Shown one piece after another: positions 1 to 64,000 of a stretch of DNA of 64,000 bases. A program made the position numbers and the translations under genes. Under the pieces are notes generated by a model. It had not been told where the DNA came from and did no database searches. It was given only the letters and a program-made list of their open reading frames with translations. The first letter of the stretch is position 1. The number at the start of each line of letters is the position of its first letter. The stretch spans positions 28,935 through 92,934 of the forward strand of contig ML210211.1 of the NCBI GenBank assembly GCA_004369085.1, read 5' to 3'. Source of the stretch: Coprinopsis marcescibilis (lineage: Eukaryota > Basidiomycota > Agaricomycetes > Agaricales > Psathyrellaceae).

Positions 1-1340
1 CCGCCTCGATATAGATTGAAACGTACGCATTCTATGCAATACAAGGTGCGGGCACTGTGAATGCAGATACAAGCAGACATGAAGGGTGTACTCACACCCC
101 CAACAATCTGGTGGAGGTGGGGAGAGACCTCCCCAGGTGTTACAAGCCTAAATAGGTATCAAGATACCGTACAACGACAACAGAAAGCAATGTCACTTAC
201 GGGTCAAAACGCTCTGTTACGAGTTGAGAACAGGGAAAGCGGAGGAACGCCTTCACAGTCCAGGGCGCGACTGCAGTTAGCACCGCTACAATTTGAGATA
301 ATCCTACCATTCTGAAGCAGTTGCCACTTAGTTCAGTGTACAGGCTCTGATGAGAATGGGTTGTCTTTGCATAAGACTCCAAAGCCCCATTTTATAGCGA
401 CAGAACCAAGACAGAACCTTCTGAATACCCGTTCTCTGGCCGGGAATTGGTTCTTGGCCTCCGGGGTGTAAGGAGTTTAGTAGGAGCAACTGTAGTTCCT
501 CCTTTTCAAGAGTGGTCATATGTCTTCTTTCGAAGAACGAAGGCACGATAGAACACTGAGCTTTGAATTGGAGGTCAACTGGGAAATCAGTTTCAGCGAA
601 AGAAGTTGATGACAAGGAGCAGAGGCTCCGCTCCTTTTCCTGACAAATACCGTATATTTAAACAAATCCTTTCGATGAAGTGACGATACCACCGACTCAG
701 TGTATGTGTCTCTCGCCGAGTCTTCTTTGGCCCTGAATAAATCCAGTGAGTTGTGTTTAGTTCATAGGAGCTTCACACCGAGATAGCCAACGGATCCCTT
801 CAACTCGATGCGGATGATAGATCTATGCCTCAAACGGCTGTAGCAGGCTATTACGAGCTCTTACTTTCAGCGAATCGCAAGTTCTTCTGGACATGCAAGG
901 CGGACTCTAGTATGTTTGGTGAACATCACGGTCTGAGTGAAGGCTGTTGGACGCGCCGCAGTTTGCCGAATAATTGATTCGGAGCTTTAATCTGGCCAGT
1001 CTTACTCCTTAGCTTCCTGAATGTCCAGCCTCTATCTGGGCACAATGAAGACAGTATTTGAGCGCATCTGTTCTCTATTCACAAGGACGACCGACTTTTC
1101 ACTCTACTGGTCAGCTCAAAAGTTGAATTCCTAGGAACTTCTTTGGGTAATGGCTCCCAACGGTCCTCTGGTGGTTCTGTTAAAAACATATGTATGCAAG
1201 TCGCGACAAGACATGGGCCCAAACAACGCTCGATTCATCGCCAGTCCAATTTTCAAGTGAGACGATATTTAACATCCAATGACATCATCAACTGCAGGTG
1301 TCAAAGTTAACGGCATGGGAACTGAGCTCAGAGCAGCAAA
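1..1340. other. Upstream region, no certain gene
   Basis: No convincing complete gene is visible. On the minus strand, roughly 200-525, two open stretches could be joined by an intron with a normal donor and acceptor, and the second ends at a gtaagt donor near 200. No ATG opens the first stretch other than an internal one. This could be an edge fragment of a gene running off the left end. The rest, 620-1340, is presumably the promoter of the ABC transporter. Confidence 0.3.
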
Positions 1341-7246
<5,906 letters not shown>

Positions 7247-7463
7247 TGGGGTTTTCGCAAGAGTTTAGAACTAGAACATACACTCTTTTAAGGGGCGCTG
7301 GGCCATTGGTGTTATCGCGGTACTAGTGCCATTGATATCTTAATACACGAACTTACGAAAAGTCTCAACGAGATCATCCTCTCTCGAAATTATGTCACCA
7401 TTGTGAGTTTCTGACACCTCGCACGGACCAGTTTGACCCCTGTCTGCGGGCCGTCTCATCCGG

Positions 7464-8520
7464 TTGCATGATGACGTCGGGTTGTACTACGCCAAACGGT
7501 TGTTTCCTTGGTCCTTCCCTCCTCCTCCTCCTCTCAACAATTTCCGCTCTGGACGTAAGATGAGACCCAAATACTGGGCTCACCTAGCGGCAAGGTCCCA
7601 CAGGGGCAATATCTGCCGGCAGGCTTGGACCTTTTTGCGAAAACCGTACACGACGGGGGCTCAACAAACCATTCCTGAGCCGGGAACTGAATCACATGGA
7701 CAGCTTCAAGATTCCCTCCCTGGGACGGTTCAGTCCCACCGGTGCCATGTCTTCTTGGAATCACCGATACGACCAACAGAATTTGGCGAGCGACATACAA
7801 CACCGGTTCAACGCGCGCTGTTGCTGCGTTTTTTGCGCATGGGGGTTATCGTGACTCCTGCGTGGCATGATTCTGGGTCGGGAGAAAGGCAGTCTGCGGT
7901 AGCCTATAGCTCGCTTGGTGGGAGACTAGATATTTCGGATGTTACCCTGGACAACATTGATCTGGTGGAGCAGCAACTGAAGGACCATATTGCTGGCCCG
8001 TTGACACAGGCTACGAGCAGCCAGGTGGACCTCTATGTGTGCACGCATGCTAATCGTGACTGTAGGTGTGGGACTATGGGTGGGCTGGTAGCGGAGGCTT
8101 TGCGAGAGGAAATCAAACGTCTTCAAAAAACCAATCCTTCAAGTACCCCGCGCATACGTATTGGGGAAGTGGCTCACGTTGGAGGACATAAGTGAGAGCC
8201 TTTTTGGTCATTTCATCCCTACCCGTACCCACACTTCTCCCAGATATGCAGCCAATGTGCTTGTGTACCCACAAGGCGAATGGTCAGTTCAGCTGTTACG
8301 CCAAACTTCCCAGTTTATACACAGGAATTAACACGACCTACATAGGCTAGGCTTGGTCCGACCAGAAGATGCGCCCAGAGTAATCTCGTCTGTGATAGCA
8401 CTTCCAGCAAGACCCTTAGATCCATTCGATCCCATTCTGTTGAAGCCCCATTGGCGTGGACGTATGGGACTTGGGAAGGATGAACAAGTCGATCTGTTCC
8501 AAGCTCAGGCAACAGACTAA
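7464..8520 (+). CDS. Sucrase/ferredoxin-like (Apd1/Aim32-type) protein
   Basis: A thioredoxin-fold 2Fe-2S ferredoxin-like protein of the sucraseferredoxin family. It shows a Cys cluster CTHANRDCRC near 8040-8070, then GEVAHVGGHK, YAANVLVYPQGEW and LGLVRPED. His and Cys residues in these segments are the expected cluster ligands. Two introns (about 8193-8244 and 8283-8345) join in phase, and the stop is at 8518-8520. The middle is clear (SHRCHVFLESPIRP, TTPVQRALLLRFLRM), but the first 60 or so residues are uncertain: an alternative ATG at 7471 with an intron near 7555 is possible. It lies head-to-tail about 220 bp after the ABC transporter. Family members are redox or stress proteins; the role here is unknown. 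Confidence 0.8.
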
Positions 8521-8816
8521 GCCGATTTCAGGGCTTTCTTCGCTCGGCGAGTGCCACGATGATCAACAAAAGGGTTCCCAATCAACCCGCAACGGATGAC
8601 CTCCATTCGATGCGTAAACTGGGAATGGCGGGCGAGGGTACACAGATCATTTCGTCGGCTGTCTCTTTAGCCGCTTCGGTGCTCTCTGTGCCACCATCCA
8701 TTATGGCAATGCACACTTTACCGTCAGGCCATGACTCCGTAGATCAACAAGAATGGCTACAGTGTTAGACACACCGACTAGAGTACAAGCACCTATTGTA
8801 CACATTGGCTATACGC

Positions 8817-9527
8817 TCATAACTCTTGCTTCAGTTCGAACGACGATATCTCGACCTCCAGACTCTCATCAACGTCCGCAGTCCGCGCACCATAGATCCC
8901 AACATACACTGTCTCCTCCTCGTTCTCAGGAACAAACACCCCTGATAACTTCCTGACTGTGCTGCCATTAACCTTGACAATCAAGGCTGGACCCTGGTCT
9001 TTCGCTCTCTCCACCGAAACGACAATACCCCTGCTCGCGCCTACTGGGGCCCCCACACTCCAGTCACTCCATCCACAGAGCCCAGTCGCGACAGACGACA
9101 TTCGGAGCTCCTCTTCGAAGAATTCCACCCCAGCTTTGATCCACACATGCGGTCGGTTGGCCCACAGCAAAACTATACCTGCCTGGTCGTAGACATGGGC
9201 ATAGGGGATCTTCCCGATGCTAACCGTCGCAGACGCGAGCGATTTCAATGTAATTGGGACATAGAACGTGGGCTGCGATGCTAAGTACGATGCTGGTGGC
9301 TTCTGATATAGATCCGTGCGCGATTGGATGGTGAAATTGAAGGGAAATGAAGTAGGGGCCGGCTGGGTGGTGTTCAAGGCAAGCAAGTTCGCAGCCATCG
9401 CGACAGCTCTCGGGTGATCTTGGTAGTGGGAGATTCTGATTGAATACGTTTTAAGTTCACGGGTTTCTGCTCCTACAAAACTAGATACTACAAACACCTC
9501 CGTCCTCGACGCGACGCTAACTGTCAT
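8817..9527 (-). CDS. DUF1349 concanavalin A-like fold protein
   Basis: One exon of 236 residues. The segment YDQAGIVLLWANRPHVWIKA followed by FFEEELRMSSVATGLCGWSD is the hallmark of the fungal DUF1349 family (beta-sandwich, often named regulation of enolase 1). VYVGIYGARTADV near the C-terminus completes the domain. Residues 1-43 are not typical of the family. The internal Met at 9398 would give a protein of about 193 residues that starts where the domain starts, so 9398 may be the real start. There is no signal peptide. The biochemical role of the family is not well defined. It faces the sucraseferredoxin gene tail-to-tail. Confidence 0.8.
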   Translation of the reverse strand: MTVSVASRTEVFVVSSFVGAETRELKTYSIRISHYQDHPRAVAMAANLLALNTTQPAPTSFPFNFTIQSRTDLYQKPPASYLASQPTFYVPITLKSLASATVSIGKIPYAHVYDQAGIVLLWANRPHVWIKAGVEFFEEELRMSSVATGLCGWSDWSVGAPVGASRGIVVSVERAKDQGPALIVKVNGSTVRKLSGVFVPENEEETVYVGIYGARTADVDESLEVEISSFELKQEL

Positions 9528-9715
9528 TTATCCGATGTTCATCCGAGAGAAATAGTTGTCAAGCACGGGGAAATATCGGACTCTCCTCTCACTCCACCCG
9601 CGGCACACCAATCCCTTCAGGCGTTCTGCGCAAAGAGTCGTGGCACCTCATATTAGTATCAACATAATTCTTCTGGTAAGCATTGGAGTGGTATTAACGG
9701 CAACAAGCTACAATC

Positions 9716-11824
9716 TTATGCCAACCACGTCGCATGCTTGGTCGAACGAGGGACAATATCACATGTAAACGGTTTGAAAGACCTAAGAATGCACGTCGCG
9801 AAATGGTTAGGCACGGCACACTGAAAACAAGAAGGCATTTTTACTAACGTGACAAGACCAAATGTATCTTGACCAAAGGTAACCGGTATCTCCTTTCCAT
9901 GTTCATCTTTGGCCAGACGTACATCGCAGACCGCCAGGACAGAAGCCAACGTGAACTTTAGGATAACGCTGCTAAGATGTCTTCCCGGGCATATTCTAAA
10001 TATCGTACGCCATCGTTAGATCGAGAACTGCGCTTGGTCACCGGGTCTCACCGTCGGCCAAATCCAAAGGCTGCAACCTCGGGGTCAAGGACAGATGGAT
10101 CGATCTTCCCGTCCTTCAAGTACCGTTCCGGTATAAAGTCAAAAGGATCTTCGAAGACATCTGGGTCATGCAGAATAGCCCTAGTATCCATGTGAGCGTT
10201 CAATATCCTTTCAGAGGTTTTGGATTACCATGAATTTGCCATAATTAACGTCTTCTTAGGAATAAAATAACCATTGAATTTCTGTTCTTCCCTTGACTGA
10301 TGGGGAACGCCTGCGTTGAAAGGAAGGGGATCAGCGGGAGAGATTAGGTTCTGATGAACGTGCGGCCTACCTAGAGGCACAGCGGTAAACCAACGGGTTG
10401 TTTCTTTGATGATGGCGTCGATGTATGGCAAGTCTGCCATATCCTCTGCAGTCGGAAGCCTATTACCGCCAGTAACAGCGTCAATCTCAGCCTGCGCCTT
10501 GCGCTGTGCTTCCGGGTGCATCACCAATGCTGCAAAAAAGGCGATAGTAGCTGAATATGACTACTTATGTGTTGGGTTTAGTTGATCTTAGAAGTGGAGG
10601 ACCAAGCGACATACTGTTTCAACGCCGGCTAGAGTAAATTGGTGAGTAATGACTTGTATTGAGTTTGGAGAACTTGAAAGCACCCACCCAAGTAGGATTG
10701 GGCACAAACGTTCATAGCCACCCTCTCTCCTTCACCATACTCCGTATCCGTCTCTGAACCGAGGCGTCCTATGAGCCCCTGGATCATACTAGGGAACTTC
10801 TCTGCACTCAGACCATCTCTCTATATTCGAAAACAGAACAAGTATTCTTTCGTTGAGACGAATGAAACGGGTACTTACCAGTCTGTCCTTCGCTTGGTAA
10901 TATGGTTGTGGCACAAGCCTCTTGTTTATAACAGCGCCCTCCTTCAAGTACTTCTTCCAAGCCGTTCCTGGGAACCAGTCGGGTACGTGGCGAAGAATGG
11001 GGAATACATTGACCAAAAGGTTTCCGGGGACAGATGTCACTGAAAATCGTTCAACGATACCTTCGGCGTCGTCAATAAGCCTCATGATGTTTTCAGTGTC
11101 GCTGACACCGTAGGCCACACGCATGATTACAGTGCCCATGTACCTCAAGCGAGTAATCAGGTTATTTACAAATGCTCCTCTGATGTGAAGTACCATTACT
11201 CACGTTCTGGAATGCTTAAACAATGTGTTTGAACTGTTGGCAAGGTTCCGTAGGTACACCAAGCACTCTTGTTCGATGACAGGTAAGTATTTGGCTACCT
11301 GATTCTGATTGAGGAACTGGTGGAATGCACGTCTGTGTGCCCGCCAGTTGGGTCCGTACTGCATAACGCCGAGCGCCCAGTTGAAATCCATGCTACGATC
11401 GTCAGAAATGAAAACATGCGACCAACGGAAGGGCTCACATGTCGAAACTGGGAAGGGAACCTCGGTCAGAGTTATTGAGAGCCCGTGTCTCCATTACAGC
11501 TCGAGCAGCCGATAGACTGTTGAGAACGACGATTCCCTGTCCCAGAGCATTGACATACATAATATCGCCTGTGAAAACTGTCTGTCCGAGGACAAGGTGC
11601 AGGTACTGGGGTGTGTACTGACCATATCGCTTCGCCCAGTCGTTGTAGACGATCCAAGGTACTGCCTGCGGGATCTGGAGGAGATTACCGACAACTGGCA
11701 AGCCAGTTGGTCCGGGAGGCACCGGAAGTCGCCTCTTACTTGTACTAAGCGCGAAGATGCAGATTGCCAGGCCCACAACGACAGGCCACTTCCACTGCAA
11801 CATTTCCAGAATTGCTGACTCCAT
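9716..11824 (-). CDS. Cytochrome P450 monooxygenase 1
   Basis: A microsomal class II P450. It opens with an N-terminal membrane anchor and the proline-rich hinge PPGPTGLPVVGN. The C-helix region reads MQYGPNWRAHRRAFHQF, the K-helix ExxR is ETTR in IIKETTRWF, and the PERF-type segment is FDFIPERYLKDG. The haem loop FGFGRR/ICPGRH is interrupted by an intron exactly between Arg-Arg and Ile-Cys (near 10050-9990). About eight introns join in phase. The first (near 11630) is a multiple of three with no stop, so it hides inside an open frame. The C-terminus PFTCDIVPRS is reached through a GTTAGT donor. It resembles basidiomycete P450s annotated as O-methylsterigmatocystin oxidoreductase-like. The substrate is unknown. 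It is a tandem paralogue of the next gene. Confidence 0.9.
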
Positions 11825-12440
11825 GGGCTCCTTGGATAGTCGTATTGTGCTCCACCTCCTTCTTATAGGCTGCCATATCCATACTTAAATGCTTAGCTAA
11901 TCGGGAGAACGAGACAGAGGATCAAGAACCCATGACCATTGACAGTGACAGCTCTCTACAAATATATCAGTCTACATATATTCTCTATTGCGGAGCATGA
12001 ATTCTAGCCTGAGATAAGCTTGAACTGAACAATTTGCCACAGGTGCCACTGTTGTGCAGCGCTGTCCAACACTCGTCCGTGGATAGCAAAAGCATGTGAG
12101 TCAGAATTTGTAGGCTTAATGGTGATTGATGAACGCCCGTCGCACACAAGGAGAATCTCTGAGTATGCAAGGTAAGATGGGAGGCTAGGGACGTTCTAAC
12201 CTACCATTACCTGAGGACAAGATGGCTAGCCACTTGAGCATTTTAAATGAGCTCGAGTCTTTGAACTTCATGGGTTTAAGCGCTTAGAGCGAAATTCGAA
12301 CAAATATGCGAGCAGGTTTAATGATTAACATGGGTTGTGGATCGCGATTTGCAAAACTACACACTAGAAGCTGTTAAGAATATGCGCTAACACCAAGAGC
12401 CTCATAAGACTACAAAGTTAGTACTAGCGCCCGCATTGAT
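11825..12440. other. Intergenic, P450-P450 spacer
   Basis: This is the upstream region of P450 1 and the downstream region of P450 2. No open frame with coding character, RNA gene or clear repeat was seen. Confidence 0.5.
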
Positions 12441-14571
12441 TCACTCAAGCCAAGACGCATGTTTAGGGGAACGTGGCTTGATGTCACATTTGAATGGTTT
12501 GAGGAATCTGTGTACAAAAACACTCAAGAGTTAGTACAAGTCATCAAAGTGCGTCAGAAAGTTAAAGCTGACCTTATGAGATCTGACGTGTATTCGACCG
12601 TAACTGGTACCTCGTTTCCGGTCTCATCCTTCATGGGCTGGATATTGAACACGGCCAGGAAGGAGGCCGCCGTGTACTTCAGAACAAGGCTACCAAAGTG
12701 CCTTCCAGGACAAACCCTGCATAAGGCCAGCCATGAGTGGTCAGAGGGACAAGCAGGTTCGAAAGGACGCCACCTTCGACCAAATCCAAATGCGATAATA
12801 CTGGGATCCGCTGTGGAAGGATCAAGCTTCCCGTCCTTGAGATAGCGCTCCGGCCTGAACTCATCAGGTTCTTCAAACATCTCAGGATCCCGTAGCATTG
12901 CCCTATTATAAGTAGCTTAGCCAGAGATAAACAGATCAACGCGGACATCAAGAAACTCACCAACTGTTTGGCAAGATCACCGTCTTCTTGGGGATGAGAT
13001 AACCGTTGAAATCATCGTCCGCGGTTGTTGCATGTGGAACGCCTAGGGAAAAATAATGAGAAGCACTTCTGAGCTGCATAGAAGAGGGTGCCATACCCAA
13101 GGGTGCCGAAGGGAACAAACGAATTGTCTCTTTGACAATAGCCTCGATATACGGCAGATGTGGCATGTCGTCGGGAACCGGCAGTCTATTACCACCAGTC
13201 ACGGCGTCGATTTCCGCTTGGGCTCTTGCCTGAACCTCTGGGTATCGAGTCAGAGCCGCAAAAAGCGCACCCGTAGTGGAGAATGACTGGATATCCAAAA
13301 ATAGGCTGGATTAACTAGGGTATGAAAGGAGCTCCTCCGGAAAACATACTGTGTCAACCCCAGCTGACGGCAGAGAAACATCAGCAACACTTTCATCCAA
13401 AGCTAATGCGCGACTTACCAACGTAGGTCTCTGCACAGACACCCATGGCTATTCGCTCTCGTTCGCTATAGTCGGGGTCCGTTTTAGAACCCAATTGCTC
13501 GACAAGAGTTTTAACCAGGCTTGGGAGTTCGTCGGTGTCTGTTTCGTCCATCTAGAGTCGTGGCTCAGCTTGGCCTTGGGGTAGATGAACGGATTTGGGG
13601 CCACTCACGAGTCTTGTCTTCGCATTGTAGTATGGTTGAGGAACGAGTCTGGCGTTTATTGTGGCCCCGTCCTTAAGGTATCTCTTCCATCCGGCGCCCG
13701 GGAGCCATTCTGGAACATGGCGAAGGATGGGAAACGTGTTGACAAGCAAACGTCCAGGAACAGATGTCGAGGAGAATCGGACCACAAATTCTTCACCGTC
13801 TTCAATCAACATCTGTCTGTATCTTGGGTCGTTCCCACCATATGACAAGCGCATGAGTGTTGACCCGAAATACCTAATTCAGAGGTGGTCAGCCATCGAT
13901 TCAGAGATACATGAAAGCCATATGGAAGCTCTTACAGCCGGGAGTGCTTGAATAACTTCTCTGGGGTTTTCGCAAGCTCCCGTAGGTACGTCAAGCATTC
14001 TTGTTCGATTACCGGGTAGTGTTCAGAAACCTGCCGTCGACCAAAGAAATAGTGGAATGCGCGCTTGCGGACACGCCATTCAGTTCCATAAGGCATGAGC
14101 GAGAAAGCCCAGTCAAGCCCAAGGCTTGCAAAATCATAAGTTGCGCAGAAACAATTGATTGACGATGTAACTCACATATCTAGACTTGGCAAACCAACTC
14201 GGTCGGAGGTGTTAATAGCACGTTTCTCCAGCAGATCGACGGCGGTGCGCAGGTCATTGACTACGACGATATCCTGTCCCATCGCGTTCAAGTATGTTAT
14301 CCCGCCTGCGTTCCGACGTCAGTTGGTAGGTAACAGCGGCGGTGGGACGAACATAACAGTTACCATATTGCTTTGCCCACTCCTTGTACACAACCCAGGG
14401 CGACGTTTGGGGTATCTGGAAGAGGTTGCCGACTACTGGCCAGCCGGTGGGACCTGGGGGCAAAGGGAGCTTCCTCTTGCTCAAAGCGCTGTTAGCGGCA
14501 AATGCACAGATTGCGAGGCTCAGGACTATAGGCCACTTCCATTGCGAGATGTCCGAGAAGACTGGTTCCAT
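12441..14571 (-). CDS. Cytochrome P450 monooxygenase 2
   Basis: A tandem paralogue of the preceding P450 with the same exon plan. The anchor and hinge LPLPPGPTGWPVVGNLFQIP open the protein. Further motifs are LMPYGTEWRVRKRAFHYF, I-helix AGVDT (spanning an intron near 13385), ExxR as ETIR in IVKETIRLFP, the PERF-type segment PDEFRPERYLKDG and a haem loop FGFGRR/VCPGRHFG split by an intron. The last exon gives FLKPFKCDIKPRS and stops at 12441-12443, beyond the open frame that appears to end at 12554. No disabling change was found, so both copies look functional. The duplicates differ throughout, so the duplication is not recent. The substrate is unknown. A joint pathway with the ABC exporter is possible but unsupported. 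Confidence 0.9.
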
Positions 14572-15486
14572 GATTGCTGCGCAACCCCGCTCTCACATTT
14601 CTTTTTATACGTCCGAGTGTGCTAGGGTCTCCTACGGCAAGTTGAGCATTCCAACAGTATCCCAATCCCCTTTGAACATGTAGCCCATTAGTGCATTAAC
14701 TATAGTTTGTACCAGTCGTAAGTAAGCAAGGTGACAAAATAGAGCCGGGTACTGCCGGATAATCGCAAACTCACCCTGGTTGTTGCGAAGTAAAAAAGCC
14801 GACAGTTGTTATTCAAGTGCACGAGACAGAACGAGACGTGTCTCAAAGGAGACTCTGCAATGGAGTGCTATCTGCTTGATGGCTCGAATCAAGGGTTCAA
14901 ACCCGACGAGAGGGGAGGGAATGTATGTATTAAGACTGCAAAGGTTAATTCATTGAGTATCGGCATGAGGGCCGCGAGAACGATAATAAATATCAAGCAC
15001 GCACCAAGCTACGGAAGACACAGATACAACCGTCAGTGATGTAGACAGATCCTGCGCTGAAACCCCAGAACAACTCTCCATCCGACATCATGTGCTCATT
15101 GTTGCCCGGACATTGTCAGAACGTCCGGAAAATAAACAACCGCGTAACGCATATCGTCATTGCTAGGACGTTACCACACCAATGGCAAAGAGAACTCTCT
15201 GGCGTTCCGCTTCACCATTCACGTAATGTACCTGTTTGAAACAATTGGAACGCACGAAAATAAGGTCTCGTGTCGGGCAAGCATTGTCGGGGGCTCTATA
15301 AGTTATTGAGTAGTACCATTCAGTTACTTATCACCTAAACGTCTAATTTGGTACTTACGAAGCGTTGTCCTGATTCCTTCTCCCCATTTCAGCAAGGATG
15401 GCTGGATTATTGAAGAGAAGAGGAGGACTCGCAATCCCGTCCATGGATCGTGTGTGAGCTATGCTCCATAGCCTGAGAGGTTACCT
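14572..15486. other. Intergenic region
   Basis: This is the promoter side of P450 2. A short stretch at 14890-14910 resembles a tRNA B-box (ggttcaaaccc) but no tRNA folds around it. Nothing else was seen. Confidence 0.4.
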
Positions 15487-15831
15487 CTAAGCTGCAGCTA
15501 CTACAGCTTTGCGTGGCGACATGTCCGACTCGGTGCTCTTCCAACACATTCCTGCAAGTTTCTTGATCCAGACATGAAACGCGATGCAGGGTTCTCCGAT
15601 GCGCCCAGGGGCCGGGACGTGAGCAGTGACTTTGACGATTCGATCTGGGGTATCCGCATTGGTAACACAGATAAGCTTGCCATGCCCAAAGGTCGGCATT
15701 CTTGAGATATTTGCGACGAATTCGGAATTGGCAGATAGCCTGCCCACAATAATGGCACGCCAATCACCCGCAATAACCGAGCACCATTAACCCAGACTTG
15801 ACAAACTATTAGGCCAAGCGAATCAATCGTA
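15487..15831 (-). pseudogene. Frameshifted gene remnant of unknown family
   Basis: Two reading frames look coding but do not connect. The upstream frame reads SLGLIVCQVWVNGARLLR; the downstream frame continues GDWRAIIVGRLS and then about 80 residues including GHGKLICVTNADTPDRIVKV to a stop at 15487. They would align if one base were present near 15765. No intron of plausible size explains the switch and no ATG with a normal context opens the frame. I do not recognise the family. It sits directly beside a DNA transposon, which may explain the decay. It could also be a real small gene with a sequencing error. Confidence 0.4.
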
Positions 15832-16190
15832 GACCGCAGTCACGCACTGCATTCTTTCTCCCATCCAGCTGAGCATACATGTCGTACCACGATGCTGTTG
15901 TCAATTACAGTATTGAGGCACTCAATGGGACACTGTCACTCAATGGGACAATGGCCCGTAGCGGGCTCAAATCTTTGTATTTTCACCCAAATTATTTTCC
16001 ATATGGAGGACAATTACTGTAGCTATGTTGTTCCCAGCTATGAAAGGAATCCTCTGAATAAAGATGAAATTACGACGAAATCATGCCTGACTGCGTGGAC
16101 TTTTTGCTGTCCCACATTTTCTCTGATGGAATATCTCCAAATGTCGGGAAATCGCAGAAATATAAACGGCGTCATTTGATACCCATGCTT

Positions 16191-16240
16191 NNNNNNNNNN
16201 NNNNNNNNNNNNNNNNNNNNNNNNNNNNNNNNNNNNNNNN
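16191..16240. other. Assembly gap (50 N)
   Basis: A run of N inside the pogo-like transposon. The round number suggests a placeholder rather than a measured length. Confidence 0.99.
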
Positions 16241-16439
16241 GGTCAAAATCAAGGAGAAGCATGTTGAAAATCTGGCGGAATGGGAACGTACCTGCGAAAG
16301 GCTCCAATCGGAAGGTGTCCTAAGGAAGAACATGCTGCCCGAGCCCAAACGGCAGCTCAAGCCAACACTCCCGGATGACCATGGCGCTGTAGGGGACGAC
16401 GATGATGAGGAGGAGGAAGAAGATGAAGGTGATCGATAA
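16241..16439 (+). pseudogene. Transposase C-terminal fragment
   Basis: An open frame enters from the gap and reads VKIKEKHVENLAEWERTCE, then a basic Pro/Lys segment, then a run of Asp and Glu ending DEGDR. Acidic C-termini after a Trp/Cys-containing basic segment are common in CENP-B/pogo-type fungal transposases. The inverted repeats around it support that reading, but no DDE residues are visible. The frame to the left of the gap is open from 16083, but no continuity can be shown. Confidence 0.5.
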
Positions 16440-16704
16440 CAGCTGATGTCATGCTTGGGCCTCATTTGGGCTACTGTCACACCAAGTCACGCGCGTCCCA
16501 TCGTCTGAAATTCCGTCAATTCGTCCCCCTCGAACTTTCGATAGTTTAAGCACCTTTTACAGTGTAGTATAATTTTCTAGACACATATAATACGAACTAA
16601 TACATATTCCCTATCGAATGGTCAAAAAATTAGAGCCATAGGGGTATATCGGACCCCAGCAATGCGGCCGAGATTCCGGTGTCCCATTGAGTGCCTCAAT
16701 ACTG

Positions 16705-17761
16705 TAGTATGTGACTTCCAGAATTCGGGTTCCCAGCAGATGTGGCAGGAGTACTCTTAAAAGGTCAGCATCATAGAATATGACCTGCTGAGGCGTGAGG
16801 GCCCTCACAATTTTTGTAAGGCTTCATAGGCAAGTGGAATCAGGGTACCAAGTCGCGAATGCTGAATCACTCACTTCAAGGGATTTGGTAGCCGCTCAGC
16901 AGTAGGACCATTTGGTGAGTGCTAGTGGATTGACTGGGTGGTGGCACCGAGGCCAGCGGGGCTCCTAGAGCTTCAGACGTTGGTTAAGTTGACGTACCAC
17001 AAGTACATACGTTTGGCTTTGTTACTTTACCATCTCAACTTCCCACTAGCCATCCTCCCATGAAGCCACGCCTGTCGTCGTCCAAGATTGCGCATCATGA
17101 GTCTTGTGTGAATGCTAACAGGAGCCGAGTCGTCCAGCAAGGGAATTGACCACTTGGCGTTCGAGCAATGCTGATTCCATTGTGGGTCACTGAGCAGCCT
17201 GAGACGCAACGATATGTTCGTTGCTTGATATCGTATCCTCTCGTTGCTTATACGAGTCATGACGGTAATCGGCGTTCCGTCGCAATCCAGCGGAGCTTAG
17301 AATCATCTGACTGATGCGCCCCTGAAAGGTGGCAGTGTCGGCCGCAATGGGCGCTTCCAGCGGCTGGCAGTCACAAGGGACCCAAGTCAATGATTAGCTT
17401 TGAGTGCCACGCCACATCTTTGATCCTCCTCACAGCACCTCAACCTAGGTATAGTTCGTCATTGAGATATTCACCTAGTGGCAAGCCTTGGTATGCATGC
17501 TTTTAAAAACAAACCACACCCTCGTGAGCTAGACGACCGTGCAACAAACGCCATGCCCAGCACACCGCAAGTTTTCGTCGTCACGCTATACAGAAAGACA
17601 AGATCAATAGCTGAGATAGACGAATAGCCTCCTGTGGCTGCATCAGAAGGTTTATTGGTGTATTGCTATAGGTGAGTCAAGCCCGGGCAGCGACGCGGAT
17701 GTGCCAGGCAAAGGCTGTACTAGCCATAATTTTGTATAAAGCAGATGTTTCCTAGATCCCC
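16705..17761. other. Intergenic region before the T array
   Basis: About 1 kb without coding signal. The open frames here are short and compositionally random. It includes the promoter of T1. No repeat or RNA gene was recognised. Confidence 0.5.
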
Positions 17762-19136
17762 ATGGCTTCCCAACATAGGCTGCTATTGCCAATGCAGCGT
17801 GCACAACCCCGGGGCGATCAAGCTCCAATGCCCTCCTTCAACAAACTTCCACTACCTCCAATACAGAGTCCATCCGGCGGGGTCAAAACCGAGCCTTGGA
17901 AGGCAGGTTATCGGTCATCATATCCACGGTCCAATCGAATACCTTGGAATCCACAGAATCCCAATAGTGATTATCTCAGCGCTTCCCGCCTTCGTTTGAG
18001 GCTAATAATTGTACTCAGGGACACCTTGGATAACAATCGAACACCTGTCAGACTCGGAGGACGATAGCGATAGCACAGATGATAGCGACGAGACGGACAA
18101 CAGCGATTACGAAGATCACATCTCGGTATATACTATACCACCACCAGAGTCATATACCGCGAAGCAGGCACTCAAACCAACCTTCTCCCCGACGATCATT
18201 AGGACCCCCGAGATTTACGAGCGGCAAGCGGCATCAACTGTAAAGTACGGCCAAGGTCACGGACTGCAGCAGCTACCTTTTTCCAGCCGCCACTACTCGT
18301 CCAGACAATCTGGCAGTCAGTCGTTCCATGCACTGCCTCAAACGTCCTCCGCCCACGCACGCACTGAATTCCCAGCCGAGCCAATGGCCCTACTAAGCCC
18401 TTTGATGCTTTCGTCACCACGGCCAATGGGCAAGACTCTGACTAGTCACACCAGACAGTACCAAAGGCCGTTTTACCGACAAGCACCCTTGACTGCAGTT
18501 GTTCGCGACAAACCCAGGGATGGTACAGACACCCGAGTGACACCGACACATGCTTCCACATCCACATCGTTCGCTCACCCACCGAATGCTGAACCAGGAC
18601 CCTCGAGGCAAGGCGATGATTTGCCACAGCAAGCTCAGGCCAGCACGGGCCAATATAGGAGTGCTTCCACCGCTCGCACGAGCCAGTACAACATCCCATC
18701 GACACCAACGCCGCCGAAGCCGACGCAACACAGTCATTCGTTTACTCAGCCATCTATGTATCGTCCGCCCTCTAGCCAGCGACCCAGTTTCCCATCGTCT
18801 TTCACTCAAGAGGGTCCCACCCAACCCTCAGATACTCGGGCAGCTATCGTGCACCATTCGACACCCTCACCGAATCAGACGCCTCGAATTGGTCAACCCA
18901 GACCAATCCCATTTGCTCAAAGCCAGTTCAGCCAGATTACGGGATCGCATCCCCTGCAAAGACCCTTCCAAGAGTCGATTTCTCAACGCATTCGGCTACA
19001 GAGACCGCCTTCTGAAGCGTCCTTTAACAGCCCGTCTACCACTGGACAGCTATCGCCCGCCTTTAGCTACCAAAGCAGCAGCGCTTATTCGACAGGGACG
19101 ATACCGACGCTAACCTTGTCGCCTGGCTTCATTTAA
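17762..19136 (+). CDS. T1: disordered Ser/Pro/Gln protein with shared tail
   Basis: The first gene of the tail family. Exon 1 from the ATG at 17762 joins exon 2 by an intron of about 57 bases (donor near 17962, acceptor ttgtactcag ending near 18019), giving roughly 440 residues. There is an acidic patch (LSDSEDDSDSTDDSDETD) near residue 75. A long low-complexity region follows, rich in Ser, Pro, Thr and Gln, with no recognisable fold. The tail at 18984-19133 reads QRIRLQRPPSEASF, then FSYQSSSAYS, then IPTLTLSP. There are no membrane segments or signal peptide. It is most likely intrinsically disordered, with unknown function. Sharing the tail with the kinase T2 just downstream is the only functional hint. 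Confidence 0.75.
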
Positions 19137-19682
19137 AATAGGAAATCTGGAAAGGAGGTTTTAAAAGCCAATCGTTAGGCTGTGTTGCGAGAGGCTAGCG
19201 CTCCACGTAAATACCCCGTTTCCCTCGCCGACGTGAATAATCAGTACATACCATTGACCAATACGCAAAACCACAGCACTTGGTGTGGTGAAAAGCAACA
19301 GCGTATTTCGGGCGTCAAATCATGGTGCGTGTTGTCATCATGTGGTCGACATGAGGCTATCCTGGATGTTTAAGTCAGACGTTCCCTGTCACAGCTTCAC
19401 TTCCTATTCACATCCCACCTCGATCTTTAACCATCCAATATCTCAATTAGAATAATCGATGAAGGACGCGACCTTGAGGATCAACGTGACGACAGCGTCA
19501 CCGTCCTCATGGTGAACACGCTCTCTGACTAACCTGTTGTCCTAACCTTCCGTCTTCCCAATCCACGCACTTGTGGCCGACCACTGTGCAGGCTCTTTCT
19601 CTACGAGTGTCAGTAGCCCACTTTCCTCTGGAAGGCGCCATTCGCACGTCGCGCTACCCCCACACTCCCTCTTCTACTCATC
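19137..19682. other. T1-T2 spacer, T2 promoter
   Basis: A pyrimidine-rich stretch (ctttctctacgag, cacactccctcttctactc) runs up to the T2 ATG, typical of fungal core promoters. No gene was seen. Confidence 0.5.
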
Positions 19683-21187
19683 ATGTCCAATAAATTTGCC
19701 ACATCAGCATCAAACGGGGATCACCCAGTTCCTGGAACCCTCATCGACAACGACACTCTTGAACTTGTCGAGATAGTCGACACAAGCGGCTACGGCATTG
19801 TCTATCGCGCTGTCGAAACATTCATCAAACCCAATAAAAAGCCCAAAACATTCACTGTAAAGGTTTTCAGCTGCACCGACGGCAAACGCAGCAATCACAT
19901 CCGCGAGGCTTCCCTCCAATACCATGTCTCAGGCCACCCAGGCATCATTTCACTCTACCAGGTTCTCGAGGAAGACAACCACATGTACTTTGTCATGTAC
20001 TATGCAAATAGCAAGGACTTGTTCCACCAGATAGATCAGCGGTGCTATCTCGGGAACGACCATGTCATCAAGAGCGTTTTCAAACAGCTGCTCGACGCCG
20101 TCGACCACCTTCATTGCATGGGCGTGTACCATCGGGACCTGAGGCCGGAGAACATCTTGTGCTTGGAAAACGGGTTGCGGGTAGCAATCAGCGAATTTGG
20201 CAGCGCCACAACAGACAGACGCAGTGTCGAGTTCCGGACCAGGAGCATTTACCACAGTCCAGGTGAGTCTTGACTATGGACTCGTGTGCAGACGGAAAAT
20301 AGCAAAAGAGCTGATTCACAATTGTTAAATTTGTTTCAGAATGTCAAGCTGGACGCTACGCTTCAGACGCGTACTCGCCAATGGCGACTGACGTGTGGTC
20401 GTTGGGCATAATCCTGCTCAACATGGTGACAGGACGCAATCCATGGGAGTCGGCGACAGCCGATGACCCAATCTTCCAAGCCTACGGCCGTTCCCCCTTC
20501 AACTTTTTCCCATCCGTCCTCCCCATTTCGACAGCCTTCAATAAGCTCATGATCCAAGTGCTGGATCCGAATTGGAAAACAAGATTGTCGCTACACCATT
20601 TCAGACAGAAGATCGAAAGCATCAGTACGTTCTACTCGACGGATGTCGTGTTTGTTGGTAGTCTGGCGATGAGGGCTTGGGAGACTAAGGCACATCCAGA
20701 GGGCAAGCCAGCATCGCATGTAGCTGGCAGGCGCCAGACAGTTCCTCCGCCTCCTGGAAGAGCCAAGCCATACATAATAAAGACCACTGGCGATGAGGCA
20801 AGCGCTCCCGTGCCGCCTGCTCAAGATAAGTCTCTACCACCCATGCCCGAGGGACAGGGCTCTCCATTCCGTCACCCCGCACCACCAGCACCACATCCGA
20901 AATCTCCTCTCGTGCAACAATACTCACGTGCCGAGCCCCGTTTGCAACAACCATCGTCTGCAGTATCCCAGCCGGTCCGACATCAAGCCCAACCTCACCT
21001 TCACTTGAACTTGCCGGTCGTACCAGGTGCCACAAATCCAATGTCGCTTCGCTCCCAAATTCAGAGACCACCCTCCGAAGCATCGATCACTAGCGCCTCT
21101 ATTGATCGACCCACTTCAATTATGAGCTATCAAAGCAGTGTGACCTCCTCCTCAGGAACCATGCCGACCCTGGATCTCTCGCCGTAA
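19683..21187 (+). CDS. T2: Ran1-like kinase with shared tail, EFG in place of DFG
   Basis: The body resembles fungal Ran1/Ksp1-type Ser/Thr kinases. It has a degenerate Gly loop TSGYGIVYRAV (residues 34-44), the ATP-binding Lys in FTVKVF (K60) and an alphaC Glu near 75. The catalytic loop YHRDLRPEN (149-157) keeps the Asp. The metal-binding DFG is changed to EFG (171-173), which usually cripples activity. DVWSLGIILLNMVTGRNPW marks the C-lobe. One intron (about 20265-20338) joins in phase at SPE/C. After the kinase come about 130 Pro/Ser-rich residues and the tail at 21053-21184: QIQRPPSEAS, then MSYQSS, then MPTLDLSP at the very end. It is a paralogue of T11. Activity is uncertain; it may be a weak kinase or a pseudokinase. 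Confidence 0.85.
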
Positions 21188-21414
21188 AAGTAATTTACAA
21201 TGCAAATCTCAATTGAGCCGCTTGGAGAGGGTGAATGAGAATTGGGCTGTATTATGAGAGAAAGTAGAACGAACTGACATTGATATGTAGGAGGAGAAAA
21301 ACTGTGGGCGCTTAGATTATGTAAATGATCACTACGATGGTAGAAAGTATCCTATATGTGTACGTTACTGAAGAGTACCCCGGGCCCAAACGCGCTAATA
21401 TAGTGCCTAGAAGT

Positions 21415-22908
21415 CTAGAGGCGAGTTGCACGAATGGGAAGGGCCTTTGGAGTCTTTTCGAGATACGACGTCCACAGCATCGGGTTGGGATAAACACTTC
21501 CATCCCCCTACATCTTGGCATCAGCTCCGTTATCCACCAGCCTGTACGATATAGTACTCACAATCATAGAATTTGGGAAGCCGACGTCCAAAGCCTTTGC
21601 ATTATCCAGGAACTCCATCTGTTCGGGAGTCAACGCAATCTCCAGAGCCTCGATATTGGCTTCCATTTGCTCAGGCTTGCGTCCTCCGACGATAGGGAAG
21701 ACAAACTGGGCCTTGTGCATCACGTATGCGATGGCCACTAGGTGAGTAAGTGTCGTCAGAGACCGTACGGTAGTGAGAGAGTTCAGAACGAATTCGACAT
21801 ACCAGCAGTGAGGCTCTTGGCGCCAACCTCGGCTTGAACTTTCTCCAGCGCGTCGCAGACAGCCTTTTCTTCTGGACTGCGTTCCCAGCCATTGTTCCAT
21901 TGCATGTTACGTCCGTTTTCACCGGTTTGACGACGACGCTCTTCTTCAGCGTTGGAACGGAGCCTGCCACCGGCGAGGACGCCAAAGGGTGCGAAGGCCA
22001 TTCCTGAACGTGACAAAGATAATCAGGACAGAAACGGAGCCATAACAAGAGTAATGCGAACCTTCGTCGCGAACGAAAGGCAGGATGTCACGCTCCGCAG
22101 ACCGTTCCATGATGTTATACATGGTCTGGTATATGACAAAGGGAGTCTTCCCGGTGCGACGGGCGTACTCATTGGCTCGAGCAACGATCCAAGCGGGCGT
22201 ATCTGAGATGCCCTGGAATGTTGGGTCAGCATGTGATGCACTTGCGCTTTGAGATCAGACTCACCAAGTAGAGAACGATACCGCGCTGAATGTAGGTGTG
22301 CAGCGCGTCCACGACCTCTTCGACGCTGGTGTCCCAGTCCCACCAATGAACGTAAAGGATGTCAATATAGGTGGTGCGTAATGCCTTTAAGCTTTTCTCG
22401 ACAGTGTTGCGGAGGTTCTTGGCGCTGTTGCCAGTGTAGGCGGCGCGAGCAACCGAGTGAGCTGGTACATGGGTGCAGGAGCTGTACTGAGTTGGGGATA
22501 CTGGATAAGTACAGCACTGGAACAGAAGCACAACAATAATACCTTGGTCGCAATGATGAGTTGGTCCCGAATACCGCGAGCTTCCGCCCATTCACCAATG
22601 ACTTGCTCGGAGGTGTTGTCTTGACTGTGGAGGAAAGGTTAGTACATCAGCACATGTAAGGCGACTGACTTCAACGTACTAGTTACCGGCGGTATCAATA
22701 AAGTTCCGCCCTGTTCCCAAAAGGCGTCAAGAAGCTTGATGCTCATGTCCTTGTCCATATAACCCATACCAGCAGACCATGGGGTTTGTTCGCCAATGGT
22801 CATACCCCCGAGCTGAAAACCGGATGCATGAACACTAGCACGCTTAGCAAGTTGGCGCAAGACGCCGAGCTTGGAGACAGGTGCATCGGGTTGGACAAAA
22901 AGGGCCAT
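21415..22908 (-). pseudogene. Aryl-alcohol dehydrogenase (aldo-keto reductase), frameshifted
   Basis: A NADPH-dependent reductase of the AKR/AAD type, which interconverts aromatic aldehydes and alcohols. It starts MALFVQPDAP at 22908 and contains GYMDKDMSIKLLDAFWEQGG. The next segment FIDTAGNYQ, holding the catalytic Asp and Tyr region, is one base out of frame (near 22708), with no intron there to repair it. Downstream exons are normal: IDILYVHWWDWDTSVEEV, GMAFAPFGVLAGGRLRS, VFPIVGGRKPEQMEAN and a last exon ending at 21415. Introns are near 22652-22618, 22545-22485, 22263-22210, 22060-22000, 21805-21735 and 21565-21510. One missing base in an otherwise intact gene suggests either a very young pseudogene or an assembly error. 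It interrupts the T array on the opposite strand. Confidence 0.75.
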
Positions 22909-23142
22909 TTATGACTTGTTTGGATAGTGGATTCGAGGCGAGAGTTGTGGTGTTGCCAAGTTGGTAGTAGAGGAGTAGTGGTTTGGTTTGGAGTTCTAAT
23001 GGTGGAATATAGGGCCTTTATATACCACGGGGAGGCCTGTGAGACATGGTTGTTTGGGCATTAATCAGGTCTACTAACCGAGCGTCCATCGCATATCGGG
23101 CCCGTTCCAGGGATGGAGAGGACATTGTCACAGAAGATGATC

Positions 23143-23594
23143 TCAAGACACATCGAGTACCGATGTAAGGCGAGTGGATCGGTTTCGAAGTTGGAAACCC
23201 TTCCAATGCCAGAGGTGCGTATTGTCATCGATATTGATCATGAAGACCACTGATGCGATGATGATCGCATCGAACGGACTGAGATGGCACTTGAAAACCG
23301 ACTGTAGACAATCGCTATTGTCAGAGGTTTGCATAAGCAGTCAACGAGAGACTCGTTTCTCACCTTTCTGAGTCGATATGGCGCTGCCCCGACGGGAATG
23401 GGCAGGCAATAATCAAAACGCTCCCGATTTTTGATCTGTTCAGGGTAAACATGGTTTGAAAGAATACATACGCATTCATTCTGTTCTGACCATGGGGGCT
23501 CCCATTTGTGCATATAAGCTCCAAAGTCCACGGAATATGTACTTGAGCCTGCTATCGAGTCTATTCCAGTGCCAAAACCCGGGTTTGTCGCCAT
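23143..23594 (-). CDS. Possible small gene, unknown
   Basis: From the ATG at 23594 an open stretch reads SVDFGAYMHKWEPPWSEQNE. It is followed by a gtatgt donor and then IKNRERFDYCLPIPVGAAP. A second intron (gtgaga...ctacag) leads to SPFDAIIIASVVFMINIDDN and a stop near 23143. The introns are in phase and the composition looks coding, but the first intron would be only 36 bases. I do not recognise the family. The end is uncertain and a further intron could extend it to about 23020. It lies upstream of and parallel to the dehydrogenase. Confidence 0.35.
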
Positions 23595-24146
23595 AATAGG
23601 GACAACCACAGAGCTGTCAGGCAGTCCATTGGGCGGTTAATGTCTGTGGGACACTACTTTTCTGCTCTGGCGGAGATGGCATCGTATGATTTGTTTGGTA
23701 GAGTACAGTCTGGGGATTAAAGATATTTGTGAAGGGAAGACAGAAAAATGTAGCGGAGGTGAAGGTGAAGAGAACTTGCAAGTTTGCACGACGCAGACAC
23801 CATGACTTGGGAAAGCAGTGCAGTTGGAGGCTCTTGCCAAACCCAAGCAATTCGAGTCTCGAGCCCTTGGCACTGCCACCAGTGCGGGCGCTTCAAGAGA
23901 TTAGCGGATTGCCACGAGGCAGCCACACCACTCCAGAGATGCTGTGAGAACAGCATTTGAGCATAGGAGACCTGTCAGGCTCGATGAATTGTCTCAACAG
24001 ACCTTTCCCTCTTCGCGGCATTCATAGGGCACTCACTGTGACTCGTGAGTACCGTACGCAAATCGACATTCTCAGACCATCTCACCATGCGCTGACAGCA
24101 TAGTACTATCCAACAATCGAAGCACACGCAAACCGCGATTATTCCC

Positions 24147-26300
24147 ATGGATTCCTCAATCGAGCCCAACGAAGCATGGAAATCCAAGCTGAAGGGAAAG
24201 ATTGAAGAGATGATTGAGGCCATGGTCGAGGAAGCTGATCGTACCTTCAAACAAGAGCGACGATTGGGACACCAAACCGAGCATTATACAGAGCTAGCCG
24301 CTATCCGCGCCACGGCAGATGACATTTTCAACGAGTACCTTGCCCAGGAACGTCAGCGACGCATCGAGGTCGCGTGCTTCCTGGCAGAGGTTCAAAGGAT
24401 GCCGGAGCTGCTGGGCCGACTCTACGCAATCGAGGGTCACGTTCGGCGAGGGAGGATATCTGGGTCGATTATTGGCGGGGATACAGCCATATACAGCACC
24501 GAACTTCACGATGGACCTCACCCTCCTCCCGCCTCCACAGAACAGTTCGAGCCCGACAACGAGTGGAAAGGCGAGCTTCAGCGGCAAATCCTATACCAGA
24601 GCTTACTATGCCAGGCGATACCTGCCGCACGCCGCACCCTCATTGAACGTTTTCAAACCTTTCGGCGACGCGGTGACTCGGACATTGCACTACTGTCCAA
24701 ATATTATGGCAACGTGTCAAGCCTGTACGAGAACGGAGAGGGACGCTATAAAGCAGCGCTTGATCGCGAGCGGAGGCGACGACGCTGGGCTGCGAGTCTC
24801 GGCGACAATGGAGAAGGAACAGCCTGTGGAGCTCAAGGTGCAGGGGTTTCAACAAAAGGAGGAGAAGGCCGTTGGGGAAGCACACAAGGCTTGCAATCCT
24901 CCTCCATTAGCGCACCATCACCAAACACGTCGCTTGCGCCAAACGATGACGTAGAAACTACCACCAGATCCGTACGCTTTCAGAAGCGTGCCAAACGGCC
25001 TAGTAAACGACATCCGATACAAGTTCCATCAGATCCGGGCGACAACGACCACGTTCTCAGAAACCTCCTCGAGTTCACGAAAACTATCCAGAAGGAGCTT
25101 GAGCGACAGCAGTCAGTGGAGAACGAGTGGGAAGGGTACGACCAGATTAAGGAGAACAGGCGCACACACACCCTTGGCTATCGGGTCCCGAGAAGGGACC
25201 CAGCGGGTTCTACTCCAGTTGGGGTGGAACATTGCAAGGATGGAGAATACATCGATAAAGACCAGGCCAACGAGACAGCCAGGTCCGACCTACCAGCCAA
25301 TTCGACGAATATTCGTTGGAAGCCAACACGAATACAGGCTTTGGCCGAAGTTGCGAAACTCGAGACGGAGCTTGAGATGGAGAAGGTGGGAAGACAGAGG
25401 CTGCAACGCGAGGGAAAGGCACGGGAGCATGAGCTGAAACGAGTACGCACAGCACAAGGGAAATCCAAGCGGGAGCAGGCTAAGGAAAAACATTCGATCA
25501 GCGAAAGGACGCAGCAAGAGAGCATTGAACGCCAGAATGCTGAGCTTCAGGAGAGCTTGGAGCGGGAGAGGGTCGAAAGAGATAGGTTGGAGAAGGAGAG
25601 AGTTACGGCTGAGCGAGAGGCCGAAAGAAACAGACTGGAACTGAGGAAGGTAGAAGCGGAAAGAATCGAAAGGTTGGAGAGAGAGAGGGAGAGGAAAAGG
25701 CTTGATGACGAGATGCTGGAACCGGAGAAGCTTGAAAGCAAGAGATTAGAGGCGGAACATCTTAGGCAGAAGCAGTGCGAGGATGAGAAGCGTGAACAGA
25801 AGAGACAAGAAGAGGAGCGGTACATAAAGGAGCGAATAGAACAGGAGACACTCGAACGCATCAGAATACGCCGTGAGAAGATGCTCAAAGAGCGGCTTGA
25901 AAAAGAGACAGCAGAGAAGGCAAGGAAGTCCGGGGGAACTGCCAGCAGGCACGGTCAACAAGCACCAACGGAAACACCGCAGCAAGAGGATGGCTGGTAC
26001 AGCCCTGTAGCACCGTGTGACACCCCTCGCCAATTTGATTCTCTAGCTGAAAGGCACTCTGGGCTTTCTCAGCAGGTCTGGTATGAGGGCAACATTGCTG
26101 GCGTGCAAGCAATTTCCAGCGAGTTGCCCCTCCGTTTGCGGATTAAGAGACCTCAGTCGGATGTTTGGTCTGAGCGACGTGCGACAGTATTTAGCTTCCA
26201 GAGCACTTCCAGCGGTGAACAGGCCCCCACTCCCAGTATGAATCTTTCACCATTGGGAGGATGCTTCGACCTACCACAGCATGTATTCGTTAGTGCGTAA
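24147..26300 (+). CDS. T3: long coiled-coil protein with shared tail
   Basis: A single exon of 717 residues. Residues 1-210 are mostly helical, with no recognised domain. A basic patch RSVRFQKRAKR lies near residue 275. It matches both an NLS-like cluster and the RVxF docking consensus of protein phosphatase 1. Residues from about 385 to 590 form a very long Glu/Arg/Lys heptad region (ERERVERDRLEKERV and similar), so a dimeric coiled coil is expected. The tail at 26137-26269 is the most diverged of the family: LRLRIKRPQSDVW, FSFQSTSSGEQ, PSMNLSP, followed by 14 extra residues. It is the largest member with no enzyme domain. Confidence 0.8.
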   Translation: MDSSIEPNEAWKSKLKGKIEEMIEAMVEEADRTFKQERRLGHQTEHYTELAAIRATADDIFNEYLAQERQRRIEVACFLAEVQRMPELLGRLYAIEGHVRRGRISGSIIGGDTAIYSTELHDGPHPPPASTEQFEPDNEWKGELQRQILYQSLLCQAIPAARRTLIERFQTFRRRGDSDIALLSKYYGNVSSLYENGEGRYKAALDRERRRRRWAASLGDNGEGTACGAQGAGVSTKGGEGRWGSTQGLQSSSISAPSPNTSLAPNDDVETTTRSVRFQKRAKRPSKRHPIQVPSDPGDNDHVLRNLLEFTKTIQKELERQQSVENEWEGYDQIKENRRTHTLGYRVPRRDPAGSTPVGVEHCKDGEYIDKDQANETARSDLPANSTNIRWKPTRIQALAEVAKLETELEMEKVGRQRLQREGKAREHELKRVRTAQGKSKREQAKEKHSISERTQQESIERQNAELQESLERERVERDRLEKERVTAEREAERNRLELRKVEAERIERLERERERKRLDDEMLEPEKLESKRLEAEHLRQKQCEDEKREQKRQEEERYIKERIEQETLERIRIRREKMLKERLEKETAEKARKSGGTASRHGQQAPTETPQQEDGWYSPVAPCDTPRQFDSLAERHSGLSQQVWYEGNIAGVQAISSELPLRLRIKRPQSDVWSERRATVFSFQSTSSGEQAPTPSMNLSPLGGCFDLPQHVFVSA

Positions 26301-26810
26301 CACTTTGAGGCTGTGTTTATTTTTATTTTTGACGAGTCACTCAAGTTTCTTCACGAGCGGGGTTGAGCGATGACGACATTAAGTGCAGGTCAACTTCCTG
26401 TACTCCAATATATATTTTATGGGTTCTTTATTCATCGTGTATCACCCCTGTCACCTAGTGTGTGGCCAGATAAATTTGGATACGCGAGATGTGTGAAAGT
26501 CGCGGCAACACTGACCGAGGATGTTTGGGCTGCTGTATTGGTTTCAACATGTATACAAGAAGGTCCGCATACCATTGACGAAACTGAGAACGCTGTGGCA
26601 CACAGTCGCATCAGACCAAGCTACATGTGACACCTTGTTTTATTGATATCCTCTCCACCTTTCACAGCACTTAGACTGGCAGTGTTCAGGCGCTTGTGTG
26701 CGTATTTAAAATCTGATGGCATGTGATGCTGTACCGCACAGCACTTGAAAACCATATATAAACGTTCAATGCAATACCAGACTGGCTTGCCACGCGCCAG
26801 CAACACCACG
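26301..26810. other. T3-T4 spacer
   Basis: Intergenic. It holds the T4 TATA box at its end. No other feature was seen. Confidence 0.5.
26755..26762 (+). promoter_or_regulatory. TATA box of T4
   Basis: tatataaa lies 56 bp before the T4 ATG at 26811. The same octamer lies 55 bp before the T5 ATG. This fixes 26811 as the start: an in-frame ATG at 26745 would lie upstream of the TATA box. Confidence 0.6.
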
Positions 26811-27701
26811 ATGTCTCGATCCAAGCCTGAAGTTATCATAGTACCGCAGCAGCGTTATCATGATTACTACCCAGATCAGGTGGTCATCGCTCCGGCTGCA
26901 CCTTTCCCCCAGCCTACGCCTAGCCCATCATATGTCAGTTCCTCAGGGTACCCCGGGTATTTCACTCCAACCGTTGGAGAGCCGGTTATACCTCACATGG
27001 CTTGGACACCAGAGGACCGTAGCTCCACAAATACTGCCCTTCCTACGTATGACGTTGAAGCAAGGTCGCGTAACTCTCGTACAAGCGAATCAAGACGCGT
27101 AAACCAAAGGTTCGAGGCACCACCTCCAACTGTTGATACGGGGAAAGGGGCAGGGGTAGGGAAAGAGCTACGCCAGGATTGGATTTTAGCGGAAGAAAGG
27201 CTAAAGCGAGATCTGGAACGAGAAAGAAGAAAGCGAAAAGGGTTGGAGAGGGAGTTGCAGCAGGAACAAAAGCGAAGGGAGGAGGTTGAAGCCCAGCTGG
27301 TAGAGACGCGATCGCAATTGCAGCAAGAGCGCAAAAACTCTCAGCCAGAGAAATCCAGCCGACTCTACGAGACGGGTGTATTTGAATCACCGCATCGCCT
27401 TAGCGTCACGAACGGTGCTCGGACAAAGACAGCCAAGAGCCACGCTGAAACACCTAATTCAGCATCATCAGAGGAGATAGAGCCTAAGCAAGCCAGCAAG
27501 CCTTCTCTGCGACAGCGCATTGGACTACAAAGGCCTCCATCAAGTATATCCAAGTCCTCAACGAGCAGCGAAGCGACAGTTCGTCCAGGTGCACCCTCGA
27601 TCCTCAGCACCGCATATACAGCAACGAGCACGAAATCATCCATCCCAACCTTAAACCTCGCACCTTTGCTGTCCAAATTGAGCCTTACATCTCGGAATTA
27701 A
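26811..27701 (+). CDS. T4: coiled-coil protein with shared tail
   Basis: A single exon of about 296 residues. The N-terminus is Pro/Tyr/Ser-rich and disordered (VVIAPAAPFPQPTPSPSY). A basic Arg/Ser segment and the block APPPTVDTGKGAG follow. A short Glu/Arg coiled coil (LKRDLERERRKRKGLERE) covers about residues 130-190. Then comes a conserved block, YETGVFESPHRLSVTNGART, shared with T5. The tail at 27515-27701 reads LRQRIGLQRPPSSIS, then SIPTLNLAPLLSKLSLTSRN, so it has LAP in place of LSP and an extra hydrophobic end found only in T4 and T5. The upstream gene of a tandem pair with T5. Confidence 0.8.
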   Translation: MSRSKPEVIIVPQQRYHDYYPDQVVIAPAAPFPQPTPSPSYVSSSGYPGYFTPTVGEPVIPHMAWTPEDRSSTNTALPTYDVEARSRNSRTSESRRVNQRFEAPPPTVDTGKGAGVGKELRQDWILAEERLKRDLERERRKRKGLERELQQEQKRREEVEAQLVETRSQLQQERKNSQPEKSSRLYETGVFESPHRLSVTNGARTKTAKSHAETPNSASSEEIEPKQASKPSLRQRIGLQRPPSSISKSSTSSEATVRPGAPSILSTAYTATSTKSSIPTLNLAPLLSKLSLTSRN

Positions 27702-28956
27702 ATACTCATGTACTTCTATGCGCGATAATTTGCAACCGTTATCCTATGTCTCAGATCTCACGATTTACCGTTCACGGATGTTGCCGATTGATTCAGGCGG
27801 AGATTAATGAGGGTGTGCGCACAGCATCTGCAGCTTTTCTTGGGAGCTGAACGTGTCCGCTATGCATTGGCTAGGTAATTGATACAGCACGAGCAGAACT
27901 TTCAAAGAGGAAGCAGCGAGAGATGTGTGGTTTGACAACCCTAGGGCGCAGCCAATGTCTCACAGCAGAGCAATAATAAGAGGGCGAGCAAGACCAGTAA
28001 TGATCAGGATTACTACTAGTATCGCCATACTGATGCTGTCTGACCCAGCCCCAGCTCAGCCGCCTCCGGGAGCGGGAAGTAATGTATATTGATAAATTAA
28101 ACATTCGTCGTCGATATACAGCAGTGATAAACGACCCTGGCGCATTTGGTCATCACATGCGCGGGCACTGCCAGTGTCGGGTGAGTCCGTCTCTCCTTTT
28201 CACTTCGAACTTGGGCTGCGTGTTTGCCTTCGCCTTCATCCAGTCCAGCCTCCTTCCATTGCTCTTGCTGCTCTCCCCTCGTTCTCGTTGGTCCCTTCTG
28301 GATGGGTCCACAAAGACAAGAACATAGGCTTACACACACTGGTGCCAGATGGCATTGTTGCGTTAATTAACAACCCCATTGGAGAGGCTAACAGCGCTAG
28401 AGAGATGTGCCGACTAGTCTAACAGACTTTATGCAAAACAAGCCTGGCAGATATCCCAGTCGAGTTTTTAATCTCTGAATTTAGCACTGGCACAGAAGGG
28501 GACACTATGGCGGTAAAGGGAAATGGGAGGCAGCAATCGACGATGCTGAGCTCGGGAACCTCTGGGTACCCAGCCTTCCACTCTGCTTATGCTGTCCAAC
28601 TCAGCCCCAGCTCCACACCCAGGAGCAGGAGTAGGAAGCTATCTATACCGAAACATCAGGCTACCGCGCTGTATGTGTCTCTCGCCCATGCGACTCTAGC
28701 CTCATGTTATCCGCTTGGTACTCACGATCTTTGTTAGATTGTTACAGTCAAAACGGGAGATTTCGCCACCGCGATATAGCAAGCGCCCTACAGTACTACA
28801 GGGTATTGCATTGCTGTCCCCTGTCCACTCGCTACATCTGGCAGTGTTGGGGGACTTGGAGGGCTGCAAATCACAGTGCTGCGCTGAGCAGCACCAGGGC
28901 TTATATAAATAAAAACTTTAAGCTGACACAAACAACTAAGCCAACCCAGCGCCACT
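27702..28956. other. T4-T5 spacer
   Basis: About 1.25 kb without a supportable gene. Several 60-80 codon frames are present but have no coding character. It ends with the T5 TATA box. Confidence 0.5.
28902..28909 (+). promoter_or_regulatory. TATA box of T5
   Basis: tatataaa lies 55 bp before the T5 ATG, the same spacing as in the tandem copy T4. Confidence 0.6.
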
Positions 28957-29784
28957 ATGTACCCAACCCAGCTTCTTGTCCCAGTATCCCAGTGGCCGCC
29001 TTATTACCCAGTTCAGCCCGCTGCACCTTTCTCTCCGTACTCAGCAAACTTCACCCCACCCTTCGGAGGCGAGCCTACCACTCTGACTGGGATGGGAAAC
29101 CACAACCCCCAGATGGGTGTCCTTGTCTTTCTTCCATCGCTCCCTGGACGAACGAGCTCGTGTGGATCTCGTAGTACTAGCAAGTCAAGACGCACAAACC
29201 GAAGGACTAAAGCACCACCTCCGACTGTTTATACAGGGTCAGGGGGAGCACTGCGTCAGGGGTCGAATCGGACCGTAGTCGACGACGAAAGGATGAAGCA
29301 GCATCTGGAACGAGAAAGAAGAAAACGGAAAAGGTTGGAGATGGAGTTGCAACAGGAACGACAGCGAAGGAAGGGAGCCGAGGCCCAATTGGCCCGGGTA
29401 GAGATGCAATCGCAATTACAGCAGGAACCTCAAAACCCGAAGCCAAAGGAACCCAGCCAATTCTACGAGATGGGTGTATTTCAAGCAACGTGCCGCCTCA
29501 GCCTCATGAACGGTGCTCGGACGAAGACAGTTGAAAACCGCCCTAAAACTCCTCATTCAGCGTTGTTGGAGGGGAGAGAGGCCAAGCCGGCCAGCAAGCC
29601 TGCCCTGCGGCAGCGTATTCGACTTGAAAGGCCTCCATCAAGCGTATCCATTCACTCATGTGCGCGGCGATCCACACTCATCACCACATACACAATGGCA
29701 ACAACTTGTCGCACAAAATCATACATCCCGACCTTGAATCTCGCACCATTATTATCCAGATTGAGCCTCATTTCTCGGAATTAA
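28957..29784 (+). CDS. T5: coiled-coil protein with shared tail, duplicate of T4
   Basis: A single exon of 275 residues, colinear with T4. It has a Pro-rich N-terminus (WPPYYPVQPAAPFSPYSA), the shared block KAPPPTVYTGSGG, the coiled coil MKQHLERERRKRKRLEME and the shared block FYEMGVFQATCRLSLMNGART. The tail at 29617-29784 reads LRQRIRLERPPSSVS, then YIPTLNLAPLLSRLSLISRN. Identity to T4 is highest in the coiled coil and tail and low in the N-terminus. Unknown function, probably disordered plus coiled coil. Confidence 0.8.
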   Translation: MYPTQLLVPVSQWPPYYPVQPAAPFSPYSANFTPPFGGEPTTLTGMGNHNPQMGVLVFLPSLPGRTSSCGSRSTSKSRRTNRRTKAPPPTVYTGSGGALRQGSNRTVVDDERMKQHLERERRKRKRLEMELQQERQRRKGAEAQLARVEMQSQLQQEPQNPKPKEPSQFYEMGVFQATCRLSLMNGARTKTVENRPKTPHSALLEGREAKPASKPALRQRIRLERPPSSVSIHSCARRSTLITTYTMATTCRTKSYIPTLNLAPLLSRLSLISRN

Positions 29785-30211
29785 CGCTTTAACTGCATAT
29801 GTACCGTAGACTTATGATAATTTGCATACTTCACAATTTCTGTTACGTTCGCGGATGTTGCCGACTCTTTCAAGCAGAGACAAGCACACAATCCTTGGCC
29901 AATTTCATCTCAACAACTTGTACCGAACCCTCATGTAAGTTTGAAACCGCAGGTTGGCCTCAGCAATCGTCTGTTATACCAGTTCATCAGAGCTGGTTAG
30001 GAAGACTACAACGATGAAAGTCCCAAAGGCTAAAAGGCTGGCCAGGGCCTTTTCAACTCGCTGAATCGCAACTTACCACGAGGTATGTGCATGCGCGCAC
30101 TGCATTCACAGCTTTGGTTGAGGTTTGAGCGTGTTTTCTGGCACGAGTTGCAGTGCGCTGTATACTTCTGTGTAGTCAATACGCTCAGGGTGCAATTGCG
30201 CCTACGTGTCA

Positions 30212-32095
30212 ATGGCTCCTCCTCCCCCACCCCCCTTGATGCCCTTCCCCTTGACAAAGAATGTTGCCAAACCAGACCAGCAACAGACATCGTCCGAGTA
30301 TTACCGGACTTCGAAGGATCGCAGCGAAGCGGTCCAAGTACAGTACGAAGCAGAACTCGCAAAGTGGAGCCAACGATGGATGCTTGGTTTGACGGCCCCA
30401 GAGGCGCAGCCAACCGGCCGCGTCAGCGTCTCACAGCAGGACGAGAGCAAGAGAGCTCAAGTATCAGGGTCATCGGTTCGATCAGGACCCCCATATGTCT
30501 ACCACACAACCTTCCATTCGACTCCCAAGACTGGTGGCAGCAAACAATCCCATGCCCAGCCTAAGGACCATCGTTTTCAACGTAGCTCCAAACATCGTTC
30601 AGCAAAGTCCTTGTATTACTATCACTCATCGGCGGAGGACGACAGTAGCGACACGAAGCACCACACGCTCATCAAACCCCCAAACCACAACCCAACCTCT
30701 ACATTTGCAGAACGAATACGGCGTGAAGAGAGGGGCAATCAGAGTCGATCTGCAACGTCACCGCGAGCAACACAAGGAAGGCAACGAGGGATCCGGACAG
30801 CCACGGAATACGCAAAGCACACCGCCTATTCTGGCAGAATCTGAGGGCGAACAACGGGCTCGAGGGAATCGGTCGCTCCCCCGTCGAAGGCAATCACAAC
30901 ATCCCACCTCCACACGTCAGTTCATGCTGCCCCAGCTCACGAGCGTCCCCCTTGATTTGGAAAACGACGGGCTTGATGATACTCAGCGCCTAGAACCTGG
31001 GGAACAAGAAACTCTAAGACCCCCGTCTTCATCTTGGTCTTGCTCGTCTCGTAATGGCGACCTCAAGGATGGGCCAAACCAAAATGACAAAAGCTCTGGG
31101 ACAGGTGAGTATTAAGTCCATCGTCTAAGCAATCACGCTCTTTGCTAATCGATCCATCAGCTGCCACACATGATCCTGACGAGGAAGAATCAGCCCAAGG
31201 ACATGAAGATGAAGTTGAGAGGCTGAAGGCGAAGCTGAAGCATCAGGAGGAGCGGTATCGGGAAGAACAGCAGAAAGCAATGGAAAGCTTAGCAAAGGAG
31301 AAACGTCAGAGAATGAAGCTTGAGTGGGAGGTGCGGGATAGAGAGAAACTTGAAGAGGAAGGGCGAGAGAAAGACAGCTTGATTGCTAAACTGCAGGCGC
31401 AGAAGGCAGCGTTGGAACAGCAGATGAGGAATGAAGGGGAAAAGCAGGAGGAGGAGCGTGCGGACATGGAACGCCGATTTGAAGTAAAGTTGGTAGGAGA
31501 AAGCATTCGCATTGAGCGGGAGCAGCAGGAAAAGGGGCGTTTGGAGAGGGTGATGTATGTGGCTGGGATCAATAAGGGAAAAGAGAGCTGGGCAGCCCTT
31601 GATAAGGAAAGAAAGGAGGAACGAGAGACCTTAGAGCGGCAGAGGGAAGAGCTGAAGATGGAACTGGAGGGCGAACGGAAGGGTCGTCGGCAGCTTGAAC
31701 AGCAACGTCTAGCGCTGAAGCGGCTGGAAATTGAGTACAGGAAGGATCAGGGCAAGCTGGAACGCGAACGTCTCGAGCGAGAGAAGCTCGAAGTTGAACT
31801 TGCGAAGGAGATGGAGCAACGGGAGAGGCTAGAGCTAGAGCGGCAGCACCTGGAAGCGTTGGTTGCGCAACTCAGCTCTCAGGTGTCTGGCGGGCTTTCT
31901 ACTCAGCGAGCACCAAACGAGGGTGCACATCGTTCTCATATTCAGAGGCCTCCATCCGAATTTTCGCTTGCACAGACGAATGGAGGGCTGCGAACGTCAG
32001 TCTTCAGTTATCAGAGCAGCATCGCTACTTCGACGGGGCCCATACCCAGGCTGTCTCTGTCGCCGCATCTTTCTCCTGTGGGGCTCAATCAGTAA
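30212..32095 (+). CDS. T6: coiled-coil protein with shared tail, unresolved frame change
   Basis: It begins MAPPPPPPLMPF at 30212. Ser/His-rich disordered sequence runs in one frame until about 30700-30840, then coding-like sequence continues in the next frame (EPGEQETLRPPSSS). No intron of normal form clearly joins them. Either a weak-acceptor intron ending near 30742 or a single-base frameshift is needed. A clean intron at 31105-31160 then leads to a long Glu/Arg coiled coil (about 31200-31860). The tail at 31930-32092 reads RSHIQRPPSEFS, FSYQSSIATS, IPRLSLSPHLSPVGLNQ. If the frame change is a mutation, the C-terminal half would not be made from this start. Confidence 0.65.
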
Positions 32096-32109
32096 GAGAT
32101 TTGGAAGAT

Positions 32110-32228
32110 TCGATCCAATATGTGGATTTTCAGCTCCCAAAGCAGCATAGCTATTTTGGCGGGGCCTATACCCGGCACATAACATATATGTCTTTCGCCA
32201 CATCTCTATTGGGGTGGTCTCAGTAACT
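32110..32228 (+). pseudogene. Degenerate second copy of the tail module
   Basis: Just after the T6 stop the sequence repeats the end of T6 in decayed form: ttcagctcccaaagcagcat, then ggggcctatacccgg, ctttcgccacatct and ggggtggtctcagtaa. These match the tail codons for SYQSSIA, GPIPR, LSPHL and GLNQ. There is no open frame through it. It is a tandem duplication of the tail exon end, now non-coding. Confidence 0.7.
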
Positions 32229-32381
32229 GAAGGTGTCGAACTCCAACTGCTATATATACAAGCTGTGTGATCAAGTGTATTCAGCTCTAATATACATAAT
32301 ACAAGCACGACGAGTCACGACTGCTGGCTGGAGCAAAAGCAGAAGTTATGGCGAAAGAGCAGACGATTATGTATAGTCGGA

Positions 32382-32409
32382 GATCTCCGACCTTGATTGA
32401 AGCGGAGAT
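32382..32409. promoter_or_regulatory. Repeated promoter element, copy 1 (T7)
   Basis: Seven-base inverted arms atctccg and cggagat enclose accttgattgaag. The core ATTGAAGCGG recurs upstream of T8, in an orphan promoter at 35450 and upstream of T10, each time 310-375 bp before the (former) ATG. It may be a shared binding site or simply inherited duplicated sequence. Confidence 0.4.
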
Positions 32410-32732
32410 ATTATCCGCTCCAACCTCTGCTAGCCTGCCAGCGAGCCCAAGTTGTAGAATAAACCACATTGAAACCCGCGCCACATCAACCACCTTTTAA
32501 TCTTATACTGCAGTATTCATGTTCGCCGTGACGATTTCAATGTCGAATCAACACGAAGTATGTGACAGGTTTTGACAGCTTCGGCATTTCAGAACAGCAT
32601 TTTGGTGCCACAGGCTGTGCATGTCCGACCTCTTCAGAGCCGTCTTCGCTCCAAACCGTCGTACCTCCCTCCCCACTCTGTCAACACTTCAAGCCATAAG
32701 CCAGCTACCTCCACCCCAAAGAGCGCAGTACG

Positions 32733-33695
32733 ATGTCGACAACAGGAGGCCACCAGCAACAGGCCCCTATGCAGAAGCCCAAAAAGAAAGTCCGGTTTTC
32801 GAGCACTGTTCAAGTCAACGACACAGGCACTGCCAGTATAAGTATGGTGCCTGAGCATCTAGTGCAAAGGCCAAAAGCACGGAGGTCGCGAAGGACGGTA
32901 GCTAATCCTTCGGACAACAATCCTGAAGCAATGGAGGTTGAGGCGATTCCACTGGTGCCGGACATGGACAAAGAGGACGGACAGTACGACCGAGCTCGTC
33001 TTATTTTGGAGTTCGAGGTGGAAAGACAGAAACATTTGCAAGAACGACGCGAAATGGAGGACAGACTCAATCAAGTGTTGCAGGAGAAGGATGCGCTGGA
33101 GAAGGAGCTGTTGACGCAGAAGAGAATGGTCATGTGGCTGGAAGGGGAGAGACAAAGGGCCAAGCAAGGACTGCTGGAACCAATTCTGGTGGAAAGGACT
33201 ATATCTGCGGATGACGCAGAAGCACCGCCCAATTCGGTTAACGGGTGGCCTGGCGCACAGTCGGTTCGTGAGGATGACGGGAAGCAAGGGCGAGCAAAGG
33301 CAGAGGAGGAGCAGGAAAGGACTCGCTGGTATAGGAGAGCGGCCATCTACTGGCAAGAGCATGAACGACTGGAGCGCGAGAGACACGAGTACTTTGTGGC
33401 TGAAAGAGAGAGGGAAAAACGCAAGCGAGAACCGGAGCTACCTCTTCCACAGGTGCCTGAAGAACTTTCCTCTGAGGATGACGACGAAATTCCCGACCAT
33501 CATCAAGATTTACCGACTCCTGATCCCAGGCCGCGGTTTAGGTTGCAAAGGCCCCCATCCGCAGCATCAACTTGTTATACGATTGGAGGACGGTCAACTT
33601 GCGAGTCGGTTTTCGGCTACGAAGGCAGTATAGCTGGATCTACATGTCCTACGCCTCGGATATCTCTGTCACCTTGGACTGATTTCGACGAGTAG
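32733..33695 (+). CDS. T7: coiled-coil protein with shared tail and VRF motif
   Basis: A single exon of 320 residues. The N-terminus has KPKKKVRFSSTVQV (residues 15-28), a basic patch whose K-V-R-F fits the PP1 RVxF docking consensus. Then follows a coiled coil (YDRARLILEFEVERQKHLQE to KRMVMWLEGERQRAK, residues 87-145), an Ala/Glu-rich linker, the block RRAAIYWQEHERLERERHEY shared with T8 and T10, and an acidic stretch SSEDDDEIPD. The tail at 33535-33692 reads RFRLQRPPSAAS, FGYEGSIAGS, TPRISLSP. It is the best-preserved member of the T7/T8/T10 subgroup. Confidence 0.85.
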   Translation: MSTTGGHQQQAPMQKPKKKVRFSSTVQVNDTGTASISMVPEHLVQRPKARRSRRTVANPSDNNPEAMEVEAIPLVPDMDKEDGQYDRARLILEFEVERQKHLQERREMEDRLNQVLQEKDALEKELLTQKRMVMWLEGERQRAKQGLLEPILVERTISADDAEAPPNSVNGWPGAQSVREDDGKQGRAKAEEEQERTRWYRRAAIYWQEHERLERERHEYFVAEREREKRKREPELPLPQVPEELSSEDDDEIPDHHQDLPTPDPRPRFRLQRPPSAASTCYTIGGRSTCESVFGYEGSIAGSTCPTPRISLSPWTDFDE

Positions 33696-34608
33696 TCATG
33701 CTATCGCACCAATCTATGCCATATGGACTAGCTCGTACTGATTTAAAATTATTTCTATGGTTACAAATAGTATTCGTTATAATTCATACATAAAAGGTTT
33801 GAACAAAGTTATTATCTGCTTTGCGTACACAGGTCGAGGCAAGCCAAACCCGTTCCCCGGAGCAATTGGTGTGTCTGAATTGGCAACGCGTGGGCTTACC
33901 CGGAACGGAAATCCACGGACATAGGTCCAGCAGCAAACCCATATACCATGACGCATGAAGCGTAAGCTTAAAGGCTTGAAGGGGTGAATCTACACGGCCC
34001 AGAGCCACTGCCACCAGCGCTTAGTGCTTAAAATTGACTCCGAGCACACATATAGCAGAGGCGCTCACTCGAGGTGCTGTGCTATTAGCTCTAGCTCCGA
34101 TGCTTTAATTGTACGTATGAACACTGAGAATGATGTTGGATACAAGCACAACAAGTGCTATTCTGAGTAAATCTGAAGATGACGATGAAAACAGGCAGGA
34201 CAATATCAGCCTCGGGCTTTCCCGGCTCTTATTGAAGCGGAGATGATCAAATTATTCTCATCGTCGCCAAGCAGCGGCGCTGCCCATGTTGAAAGCCACC
34301 ACACCCTCAACTGCAATAGTATGCTACCATAAAGACCAATGAAGCATGCACGACCTGGTTCCAGTGTCGAATCAACATAAGGTATGCACAAGGCCCTGAC
34401 ATTGTTTCTGTTTCGGCATTCCAGAACAGCATCTCAGTGCGACAGGAGCTGTGCAGATCCCACGTCTTTCGAGCTTTCTTTGGTCCTTACCGCCATAGCC
34501 TCTCTCTCCACTCGCTATCGGCACTGAAACCCATAAACCAGCCACTTCTATCCAAAAGGCCATAGTACCGACCACCAATAAGTATCTGCGCAGACGCCCA
34601 CGCCGCCC
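33696..34608. other. T7-T8 spacer with decayed T8 5' end
   Basis: It holds the second promoter-element copy (34228-34248) and, at 34420-34600, sequence aligning with the 5' leader and start of T7. The ATG position of T7 is replaced here by acc (near 34569), so the T8 N-terminus has been lost. Confidence 0.55.
34228..34248. promoter_or_regulatory. Repeated promoter element, copy 2 (T8)
   Basis: cttattgaagcggagatgat matches the core of the T7 element. The left arm has decayed. Confidence 0.35.
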
Positions 34609-35280
34609 ATGGATGGGAATCAATACGACCAAGCTCGTCTTATTTTGGAGTTTGAGGAGGAAAGGCAGAAACTTTTGCGAGAGCGATGTGAAATGGAGGA
34701 TAGACTCAATCAGGTGTTGCTGAAGAAAGATGGGCTGGAGAAGAAAGTGTTGACGCAGAAGCGGATGATCAGGTGGCTGGAGGGGGAGAGACAAAAGGCC
34801 AAGAAGGACTCGAAGCTGCTAGAAACAATTCTGGTAGCAAGAATTGTATCTGCGCTTGACGAGAAACGAGTGCGAGCAAGGATAGAGGAGGGTCACCAAA
34901 AGATTGGTGGAGAGAGGCCAGCGGCCATCTACTGGCAAGACTTTTATGAAAGGCTGGAGCGTGAGAGACAGGAGTACCTTGAAGCTCAAGAAGAGATGGC
35001 AGATAAACGCAATCGAGCACTGGCGGTACCTGTTCCACAATCGCCGGATTTAGAAGAATCTTCTTCCGAGGATGACGATGAAAGTCCCTATCATCAACAT
35101 GTACCGCCAACTGATGCCAGGCTTCGATTTCGATTGCAGAGGCCCACATCTGCAGCATCAAACGCTTCTTCAATTGGACGACAGTCTACTCCAGAGTTGC
35201 TTGACGATGAAAGTAGTATAGCGGGATCTGCATGTCCAACGCCTCGGATATCTCTATCACCTTGGATTGGTTTTAATTAG
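34609..35280 (+). CDS. T8: N-terminally shortened T7 paralogue with shared tail
   Basis: A single exon of 223 residues from the ATG at 34609. It begins MDGNQYDQARLILEFEEERQ, which aligns with T7 residue 80 onward. The T7 N-terminus, with the K-V-R-F patch, is missing because the ancestral start codon is mutated. The coiled coil and the block AIYWQDFYERLERERQEYL are kept. The tail at 35122-35277 reads RFRLQRPTSAAS, DDESSIAGS, TPRISLSPWIGFN. The body is intact, so a shorter protein could be made. Whether 34609 is really used as a start is inference. Confidence 0.7.
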   Translation: MDGNQYDQARLILEFEEERQKLLRERCEMEDRLNQVLLKKDGLEKKVLTQKRMIRWLEGERQKAKKDSKLLETILVARIVSALDEKRVRARIEEGHQKIGGERPAAIYWQDFYERLERERQEYLEAQEEMADKRNRALAVPVPQSPDLEESSSEDDDESPYHQHVPPTDARLRFRLQRPTSAASNASSIGRQSTPELLDDESSIAGSACPTPRISLSPWIGFN

Positions 35281-35313
35281 CGGGATTGTACTTTAAAAAA
35301 AAAATGAAAATGT

Positions 35314-35790
35314 CTATTGTTCGCGTGCTTCACGTAGATCCTAGAAATGTAGTGCGTGTTTACTGAGACCGAAGACTTGGATCTGGGGGGTCACTGAACC
35401 GACCCAGAGTCAAGATGAAGAGTGCACGATCAACGCCGGCAAAACGACGAAGATCTCCAAACTTTATTGAAGCGGGGAATATGATTGTTCTCAAATATCA
35501 CCCATGTGGAAAATTTGTGCAAGCAGCAAGTGGCTGCTGAGAACGCCGACGCTGAATACCCTCGTGTTTCGACAGAAGACGAGAGATTATGTCCAATTTG
35601 ACGATTCCAGTGTTAACTGACATGAGGCACAGATAGCGCCTTTGCTGATCCGAGTAACAGCAACTCTGATGAGAGCAGTGCGCATCCCTGATCCCTGTTC
35701 TATACGCTGTAGCCGTTCCCTCAACTCTCTATCCTCACTATTACCCCACAAACTAGCCACCTCCTCCAAAATTGCCCCAAGGAATCAGGA
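35314..35790 (+). repeat. Direct repeat copy A: orphan promoter of a lost T gene
   Basis: About 470 bp matching the T10 upstream region (37977-38450), including gttcgcgtgcttca, the third promoter-element copy (35450-35476), tgtccaatttgacgattcca and ttagccacctcc-like leader sequence. Where T10 has its ATG (gaaatgtcccc) this copy reads aaattgcccc. It is therefore the promoter and leader of a T10-like gene that was deleted or lost its start. Confidence 0.75.
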
Positions 35791-35996
35791 TACCCTCTGA
35801 GGTAGAAACGACCCATCACGGTCCGTCGGAAATCAAATGTTTGACTTCACCCTATTGTAACAACCCAGAACCTGTCTGAAGAATCCGGGGCTTGCCGGCC
35901 ATCTCCTGATCTAAGTACAACGGACAGTCCTTAGAACATGCGGTGTAAATCCGTCCGCTGACCATACTGCTACTGCGTAGCTCTGCCAAATCCGTC

Positions 35997-37627
35997 ATGA
36001 CGGAATACGACTACTCGCCAGAAGCTTGGGACCGCTATATTGCTGCCCAGGACAGAATTTCAAGGTTGGTGCAGATGTATGGATCAAGCACCAGTCAGCC
36101 AACTACTAGTCGTGAAAGCCAAGCAAGGCCGCTGCGTCACTCAGGGGTGGATCAGTCTATTGGTCGTACAACTACTTCAGCTCCGTCGCCTGCACAATCT
36201 CATCGCAGCATCCCTGCCCCTCGACACCATGCGCGCACATCTTCCACAGAGTCCCTGGGTCGTCCACCGTTATCCAAGGCACATGCAATACCCACCGCCA
36301 ATCAATACATTGGTCGTAGGGCAAGCACTTCAGCTACTCTCCCTCCAAGATCCCCGCCCAGCCTGCCTTACTCTCAACGCCATCCACGCTCGGCTTCCAC
36401 AGAATCCTTGCCAGGTCGCCTACAATTGTCCGAGACCTATGCCCCAGCCACTGCCAGAAGCTACACAATGTCCAACGAGGATCTTCCACGGATCTCTGCT
36501 CGATTCATGACCACAACATCCAGACCACCAGTATCCCCAGCTATCATTAACCGTGGTAGAGGCACAGACTCGGACTCGCACGATGAATATCCAAGCCAAG
36601 CGGCCCACAGACGCAGCACTCGCAACCCAGTTGTGCCAAGCTACGACCGTCCGCAATTACCGTACCGCTCAGGCAGCAATCAATCCATTGGTCGTTCAAG
36701 TACCTCAGCTCCTTTCTCTTCAAGATATCCTCCCAGCCTGCCTTCCCTTCCTCGCCATGGGCGCTCAGCTTCCACGGAGTCCTTGGGCCGCCTACAATCG
36801 TCCAAGAACTATCCTCCAGCCACTTGGAGCAAAACCATATCTAACGAGGATCTTCCATCGACCAATGCTCGATTCGTGTCCTCAAGACCCAGACCACCCG
36901 CATCCCCGGCCATCAGGAACCACAGTAAAGACACGGACTCGGACTCACAGGACGACTCTCCAAGTCAAGCCGCCAACGGACGCAAAGCTCGCAAGCCAGG
37001 TGACCATCCGCAATCGCTGTATCGTCTAGGTACCGACCGGTCTACGGATCGCGGTGCAGATGCTCCTTCAGCTCCTTTGTATTCACGGTCTCATTACCCA
37101 GTCTCTCAGCACCAGATACGCACAGCTTCCACACCATTTAATGAACTCGAAATCAAGCTCGAACAAGAACGAAAAAGGAGGGAGAAGCTTGAGACGGAGC
37201 TACTTAAGGAAAGAAAGCGACGGGAAAGGCTTGAAATGGAACTAAGGGAAGAAAAAAGGCGATTAGCAAAGGTTGAAGCGGAGTTGAAGCGAGAGAGGAT
37301 ACAGTGGGATCGGATTCGGTTGAAAGTAGAGGAGACACAGCGAAACCGCCGGGGTCAGGGGAGACAGATGTCGCAGAATCTGCAGGTCAAGGTTCCTCCG
37401 TTTACCCAGGTATAATCAGCAAACGCGACATTCTTGTCGCTGCGTCCTCGTCACAAAGGAAAGAACGTCTTCGGCTGGAACGACCTCCGTCGAGCCACGT
37501 TTCTTCTTCCTCAGGAAATAGCGAGGCCACTAGATGTTCATCCACAACTATCAGCACCGTTAAGAGCATAGAGTCGCAATTCGTCCCTACAATGGATCTG
37601 TCGCCTTTATGGTCAAATGAAACCTGA
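35997..37627 (+). CDS. T9: repetitive Ser-rich protein with coiled coil and shared tail
   Basis: Two exons with an intron at 37355-37410 (donor gtcagg, acceptor tttacccag), in phase, giving about 525 residues. Residues 40-330 contain at least three imperfect copies of a unit with QSIGR, TSAP, PPSLP, RSASTESLGR and, in two copies, SNEDLP and PASPAI. It is disordered and rich in potential phosphosites. A coiled coil (ELEIKLEQERKRREKLETEL) covers about residues 382-455. The tail at 37467-37624 reads RLRLERPPSSHVS, then VKSIESQFVPTMDLSP. The last part is nearly identical to the end of T11. The 3' flank also resembles that of T11, followed by an NLR relic. Confidence 0.8.
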
Positions 37628-37682
37628 ACGTCCTACTTTAAGTATATATAAAATTCGTCCAACTGTAGAATAACATTGTTCC

Positions 37683-37862
37683 TAGGACACGCGAATACAG
37701 CACATTGACAAGGTCAAGTGTCACTGTGTCAGCACAGTCCTTCTCCAAAAAGCTTTCACACCTACTTCTTGCACGATCCAACCTGCGCAACGAGCTTCTG
37801 CAGCGAATGCGATAGGCGAGGGGCAAACTTCACCGGATCCGCACTGGGTTAAAGCAACCAAT
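37683..37862 (-). pseudogene. Relic of the NLR TPR region
   Basis: About 180 bp on the minus strand align with 44340-44550 of the NLR gene. Matches include gcgaggggcaaactt, ggatccgcactgg, ttgcacgatccaacc-type and gttgacaaggtcaag-type stretches, with an internal deletion of some 60 bp and several substitutions. It lies in the same orientation and at the same distance behind T9 as the intact NLR lies behind T11. No function is expected. Confidence 0.8.
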
Positions 37863-37976
37863 GATATTCTGTAAGTTTGGCCCTTGATCGGACGCAAAGC
37901 CACGAAGAGATGCACGGCGAACCCATGAGGCTTGAAGCTTGAAGGCTGCCATAGACCCGGAAGCTGCTGTGCAATG

Positions 37977-38443
37977 TTCGCGTGCTTCAAGTTCACGTAA
38001 ATCCTAGGAACGGGGGGTAATGCGAGTTTACATAAACCAAAGAGTTTAATCTACGCGTCGATGAACAAATTCAAAGTCAAGATGAAGAGTGAAATATTAA
38101 CGGCAGAAAAACAACGGGGATCTCCGAACTTGATTGACGCGGGACATATTGTTCTCAAATCTCATCCGTGTGGTCTGGCAGTGTGAGCAGCGAGTGTCCT
38201 CTGAGAATGCCGACGTTGAATACCCTCGCTTGTCAACAGTACTCAACAATGAAGGCAGAAGATTGTGTCCAATTTGACGATTCCAGTGTTAACTAACACG
38301 AGGCACAGACAGTGCCTTGGCCGATCGTAACAGCAACTCTAGTGAGAGCTGCGCTCATCCCTCATCTCCGTTCCATACCGTTGTAGCTTCTCCTCCTCAC
38401 TCTATATCCGCACATTACCCATAAATTAGCCACCTCCCTCGAA
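37977..38443 (+). repeat. Direct repeat copy B: T10 promoter
   Basis: The partner of 35314-35790. It contains the fourth promoter-element copy (38119-38141, tctccgaacttgattgacgc) and leads directly to the T10 ATG. Confidence 0.7.
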
Positions 38444-39090
38444 ATGTCCCCAGTATTACCAACGTTGACAACAGGAAGGGACTCGCGCCAGGCCTTTACG
38501 TACCGGAATCCCCCAAAGCAAGCCCAATTCTGGAGGTTTGATCGAGTTGACCAGAAGGGCAGCGTAGACCAAGTACATCTGAGGCCGAAACAACCCACCT
38601 TGCTGAGAGTCAACCACCCAACCGACCCTACCTACTATTATGAAGCCGAAAGCCCGAGCTCACATCGACACAAGAAAACAAAAGTAGCTGGAGAGTTGAG
38701 GGTAGAGACTCCTATTGCGTCGCCTGTTTATGTGGAACGCTATGACAGAATTCGCCTTGTGGCCGAGTTCGATGAGGAAAGGCGGAGATTTGTACGAGAG
38801 CGACAGGAAATGGAGGGCAAGATCAATCAGCTGTTGCTGGAGAAAAAGGCGCTGCAGAAGAAGCTGTTGACGCAGAAGCGGATGATTAGGTGGCTGGAGG
38901 GAGAAAGGCAAAGGGCCAAGAAGCAGCTGTTGGAAACAATTCTGGTGGATAGGACTGTATCTTGCCCTGTTTGTTCCTTGCTCGCAGTTCGTTGTGAGCG
39001 AGCTAACAAGTGGCATGTGGACCAAACACACTTGTGTGGTGAGTTGGGGGTGGAGAGGCTCCGGCAGGAGACTCGAGCCAATCTCCAGGT

Positions 39091-39130
39091 NNNNNNNNNN
39101 NNNNNNNNNNNNNNNNNNNNNNNNNNNNNN
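39091..39130. other. Assembly gap (40 N)
   Basis: A run of N directly beside the minisatellite. The repeat is the likely cause of the gap. Confidence 0.99.
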
Positions 39131-39265
39131 GCCTTTTGATAGGCATAAATAGACAGCCTGTCCATAGGCATAAAAAAGCACCTCTCCATAGGTGTAGCCT
39201 TTCAATAGGCATAAGTGAAAGAGGCCTGTCCATAGGCAAAAGGACAATGTCCTATTGGCAAGGCA
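39131..39265. repeat. Minisatellite, ataggcataa units
   Basis: Irregular tandem units built on cctgtccataggcataa (also cctctccatagg, cctttcaataggcataa and cctgtccataggcaaaa), about 20-28 bp apart, roughly six copies. It continues an array probably collapsed in the adjacent gap. Confidence 0.75.
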
Positions 39266-40281
39266 CATCACTCGTACAGTCGCACGACGTGCAAGGTGAG
39301 GAAGCGTAGGCCCCATGGTCGAGTGGATGGATACAACAAGTTTGAGGCATAACGTGGGATACTAAGCATGTATTGGGGAGAATTCGTCTTTGTTTCGAGG
39401 TATGGCACAGTAAGTACACTGGTTGGGGGTTATGGTTAACGTAGTGTGTCATGCGAAAATGTAGGTCATCGTCGTTGGTGGGATTGATAGTGTTGAGTCT
39501 GGTGACGTGTTGCTGAAGGACGCTGAGGTCGTGTGTCTTGAAGGGTTTGAACGGTCGTTGTGGTTTGAGATATGCGTGTGAAGGGTTTGCCGATGCTGGC
39601 TCAGGGCTGCATGTCCCGGAGATGTTGAGATCCTGTTTCCTTACTCGTCGTCACTGCCTGTGGCCGGAGGTGTCTCTGCGAGCCGTTGCAGTGAAATGAG
39701 GCTGTTTGCCGTTGATGAGGGGTCGAGGAGTAGCCACAAGGTGGATGGGTGGTTCTTGTCAAGCAAGCACGGGGTCACGTGCGCGTCACTGGGCAAGACT
39801 TTGTATTGCTCGTTCGCTCCGCTGCCTCGCAATCCACCAATCTCTGGACGATGGGAAGCAGGTTCAAGCAAGGATAGAGGAGAGACGCCAAGAGACTCGA
39901 CGGAACAGGAGAGCGGGCATCTATTGGCAAGAGCACGAATTCAAAAGGCTGGAGGGAGATAAACACGAGTACTCGGAGGTTGAAAGAGAGAAGGAGGAAC
40001 GCAAGCAAGGATCTACACCGCCTATCCCACAACAGCCTCAGGAAGTTCCTTTCTCCAAGGATATCGGTGAACCACCCGATCTTGAAGAATCTCCAACGTC
40101 CAACGACAAGTTGCGACTCCGGCTGCAGAGGCCCATCTCTGCGGTATCGTCTTCCCAGACCATTGGAGGACTGTCTGCTTCTGGGTCCCTTTTTAGCTAT
40201 GAAAGCAGCGTAGCTGCATCTATATATCCTATGCCTCGGATGTCTGTCTCACCACACATTCCGTGGGTGGGTTTCAACTGA

Positions 40282-41291
40282 TACGGCGGTAGTTGTATGC
40301 AATAGGTTCTCTTCTCTTTGTCGACTGTGGCCTCAAATTGGAGCTATGATCTCAATACCGCTGACCTACTGATTCTGTAGTGTATTTCATATCTATTCAA
40401 TTCGATGTAACTGTGCCGCTGGGAATTAAACCCGGCACCCGAACCATCTAGCCGTGTTTCGTAAAGAGAACTTGCCCTTTTGTCAGCCTTGTACAAGGTG
40501 AGCAAGTCTCTCCGGCGCGTCCGTGAGTCGAACCCCACTTCCAGAGGCACAGCAAGCGCGGAAGATCGTACGACTGGATTAGTCTGGGTACAAAGTTACC
40601 TTCGGCGCCTATCTCACGCTACGCTTACAGCATTTTTTCTTTCGCTCTCCCGAAGGCCGGTATACCCTTGGGCGGCAGCAAGATGCGCGTGATTGGTCCA
40701 GTGCGAGTGAACCTCTGACCTTTTACCTTCATCACCTTGCCCTGGCCGAGTTCTGTGAACGACTCAGGCTTTTGACGGGCTTCATTGGCTTGCAGCGACT
40801 GATTCGCGAGACAGTGAGGACAATACCTAACTAAACAAACGTACTACCCAGCTTTACTCCACCATGTACTAATATGTGAAGCAGCACTCCACATAGCGTA
40901 GAATCAAGTATATCGGGTGCTTGTCATAACCCTAAGCGCCTGTGGCAGTACCTGCATAGCTTGTAGGTCACCTATCGCTCAGGTGCAAATCATTCTACTG
41001 GCCGAAGTCACCAAGCTGATTGAACGTTCATCGAGCAGCACAGCCTTCCAGTTTGCTGTGGATCACGAGTCAGCTGCTAGTTTCCTTGATTCCCGATTCT
41101 GCCTCATGTTCTACACGCATCTTCCTGGCCGCGGTCACGTGCCAGCTTAACGTGGTAAGGATTCTATAGTATATATCCCCTCCAGCTCCCTCGCAGCTCC
41201 TGCTTACCTTGTCAGGCTCCAACTCTCTCTTCCTTTTGCGCTCCGAACACATCCTGCCCAGTGCACTCCTCCTCATCCAACAACTTGTAAG
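40282..41291. other. T10-T11 spacer
   Basis: No gene. At 40405-40550 there is tRNA-like and hairpin sequence (gtgccgctgggaattaaac, with ends tgtgccg and aggcaca) that does not fold as a tRNA; it may be a SINE remnant. A TATA-like tatagtatatat lies near 41168-41179, about 115 bp before the T11 ATG. Confidence 0.4.
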
Positions 41292-43226
41292 ATGCCTCAA
41301 GCATCTTCCCCCGTCATCCACCCACCAATCGGGACTCTCATTGACGGAGACTCGCTTGAACTCGTTGAAGTTCTCAGCGCTGGCCAAGGTAGCGTTGTCT
41401 ACCGTGCAGTCGACACCCGCCGCACCCCACGTCTGAGATCATACGCCGTAAAGTGCCTGATCACCTCTGGCCATCGATCAGCGCGCCAACGACAGGCCCA
41501 CATCCGCGAAATTACCCTACACCAACTCGCTTCGGCCCACCCAGGCGTTGTAACCCTCTACCGAGTAATTGAGCAGTATAGCCACACCTATATAATTACG
41601 GATTACGCCGACAGCCACGATTTGTTCGCTCAAATTGTTCACGACTGCCGCTACCTTGGAAGGGACGATCTTACTAAGGTCATTTTCCTCCAATTACTTG
41701 ACGCAGTGGAGTACTGCCACTCGCTCTGTATATATCATCAGAATCTAACGCTCCAAAGCATCGTTTGCCACGACGATGGCCTCCGTGTCTCCATCACAGA
41801 CTTCAGTCATGCTACCACCGACAAGCTCAGTAATAAATTCTGCACAGATAGCGACTACCACATCAGCCCAGGTACATTGCAACCTTGCGTCCCTTGACCC
41901 TCTCACAGTGCTGACTGGAACTTTCTAGAGTGGCAGGGCGGAGCCTTTGCCCCAGGCGGCAGATACTCTCCGATGTTCAATGACATCTGGTCCCTCGGCA
42001 TCATCTTGCTCAATATCACAACCGGTCGCAGCCCGTGGAATTCTGCGACTCTAGACGATCCAAACTTTCAAGCCTACCTCCGCGATCCCTACGGATTCCT
42101 TCCCACCGTTGTCCCCATCTCCTCCGAGTTCAATGAAGTTCTCGTGCGAATGCTCGAGGTTGACTGGCGTGAACGCATGAAGCTGCGCGACATCCGTCAT
42201 TCCATTGAGGAACTCACCACATTCTACTCCGACGGCGTGGTATTTGAGGGTAGCGTGGCTCGATGCCCTTGGGAAGTTGATATGGGCATCAGCAACACCA
42301 AAGCCTCAAATTCTGCTCGCGGTTTCTCCCGCTCGACCACCGAAGAGTTGGCGCATGGTGAGCCCGGGCCTAAATGTTCTTCGTGTGGTGCAACCTGGGC
42401 CTACAACTTGTCCTCTGTCCCTCTCATATCCAGCAGCAGCAACAATGACTTTGGTATGAATACCTTTGGCGGCTCAGACAGACTCTATGAAGCGTCAAAG
42501 GTCACCTTCGCCGTGCAACAAGGGATGAAACAGTCCAACTCCCGCTCGATCCGTGATACCGATACACCAAGGCTCCCCATCCGCCCAACAAACGGGAGAT
42601 TTAGCTCCCTCTCCGACAAGGATTCGGACACTAACCCGGACATGATGCACACTGCAATAGAGTACGATCCCTACTCTTTGCTTTTCTTCCTTTCGCCTCC
42701 GAACCCCTCTACCAAACAGTTATCAGGGTCATCACAACGTCAGCCATATTTCTCTATCTACCGCTATAGCAGGAATCTGACTGACTCTCCAACAGGACCT
42801 CCTCACGTCTTCCCCGGCCGACAAAAGCTCTCGGACCTCAAACCACAGGTCCCTTCCCCTTCCCCTGCCACTACACCTTCGGGCGCCAACCCATTCTCAA
42901 GGGATCGGATTTGGTTGAAACCAAGGCAGAAGCAGGGAGGCCAATGGTCAGAGACTATGGGCCCTGCTGAACCTGAACACCATTTCTCAACCTACCGAAG
43001 GCCGCGCACACCTAGCAAGCGTGACCCTATTGTTGCCGCCTCCCCATCCCTGGGGAGAGGACCTCTTATAGTGGATCATCACATTGGACAACACCTTCGA
43101 CTGCAGAGGCCACTCTCAAGCTCCACAAGCTCTTCAAGAAGGAGCGATGTATCCATTACCACCATTGCCAGCACCGTTACGAGCATAGAGTCGCAATTTG
43201 TTCCTACGATGGATCTGTCGCCTTGA
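41292..43226 (+). CDS. T11: Ran1-like pseudokinase with shared tail
   Basis: Two exons (intron about 41870-41929, in phase at SP/E). It is a paralogue of T2 with the same kinase frame: ELVEVLSAGQGSVVYRAV, ATP-site Lys in YAVKCL (K54), LLDAVEYCHSLCIYH and DIWSLGIILLNITTGRSPW. The catalytic loop HRDLKPEN is replaced by HQNLTLQS (149-156), so both the catalytic Asp and the metal-binding Asn are gone. DFG reads DFS (170-172). Phosphotransfer is not expected, although ATP binding may remain. A disordered 270-residue linker follows. The tail at 43087-43223 reads LRLQRPLSSSTSSS, then VTSIESQFVPTMDLSP at the C-terminus. It ends 106 bp from the stop of the convergent NLR. Confidence 0.87.
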
Positions 43227-43332
43227 CCATCAAAACAAACCTGAACGAATCTACAACAGAACTTTAAATATTCGAGTCTTGCTACTACAGCATCAAGTAG
43301 ACGTTACTCCTGTACGCAATCGAAAACATAAA

Positions 43333-46300
43333 TTATGTCTGCACAGACAATATCAACTTGGTCGCCTCAACAGCACTCTTCAACTTCTTATCGAACTTTC
43401 CAGGATACATCTCCACAAGTTTTCGATAAGCCTTAACAGCCTCTGTCGCAGGATCCAAAGCTGCCTCCTCCATCTCCAGCTCCACCAAGCACCACACGTA
43501 GTTATCCAACGATTCCGCCAAATCCTTCAGATGGACTTTAGGATCACGAATCACAAGTTTCCTTCGAATGTCAACAGCGTCCCGTAGCGCCTGAAGCCCC
43601 TCCTCATTACGATTGCAATGCCCCAGACAGCGAGCTAAAAAGTGCAGGGAGGATGCAAGCTGAATGGATGCGTCGAGATGAGCTGAACTTGTAAATGGTG
43701 AGTGTTGGTTGGCGCCAGGTTCGTTCCGCTGGGTATCTTCGATAACACCTGTACCAGGTTCTTCGCTACTCTCCGCAGGGGATGGAGCAACGTCCTGTGC
43801 ATTAGGTTCAGGTAACGACTGGCCCACGTCTGATAGCCCCTCCACCAACCGCTTCCGAATGTCACCAGATTCCTGCACTACGACCACCGCCTCCTCATAC
43901 CTCTTACACCCCGCAAGACTCTTCCCCAACTTATACAGCGCTGTTGCCAGCGGAAGCTCAAACTTCCCAGGATCCCGACTAACCAACACTCGATAGGCTT
44001 CCACCAACTCTTTCCCCGGTTCAACCACATCCAGCGGCGGCCGCTTCAGAGCCAGCAGCGTCGCAACACAATTCTCCAAAGAGTCTGCAAGGTACCTCGC
44101 AAACGAGCTGGGATCCCTGGCAAAGAGGCGACGACGAATGCCCACCGCCTCTTGGATCGCAACCAGCCCGTCCGGACGACGCCGAACCGCATCCAGCGTG
44201 CGCGCCAGCCTATGCAGCGACGACGCCAACGAAGGCTCCAACTTCTCCGCATCCTGCTCCACCGCGCCCCGACACACATCAACAGCCTCCTTCGCAGGGC
44301 CCACAGCAGCTTTATGCTGCCCAAGCATCGACAGGACACGCGAATGCCCAGACAGCGCGTTGACAAGGTCAAGCGTATACAGCCCGGGGTCCTTCTCCGT
44401 AAGCTTCCGGCTAACCTCGATAGCCTCTTCCGCCAGGCGCACGACCTCCTCATACTGCTTGCACGATTCCAGGTCGCCAACAAGCTTCTGCAGCGAACGC
44501 GCCAGGCGAGGGGCAAACTTGACGGGATCCGCACTGGCCAATTCACGCAGAACAACCAGGGCCTCATCATGCCTCCCCACACTGGACAAGAGGGATTGGT
44601 ATGCCGAAAGCGAATCTGAAAGTTGGCCCGCAAAAGTGATAGGCTCCTTCTCCTTGAACCGCCGACGGATGTCAATGGCTTCTTCAACCACAGGTATGGC
44701 CTCTTCGTACCGCTTCGCTATCCCCAATTCATAAGCCATCTTATGGAGCGACGAGGCTAGGCTGTAGTCATAGTTGGCTGGGTCTGCATCTGCCAACTTG
44801 CGAAGGATATCCACCGATTCACGTCTTGCATCAAGAGCTGCGTCGTGTCGGCCAACGCCCCAAAGGCTCGAAGCGTAAGCGTAGAGGCAATCCGCCAGGA
44901 ACGAGACGTCGTGCTCCAAGGTACGTGCGATCTGGATTGCCTCCTCTACGTGAGGTAAAGCATCCATGTGTCGCCCACACGCACCCAAGCTCCACGCCTG
45001 CGAATGCAACGAAAGCGCAAGGGATTTCACAAACAAGGGGTCAGAGGTCACCAACACGCGGTAGATCTCAACACGCTGGGTCCCCGTGGCCAAAGCCTCG
45101 TCGTGACGTCCGAGCTTCGTGAGGGAAACGGAACGGTGGTGGAAGAGCTGGGCGAGCATGTGCTGTGATGATGGTTCGCCGCTGGTAGCTGCCAGACGGT
45201 TGGCAATTTCCAGCGATTCTTCGATGACGAGTAGAGCATCGTCGTACCGGCGAAGCGACGTGAGGCAGCTCGAGAGGGCGCGAAAGGCCTTGAGGGCGTG
45301 GACTTCGTAGGTCTTTGGATCGACGCTGATGAGCTGGCGGTATGTATGAGAAGCCTCTTCAGCCAGGACCAACGCCTCGGCATGCCGCTTTTCCTTCTCC
45401 AAGCAGGCGGCGACTTCCACCAATGCCTTCCCAGTGTCCTGCAGCGTAGCGTAGTCGTGAATAACAGGTTCATGAGGGAGTTTCTATTTTTCTCATTCGT
45501 AAGCAAAATTCGAGACAGTTCTAAATGAATGAACATACCTCTAGCCATTCTCGAAGAGAAAAAGGATTGATAACATCCCCCATCGACGCCGTAGCCTCCA
45601 GGAGCGCTCGGTGTTTCGAAGCAATCATTTGATGGACGAGGCGGAAAAGTGGAAGCTCCACCTGGTCCAGAGGTAGTTCAAATAGGTGCTGGGTGAGGAA
45701 TCGACAACAATACCAGAGGTGGTCTGGTATGCTTTGTCTGACCACCAGAGGAATCCGTTGCGTACGCCTGTCGTCATTGCCAATTGTGTATCCAAGACTG
45801 GGGACATTGGTCGAGTTGAGCTCCTTCTGTATGGTAAGGAGGGCATATCGCGATATCTTCTCGTGGTATGTGTTGACGCTGAGACGATAAGGCTGCGGTG
45901 CTCTTGTGGTCAGATACTCTCGAATGGAAAGATGTAGGATACGGATTGGTTGGTCGAGCCTTTCGGTTTCAAATCGTTGAAGGAGAGGACGGAGGAGCAT
46001 GCGGAGCTTGGACACGTCATCAACGGTGACACCCTCAGCCTCAGGAGCAAGCAATGCTGCAAGGCCAATGGGTGACAACGGTTCGATCAGAGTCACAATG
46101 GTTCCCATGATGGTCCTGTACATTCTGGTAAACAAGGAATCAGACCACTTCAGCTGGGACAGGATCCGAGCGTAGATGTCGTCGAGTTTCTGGGTAGCAT
46201 CCTTGTCGTTGACCCAGTGGTCGCTTTTGCTGTTAACGATGTCTTCGAGTTCAGATATAGGGTTGAATGCGGTTTCGAGGTGGTTTAGGACCGTGGCCGC

Positions 46301-47475
46301 CCAGAGAAAAACCCCTTCCGCCTTGGTGACGAAGCCATCGATGAGCTGGTCTGTGACATGCATCCCATAGTTGCTTGCCGACAGCCGGTCCTTGATATAC
46401 TTCCGCAGGTCCTCGTAGTTGAGAATACCAGCGAGGGAATGTGAGCAACGTCGAATGTGCGGCTGGTTGTCCAGATAATGCATCACGCGCAACTCCGGAC
46501 GTGTTGTGAGGACGAACTTGAAGGTGGGTGGGAGGAGCCTGATAGCATCGCGCAAAAGGGTGAGGAGTTCGATGTCAAATTCCTCGTCGAGGCCGTCGAT
46601 GATGATGACGAAGGGGCGATCTTGCGGGAGATGCGTGGCGACCGGGATGACAATCTCGTCAAATTGGCGTACTGGGGATGCAGATGCAAGGGTGTGGTCC
46701 CTGACCAACAACTCGCCGATCATCATCTTGACCTGGGGGTGCACACTCAAGAGACCTCGAATGATAATTCCTAGAAGGTCAGCTGCTGTCGACCTAGCGC
46801 TCCGTTGGCGACAAAAGTAGCTAGCGACCAGATGCTGCTGCGAATGGAATCGATGGCACGCCGTGTGCGCGAACGCCGTCTTGCCGCTGCCTGCTGCATC
46901 CGCCACAAGAAATCCCCTTGCCGTTTTGGCTGCGCGATCGTGGACCCACGATACGAGCTCTTCAAGATGTGAGGTACGGGTTCCAGGTAGGCATGCTCTT
47001 GAGCGGTCCCAGAAACAACCCTTGGGATCTGGTAAACGACGCAGGGCTTCGTTTATCTCCCCATCCGCCCCCGAATCTTGAATACTTGTCAGATATTGTG
47101 GGGAAAAGATCGGCACAGTAGACGTACAGTATTGGTAAATGTGATTCGTTGCCCCGAGGTTGTTCACAGTATTGACTATATCCCTTCCTGCGTGGTGAAC
47201 TTCAACGCCGCTCAGATTAACTGTTGTTTTCGCCTGAACACTGGATCCTGCTCCTGGCGCGACCGCTGTAACATATCAGTATCTACCATCAACGTCGGTA
47301 AAGCTCACATACCTAGCTCTTCTTTTCGTTCTGCCAGCACTCCATGATTGGCAGCAGCCTGAATTTCTTGATTATCTTCGAGTGTGGCAATGACATGTCC
47401 AACTGCTTTGTCAATAACCTGCAAGCTAGTAAAGATGTGTTACTTTGCATAGTGAACACTCACTACCTTCTCCAT
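43333..47475 (-). CDS. NLR: NACHT ATPase with C-terminal TPR repeats
   Basis: A STAND-class receptor of the fungal NLR type, about 1,300 residues, from the ATG at 47475. An N-terminal segment of roughly 80 residues is of unrecognised type and ends in SGVEVHHAGRDIVNTVNN. The NACHT follows with Walker A AGSGKTAFAHT near 46875, Walker B FVIIIDGLDEE near 46600 and winged-helix-like sequence to 45540. An intron at about 45534-45486 joins to at least ten TPR-like repeats of about 43-46 residues (YEEAIPVVEEAIDIRRR and similar) to 43333. A Pro/Glu-rich insert (EPNAQDVAPSPAESSEEPG) interrupts the last repeats. Introns also lie near 47460-47425 and 47310-47270. No disabling change was seen. Such proteins oligomerise on ligand binding and trigger heterokaryon-incompatibility or immune-like responses; the ligand is unknown. 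A MITE sits 182 bp upstream. Confidence 0.9.
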
Positions 47476-47657
47476 GAGTAGCTATTGTTGAGAAGTGTGA
47501 AGAGTGAACGGGCATACTAGTGCTGTAGAATGATCATTTAATCGATGTAGGTCACCGTCGCGCACGGGAGCATTGCCTTGACATTCACGCGGAGCTCCAA
47601 CCAACATGCGAATACCGTTCGTTTTACCCCTGTGGTGACAATGTTCGGTACATTCTA

Positions 47658-48237
47658 TGGTGCAGGTCACTTAGACACCGCTACTTTGGAACAAGTGTGA
47701 TCGTGACGTGGGAAAAACCCCAATTCATTATCCGTCTAACAGAAATGAAGGAATTAGCCCGGTGCACATTTCTGTTAGACAGTTTGTTGAAATTCTCAAA
47801 ATTGAAGGAGTGAAAATTTTGGACCTTGCCAATTTGGCCATCAGTCCAAATCGGGCTTATCTTATCTATAGATAAGCTATATATGGTAAGCCTGCACCCC
47901 TGTTTTACTCTCAGTGGCTCGGTAAACAAGGCGCATATCTCTGTGAACTGAACCTCAAAACCCCTCCCTGCAGATGTCAGACGTTATCCAGTGCATTAGT
48001 GATACCAGGAAGCGCAAAGGAGGTACCCAGTGTCACAGGAGAGAGATATTATGGTTGTCCAAGGGCAGAAAACCTTGTGGAAACGCAACGAAAGCACCCA
48101 GACCCCCTCTAAAACGCATTTTTCGTGCCAAAAACACAGCCCTGAGATCGACAAAAAATCGTCCAAAATTTTGATTTTTTTTTCCCAACCGATTTGGCCA
48201 CTGTTCCAAAGTAGCGCTGACTAAGTGACCTGCACCA
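47658..48237. mobile_element. MITE in the NLR promoter
   Basis: Inverted ends tggtgcaggtcacttag...cgctactttggaaca (47658-47693) and its near-perfect complement at 48201-48237 are flanked by TA on both sides. That makes a 580-bp element with TA target duplication and no transposase, so non-autonomous. It is AT-rich inside, with a poly-T run at 48172-48183. The ends differ from those of the element at 15.9 kb, so it is another family. Confidence 0.85.
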
Positions 48238-48430
48238 TAGGATACTTGTACTCAGCATCTTACAATTCTGGGTCTTCTCCTCGTACCTCTCCAAAGAGAG
48301 AAGAAAAATGGAGCTAGACCCTGAATCGAACTTTCACTAGACTTGTCTTTTTGCGCCAGTCCACAGCATCATCGATTGATGAGCTTTAGAAGCAAAAGCA
48401 AAGAGATAGTCGCAAAAGCCAGGGGATCCC

Positions 48431-48611
48431 CCGACGACACAAGCTGGTACTGCAGTGGCAAGGTCATCGCGTCCTCGAGTTGCAAGCAGAGCTCGAGGAA
48501 CTGGGGCGGCAAAAATAAGATAACCAATAATGAAGGCGGTGCCTTCATAATAGTGGTTAAACTATTAAGAACAGATACTACACTTGATCTAAGCCAAAAG
48601 GCCAGAGTGGT
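48431..48611 (-). ncRNA. U2 spliceosomal snRNA
   Basis: Read on the minus strand, ggccttttggcttagatcaa followed by gtgtagtatctgttct is the near-invariant 5' part of U2, including the GUAGUA that pairs with intron branch sites. Downstream come a hairpin of stem IIa/b type (gaaggcaccgccttc), an Sm site atttttg (plus 48509-48515 region), a strong hairpin with ctcgag arms and a final stem-loop with cactgcagtacc in the loop, as expected for stem IV. The length of about 180 nt fits. The 5' end is placed about 30 bp after the TATA box, and the exact ends are uncertain by several bases. Confidence 0.92.
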
Positions 48612-48636
48612 AGGGAATCAAAATGCTGGGGAGCAG

Positions 48637-48644
48637 CTTATATA
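48637..48644 (-). promoter_or_regulatory. TATA box of the U2 gene
   Basis: tatataag on the minus strand lies about 30 bp upstream of the inferred U2 5' end. Confidence 0.6.
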
Positions 48645-49159
48645 CCCGTCGATGAGATGCGCACGGACCATGCCACTGTTTGTTGTTGCGCGCAGCCGTA
48701 ACGGCCAATGACGGCATGGCGTCGGCATCTCGGACCGTCGGTATCACGACTCACGAGTGCCAGTCACCTTGAACTCTCAACTCTCGAGAAAAGACCGTTT
48801 TGGAAAAGGGTTCCTCAAGCTCAGGTACTAATACAGGTGGTGAGTAGGTAGTCAGCTAACACCCGATTCTAATTCAGCGGCAGAGCTTTTTTGGGACTTG
48901 AAAACAGGCTGGTTGACCAAGCCAGCGTGATCCTCGACGCTCCCAGCTTACGAGCGCTTAATCGTCCATTATCCATCGACGCAGTGACTTATTTTCGCTC
49001 AGTCCCTTCCTTCCATGAGTATCAGTCTTGTCGGGTAAATCTTTTAGAAGTTCCACTCCGTCGCGTCGTCGTCGGAACCTGTTGTCACGGCAATAAAACG
49101 GCCGAACAGAAGGTCCTCGTGGCGGTGCTGCTTGCGGAGTCTCTTGCGCATGAGCAGTC
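48645..49159. other. U2-GT69 divergent spacer
   Basis: Shared upstream region of the U2 gene (minus) and the mannosyltransferase gene (plus). No other feature was seen. Confidence 0.5.
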
Positions 49160-50757
49160 ATGAGCGATTTTGAGGCCAACTGGAAGCACCGGCGGTCGTT
49201 TCTAACAACCTTTATCCACCAACAACCCATCCTCCTAGCATCCACATCGTTCTCACTCTCCGTTGCATGCTTTCTCGCATGGCATCTCAGCTATTTCTCA
49301 ACATTCCTGATCTACCTTCCCCTCGCACTGGCCTGCATCCCGGCACTTGCAATCTACGACGCCATATACATCACCAGCTGGACACGATGGCCCCAACGAC
49401 GGAAATGGAGGTTCAGGCTATGCGTAGTCTGGTGTCTCTTCTTGTTGTTCGCACCGACCTACCCTTACTCGTCATACCTCAACCATAACACACCTATACC
49501 AACACTCGCAAAGACGAATGGACCATACTATATTGCAGCTAATTTATACAACTCAGCTGGCCTCTTGCCTTCGTGGACGAAGGAGATGACGCTACTGATC
49601 AATCATCTGGGCCACGAAGAAGTGTTTGTTTCCATATTCGAATCCAACTCGAACGACGGGACGAAATCCTTGCTCAAGAATTTCGAAGAAGCACTGAACA
49701 AAAGCGCAATCCCGAACAAGGTGGTACTAAAGGAAGGTGTGAAGGTCAGATGGGGTCTTAACGATCCTGGAAGAATCAGGTACTTGGCCGGGGTCAGGAA
49801 TGAGGTGTTGGAACCGCTCCGCAGCATGGAAAGCGAGGGGAAGACATTCTCGAAGGTCATTTTCTTCAACGACATCTATTTTGACTGGAGTGCGTGTGGA
49901 CTTTCTCGATTCTTGATCCAATCCTTACCTTGCCTCTTCTAGGATCTATCGTGCATCTAATCAACACCAACAACGGGGACTATGATCAAGCTTGCGCTCT
50001 CGACTTTGATGGAGTGGGGATGTACGATACGTACGTCAATGCCTCTACCATCCGTGAATGACCCCTGACGTTTTCGAAACCATTGCCAACAGCTGGGTGC
50101 TACGTGACGCCTGCGGACGTAAAGCCAAAGAAGTATGGCCCTACTTCGCCTCGAACGCCAATCACGCTGTCGATCGTATTCGTAACGAAGAACCAATCGA
50201 AGTAGGAACATGTTGGAATGGAGTAGCAGCCTTTGATGCACAATGGTTCATGTCTAATTCAACATTAGGTACGCTACTCCGCTTTGATGCACTCGTTGAA
50301 CGTCTAATCTTACGATCCCAGCATCATCGCTTGAATCGAATTCCAACGCAGAGTCAACAAACAAGCCCTCACTACCTCTCAAATTCCGCGACGACCCAGA
50401 TTGTACATCATCCGAATGCTACCTCCTCGGTCTGGACATGCACAGATGGCGTAAACCCGAGCGCCCTAAGATCTACGTCAACCCTAGGGTCAGCGTCGGT
50501 GCGTAGTACTTAAAACGCCATTACCTTTGACAACATACTAACTTCCTCGTCCAGCCTACAACCCACTCAACTACTTGTTCCACACGAAGCTCGAACATCT
50601 AACTTCTGCAAAACCCTGGCAGTTTATCTGGCAAGACCTCATCGGACACAGACTCTTCGGATGGTTGACGGATAGGATGTGGCTGGGCAAGGATCGGTGC
50701 TCTGAGATCCATGTTGCGCGGGGAGACTTTGTCAAGGCGGAGTGGTGCCCCAGTTGA
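49160..50757 (+). CDS. CAP59/CMT1-type mannosyltransferase (GT69)
   Basis: A Golgi or ER type II membrane glycosyltransferase of family GT69, related to cryptococcal alpha-1,3-mannosyltransferase Cmt1 and Cap59. It has a cytosolic N-terminus, then two hydrophobic stretches (about residues 25-60 and 84-100). Luminal motifs are VFVSIFESNSNDGT, GRIRYLAGVRNEVLEPL, VIFFNDIYFDW (a DxD-like region), VHLINTNNGDYDQACALDFDG and ACGRKAKEVWPYFASNA. Further motifs are EEPIEVGTCWNGVAAFDA, SSECYLLGLDMHRW and YNPLNYLF. Four introns (near 49890-49942, 50030-50092, 50269-50322 and 50500-50555) join in phase. The ATG at 49160 is the only good start. It probably builds surface or cell-wall mannan-type glycans. 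It looks intact. Confidence 0.9.
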
Positions 50758-51216
50758 TGTTGCTATCGATCTTTTCTTGCTGGGATTTGGGGCGAGGTGC
50801 TAGATATCCAATGTATTACTACTAGAATACCCTTTACTTACCGTGTCTGGCGTACTGTATTATGTACTTACGAGCTACTGATGATACTTCCACTGATTAA
50901 TCTTGATATACAATGCAATTTACGTATTCTCAACCCCATCGAATACCAGTTGAAGTATTATCCAGAACTCAGAAACGCTCTTTTCGAGTGAATGCCTCTA
51001 TGGAACTTCTTTCTCCGCAGATTAGAGGACGATGATGTCGATGATGACCATTGCTTGGTTGAAGTTCGGGGATCGGAGCCGATCACGTTTTCCACATTTT
51101 TGAACATGCTCATCGTCACCACGATATCATGATTCTCTTCTTCTTCATACACCAACAAGGATAGGATATCACTCACATCTCCCTCCACCCGCAAGTATCT
51201 CCAAGAACACACTCAT
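50758..51216. other. Intergenic region
   Basis: AT-rich 3' flank of the mannosyltransferase gene followed by a pyrimidine-rich stretch. No gene was seen. Confidence 0.45.
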
Positions 51217-51454
51217 ATGGCTTCTGGACGCGAAAACGCGGTGGCTGTCGACCAAAAGGACTCACCTACACCAGGGCACGAAGGTATCAAGCTCAAGAAT
51301 GGCGCTGGATGAAGGAATACCGGTGTCAGGTGAGTTGGGCTGTTTTGGAGCCCATACTAACCATCTCTCCTCAGGATCTCCAAGGCCATCTAGTCGTGGA
51401 AAGCAGCACAAATCGACGGGTAACGGCGACAGGAATGTCATTTCACCACTCTGA
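51217..51454 (+). CDS. Possible very small gene with a clean intron
   Basis: A canonical intron, gtgagt...actaac...cctcag (51328-51374), is preceded by an ATG at 51299 or 51217 and followed by SPRPSSRGKQHKSTGNGDR and a stop near 51454. With the ATG at 51299 the product is only about 36 residues. With 51217 a different donor near 51284 is needed. The intron is the best evidence that something is transcribed here. No family is recognised; a non-coding transcript is an alternative. Confidence 0.3.
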
Positions 51455-51589
51455 GGGCTGACGCCGGGGTTATCGACTGTCAACACTGGATAGCAACGGT
51501 TAGAGCACGAAACCCTCGAGTGAGGCCACTTTCATCGTCGGCCATTGTACAGATATAATCTTGACCCTTTAGGCTAGTTAGCCCGCTAA

Positions 51590-52260
51590 AAGTGCGGTAC
51601 TGAGGTCACCCAGACTGCCGTTGACCACGTTGGCTACTGGGAGAGATCAGCCGCGTCCCCGCCTTCAAGATTAACCGGGATCCACGCTTAAATATCCTCT
51701 GACTCGAAGTGGTGGGCTGCTCGCCCTTCACTTGACCTCGTTCGAGGAGTCTGCACTAGCGTAAAGGCTACTTGGACAGCACCACCAAGGAAATCTGCTC
51801 GCAGCTTTGATATTGGAGATTGCAAAAACCTCCAAGGGACTCCTGTGTATACGTTAAAGCTGATCTGGCAACACACCTGCGTTCACGCGAAGATGCGGGA
51901 CACAATCTGGTTTCTGGCGATAATATTGATCTTGGTGTGCCACCCAGACTGTCAGCCTCTAGTACCGTTGACCACCACTGGCTGGGAGATATCAAACATA
52001 ATCCAGCCCCTCCCCGGCTTCAAGAATATCAGGATCCACGCATAAATATCCTCTGGCTCGAAGCGGTGGACTGGTCGCCGTTCATTTGGTCGTTCGAGGA
52101 GTCTGCACTGGCGAAACGATTCCTGGACAACAAGCACCTCGAAGGAATTCCTGTGTATGTGTTAGAACTGATCTGGCAACATATATCCGTTCACGCGAAG
52201 TCACAACACTTAAATCTGGTTTCTGGCGATAATATTAATCTTGGTTCTTCGGACGACCCA
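51590..52260. repeat. Diverged tandem repeat, about 330-bp unit
   Basis: Two adjacent copies (about 51590-51930 and 51930-52260) share cacccagactg, gttgaccac, cggcttcaagaat-type, ggatccacg, aaatatcctctg, ttcgaggagtctgcact, ctgatctggcaaca, gttcacgcgaag and ctggtttctggcgataatat. The second copy keeps an open frame (LAKRFLDNKHLEGIPVYVLE); the first has stops. It is probably a duplicated fragment of an unidentified gene or transposon. Confidence 0.7.
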
Positions 52261-52869
52261 CCTAGTTCTGTTCCATCTATTTTATGCATGATGCGACGTA
52301 CCAACTGCTGGGCTAAAATTTTATGCTTGAGGGTGACAGAGGTTCTGTTGCGTTGTTTGATACTTGGCCCGATGCGTACTCTTGATGCGATCACTCTCTG
52401 TCCTTGTGCATCTTCTCTTGGGTCAGACGTCGTCCAAGGCTCCTTGCCGAGGTTCATCGCTCCCTAGGGAGGCGTCAATGGCCCCTGCTTTGTTCGGACC
52501 TGTTGTCCAAATAATTGTATGGACAGCTTGGAGCATGCGACTCGCCAAACCAACAGGTAGCCGGAGTTGAACGGGAGGACGAGGCTTGGGCCGCCCATCA
52601 CGCGCATAGTTGCCCAGATTCCACCATTGTCCTCCGTGGGAATCCCCGGCCAGGCAGTCAAAGCTAACGATCACCTGATGGTTAAAAGCTTCGCGTTCGT
52701 CGTTCCTCTTCCTAGAACCACCACAGTTTAGTCTTCAGCCTAGGCCAGCTACTCGCACTAGAGATATATCTCAGCTCACATCCTTTATTCCTACTCGCAT
52801 TACTTTCTTACGACAGTTTATCCGTTATCCGCCGCCTTTTCCTCCCTTTTCGCGCTTAGGTCCCACCCA
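52261..52869. other. Intergenic region
   Basis: No supportable gene. The last 150 bp are pyrimidine-rich and form the promoter of the next gene. Confidence 0.45.
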
Positions 52870-54579
52870 ATGGACCACAACAGGATGCTACCCTCCTCTA
52901 CTCCCGGCGAAGAGTCCAGGGCCAATCGAAACGCGCCATCGGCGTCTACTATCACTACCTTCTCTGATTTTCGCCAGTTATTAGCCAACCGGATGCCACA
53001 CCGCCAACGGTCAGGCTACGCATCTTCAAGCCGCTCGAACACCCATGTACAACTCAGCTATCCCGCTCAGAACACCGTGAACGATTTTCGTCAGGTCCAA
53101 AATGGCTCAAGAGACAACTACCCCCAATATCCTGCGGTTCCGGGATATTCGAACCAGCCCGCGACTCTCGGACAAGTGCCTGGCGCATTTCAGCCTCTTC
53201 CATCTTTCAACGACTCCTTTGGGGACATGCCAGGGAATTTTGGAGCGAATCCTTCAGGCGCTTTCCCCTACAACGATAATCTTCGTGTTCAAGAAGACGG
53301 AGCAGTCCCAGGGGACAGATTCGGGTTTGGGCTGAACGGAAATCCGGTCTTCACGTTCTACAACCCCATTTCCCGGATGCCTCAATACCATCACGCTACG
53401 CGCTCTGCAAGCCAATTTTACGACCCGCACACTATTGCCAGTGGCGCGCCGTACCAACCCACGCCTGCAGGCCAGCCAGGGTTCCGTGGCTACCCCCAAC
53501 GCCAATATCCAGAAGGCACCACTGCAACGACCAATCTGACGCGCGGTCAGCCGATCCACTTGCCCCCTTTGAATTTTGCAGCGCCGCGTTACCGGTGGCA
53601 TCCCGAGCAACCGTCGGATGATGCGCTATTCGCAGCCGCGCCCATCGCTGGAAGGTCGAATAACGGGGTTGCCGCCGAGGTTGACCGACACGAGCATGTG
53701 GCGTCCCACGCTCTGCCAATGCGGTTTGGGGGGACAGGAGATATGAGTGTGCAGCCCACCTTTGCGCCGGATGATTATCAGAGGGGCCCTTGGGAACTGT
53801 CCAGTACTGCGCGCTTAGAGCCAGTTCAGGAGGACCTCCTTACCTACCCTACCCATGTCACCGAAGAGATCCCGTCTGGAGCGGTTTCAGTCGCTGGAAG
53901 CTCGAACAGCGGTGAAGCCGATCAGGGGCTGCAAGCGACAACAGAGCCTCAGGTCGAGCAACCACGAAAGAGACGAGCATCCATGTCTTCAAACCAGCGA
54001 GAAAACGCCGTAGCAGGGCCTTCAAAGAAGAAGCGCAAAGGCAATGAGAAGAAAAGGTTAGAGAATTCTGCTTCATCTCGCGATATGCACCCTCTAACCC
54101 AATTTAACAGTAAAACCATCGGTATCAGAGGATTCGAGCTGTTCTGGGGAGACTTTTGGGAGAAGGAAGTGAAGCTACTTCCGGGTGATAAAGACGAATT
54201 CCGCGAGATTGCCATGGAGCATTATATAGATCAGGAGCTTAAGCACCAAGCAAACCGGAAACAGGGTCGCGAACAAATGACTGACTGCTGCTGGCTTGAG
54301 GCAGACGGTGTCAAAAAATGCGGCTTAAAAGTCCCGATCAAGGACCTTCATTACCACATAACAAACTATCATAATACTCCAATCAAAAAGGGTGTTACCT
54401 CATATATCGGATGGGTACTTCCTGATCAACGCGAGCCGATTGGCAATACACCTACGGCCTCTGTCATTCGCTTGATCGAGAACAAAATCTTGGGATCTGA
54501 CCGTAGCGACGTCAAGAAGATAAAATGGCAAAAAAAGCTTCGAGAGGAACTTGTGGTCATTTTTCGCGAAGAAACCTGA
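52870..54579 (+). CDS. Putative zinc-finger protein, disordered N-terminus
   Basis: A single exon of 569 residues. Residues 1-350 are Pro/Gln/Asn/Ser-rich and disordered. A bipartite basic cluster (QPRKRRASMSS and PSKKKRKGNEKKR, about residues 362-397) is a likely nuclear localisation signal. The C-terminal 160 residues are structured and contain a candidate finger, CCWLEADGVKKCGL followed by LHYHITNYH, i.e. paired Cys and His spaced roughly as in a degenerate C2H2 finger. After it comes GVTSYIGWVLPDQREPI. It may be a DNA-binding regulator. No known transcription-factor family is recognised beyond the finger-like spacing. Confidence 0.65.
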   Translation: MDHNRMLPSSTPGEESRANRNAPSASTITTFSDFRQLLANRMPHRQRSGYASSSRSNTHVQLSYPAQNTVNDFRQVQNGSRDNYPQYPAVPGYSNQPATLGQVPGAFQPLPSFNDSFGDMPGNFGANPSGAFPYNDNLRVQEDGAVPGDRFGFGLNGNPVFTFYNPISRMPQYHHATRSASQFYDPHTIASGAPYQPTPAGQPGFRGYPQRQYPEGTTATTNLTRGQPIHLPPLNFAAPRYRWHPEQPSDDALFAAAPIAGRSNNGVAAEVDRHEHVASHALPMRFGGTGDMSVQPTFAPDDYQRGPWELSSTARLEPVQEDLLTYPTHVTEEIPSGAVSVAGSSNSGEADQGLQATTEPQVEQPRKRRASMSSNQRENAVAGPSKKKRKGNEKKRLENSASSRDMHPLTQFNSKTIGIRGFELFWGDFWEKEVKLLPGDKDEFREIAMEHYIDQELKHQANRKQGREQMTDCCWLEADGVKKCGLKVPIKDLHYHITNYHNTPIKKGVTSYIGWVLPDQREPIGNTPTASVIRLIENKILGSDRSDVKKIKWQKKLREELVVIFREET

Positions 54580-54983
54580 AATTGACGAATCATAGGAAGT
54601 TCCCCTTGCCCCTCGGAAAATGTGATCAATCTCTATTTGAGCGAACTATTCCGTTTATACGCAGCTACTCATACATTCATTTATCATATATGCTATTACT
54701 ATTAGTCTTGGACGTCGGACCTTTCTATCACTGCTTTCATATTGTACAGTTTTTTGCATTCCTTCCGTAGATTATATTTTTAGATGTTTATTTCGTGCAA
54801 CCAGAACTTTGATTTTATTTATCATTCAGCTCTGGACCTTTCTATCCCTCTTAGCTTCGATTCATTCAATAATCATTAATAGATCCTATAAAATTTGTAC
54901 CCAAGTATCTGGATGGCGCACCCAATGCAGTCACTTGCCACCGTGATTGTTGAAGGCATGTACGCTACATTTAATTTGCAGTA
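54580..54983. other. Convergent 3' spacer
   Basis: AT-rich 3' flanks of two convergent genes. No other feature was seen. Confidence 0.5.
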
Positions 54984-55773
54984 TCAAACATTACTCTGAG
55001 CAATGCTGGGGTAAGCACGATAAAAGTCCCACCGGCGAATATCGGCAGATTCAACCTCCAAAGTCCTAATCGAGCTCTCGAAAGCTTCGTAGTCGTCCTC
55101 TGAAACCAGTTCTGTAGTTGATAGCGCCCATCAGTAAACCCAAGGGAATCTTTGGCGCCAATCACTAACCTGTGATTACGAGATAGTCCTGTACAGGTTT
55201 AGCCTTCAAAACGTCATCGATCCCAGTTACCACCACGTCCGGCGACTTGACAACCCGAGTTCTAACCCAACCATGCAAATCTCGCAATTTTCGCGCCCAC
55301 TCATCGAAAACGCCTTCTTCGGGCTCTGTCGAGAGCTCAAACGTGACCAGAGCGTTGCTAGGGCTCCCAAGCCTGAATCCTGTACTCTTGCTCCTCTGCT
55401 CCCCGCTATCCCTAATGACTTCACAGATCCTCCTATCCAGGACCCCAAGTTTCTGCACGAGGATCCTCTCCCTCTCACTCCTATTATCTCTCAATGCAGT
55501 ATAGCTCGGGTCATACAACGACGCGACCCCATCGATTTCGTACATCGCCACCCATCCGGGCTGCTTTCCGTCCGCTGCGTGGTATCGAACACCGCTCAAG
55601 AAAGATGTCAAATGATTCAGCCGGAGCGGGATGTGCTCATTGTCGTACCAATCTAACCGGGGTGAGCGACAATCGCTTTGGTTGCTCGCCGTTGGCTCGG
55701 AGGACTTACCGTGAAACTCTTCGAGAGCGACCTGCTCTCCGGGCTCGGAGAATACCGCCAGAAAGCCTGTCAT
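54984..55773 (-). CDS. EthD-like dimeric alpha/beta-barrel protein
   Basis: The start MTGFLAVFSEPGEQVALEEF at 55773 joins through a gtaagt intron (about 55716-55664) to DWYDNEHIPLRLNHLTSFLS, the His/Asp-rich core typical of EthD-like and other dimeric ferredoxin-fold proteins in basidiomycetes. A second half follows (RKLRDLHGWVRTRVVKSPDV). A last exon after an intron near 55170-55113 ends AYPSIAQSNV at 54984. About 225 residues, probably two barrel halves. Cytosolic and small, of unknown substrate; relatives help degrade or tailor polyketide-like and ether compounds. Confidence 0.75.
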
Positions 55774-56154
55774 GGTGAAGAAGTTGGAAGAAGAATGCGG
55801 CGCATACTGGCTCAAGCTCCACTTGAACTTAAATACTGGAGAACTGTGCCGGTTCCATCGGCCCTTCCTCCGTCAGAGTCACATGTAAAGCGCGAACACG
55901 TCGCTGATATTGGCAGACGCGCCGCGTTAAGTTCATACTCCGCTGTGGCTTTCTGAATCACTTGTTCACTTCTCTCAGAACCACATAATGGACCTCCGGG
56001 TCAGACGTTTCTAATCCAAGCAGAGTTGTAAACGCAAATCCAAGCTATTCTGCACAATAGTTGTATATTTCACAAGTAAGAACAACAACGAGAATAACTT
56101 GTGTGAAAGGGGGTATATGGAGTCGAGACAGTGTTAATGTTGGTGAATAGCTAG

Positions 56155-58005
56155 CTACTCTCGAATCAATTCTTCAAGCATGAACAAATCATGCGCCATA
56201 CGCATTATGCCATTCGCTTTGACATCAGGATGCCAACAAATATCCAGATTGAGATTTGGCGGATATCGATCGACGTCATCTCTACCTGCCCAACTGAAAT
56301 CAACCAACCGCGTCACCCATCTCCCCACATCACCCTCCGAGTCAACCTTGGAAACCAGGTTGTTGGGTATCCGAAGGTCGCCAAACACCAAGTTTTGCTG
56401 GTGGAGCAGCTCAAGCGCCCGTTTCACATCATCCACAACTTGCTCGGGGATAGCACGGCCCCAAAAAGCTGAATGCGCGTCTTGCGAATCCACATACTCC
56501 ATAACCGCCATCGTAAGGCCTCCGCGGATTCTGATGCAGCAATAGAGTTTTGGTGCGAGACCCGCGTCGGCGAGGATCTCATGTGCCGCTTTTCCATACC
56601 TTTCACCAAACTTGACCAAAGCCTGCTTTCCCCCATATGTAGCCCTGAAAAGACAACGGCTCTGGTCCGCTTGTTCCAACCCATCGAACAGAAACCGTCC
56701 AAGAAATCAAAGATCCTCTGGAGGCCGACTGTCGTGTTCGTATGTCGGTCGGGGGAGCAGCAGCGTCTTTGAAAATTTATCCTGCACCGTGAATCCTCGT
56801 ATTTCGCCTGGAGCTCGCTCAATGCGTCTCTGAATACATGAAAGTACTTTGACAACTCCCGAATGTTCGCCGCATCCATCCCAGGTTGCCATACCAAAGG
56901 CAGGTATGTTGTAAACGGTTGGGATATCCATACCTCGGTGAGGAGGAAGCCGGAAAAGGCGATATATTGACCGGCAATGGTGATTAGAATTGACGGGCAG
57001 CACGATAAATTGAGAACTTTCTCAAACTGTGCAGCTGTCAGGACCGCCATCCAAGGATTACCCAGCGATAAACTCACCCGGTGCTCCACAAGGAGCTTCC
57101 TCTGGGACAGGGCATTTTGAAGTTGCCCATCACTGCCGATCCCGAGCTCCAGTTTCCCCGCCTGAGTCGATGTCGTTGAGAGAGGGGATAATGCCACTGC
57201 ATCGCTCTCGGTCGTACCTCGCGGCCCAGTCCCTGAGGCAGAAAACTCCGTGAACTGAACACCCAGTACATCACCTAACACCCCCACTGTCCCCTCCCGA
57301 TACGCACATTCCGTTCCGTATGTCTTGTTCGCTGTCTCCACCAATTTTGCGACAAGTTCAAGGAGGTCGTCTCCATCCACTGAGTCGAGGTTACGTAGTT
57401 TCTCATGTATGGCGGCGAAAATAGGCTCGTGAATGCTGAGGGGAGGACCAGCAAGACCGTTTGGTCTGTCATTGTATATTGGATGGTCTCTCTGTTCTGT
57501 TTGCATGGACGCAACAATGTTCGACACATGTGACGGCGGTTTGGCACGGAAAACATGATTAATTTGGACACGGCGGGCTGGAATGCGATCATTGGCGTTA
57601 TGAAAACTTGAGACTGAATCCTGACGTACCAAGAAATTCCCGTGGCTTGTCGTCGTCAGGACTGCGGGGTCGTTTCAGCGCAGAGGTTTGACTGGTCAGG
57701 GTTTCTGGATGAAGATATAAGCCGCGAGAAATGACAGACTTGGGGGCCAAAGCTCCCGAGAGGGCGCAAGCGCGATAACGTGGACATGATCATCTGGTAG
57801 TGGGTCTTTGAAGATGGCCGATATTTTCGCGAGCGGTTCCAAGAGCTCCTGTGCATAGTCGATCTTTCGTGGGTCTCGCACCGGTCCCAGGTCCTTTCGG
57901 TTCTGTGGACTGGGCATAATGCTCCATGTCGTCGTCAAAGCCTGGCAAGACTACAGTAGAATCGGAGAGAGAAACGAAAGCTGGGCTGAAGACTAGTGCC
58001 AACAT
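56155..58005 (-). CDS. Crinkler-related kinase-like protein, altered N-terminus, linker damaged or skipped
   Basis: A divergent paralogue of the next gene. Only the second half of the Crinkler header is present (LGPVRDPRKIDYAQELLEPL, AIFKDPLPDDHVHVIALAP). The first half is replaced by a short hydrophobic start from 58005, or the protein starts at 57938. A new splice gives ALKRPRSPDDDKP. A middle region (FAAIHEKLRNLDSVDGDDLL) follows. The C-terminal kinase-like domain reads ALVKFGERYGKAAHEILADA, LVFGDLRIPNNLV and LVDFSWAGRDD. Between ELQAKYEDS (near 56805) and the kinase, the ancestral frame has a shift and a stop. An intron of about 115-150 bases with consistent phase could skip this but would remove the first strands. 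It may be a shortened functional gene or a pseudogene. Confidence 0.6.
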
Positions 58006-58301
58006 CAGGTTATATACCCGAATCTTTGTTGATTGAGACTTTCAAGGTTGTGACGCGGATCTAGGAGGCTGGGGATATCTTTTTCATTCAAAAAACGGAC
58101 ATACGCGTCTTACATGATGAGAGTTTTTCCGGGCGTGGGGCGTCCGTCAGGACAAAGCCCTAGCTCGGCGCTTGGCACGCAAGCTCGCCTTGCTGGAGCC
58201 GCCACCTCGGTGACAGTATAAGTACTTAGTAGGGGTACAGATTCAAACTCCGGTGTAGGAATCGTCCCCTTTTCTCATCTCATCCCGCAACCCCTCTAAG
58301 T
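58006..58301. promoter_or_regulatory. Bidirectional promoter of two Crinkler-type genes
   Basis: 296 bp separate the two divergent starts. A pyrimidine stretch (cgtccccttttctcatctca) lies just before the 58302 ATG. Confidence 0.5.
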
Positions 58302-60693
58302 ATGGCAACTATCGCCCTCAACTGCCTCGTTTCTGGCGACGGGGCGGATAAGATATTCACCATCAAAATCGCTCCAAACAAAAGCATCAGCATCCTCAAG
58401 GACATTGTCAAGGGAAAGCAACACATTGTTTTCTCGAATACTCAGGCGACAGACATACGACTCTTCAAGGTTTCGCTTTCCGTGGCCGACCTGGGACTGG
58501 TGCGAGACCCACGAAAGATCGACCATGCACAGGAGCTCTTGGAACCGCTTGCGAAAATATCAGCCATCTTCAAGGACCCACTACCAGATGACCGTGTTCA
58601 CGTTATTGCACTTGCGCCCCCAGGTGAGCTTCGTGCACAGCCTGTCGTTTGCCTGGAATTGACACTCTACACACTATAGCCACTATAGCAATGGCCCCCT
58701 CAACGCCGCGCAACTTCGCCTGCTATTATCCCGCCGAAACCCCTGTCTTTTTCAAGGCAAAAGTCGACCCGGATGATGACATCGAGGACCTCCTGAGCGC
58801 GATTTGGCAAAGACTCAAAGACAAAGGAGAGGATGTGTTGCTGAAGGAACTCAGCCTCTACAAGGTGCGTGTGTGGCTTCTGTGTGGATACAGCTGGCTA
58901 AAAGGCGACGTAGACGGATATTCGATTAGAACCCAGTCAAGACCGAGCAGACCGCGCTCGCCAATTCCTTTCCGAACACTGTGCAGAGGCCCTCGACCCG
59001 GCGAAAAAAGTCGCGAAGATATTTCCCCACGACAGTCATAGGGACGGACAATTGGATATACTTGTTGCTAACCCCAAAGGTATGCTCGTCGATGATTTGG
59101 GGTCTCTTACATTCAATTATGTTCTTTGTGCAGTGCTCGAATTGGGGGACAACATCGGCAACCCAGCCGCACAAACCGGGAGGAAGATCAGAAAGGGTGC
59201 GTGCTCCACCCATCCTTGTCGAGACATTTTTGTTAAGGGAGATGTACGGCCATGTAGATCTCGACGGACGCATTGCAGAACTCCCGTCCAAGCTCTCCCC
59301 TTCCGACACCGTAAAAAGGCCGCAAGAGTTACGGGCATTTCTCGATCAGCGAGTGTATCGCAATCAAGTACCGGTCGCCTTATTCAACGTGGAACTTGCT
59401 ACTCTACAGACGCGCTTAGATAGCAATGATCTTGAGGTTTCCGCCCCTGAAGTTAACCAAGCCTTGGCCTATATTGACCAGAGTCTCGAGTATTATGAAG
59501 ACGAGAAGGCCCGCCAACGTGCAACGTTTGGCACCATCGATTCTGCATTGGGTGCCAAGGGGCATTGGGGCGAGACACTGCCTTGGGCCAATGGTATCAG
59601 GCCTGACGGATGCTGGTATGCAGGTGACTTCGTTTCCATTATTTTGGTACTGAAAAATATGCCCGGCGTGGGCGGAGACCCGATTTACCAATCCATCGTC
59701 GACCTCAGTAAAATATTAGCCTGTTCCAAGGTATTCTTCTTCTTTCATCTTCTTCATGCCACTGGTAACACTGCCTTTCAGTACGATAACGTTCGGGGAT
59801 CCTGCAACTTTCCAGTGGTCCTCATTGGGATTGCTGATGCCCGCCTCCAGGTCTCAATTGCTGTCTGCATCGGATCAATATATGTTTCTGACCTGATCTA
59901 CATCGACCTCTCCCGTGGCTTCCATGGCTCCGACACCGCCGTTCGCCTCGCTCGCATTTTCAAGGCTCTCTCCCTGTGTCTCCAAGCACTGGAAGGCCAC
60001 TACAACAGAATAGTTCCATCTACACCCTCCGACACCTCATTCATGTACCCTTCTCCAACGACAGCCAATGGTACCCCTCTCCCTGTGATCAAGTACACCG
60101 GATACCTAGGCCACGATGGCTTACTTTTTGTGACAGTCCCCAATTTGGGAGAGAGGAACACAGCTATCTATACCGGCACTCAAGAAGACAAGCCGGTCTT
60201 GATCAAATTTGCCCCCCGTTACAACAAGGAAGCCCACACCCTGCTGGCGAATGCTAATCTTGCGCCGAGCCTTCGCTTTTTCGAGCCAATCATCGGCAAC
60301 CTCTTCATGGTCGTGATGGACTACTACCCTGACGCCAAGTCTGTTTGGATGCTTCGAAACGAGGGGGGCTCAGATTCTCTCCTGCCCATCATTGCCAACC
60401 GGGTCAAGTGCGCTCTGTCCCTTCTCCACAATCAAGACATTGTATTTGGGGATTTACGCGACGGCAACATCATCTACGTGGAGCCATGCTCGGGGGATAC
60501 GCCTGGTGCTGGTTGTGTGATGCTCGTCGACTTTGACTGGTGTGGTCTTCATGGGGTTGCTCGGTACTCTGCTACATTGAACGAGTTGGCAGACTGGGCA
60601 CCAGGTGTTTGGCCGTATGAGGTTATGCGAAAGGAACATGATTTGTGGCAGCTAGAACAGTTAGTAAAGTTGTGCAGCTCAAATGACACATAA
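58302..60693 (+). CDS. Crinkler (CRN)-type protein with two headers and a kinase-like domain
   Basis: The first header starts ALNCLVSGDGADKIFTIKI and runs to HVIALAPP, the ubiquitin-like fold of Crinkler N-termini. An in-phase intron (about 58624-58678) leads to a second header-like unit, FACYYPAETPVFFKAKVDPD to KELSLYK, then another intron and a segment ending YLLLTPK. A middle domain (LPSKLSPSDTVKRPQELRAF and onward) and the kinase-like domain follow: VLIKFAPRYNKEAHTLLANA, IVFGDLRDGNIIYV (HRD replaced by GDL-R but Asp and Asn kept) and LVDFDWCG in place of DFG. It is intact, about 750 residues. Crinklers are known as nuclear-acting effectors or in inter-cell conflict; fungal kinase fusions are poorly studied. 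Confidence 0.82.
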
Positions 60694-60913
60694 ATATGGT
60701 GTTCATTTGTCACATTTAATAAAACAACACAGCAGTGTTTACCTGTAACTAGCAGCTTACCTGTGCTTTGCACTGGCTTTCACTCAAATGTGATGTTTTA
60801 AGCATGCTTAAAGTTTTGAACCTCAAAGGTCTTGAGTAAGGTGGAGACAGATGGAAATTTGGCGAATAGTGCATGTGCATGAAATGAATGCCAAACTGTG
60901 AGTACCAGTCATC

Positions 60914-61110
60914 ACCAACCAAGGTCAGCTCCTCCTGGCCCCCTGCAGCTTGGATGTCATCAAACTTTCCCTAGCACAACCTGCTCCCCAGCAAAGCCAC
61001 TGACAGAAGCTATCTGCAAGCACTAGTAGTTGCCAACCAGTTGGCTCCTCCTGGCCTTGCTGCTGCTTGGATGCCATCAACATGGTACTTTCCCTTGCAA
61101 ACAGAAATGC
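60914..61110. repeat. Diverged tandem duplication, about 118-bp spacing
   Basis: Two copies carry ccaacca, gctcctcctggcc, tgc.gcttggatg.catcaa and actttccct, starting near 60916 and 61034. A short related segment, ggagccaactacaagcacta, occurs inverted near 63268. Confidence 0.55.
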
Positions 61111-61807
61111 TGCTGAAAGCCTGGAAGGTGTACACTTTAAACCCCAGCACAATAAATACCCCTGGCTTGGGGATGATATCTGTTTGCTCTCATTTCCCTT
61201 TGGTATGCTTGGAGCATGGCTCCATCTGCTGTGAGAGTTTGGTCTATGTGTGGGAGAAAGTCATGGGACTTTGATGGAAGGCAACTTGCGCTCACATGCT
61301 TGGTGCTTGATACTCGGTGAGCATGCAGCTTCCTTATTTGTTATATCATTGTCTCTTATTATTAGCTTTTGGCTTTTTGTTATCTATCAAACATGCAATT
61401 GGTTGTTTGTCCCATGGGTAAAAAGGCTTGCTTTTTATTATATGTGCAGGAGTGGAGGAAAAAGGAGTGTGTGACTCAAAGCGTGTTTGGCAGGGCTCAA
61501 GTGCTATTGGACCATGCACTAGTTTCCTTTTTTGTGATCTTTGTCTTTGATGTTTGTCTTTTTGATTTATCTCCCGCATTTTGTCTTGCTGTGGGAAAAA
61601 CACACTATTGTTTATTACTAGGCTTAAAGATGGCAGTTTGAATAACAATCAGAGGCAGGCTGATTAGTGAGGCTCATCATTGTGTATCATGATTCGCAGG
61701 TGGGGGTATGCAAGAAAATAGATTGAAGGGCATTATGGGGCAGGCTACAGGCAAGGCATTGTGTTGGATAGTCCAAAAATGACACGGTGATGCGCTCTGT
61801 ATGTGTT

Positions 61808-62573
61808 GGGACCCCTAAAAATTGCAGAAAGTGTATTTTACAAGTTGTACTTAGCTCAAAAATGCGAAACCTGTCGTATAGACCACAATGGGTATATCCT
61901 AAACAGATGCCACTACCCCAGTACGAATGGGCACCAAGAGTTGAGACTTAGAATGGAGGTTGTCAGCTAACACCACCAGAATGAAGGAATATAGTAAGAG
62001 AACTATTGTTGATCATTGTCATCCATACAAGTCAAGGTTACACACTCTGAATTAAAACCCACATTGATAATAGGGACTTAGCACAAGAGTTACTATTACA
62101 TGGACGTGTATAATACATCCACTAGTGCCATAACATAACTCAATACTCAGAACGAATGTCAGTATTTCTTGTAAAATGAAATGTACTAGCCAGGACTCAA
62201 ACCCCAGACCTACACGTTAAACTTGGCAAATGCCAAGTATAAGTGCTCAGAGTGTATAGTCAAAAGGACTTACAAGAATTGATGCCTATTGCTAAGACAA
62301 TACGAGCACAAGTTACCCTACCACAGGACCACAGAAAGATGACAAAGAAAGTGAGGATTCGCCAAGATAAGATAACAAACTGGACATGTGCCTAGGCTGC
62401 AGATGACGAAGTCGAGACTTAGATAGACTCATAATTCTCGTCGAGCACTGCCGTGTACCATCTAGACCGAGTCTAAAACACTCGATAGCCAATCACCTCG
62501 TCTATACTATAACCTAGACTTGGAGGATTAGACAAAAGCCCTCAACTGGCAGCATATGGGACTCAACTCCCAA
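61808..62573. mobile_element. Possible solo LTR
   Basis: The stretch begins tgttggga and ends tcccaaca, the TG...CA inverted ends of LTRs. The length (766 bp) is reasonable. Flanking five bases (gtatg and ggaat) do not match, so there is no target duplication to confirm it. Confidence 0.25.
62185..62268 (-). other. tRNA-like relic
   Basis: On the minus strand the hairpin acttggcatttgccaagt sits where an anticodon arm would be. A B-box-like ggtttgagtcc follows at tRNA-like distance. The acceptor and D arms do not pair well, so it is a decayed tRNA or SINE head and not a functional tRNA. Confidence 0.35.
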
Positions 62574-63413
62574 CAGGAATATTCAACCTTCCCATCAGAA
62601 TTGAACTTATATCCACACATGCAATTTCAACTTAGCACCCAAATCCATGATATATTTTCCCTTTGGTTCAATTTCTTTCCTTTTTCATCTTGTTTAGACT
62701 TGTAGTTTGTTTGGTTTTGTGAAATTTGTCTGTATTTATTTGATTGTAGACCACTGCTTAGCCAAACACCATTCATGAATAAAAGCTAGGTAGAGTTGGT
62801 CAAATATACCCTAGATATCACCTGGTTCACTGCTGTGATGTTGAGTTAACCACTGACAGCGTTACTTGAGTCCCCACTAACCTTAGATAGTCTCTAAGAA
62901 TGAAAACATAGAGTCAAGAGTTTAAAAACCAATACAATTGTGATTTATTGTGATTATTGTGACCATCAAGAGTTTAAGACCCCTTTTCATGTCCTATTGA
63001 GTGTTTTAAAGATTGTCGAGTGTTTAAGTTGCGTTTAAGCAAGCTTTAGTGTTATTACACAAAGAGTGCTAGTGACTGTACTTTAGCTAAAGGCTACCAT
63101 TGATCTTTGCCCTTCCAGGCCTTTATAAACTGTGTTACCCATATAACAAACCCATAAAACCATTATAAAAACCTAAAAACTGTCCGTAACAAGTTATACA
63201 CTTCACTAAGTGCTAGTTACCTTGTCAAACGTTTAGTTCCACTTTGCAACCCCCAAAACAACCTGCAGGAGCCAACTACAAGCACTAGAATATACATATC
63301 ATTTGTCTAAAACTATGACAAACTTAACTACACTGTTTGTCTTCAACACTAGGTGATTTGGTTGGGTTTTTGTTGTTGTGTTGTGTGTTTGGTGTGTTTC
63401 TGCTGCTCAGCTG

Positions 63414-64000
63414 TTAGCATTGCATCACTGGGTACCTGGCGCATAGTCTACACTCCACTCTCTGCTCCTGCCCTCCATTGCTGTCGTGAGGGCAACTATT
63501 GTCACTCCAATAGTAGCCGCTCCAGTCAAAGTCAATGAACCAAACCTTCTTCTGCTTGTCCACAATGAGATTGGCATGATGCAGATCCCCAAGAATGTAT
63601 CCTGCTGAATGCAGTATTTTCAAGGGGCATTTGATGTCTTGACATGCTTGGGGTGGAAACCTTGCACCCTGCCAGTGCTTGCAAACATAGTCCATCACAA
63701 TCATGACCATGGGCCCAAGGTGTAGCCCAGAAGACCCTTCAGCATTGTCCACAGGAGATGGACTGGAAGCATTGTCAAACAAGGGTTCACAATAGTGCAG
63801 CTTGGGTGCACATCCCTTTGTGGCAAGAAACTCATGTACCTCCTTCCTGTATTGAGTCGCAAATTTGACCACAACCTGCTTCTTGCTCTGTTTGCTCTCT
63901 CTACTTGTTACACCATCTCTAATGGTGGAACATGAAGACAGTTACGTATTAACGACAGATGAATGCCTTGAAATACAGGCCGATTATTTCCGAAGATTAG
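63414..64000 (-). pseudogene. Kinase-like (GDL/DFDW) fragment, runs off the window
   Basis: Same family as the two Crinkler-linked kinase domains: VVKFATQYRKEVHEFLATKG, then MVMIVMDYVCKHW, YILGDLHHANLIVD and VWFIDFDWSGYY. After DFDW the sequence loses the usual C-lobe (which should include a YP, a W and a terminal HD) and reaches a stop at 63414. This suggests truncation or a frameshift. The 5' part is cut by the window edge, and a clean open frame upstream of about 63930 is not evident. Confidence 0.6.

What the first reader, a model, noticed from the sequence alone, without database searches (positions are those of the whole stretch)
17762..43226. Eleven consecutive genes with different bodies share one C-terminal tail module
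T1-T11 all lie on the plus strand and all end in a 45-60 residue tail. The tail is R-x-R-I/L-x-L-Q/E-R-P-P-S-x-x-S, a Ser-rich middle often with F-S-Y-x-S-S, then P-T-L/M-x-L-S-P at or near the C-terminus. The bodies differ: kinases (T2, T11), long coiled coils (T3, T6), short coiled coils (T4, T5, T7, T8, T10) and disordered repeats (T1, T9). Seen directly: the tail recurs with no common body. Inference: the tail is the functional common part (a docking, localisation or phosphorylation module; R-P-P-S and L-S-P look like kinase sites) and bodies were swapped onto it. I know no named domain with this pattern.
Basis: partly seen in the sequence, partly recalled or inferred. Interest (0 to 1): 0.92.

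Follow-up and report, generated by a model that had tools for sequence, protein, structure and literature searches.

The report
One tail grafted onto many genes
In one mushroom genome, at least seventeen genes end in the same short tail, and several are rearranged copies of other genes whose original ends were replaced by it, two of them kinases that appear to have lost their activity.

Summary
All eleven C-terminal tails are real: a profile of the other ten recovers each at E <= 3.5e-9, while the best non-tail window ORF scores E 0.064. Seventeen tails were found in the assembly, 13 of them within 65 kb of one contig. Proteins identical to T1 and P0003 are named Coprinopsis marcescibilis.

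The bodies are not all different: the eleven fall into about eight classes; T4/T5 and T7/T8/T10 are paralogs. T2 is 82% DNA-identical to a tail-less kinase gene, then, after 74 nt, 77% identical to the tail DNA of a gene with an unrelated body. T11, P0003 and C220 show the same pattern: a copied 5' part whose original 3' end is replaced by the tail.

Both tail-bearing kinases have degenerate catalytic motifs and evolve faster than their parents. Tails show dN/dS 0.20-0.46, so they are selected as protein. The tail is predicted unstructured, with two linear motifs.

Best reading: a family of chimeric genes sharing a docking/phosphorylation tail, probably non-catalytic decoys or competitors of their parents. 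Function, expression and presence in other species are unproven.

The parts
17792..19136 (+). T1: disordered body, paralog of tail-less P0004 (contig C239); tail 18981-19136. NCBI FA15DRAFT_756964 (430 aa)
19683..21187 (+). T2: degenerate kinase related to the C176 kinase gene; tail 21044-21187; chimeric junction 20973-21046
21508..22588 (-). aldo/keto reductase ORFs between T2 and T3 (no tail; not part of the family)
24147..26300 (+). T3: long coiled coil with N-terminal module related to tail-less C103; tail 26130-26300
26811..27701 (+). T4: short coiled coil, paralog of T5; tail 27510-27701 (LAP instead of LSP); start codon 26769 or 26811
28957..29784 (+). T5: short coiled coil, paralog of T4; tail 29608-29784 (LAP)
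31109..32095 (+). T6: coiled-coil ORF with tail 31925-32095 (upstream exon candidates from 30212, not resolved)
32733..33695 (+). T7: coiled coil, paralog of T8/T10; tail 33528-33695
34609..35280 (+). T8: coiled coil, paralog of T7; tail 35119-35280
35997..37627 (+). T9: repeats related to a segment next to a RhoGEF-domain ORF (C2) plus coil; tail 37460-37627 in another frame, join not established
38444..40281 (+). T10: T7/T8 paralog, interrupted by a 40-N gap (39091-39130); tail 40108-40281; 5' flank shared with T9
41292..43226 (+). T11: degenerate kinase related to the C43 kinase gene; tail 43092-43226; 43169-43247 is 87% identical to T9's 3' end
43333..47275 (-). NACHT + TPR (NLR-type) ORFs convergent with T11; neighbour, no tail

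Best explanation
A family of chimeric genes in Coprinopsis marcescibilis. SHOWN by sequence: 5' parts of several unrelated genes (two kinases, the P0004-type gene, the C103-type coiled-coil gene) were copied as DNA, introns included for T2 and T11, and joined upstream of one 45-60 residue C-terminal tail; four junctions are visible, and the tail is under purifying selection. INFERRED: the tail is an unstructured docking and phosphorylation module (a basic-hydrophobic R-x-x-L/I-x-R-P-x-S site resembling the LxRxxSxxxL consensus of AMPK/MARK kinases, and a P-x-L-x-L-S-P end) that brings every member to the same partner or site. INFERRED, less certain: because tail-bearing copies have lost catalytic motifs or the parent's conserved C-terminus, they act as non-catalytic competitors or decoys of their parents, addressed to that shared partner.
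For: 17 tail loci in the assembly. T2: 82% DNA identity to C176 over 1.4 kb, then 77% over 147 nt to the P0003 tail. T11: 80 and 70% to C43, then 87% over 79 nt to T9. P0003 is 83% identical to its same-strand neighbour P0004 over residues 186-310 but lacks the C-terminus that P0004 shares with metagenomic P0005 (E 1.4e-13). C220: C103-related up to residue 115 of its 201-aa ORF, then C66a-like. Tail dN/dS 0.20-0.46 in the 11 of 13 pairs with finite dS; pairs are not independent. Kinase motifs: T11 HRDLKPEN to HQNLTLQS and DFG to DFS; T2 DFG to EFG; copy-specific versus parent-specific changes 18:5 and 34:9. Tail model unstructured, mean pLDDT 65.5.
Against: No transcript, protein or interaction data. 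Decoy action is inferred from lost motifs only. Kinase bodies still show pairwise dN/dS 0.21-0.36, part of which may be the parents' constraint. T9 may be a broken gene, T10 crosses a gap, C66b has a stop in the frame as read. The +4 hydrophobic residue of the AMPK-type site is present in only 9 of 17 tails and the SP serine in 14 of 17 (read). That C43 and C176 end where their ORFs end is assumed.
Confidence: 0.5

Rival explanations
1. Ancestral tail with loss: an old tailed gene family diversified, and the tail-less relatives (C43, C176, P0004, C103) lost it.
For: T4/T5 and T7/T8/T10 descend with their tails from tailed ancestors.
Against: P0004's own C-terminus is shared with metagenomic P0005, so it is probably the older end. 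C43 and C176 keep catalytic motifs and have different C-termini. Closest tail DNA pairs join unrelated bodies: T2 with P0003, T9 with T11.
Confidence: 0.08
2. Neutral debris: partial gene duplicates land in a recombination-prone cluster and read into existing 3' ends; the proteins have no function.
For: T9 frame problem, T10 gap and interruption, a stop inside the C66b frame as read, segment shuffling and a frame change in C220, 5' flanks shared between T9 and T10.
Against: Tail dN/dS 0.20-0.46, long open frames, 17 of 17 conserved R-P-x-S.
Confidence: 0.2
3. Immune adaptor set: the tail docks to an NLR or shared scaffold and the bodies are baits, working like plant ZAR1 with its pseudokinase partners.
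For: NACHT-TPR ORFs beside T11 and C401, chance probability 0.02 to 0.10; two degenerate kinases in the set; variable bodies with a constant tail.
Against: At least 154 NACHT-type matches in the genome, 150 of 352 candidates scored, so adjacency may be chance. No tail match coincides with a listed NACHT match (against 37).
Confidence: 0.12
4. Transposon-driven capture (Helitron-like): the tail belongs to an element that picks up host gene fragments.
For: DNA-level copies with introns; Helitrons with captured genes are described in Pleurotus (PMC4289320, passages seen).
Against: No inverted repeats of 40 nt or more in 17000-44000; no mobile-element family above its cut-off among the window ORFs scanned (one sub-cut-off Resolvase hit of 13.3 bits on an aldo/keto reductase ORF). 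Not all ORFs were scanned and Helitron ends were not modelled.
Confidence: 0.1

Closest known systems
C-terminal amyloid signalling motifs of fungal NLR partners (HRAM, PP, sigma; passages of PMC9815663 seen)
   Same: one short C-terminal module on unrelated bodies; an NLR gene next to T11
   Different: no copy of the motif found at a listed NACHT match; 45-60 residues, rich in Ser, Pro, Leu, Thr and Arg; no pore-forming domain among the bodies scanned; amyloid formation untested
Plant ZRK pseudokinase cluster with ZAR1 (search listing and abstract starts; details recalled)
   Same: clustered fast-evolving degenerate kinases that may act as adaptors
   Different: here kinases are 2 of 17 members, joined by a tail; no NLR partner shown
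Helitron or Pack-MULE captured gene chimeras (PMC4289320 passages; others listing only)
   Same: fragments of host genes joined into new genes
   Different: no element ends or replication protein found in what was scanned; the tail is under protein-level selection
AMPK/MARK substrate consensus LxRxxSxxxL (start of abstract of PMC6890249 in the listing)
   Same: [L/I]-x-R-P-x-S in 17 of 17 tails
   Different: hydrophobic +4 residue in 9 of 17 only; no phosphorylation data

Membership tests
fungal NLR amyloid signalling motif | motif at the C-terminus of effector proteins | tested here: met
   16 of 17 tails end 0-15 residues after the final motif; C66b lacks that motif but the same block ends its ORF
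fungal NLR amyloid signalling motif | matching motif at the N-terminus of an NLR | tested here: not met
fungal NLR amyloid signalling motif | amyloid or prion formation | not testable with these tools
   no assay
pseudokinase decoy or adaptor (ZRK-like) | degenerate catalytic motifs | tested here: met
   T11 HQN, DFS; T2 EFG and DLRPEN
pseudokinase decoy or adaptor (ZRK-like) | binds an NLR | not testable with these tools
   adjacency only
Helitron-captured genes | Rep/helicase or element termini | tested here: inconclusive
   none in the ORFs scanned, no inverted repeats of 40 nt or more; Helitron ends not modelled
AMPK/MARK-type phosphosite | hydrophobic -5, Arg -3, Ser 0 | tested here: met
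   17 of 17
AMPK/MARK-type phosphosite | hydrophobic +4 | tested here: inconclusive
   9 of 17, counted by eye on the alignment

The most novel reading that the evidence does not exclude
The tail is an address label that turns duplicated gene parts into decoys: a lineage has repeatedly fused crippled copies of regulators (kinases, a coiled-coil giant, perhaps a RhoGEF) to one docking tail, so that all decoys assemble at one hub. No such modular decoy array in fungi appeared in the paper searches made here.
Probability: 0.25. Interest if true: 0.88.

Novelty: new variant of a known kind. Interest (0 to 1): 0.68.

Why it matters
It is a case, readable in one genome, where a short protein tail has been attached repeatedly to unrelated genes, with several tail-less relatives still present. 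That lets one ask how new chimeric genes arise, whether a disordered linear-motif tail alone can recruit new genes to a pathway, and whether the catalytically degenerate copies antagonise their parents.

Tried and rejected
Tail as generic low-complexity sequence: rejected, leave-one-out E-values against reversed and shuffled controls. Tail in other species: searches with T1 whole, the T1 tail and the P0003 core returned only C. marcescibilis proteins plus one metagenomic relative of the core (P0005) that lacks the tail. The search is insensitive (the T1-tail search returned only T1 itself, not T2 or C104), so absence is weak evidence. NLR enrichment: inconclusive, P 0.02-0.10. Terminal repeats or mobile-element ends: none found. 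Structure of the tail: unstructured. Papers: searches listed no description of this tail; seen were passages of PMC10182949, PMC9815663 and PMC4289320, otherwise listings and abstract starts only. Weak tail-like rows dropped from the count: C3:282585 (E 0.04, 1 stop), C35:210766 (E 0.88, 2 stops), C127:24822 (E 6.3). The T4-T5 body dN/dS is void (wrong frame).
Full report
Source. The window is part of contig C66 of a 36.3 Mb assembly. T1 is identical to a Coprinopsis marcescibilis protein, FA15DRAFT_756964, and two further proteins encoded on contig C239, P0003 and P0004, are also named C. marcescibilis.

Observation. Six-frame reading shows eleven + strand ORFs ending in the tail (alignment A1). 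Each tail is recovered by a profile of the other ten at E 3.5e-9 or better. With the full profile the best non-tail ORF of 1305 window ORFs reaches 0.064, reversed ORFs 0.018, and 20 shuffled sets 0.038. The three single tails given to Pfam (T1, T6, T7) matched nothing.

Extent. Searches of the whole assembly with five real tails and one typed consensus give 17 tail loci, a lower bound because only the best candidates are scored: eleven in the window; two on the (-) strand of the same contig at about 7.6 and 9.7 kb (C66a, C66b); and one each on C104, C239, C220 and C401. Three weaker rows were dropped (E 0.04, 0.88, 6.3). Thirteen of 17 lie within 65 kb. The tails share R-[ILFST]-x-[LI]-x-R-P-x-S in 17 of 17 (first R replaced by K or H in two), then 30 to 40 residues later P-x-[LMIP]-x-[LVF]-[SA]-P in 16 of 17; a real Ser-Pro is present in 14 of 17, since T4 and T5 have Ala-Pro and C66b has neither. 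A model from the eleven-tail alignment has only three residues of helix and mean pLDDT 65.5.

Bodies. All-against-all comparison of bodies without tails links T4 with T5; T7, T8 and T10; T1 with P0003; T3, C66b and C220 with the tail-less 1838-aa gene C103 (its ORF end); T2 with T11 as kinases. T9 matches a segment of an ORF on contig C2 (E 7e-17); the ORF overlapping it downstream has a RhoGEF domain, and that the two ORFs form one gene is inferred. C66a lies downstream of a RING-like exon that scores below the Pfam cut-off, and the exon join is not established.

Chimeric junctions. (1) T2: window 19580-20972 is 82% identical to the C176 kinase gene in one alignment that spans the intron; after 74 nt, 21047-21186 is 77% identical to the tail of P0003, a gene with an unrelated body. 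The C176 ORF ends without a tail. (2) T11: 80 and 70% identical to the C43 kinase gene, whose ORF also ends without a tail, then 87% over 79 nt to the T9 tail and 3' end. (3) P0003 and P0004 lie in tandem on the same strand of contig C239 and share 83% identity over residues 186-310, but P0004 ends in a block that metagenomic P0005 shares (GFWN.RGD.LT ... RPELPESLPR; E 1.4e-13 for that part), while P0003 ends in the tail. (4) C220: its 201-residue 3' ORF is C103-related up to residue 115 and C66a-like afterwards. In T2, T11, T1, P0003 and C220 the tail shares one open frame with body sequence, so these fusions do not rest on a gene model.

Selection and catalysis. Pairwise dN/dS of tails is 0.20 to 0.46 in the 11 of 13 pairs with finite dS; two pairs were saturated, and pairs are not independent. 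The T4-T5 body value in that call is void, because the T4 body was read in the wrong frame. Kinase pairs give 0.21 to 0.36. T11 has HQNLTLQS for HRDLKPEN and DFS for DFG; T2 has EFG for DFG and R for K in DLKPEN; the C43 and C176 motifs are intact. Copy-specific against parent-specific amino-acid changes are 18:5 for T2 and 34:9 for T11. Among solved structures the C43 kinase is closest to SNF-related, CaMK1, AMPK and MARK kinases.

Mechanism. The kinase copies carry introns, so they arose through DNA, not mRNA. Shared 5' flanks of T9 and T10 with different bodies, the T7/T8/T10 tandem copies and the T9-T11 tail similarity point to recombination within the cluster (inference). No inverted repeats of 40 nt or more and no mobile-element family above cut-off were found in what was scanned. 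The tail serine context [L/I]-x-R-P-x-S resembles the LxRxxSxxxL consensus of AMPK-family kinases (abstract start of PMC6890249), with the +4 hydrophobic residue in 9 of 17 (counted by eye). The most economical functional reading is a disordered docking and phosphorylation tail that gives many bodies one partner or address, with the copies acting as non-catalytic competitors. The address and the competition are inferred.

Results against. There are no expression data. T9's tail is out of frame with its body and none of 7 intron candidates had a branch site. T10 crosses a gap. C66b has a stop in the frame as read. NACHT-TPR ORFs sit beside T11 and C401; with 154 to 352 NACHT matches the chance of 2 or more of 6 loci lying within 5 kb of one is 0.02 to 0.10, so the NLR link is open either way, and the flanks of the other loci were only partly scanned. 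The protein database search is too insensitive to prove restriction to this species.

Verdict. The tail is real, selected and has been exchanged between genes; the chimeras are well supported (about 0.9 by my judgement); the decoy reading is open.

Noticed in passing
window 43333-47275 (-): NACHT (NPHP3_N) and TPR ORFs, an NLR-type gene convergent with T11; a similar NACHT-TPR pair lies 0.75 kb from the C401 tail ORF.
   Followed up: partly
window 35390-35705 and 38057-38378: T9 and T10 share 76-86% identical 5' flank blocks although their bodies are unrelated.
   Followed up: partly
L020 (contig C239): P0004, the tail-less neighbour of P0003, has a C-terminal block (GFWN.RGD ... RPELPESLPR) also found in a metagenomic protein but in no Pfam family above cut-off.
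   Followed up: partly
L021 (contig C220): The C220 tail gene shuffles the segment order of C103 (coil before the middle segment) and changes frame between its two ORFs.
   Followed up: partly
window 36169-37002: The T9 body contains internal direct repeats of 89-175 nt, related to the C2 segment.
   Followed up: partly
contig C104 about 45936-46022: A 29-residue match (72%) to T7's N-terminus with one stop, about 12 kb from the C104 tail gene: perhaps a relic copy.
   Followed up: no
window 7437-9524 and 49154-49939: Ordinary neighbours: Suc_Fer-like, DUF1349 (-) and CAP59 mannosyltransferase ORFs.
   Followed up: no
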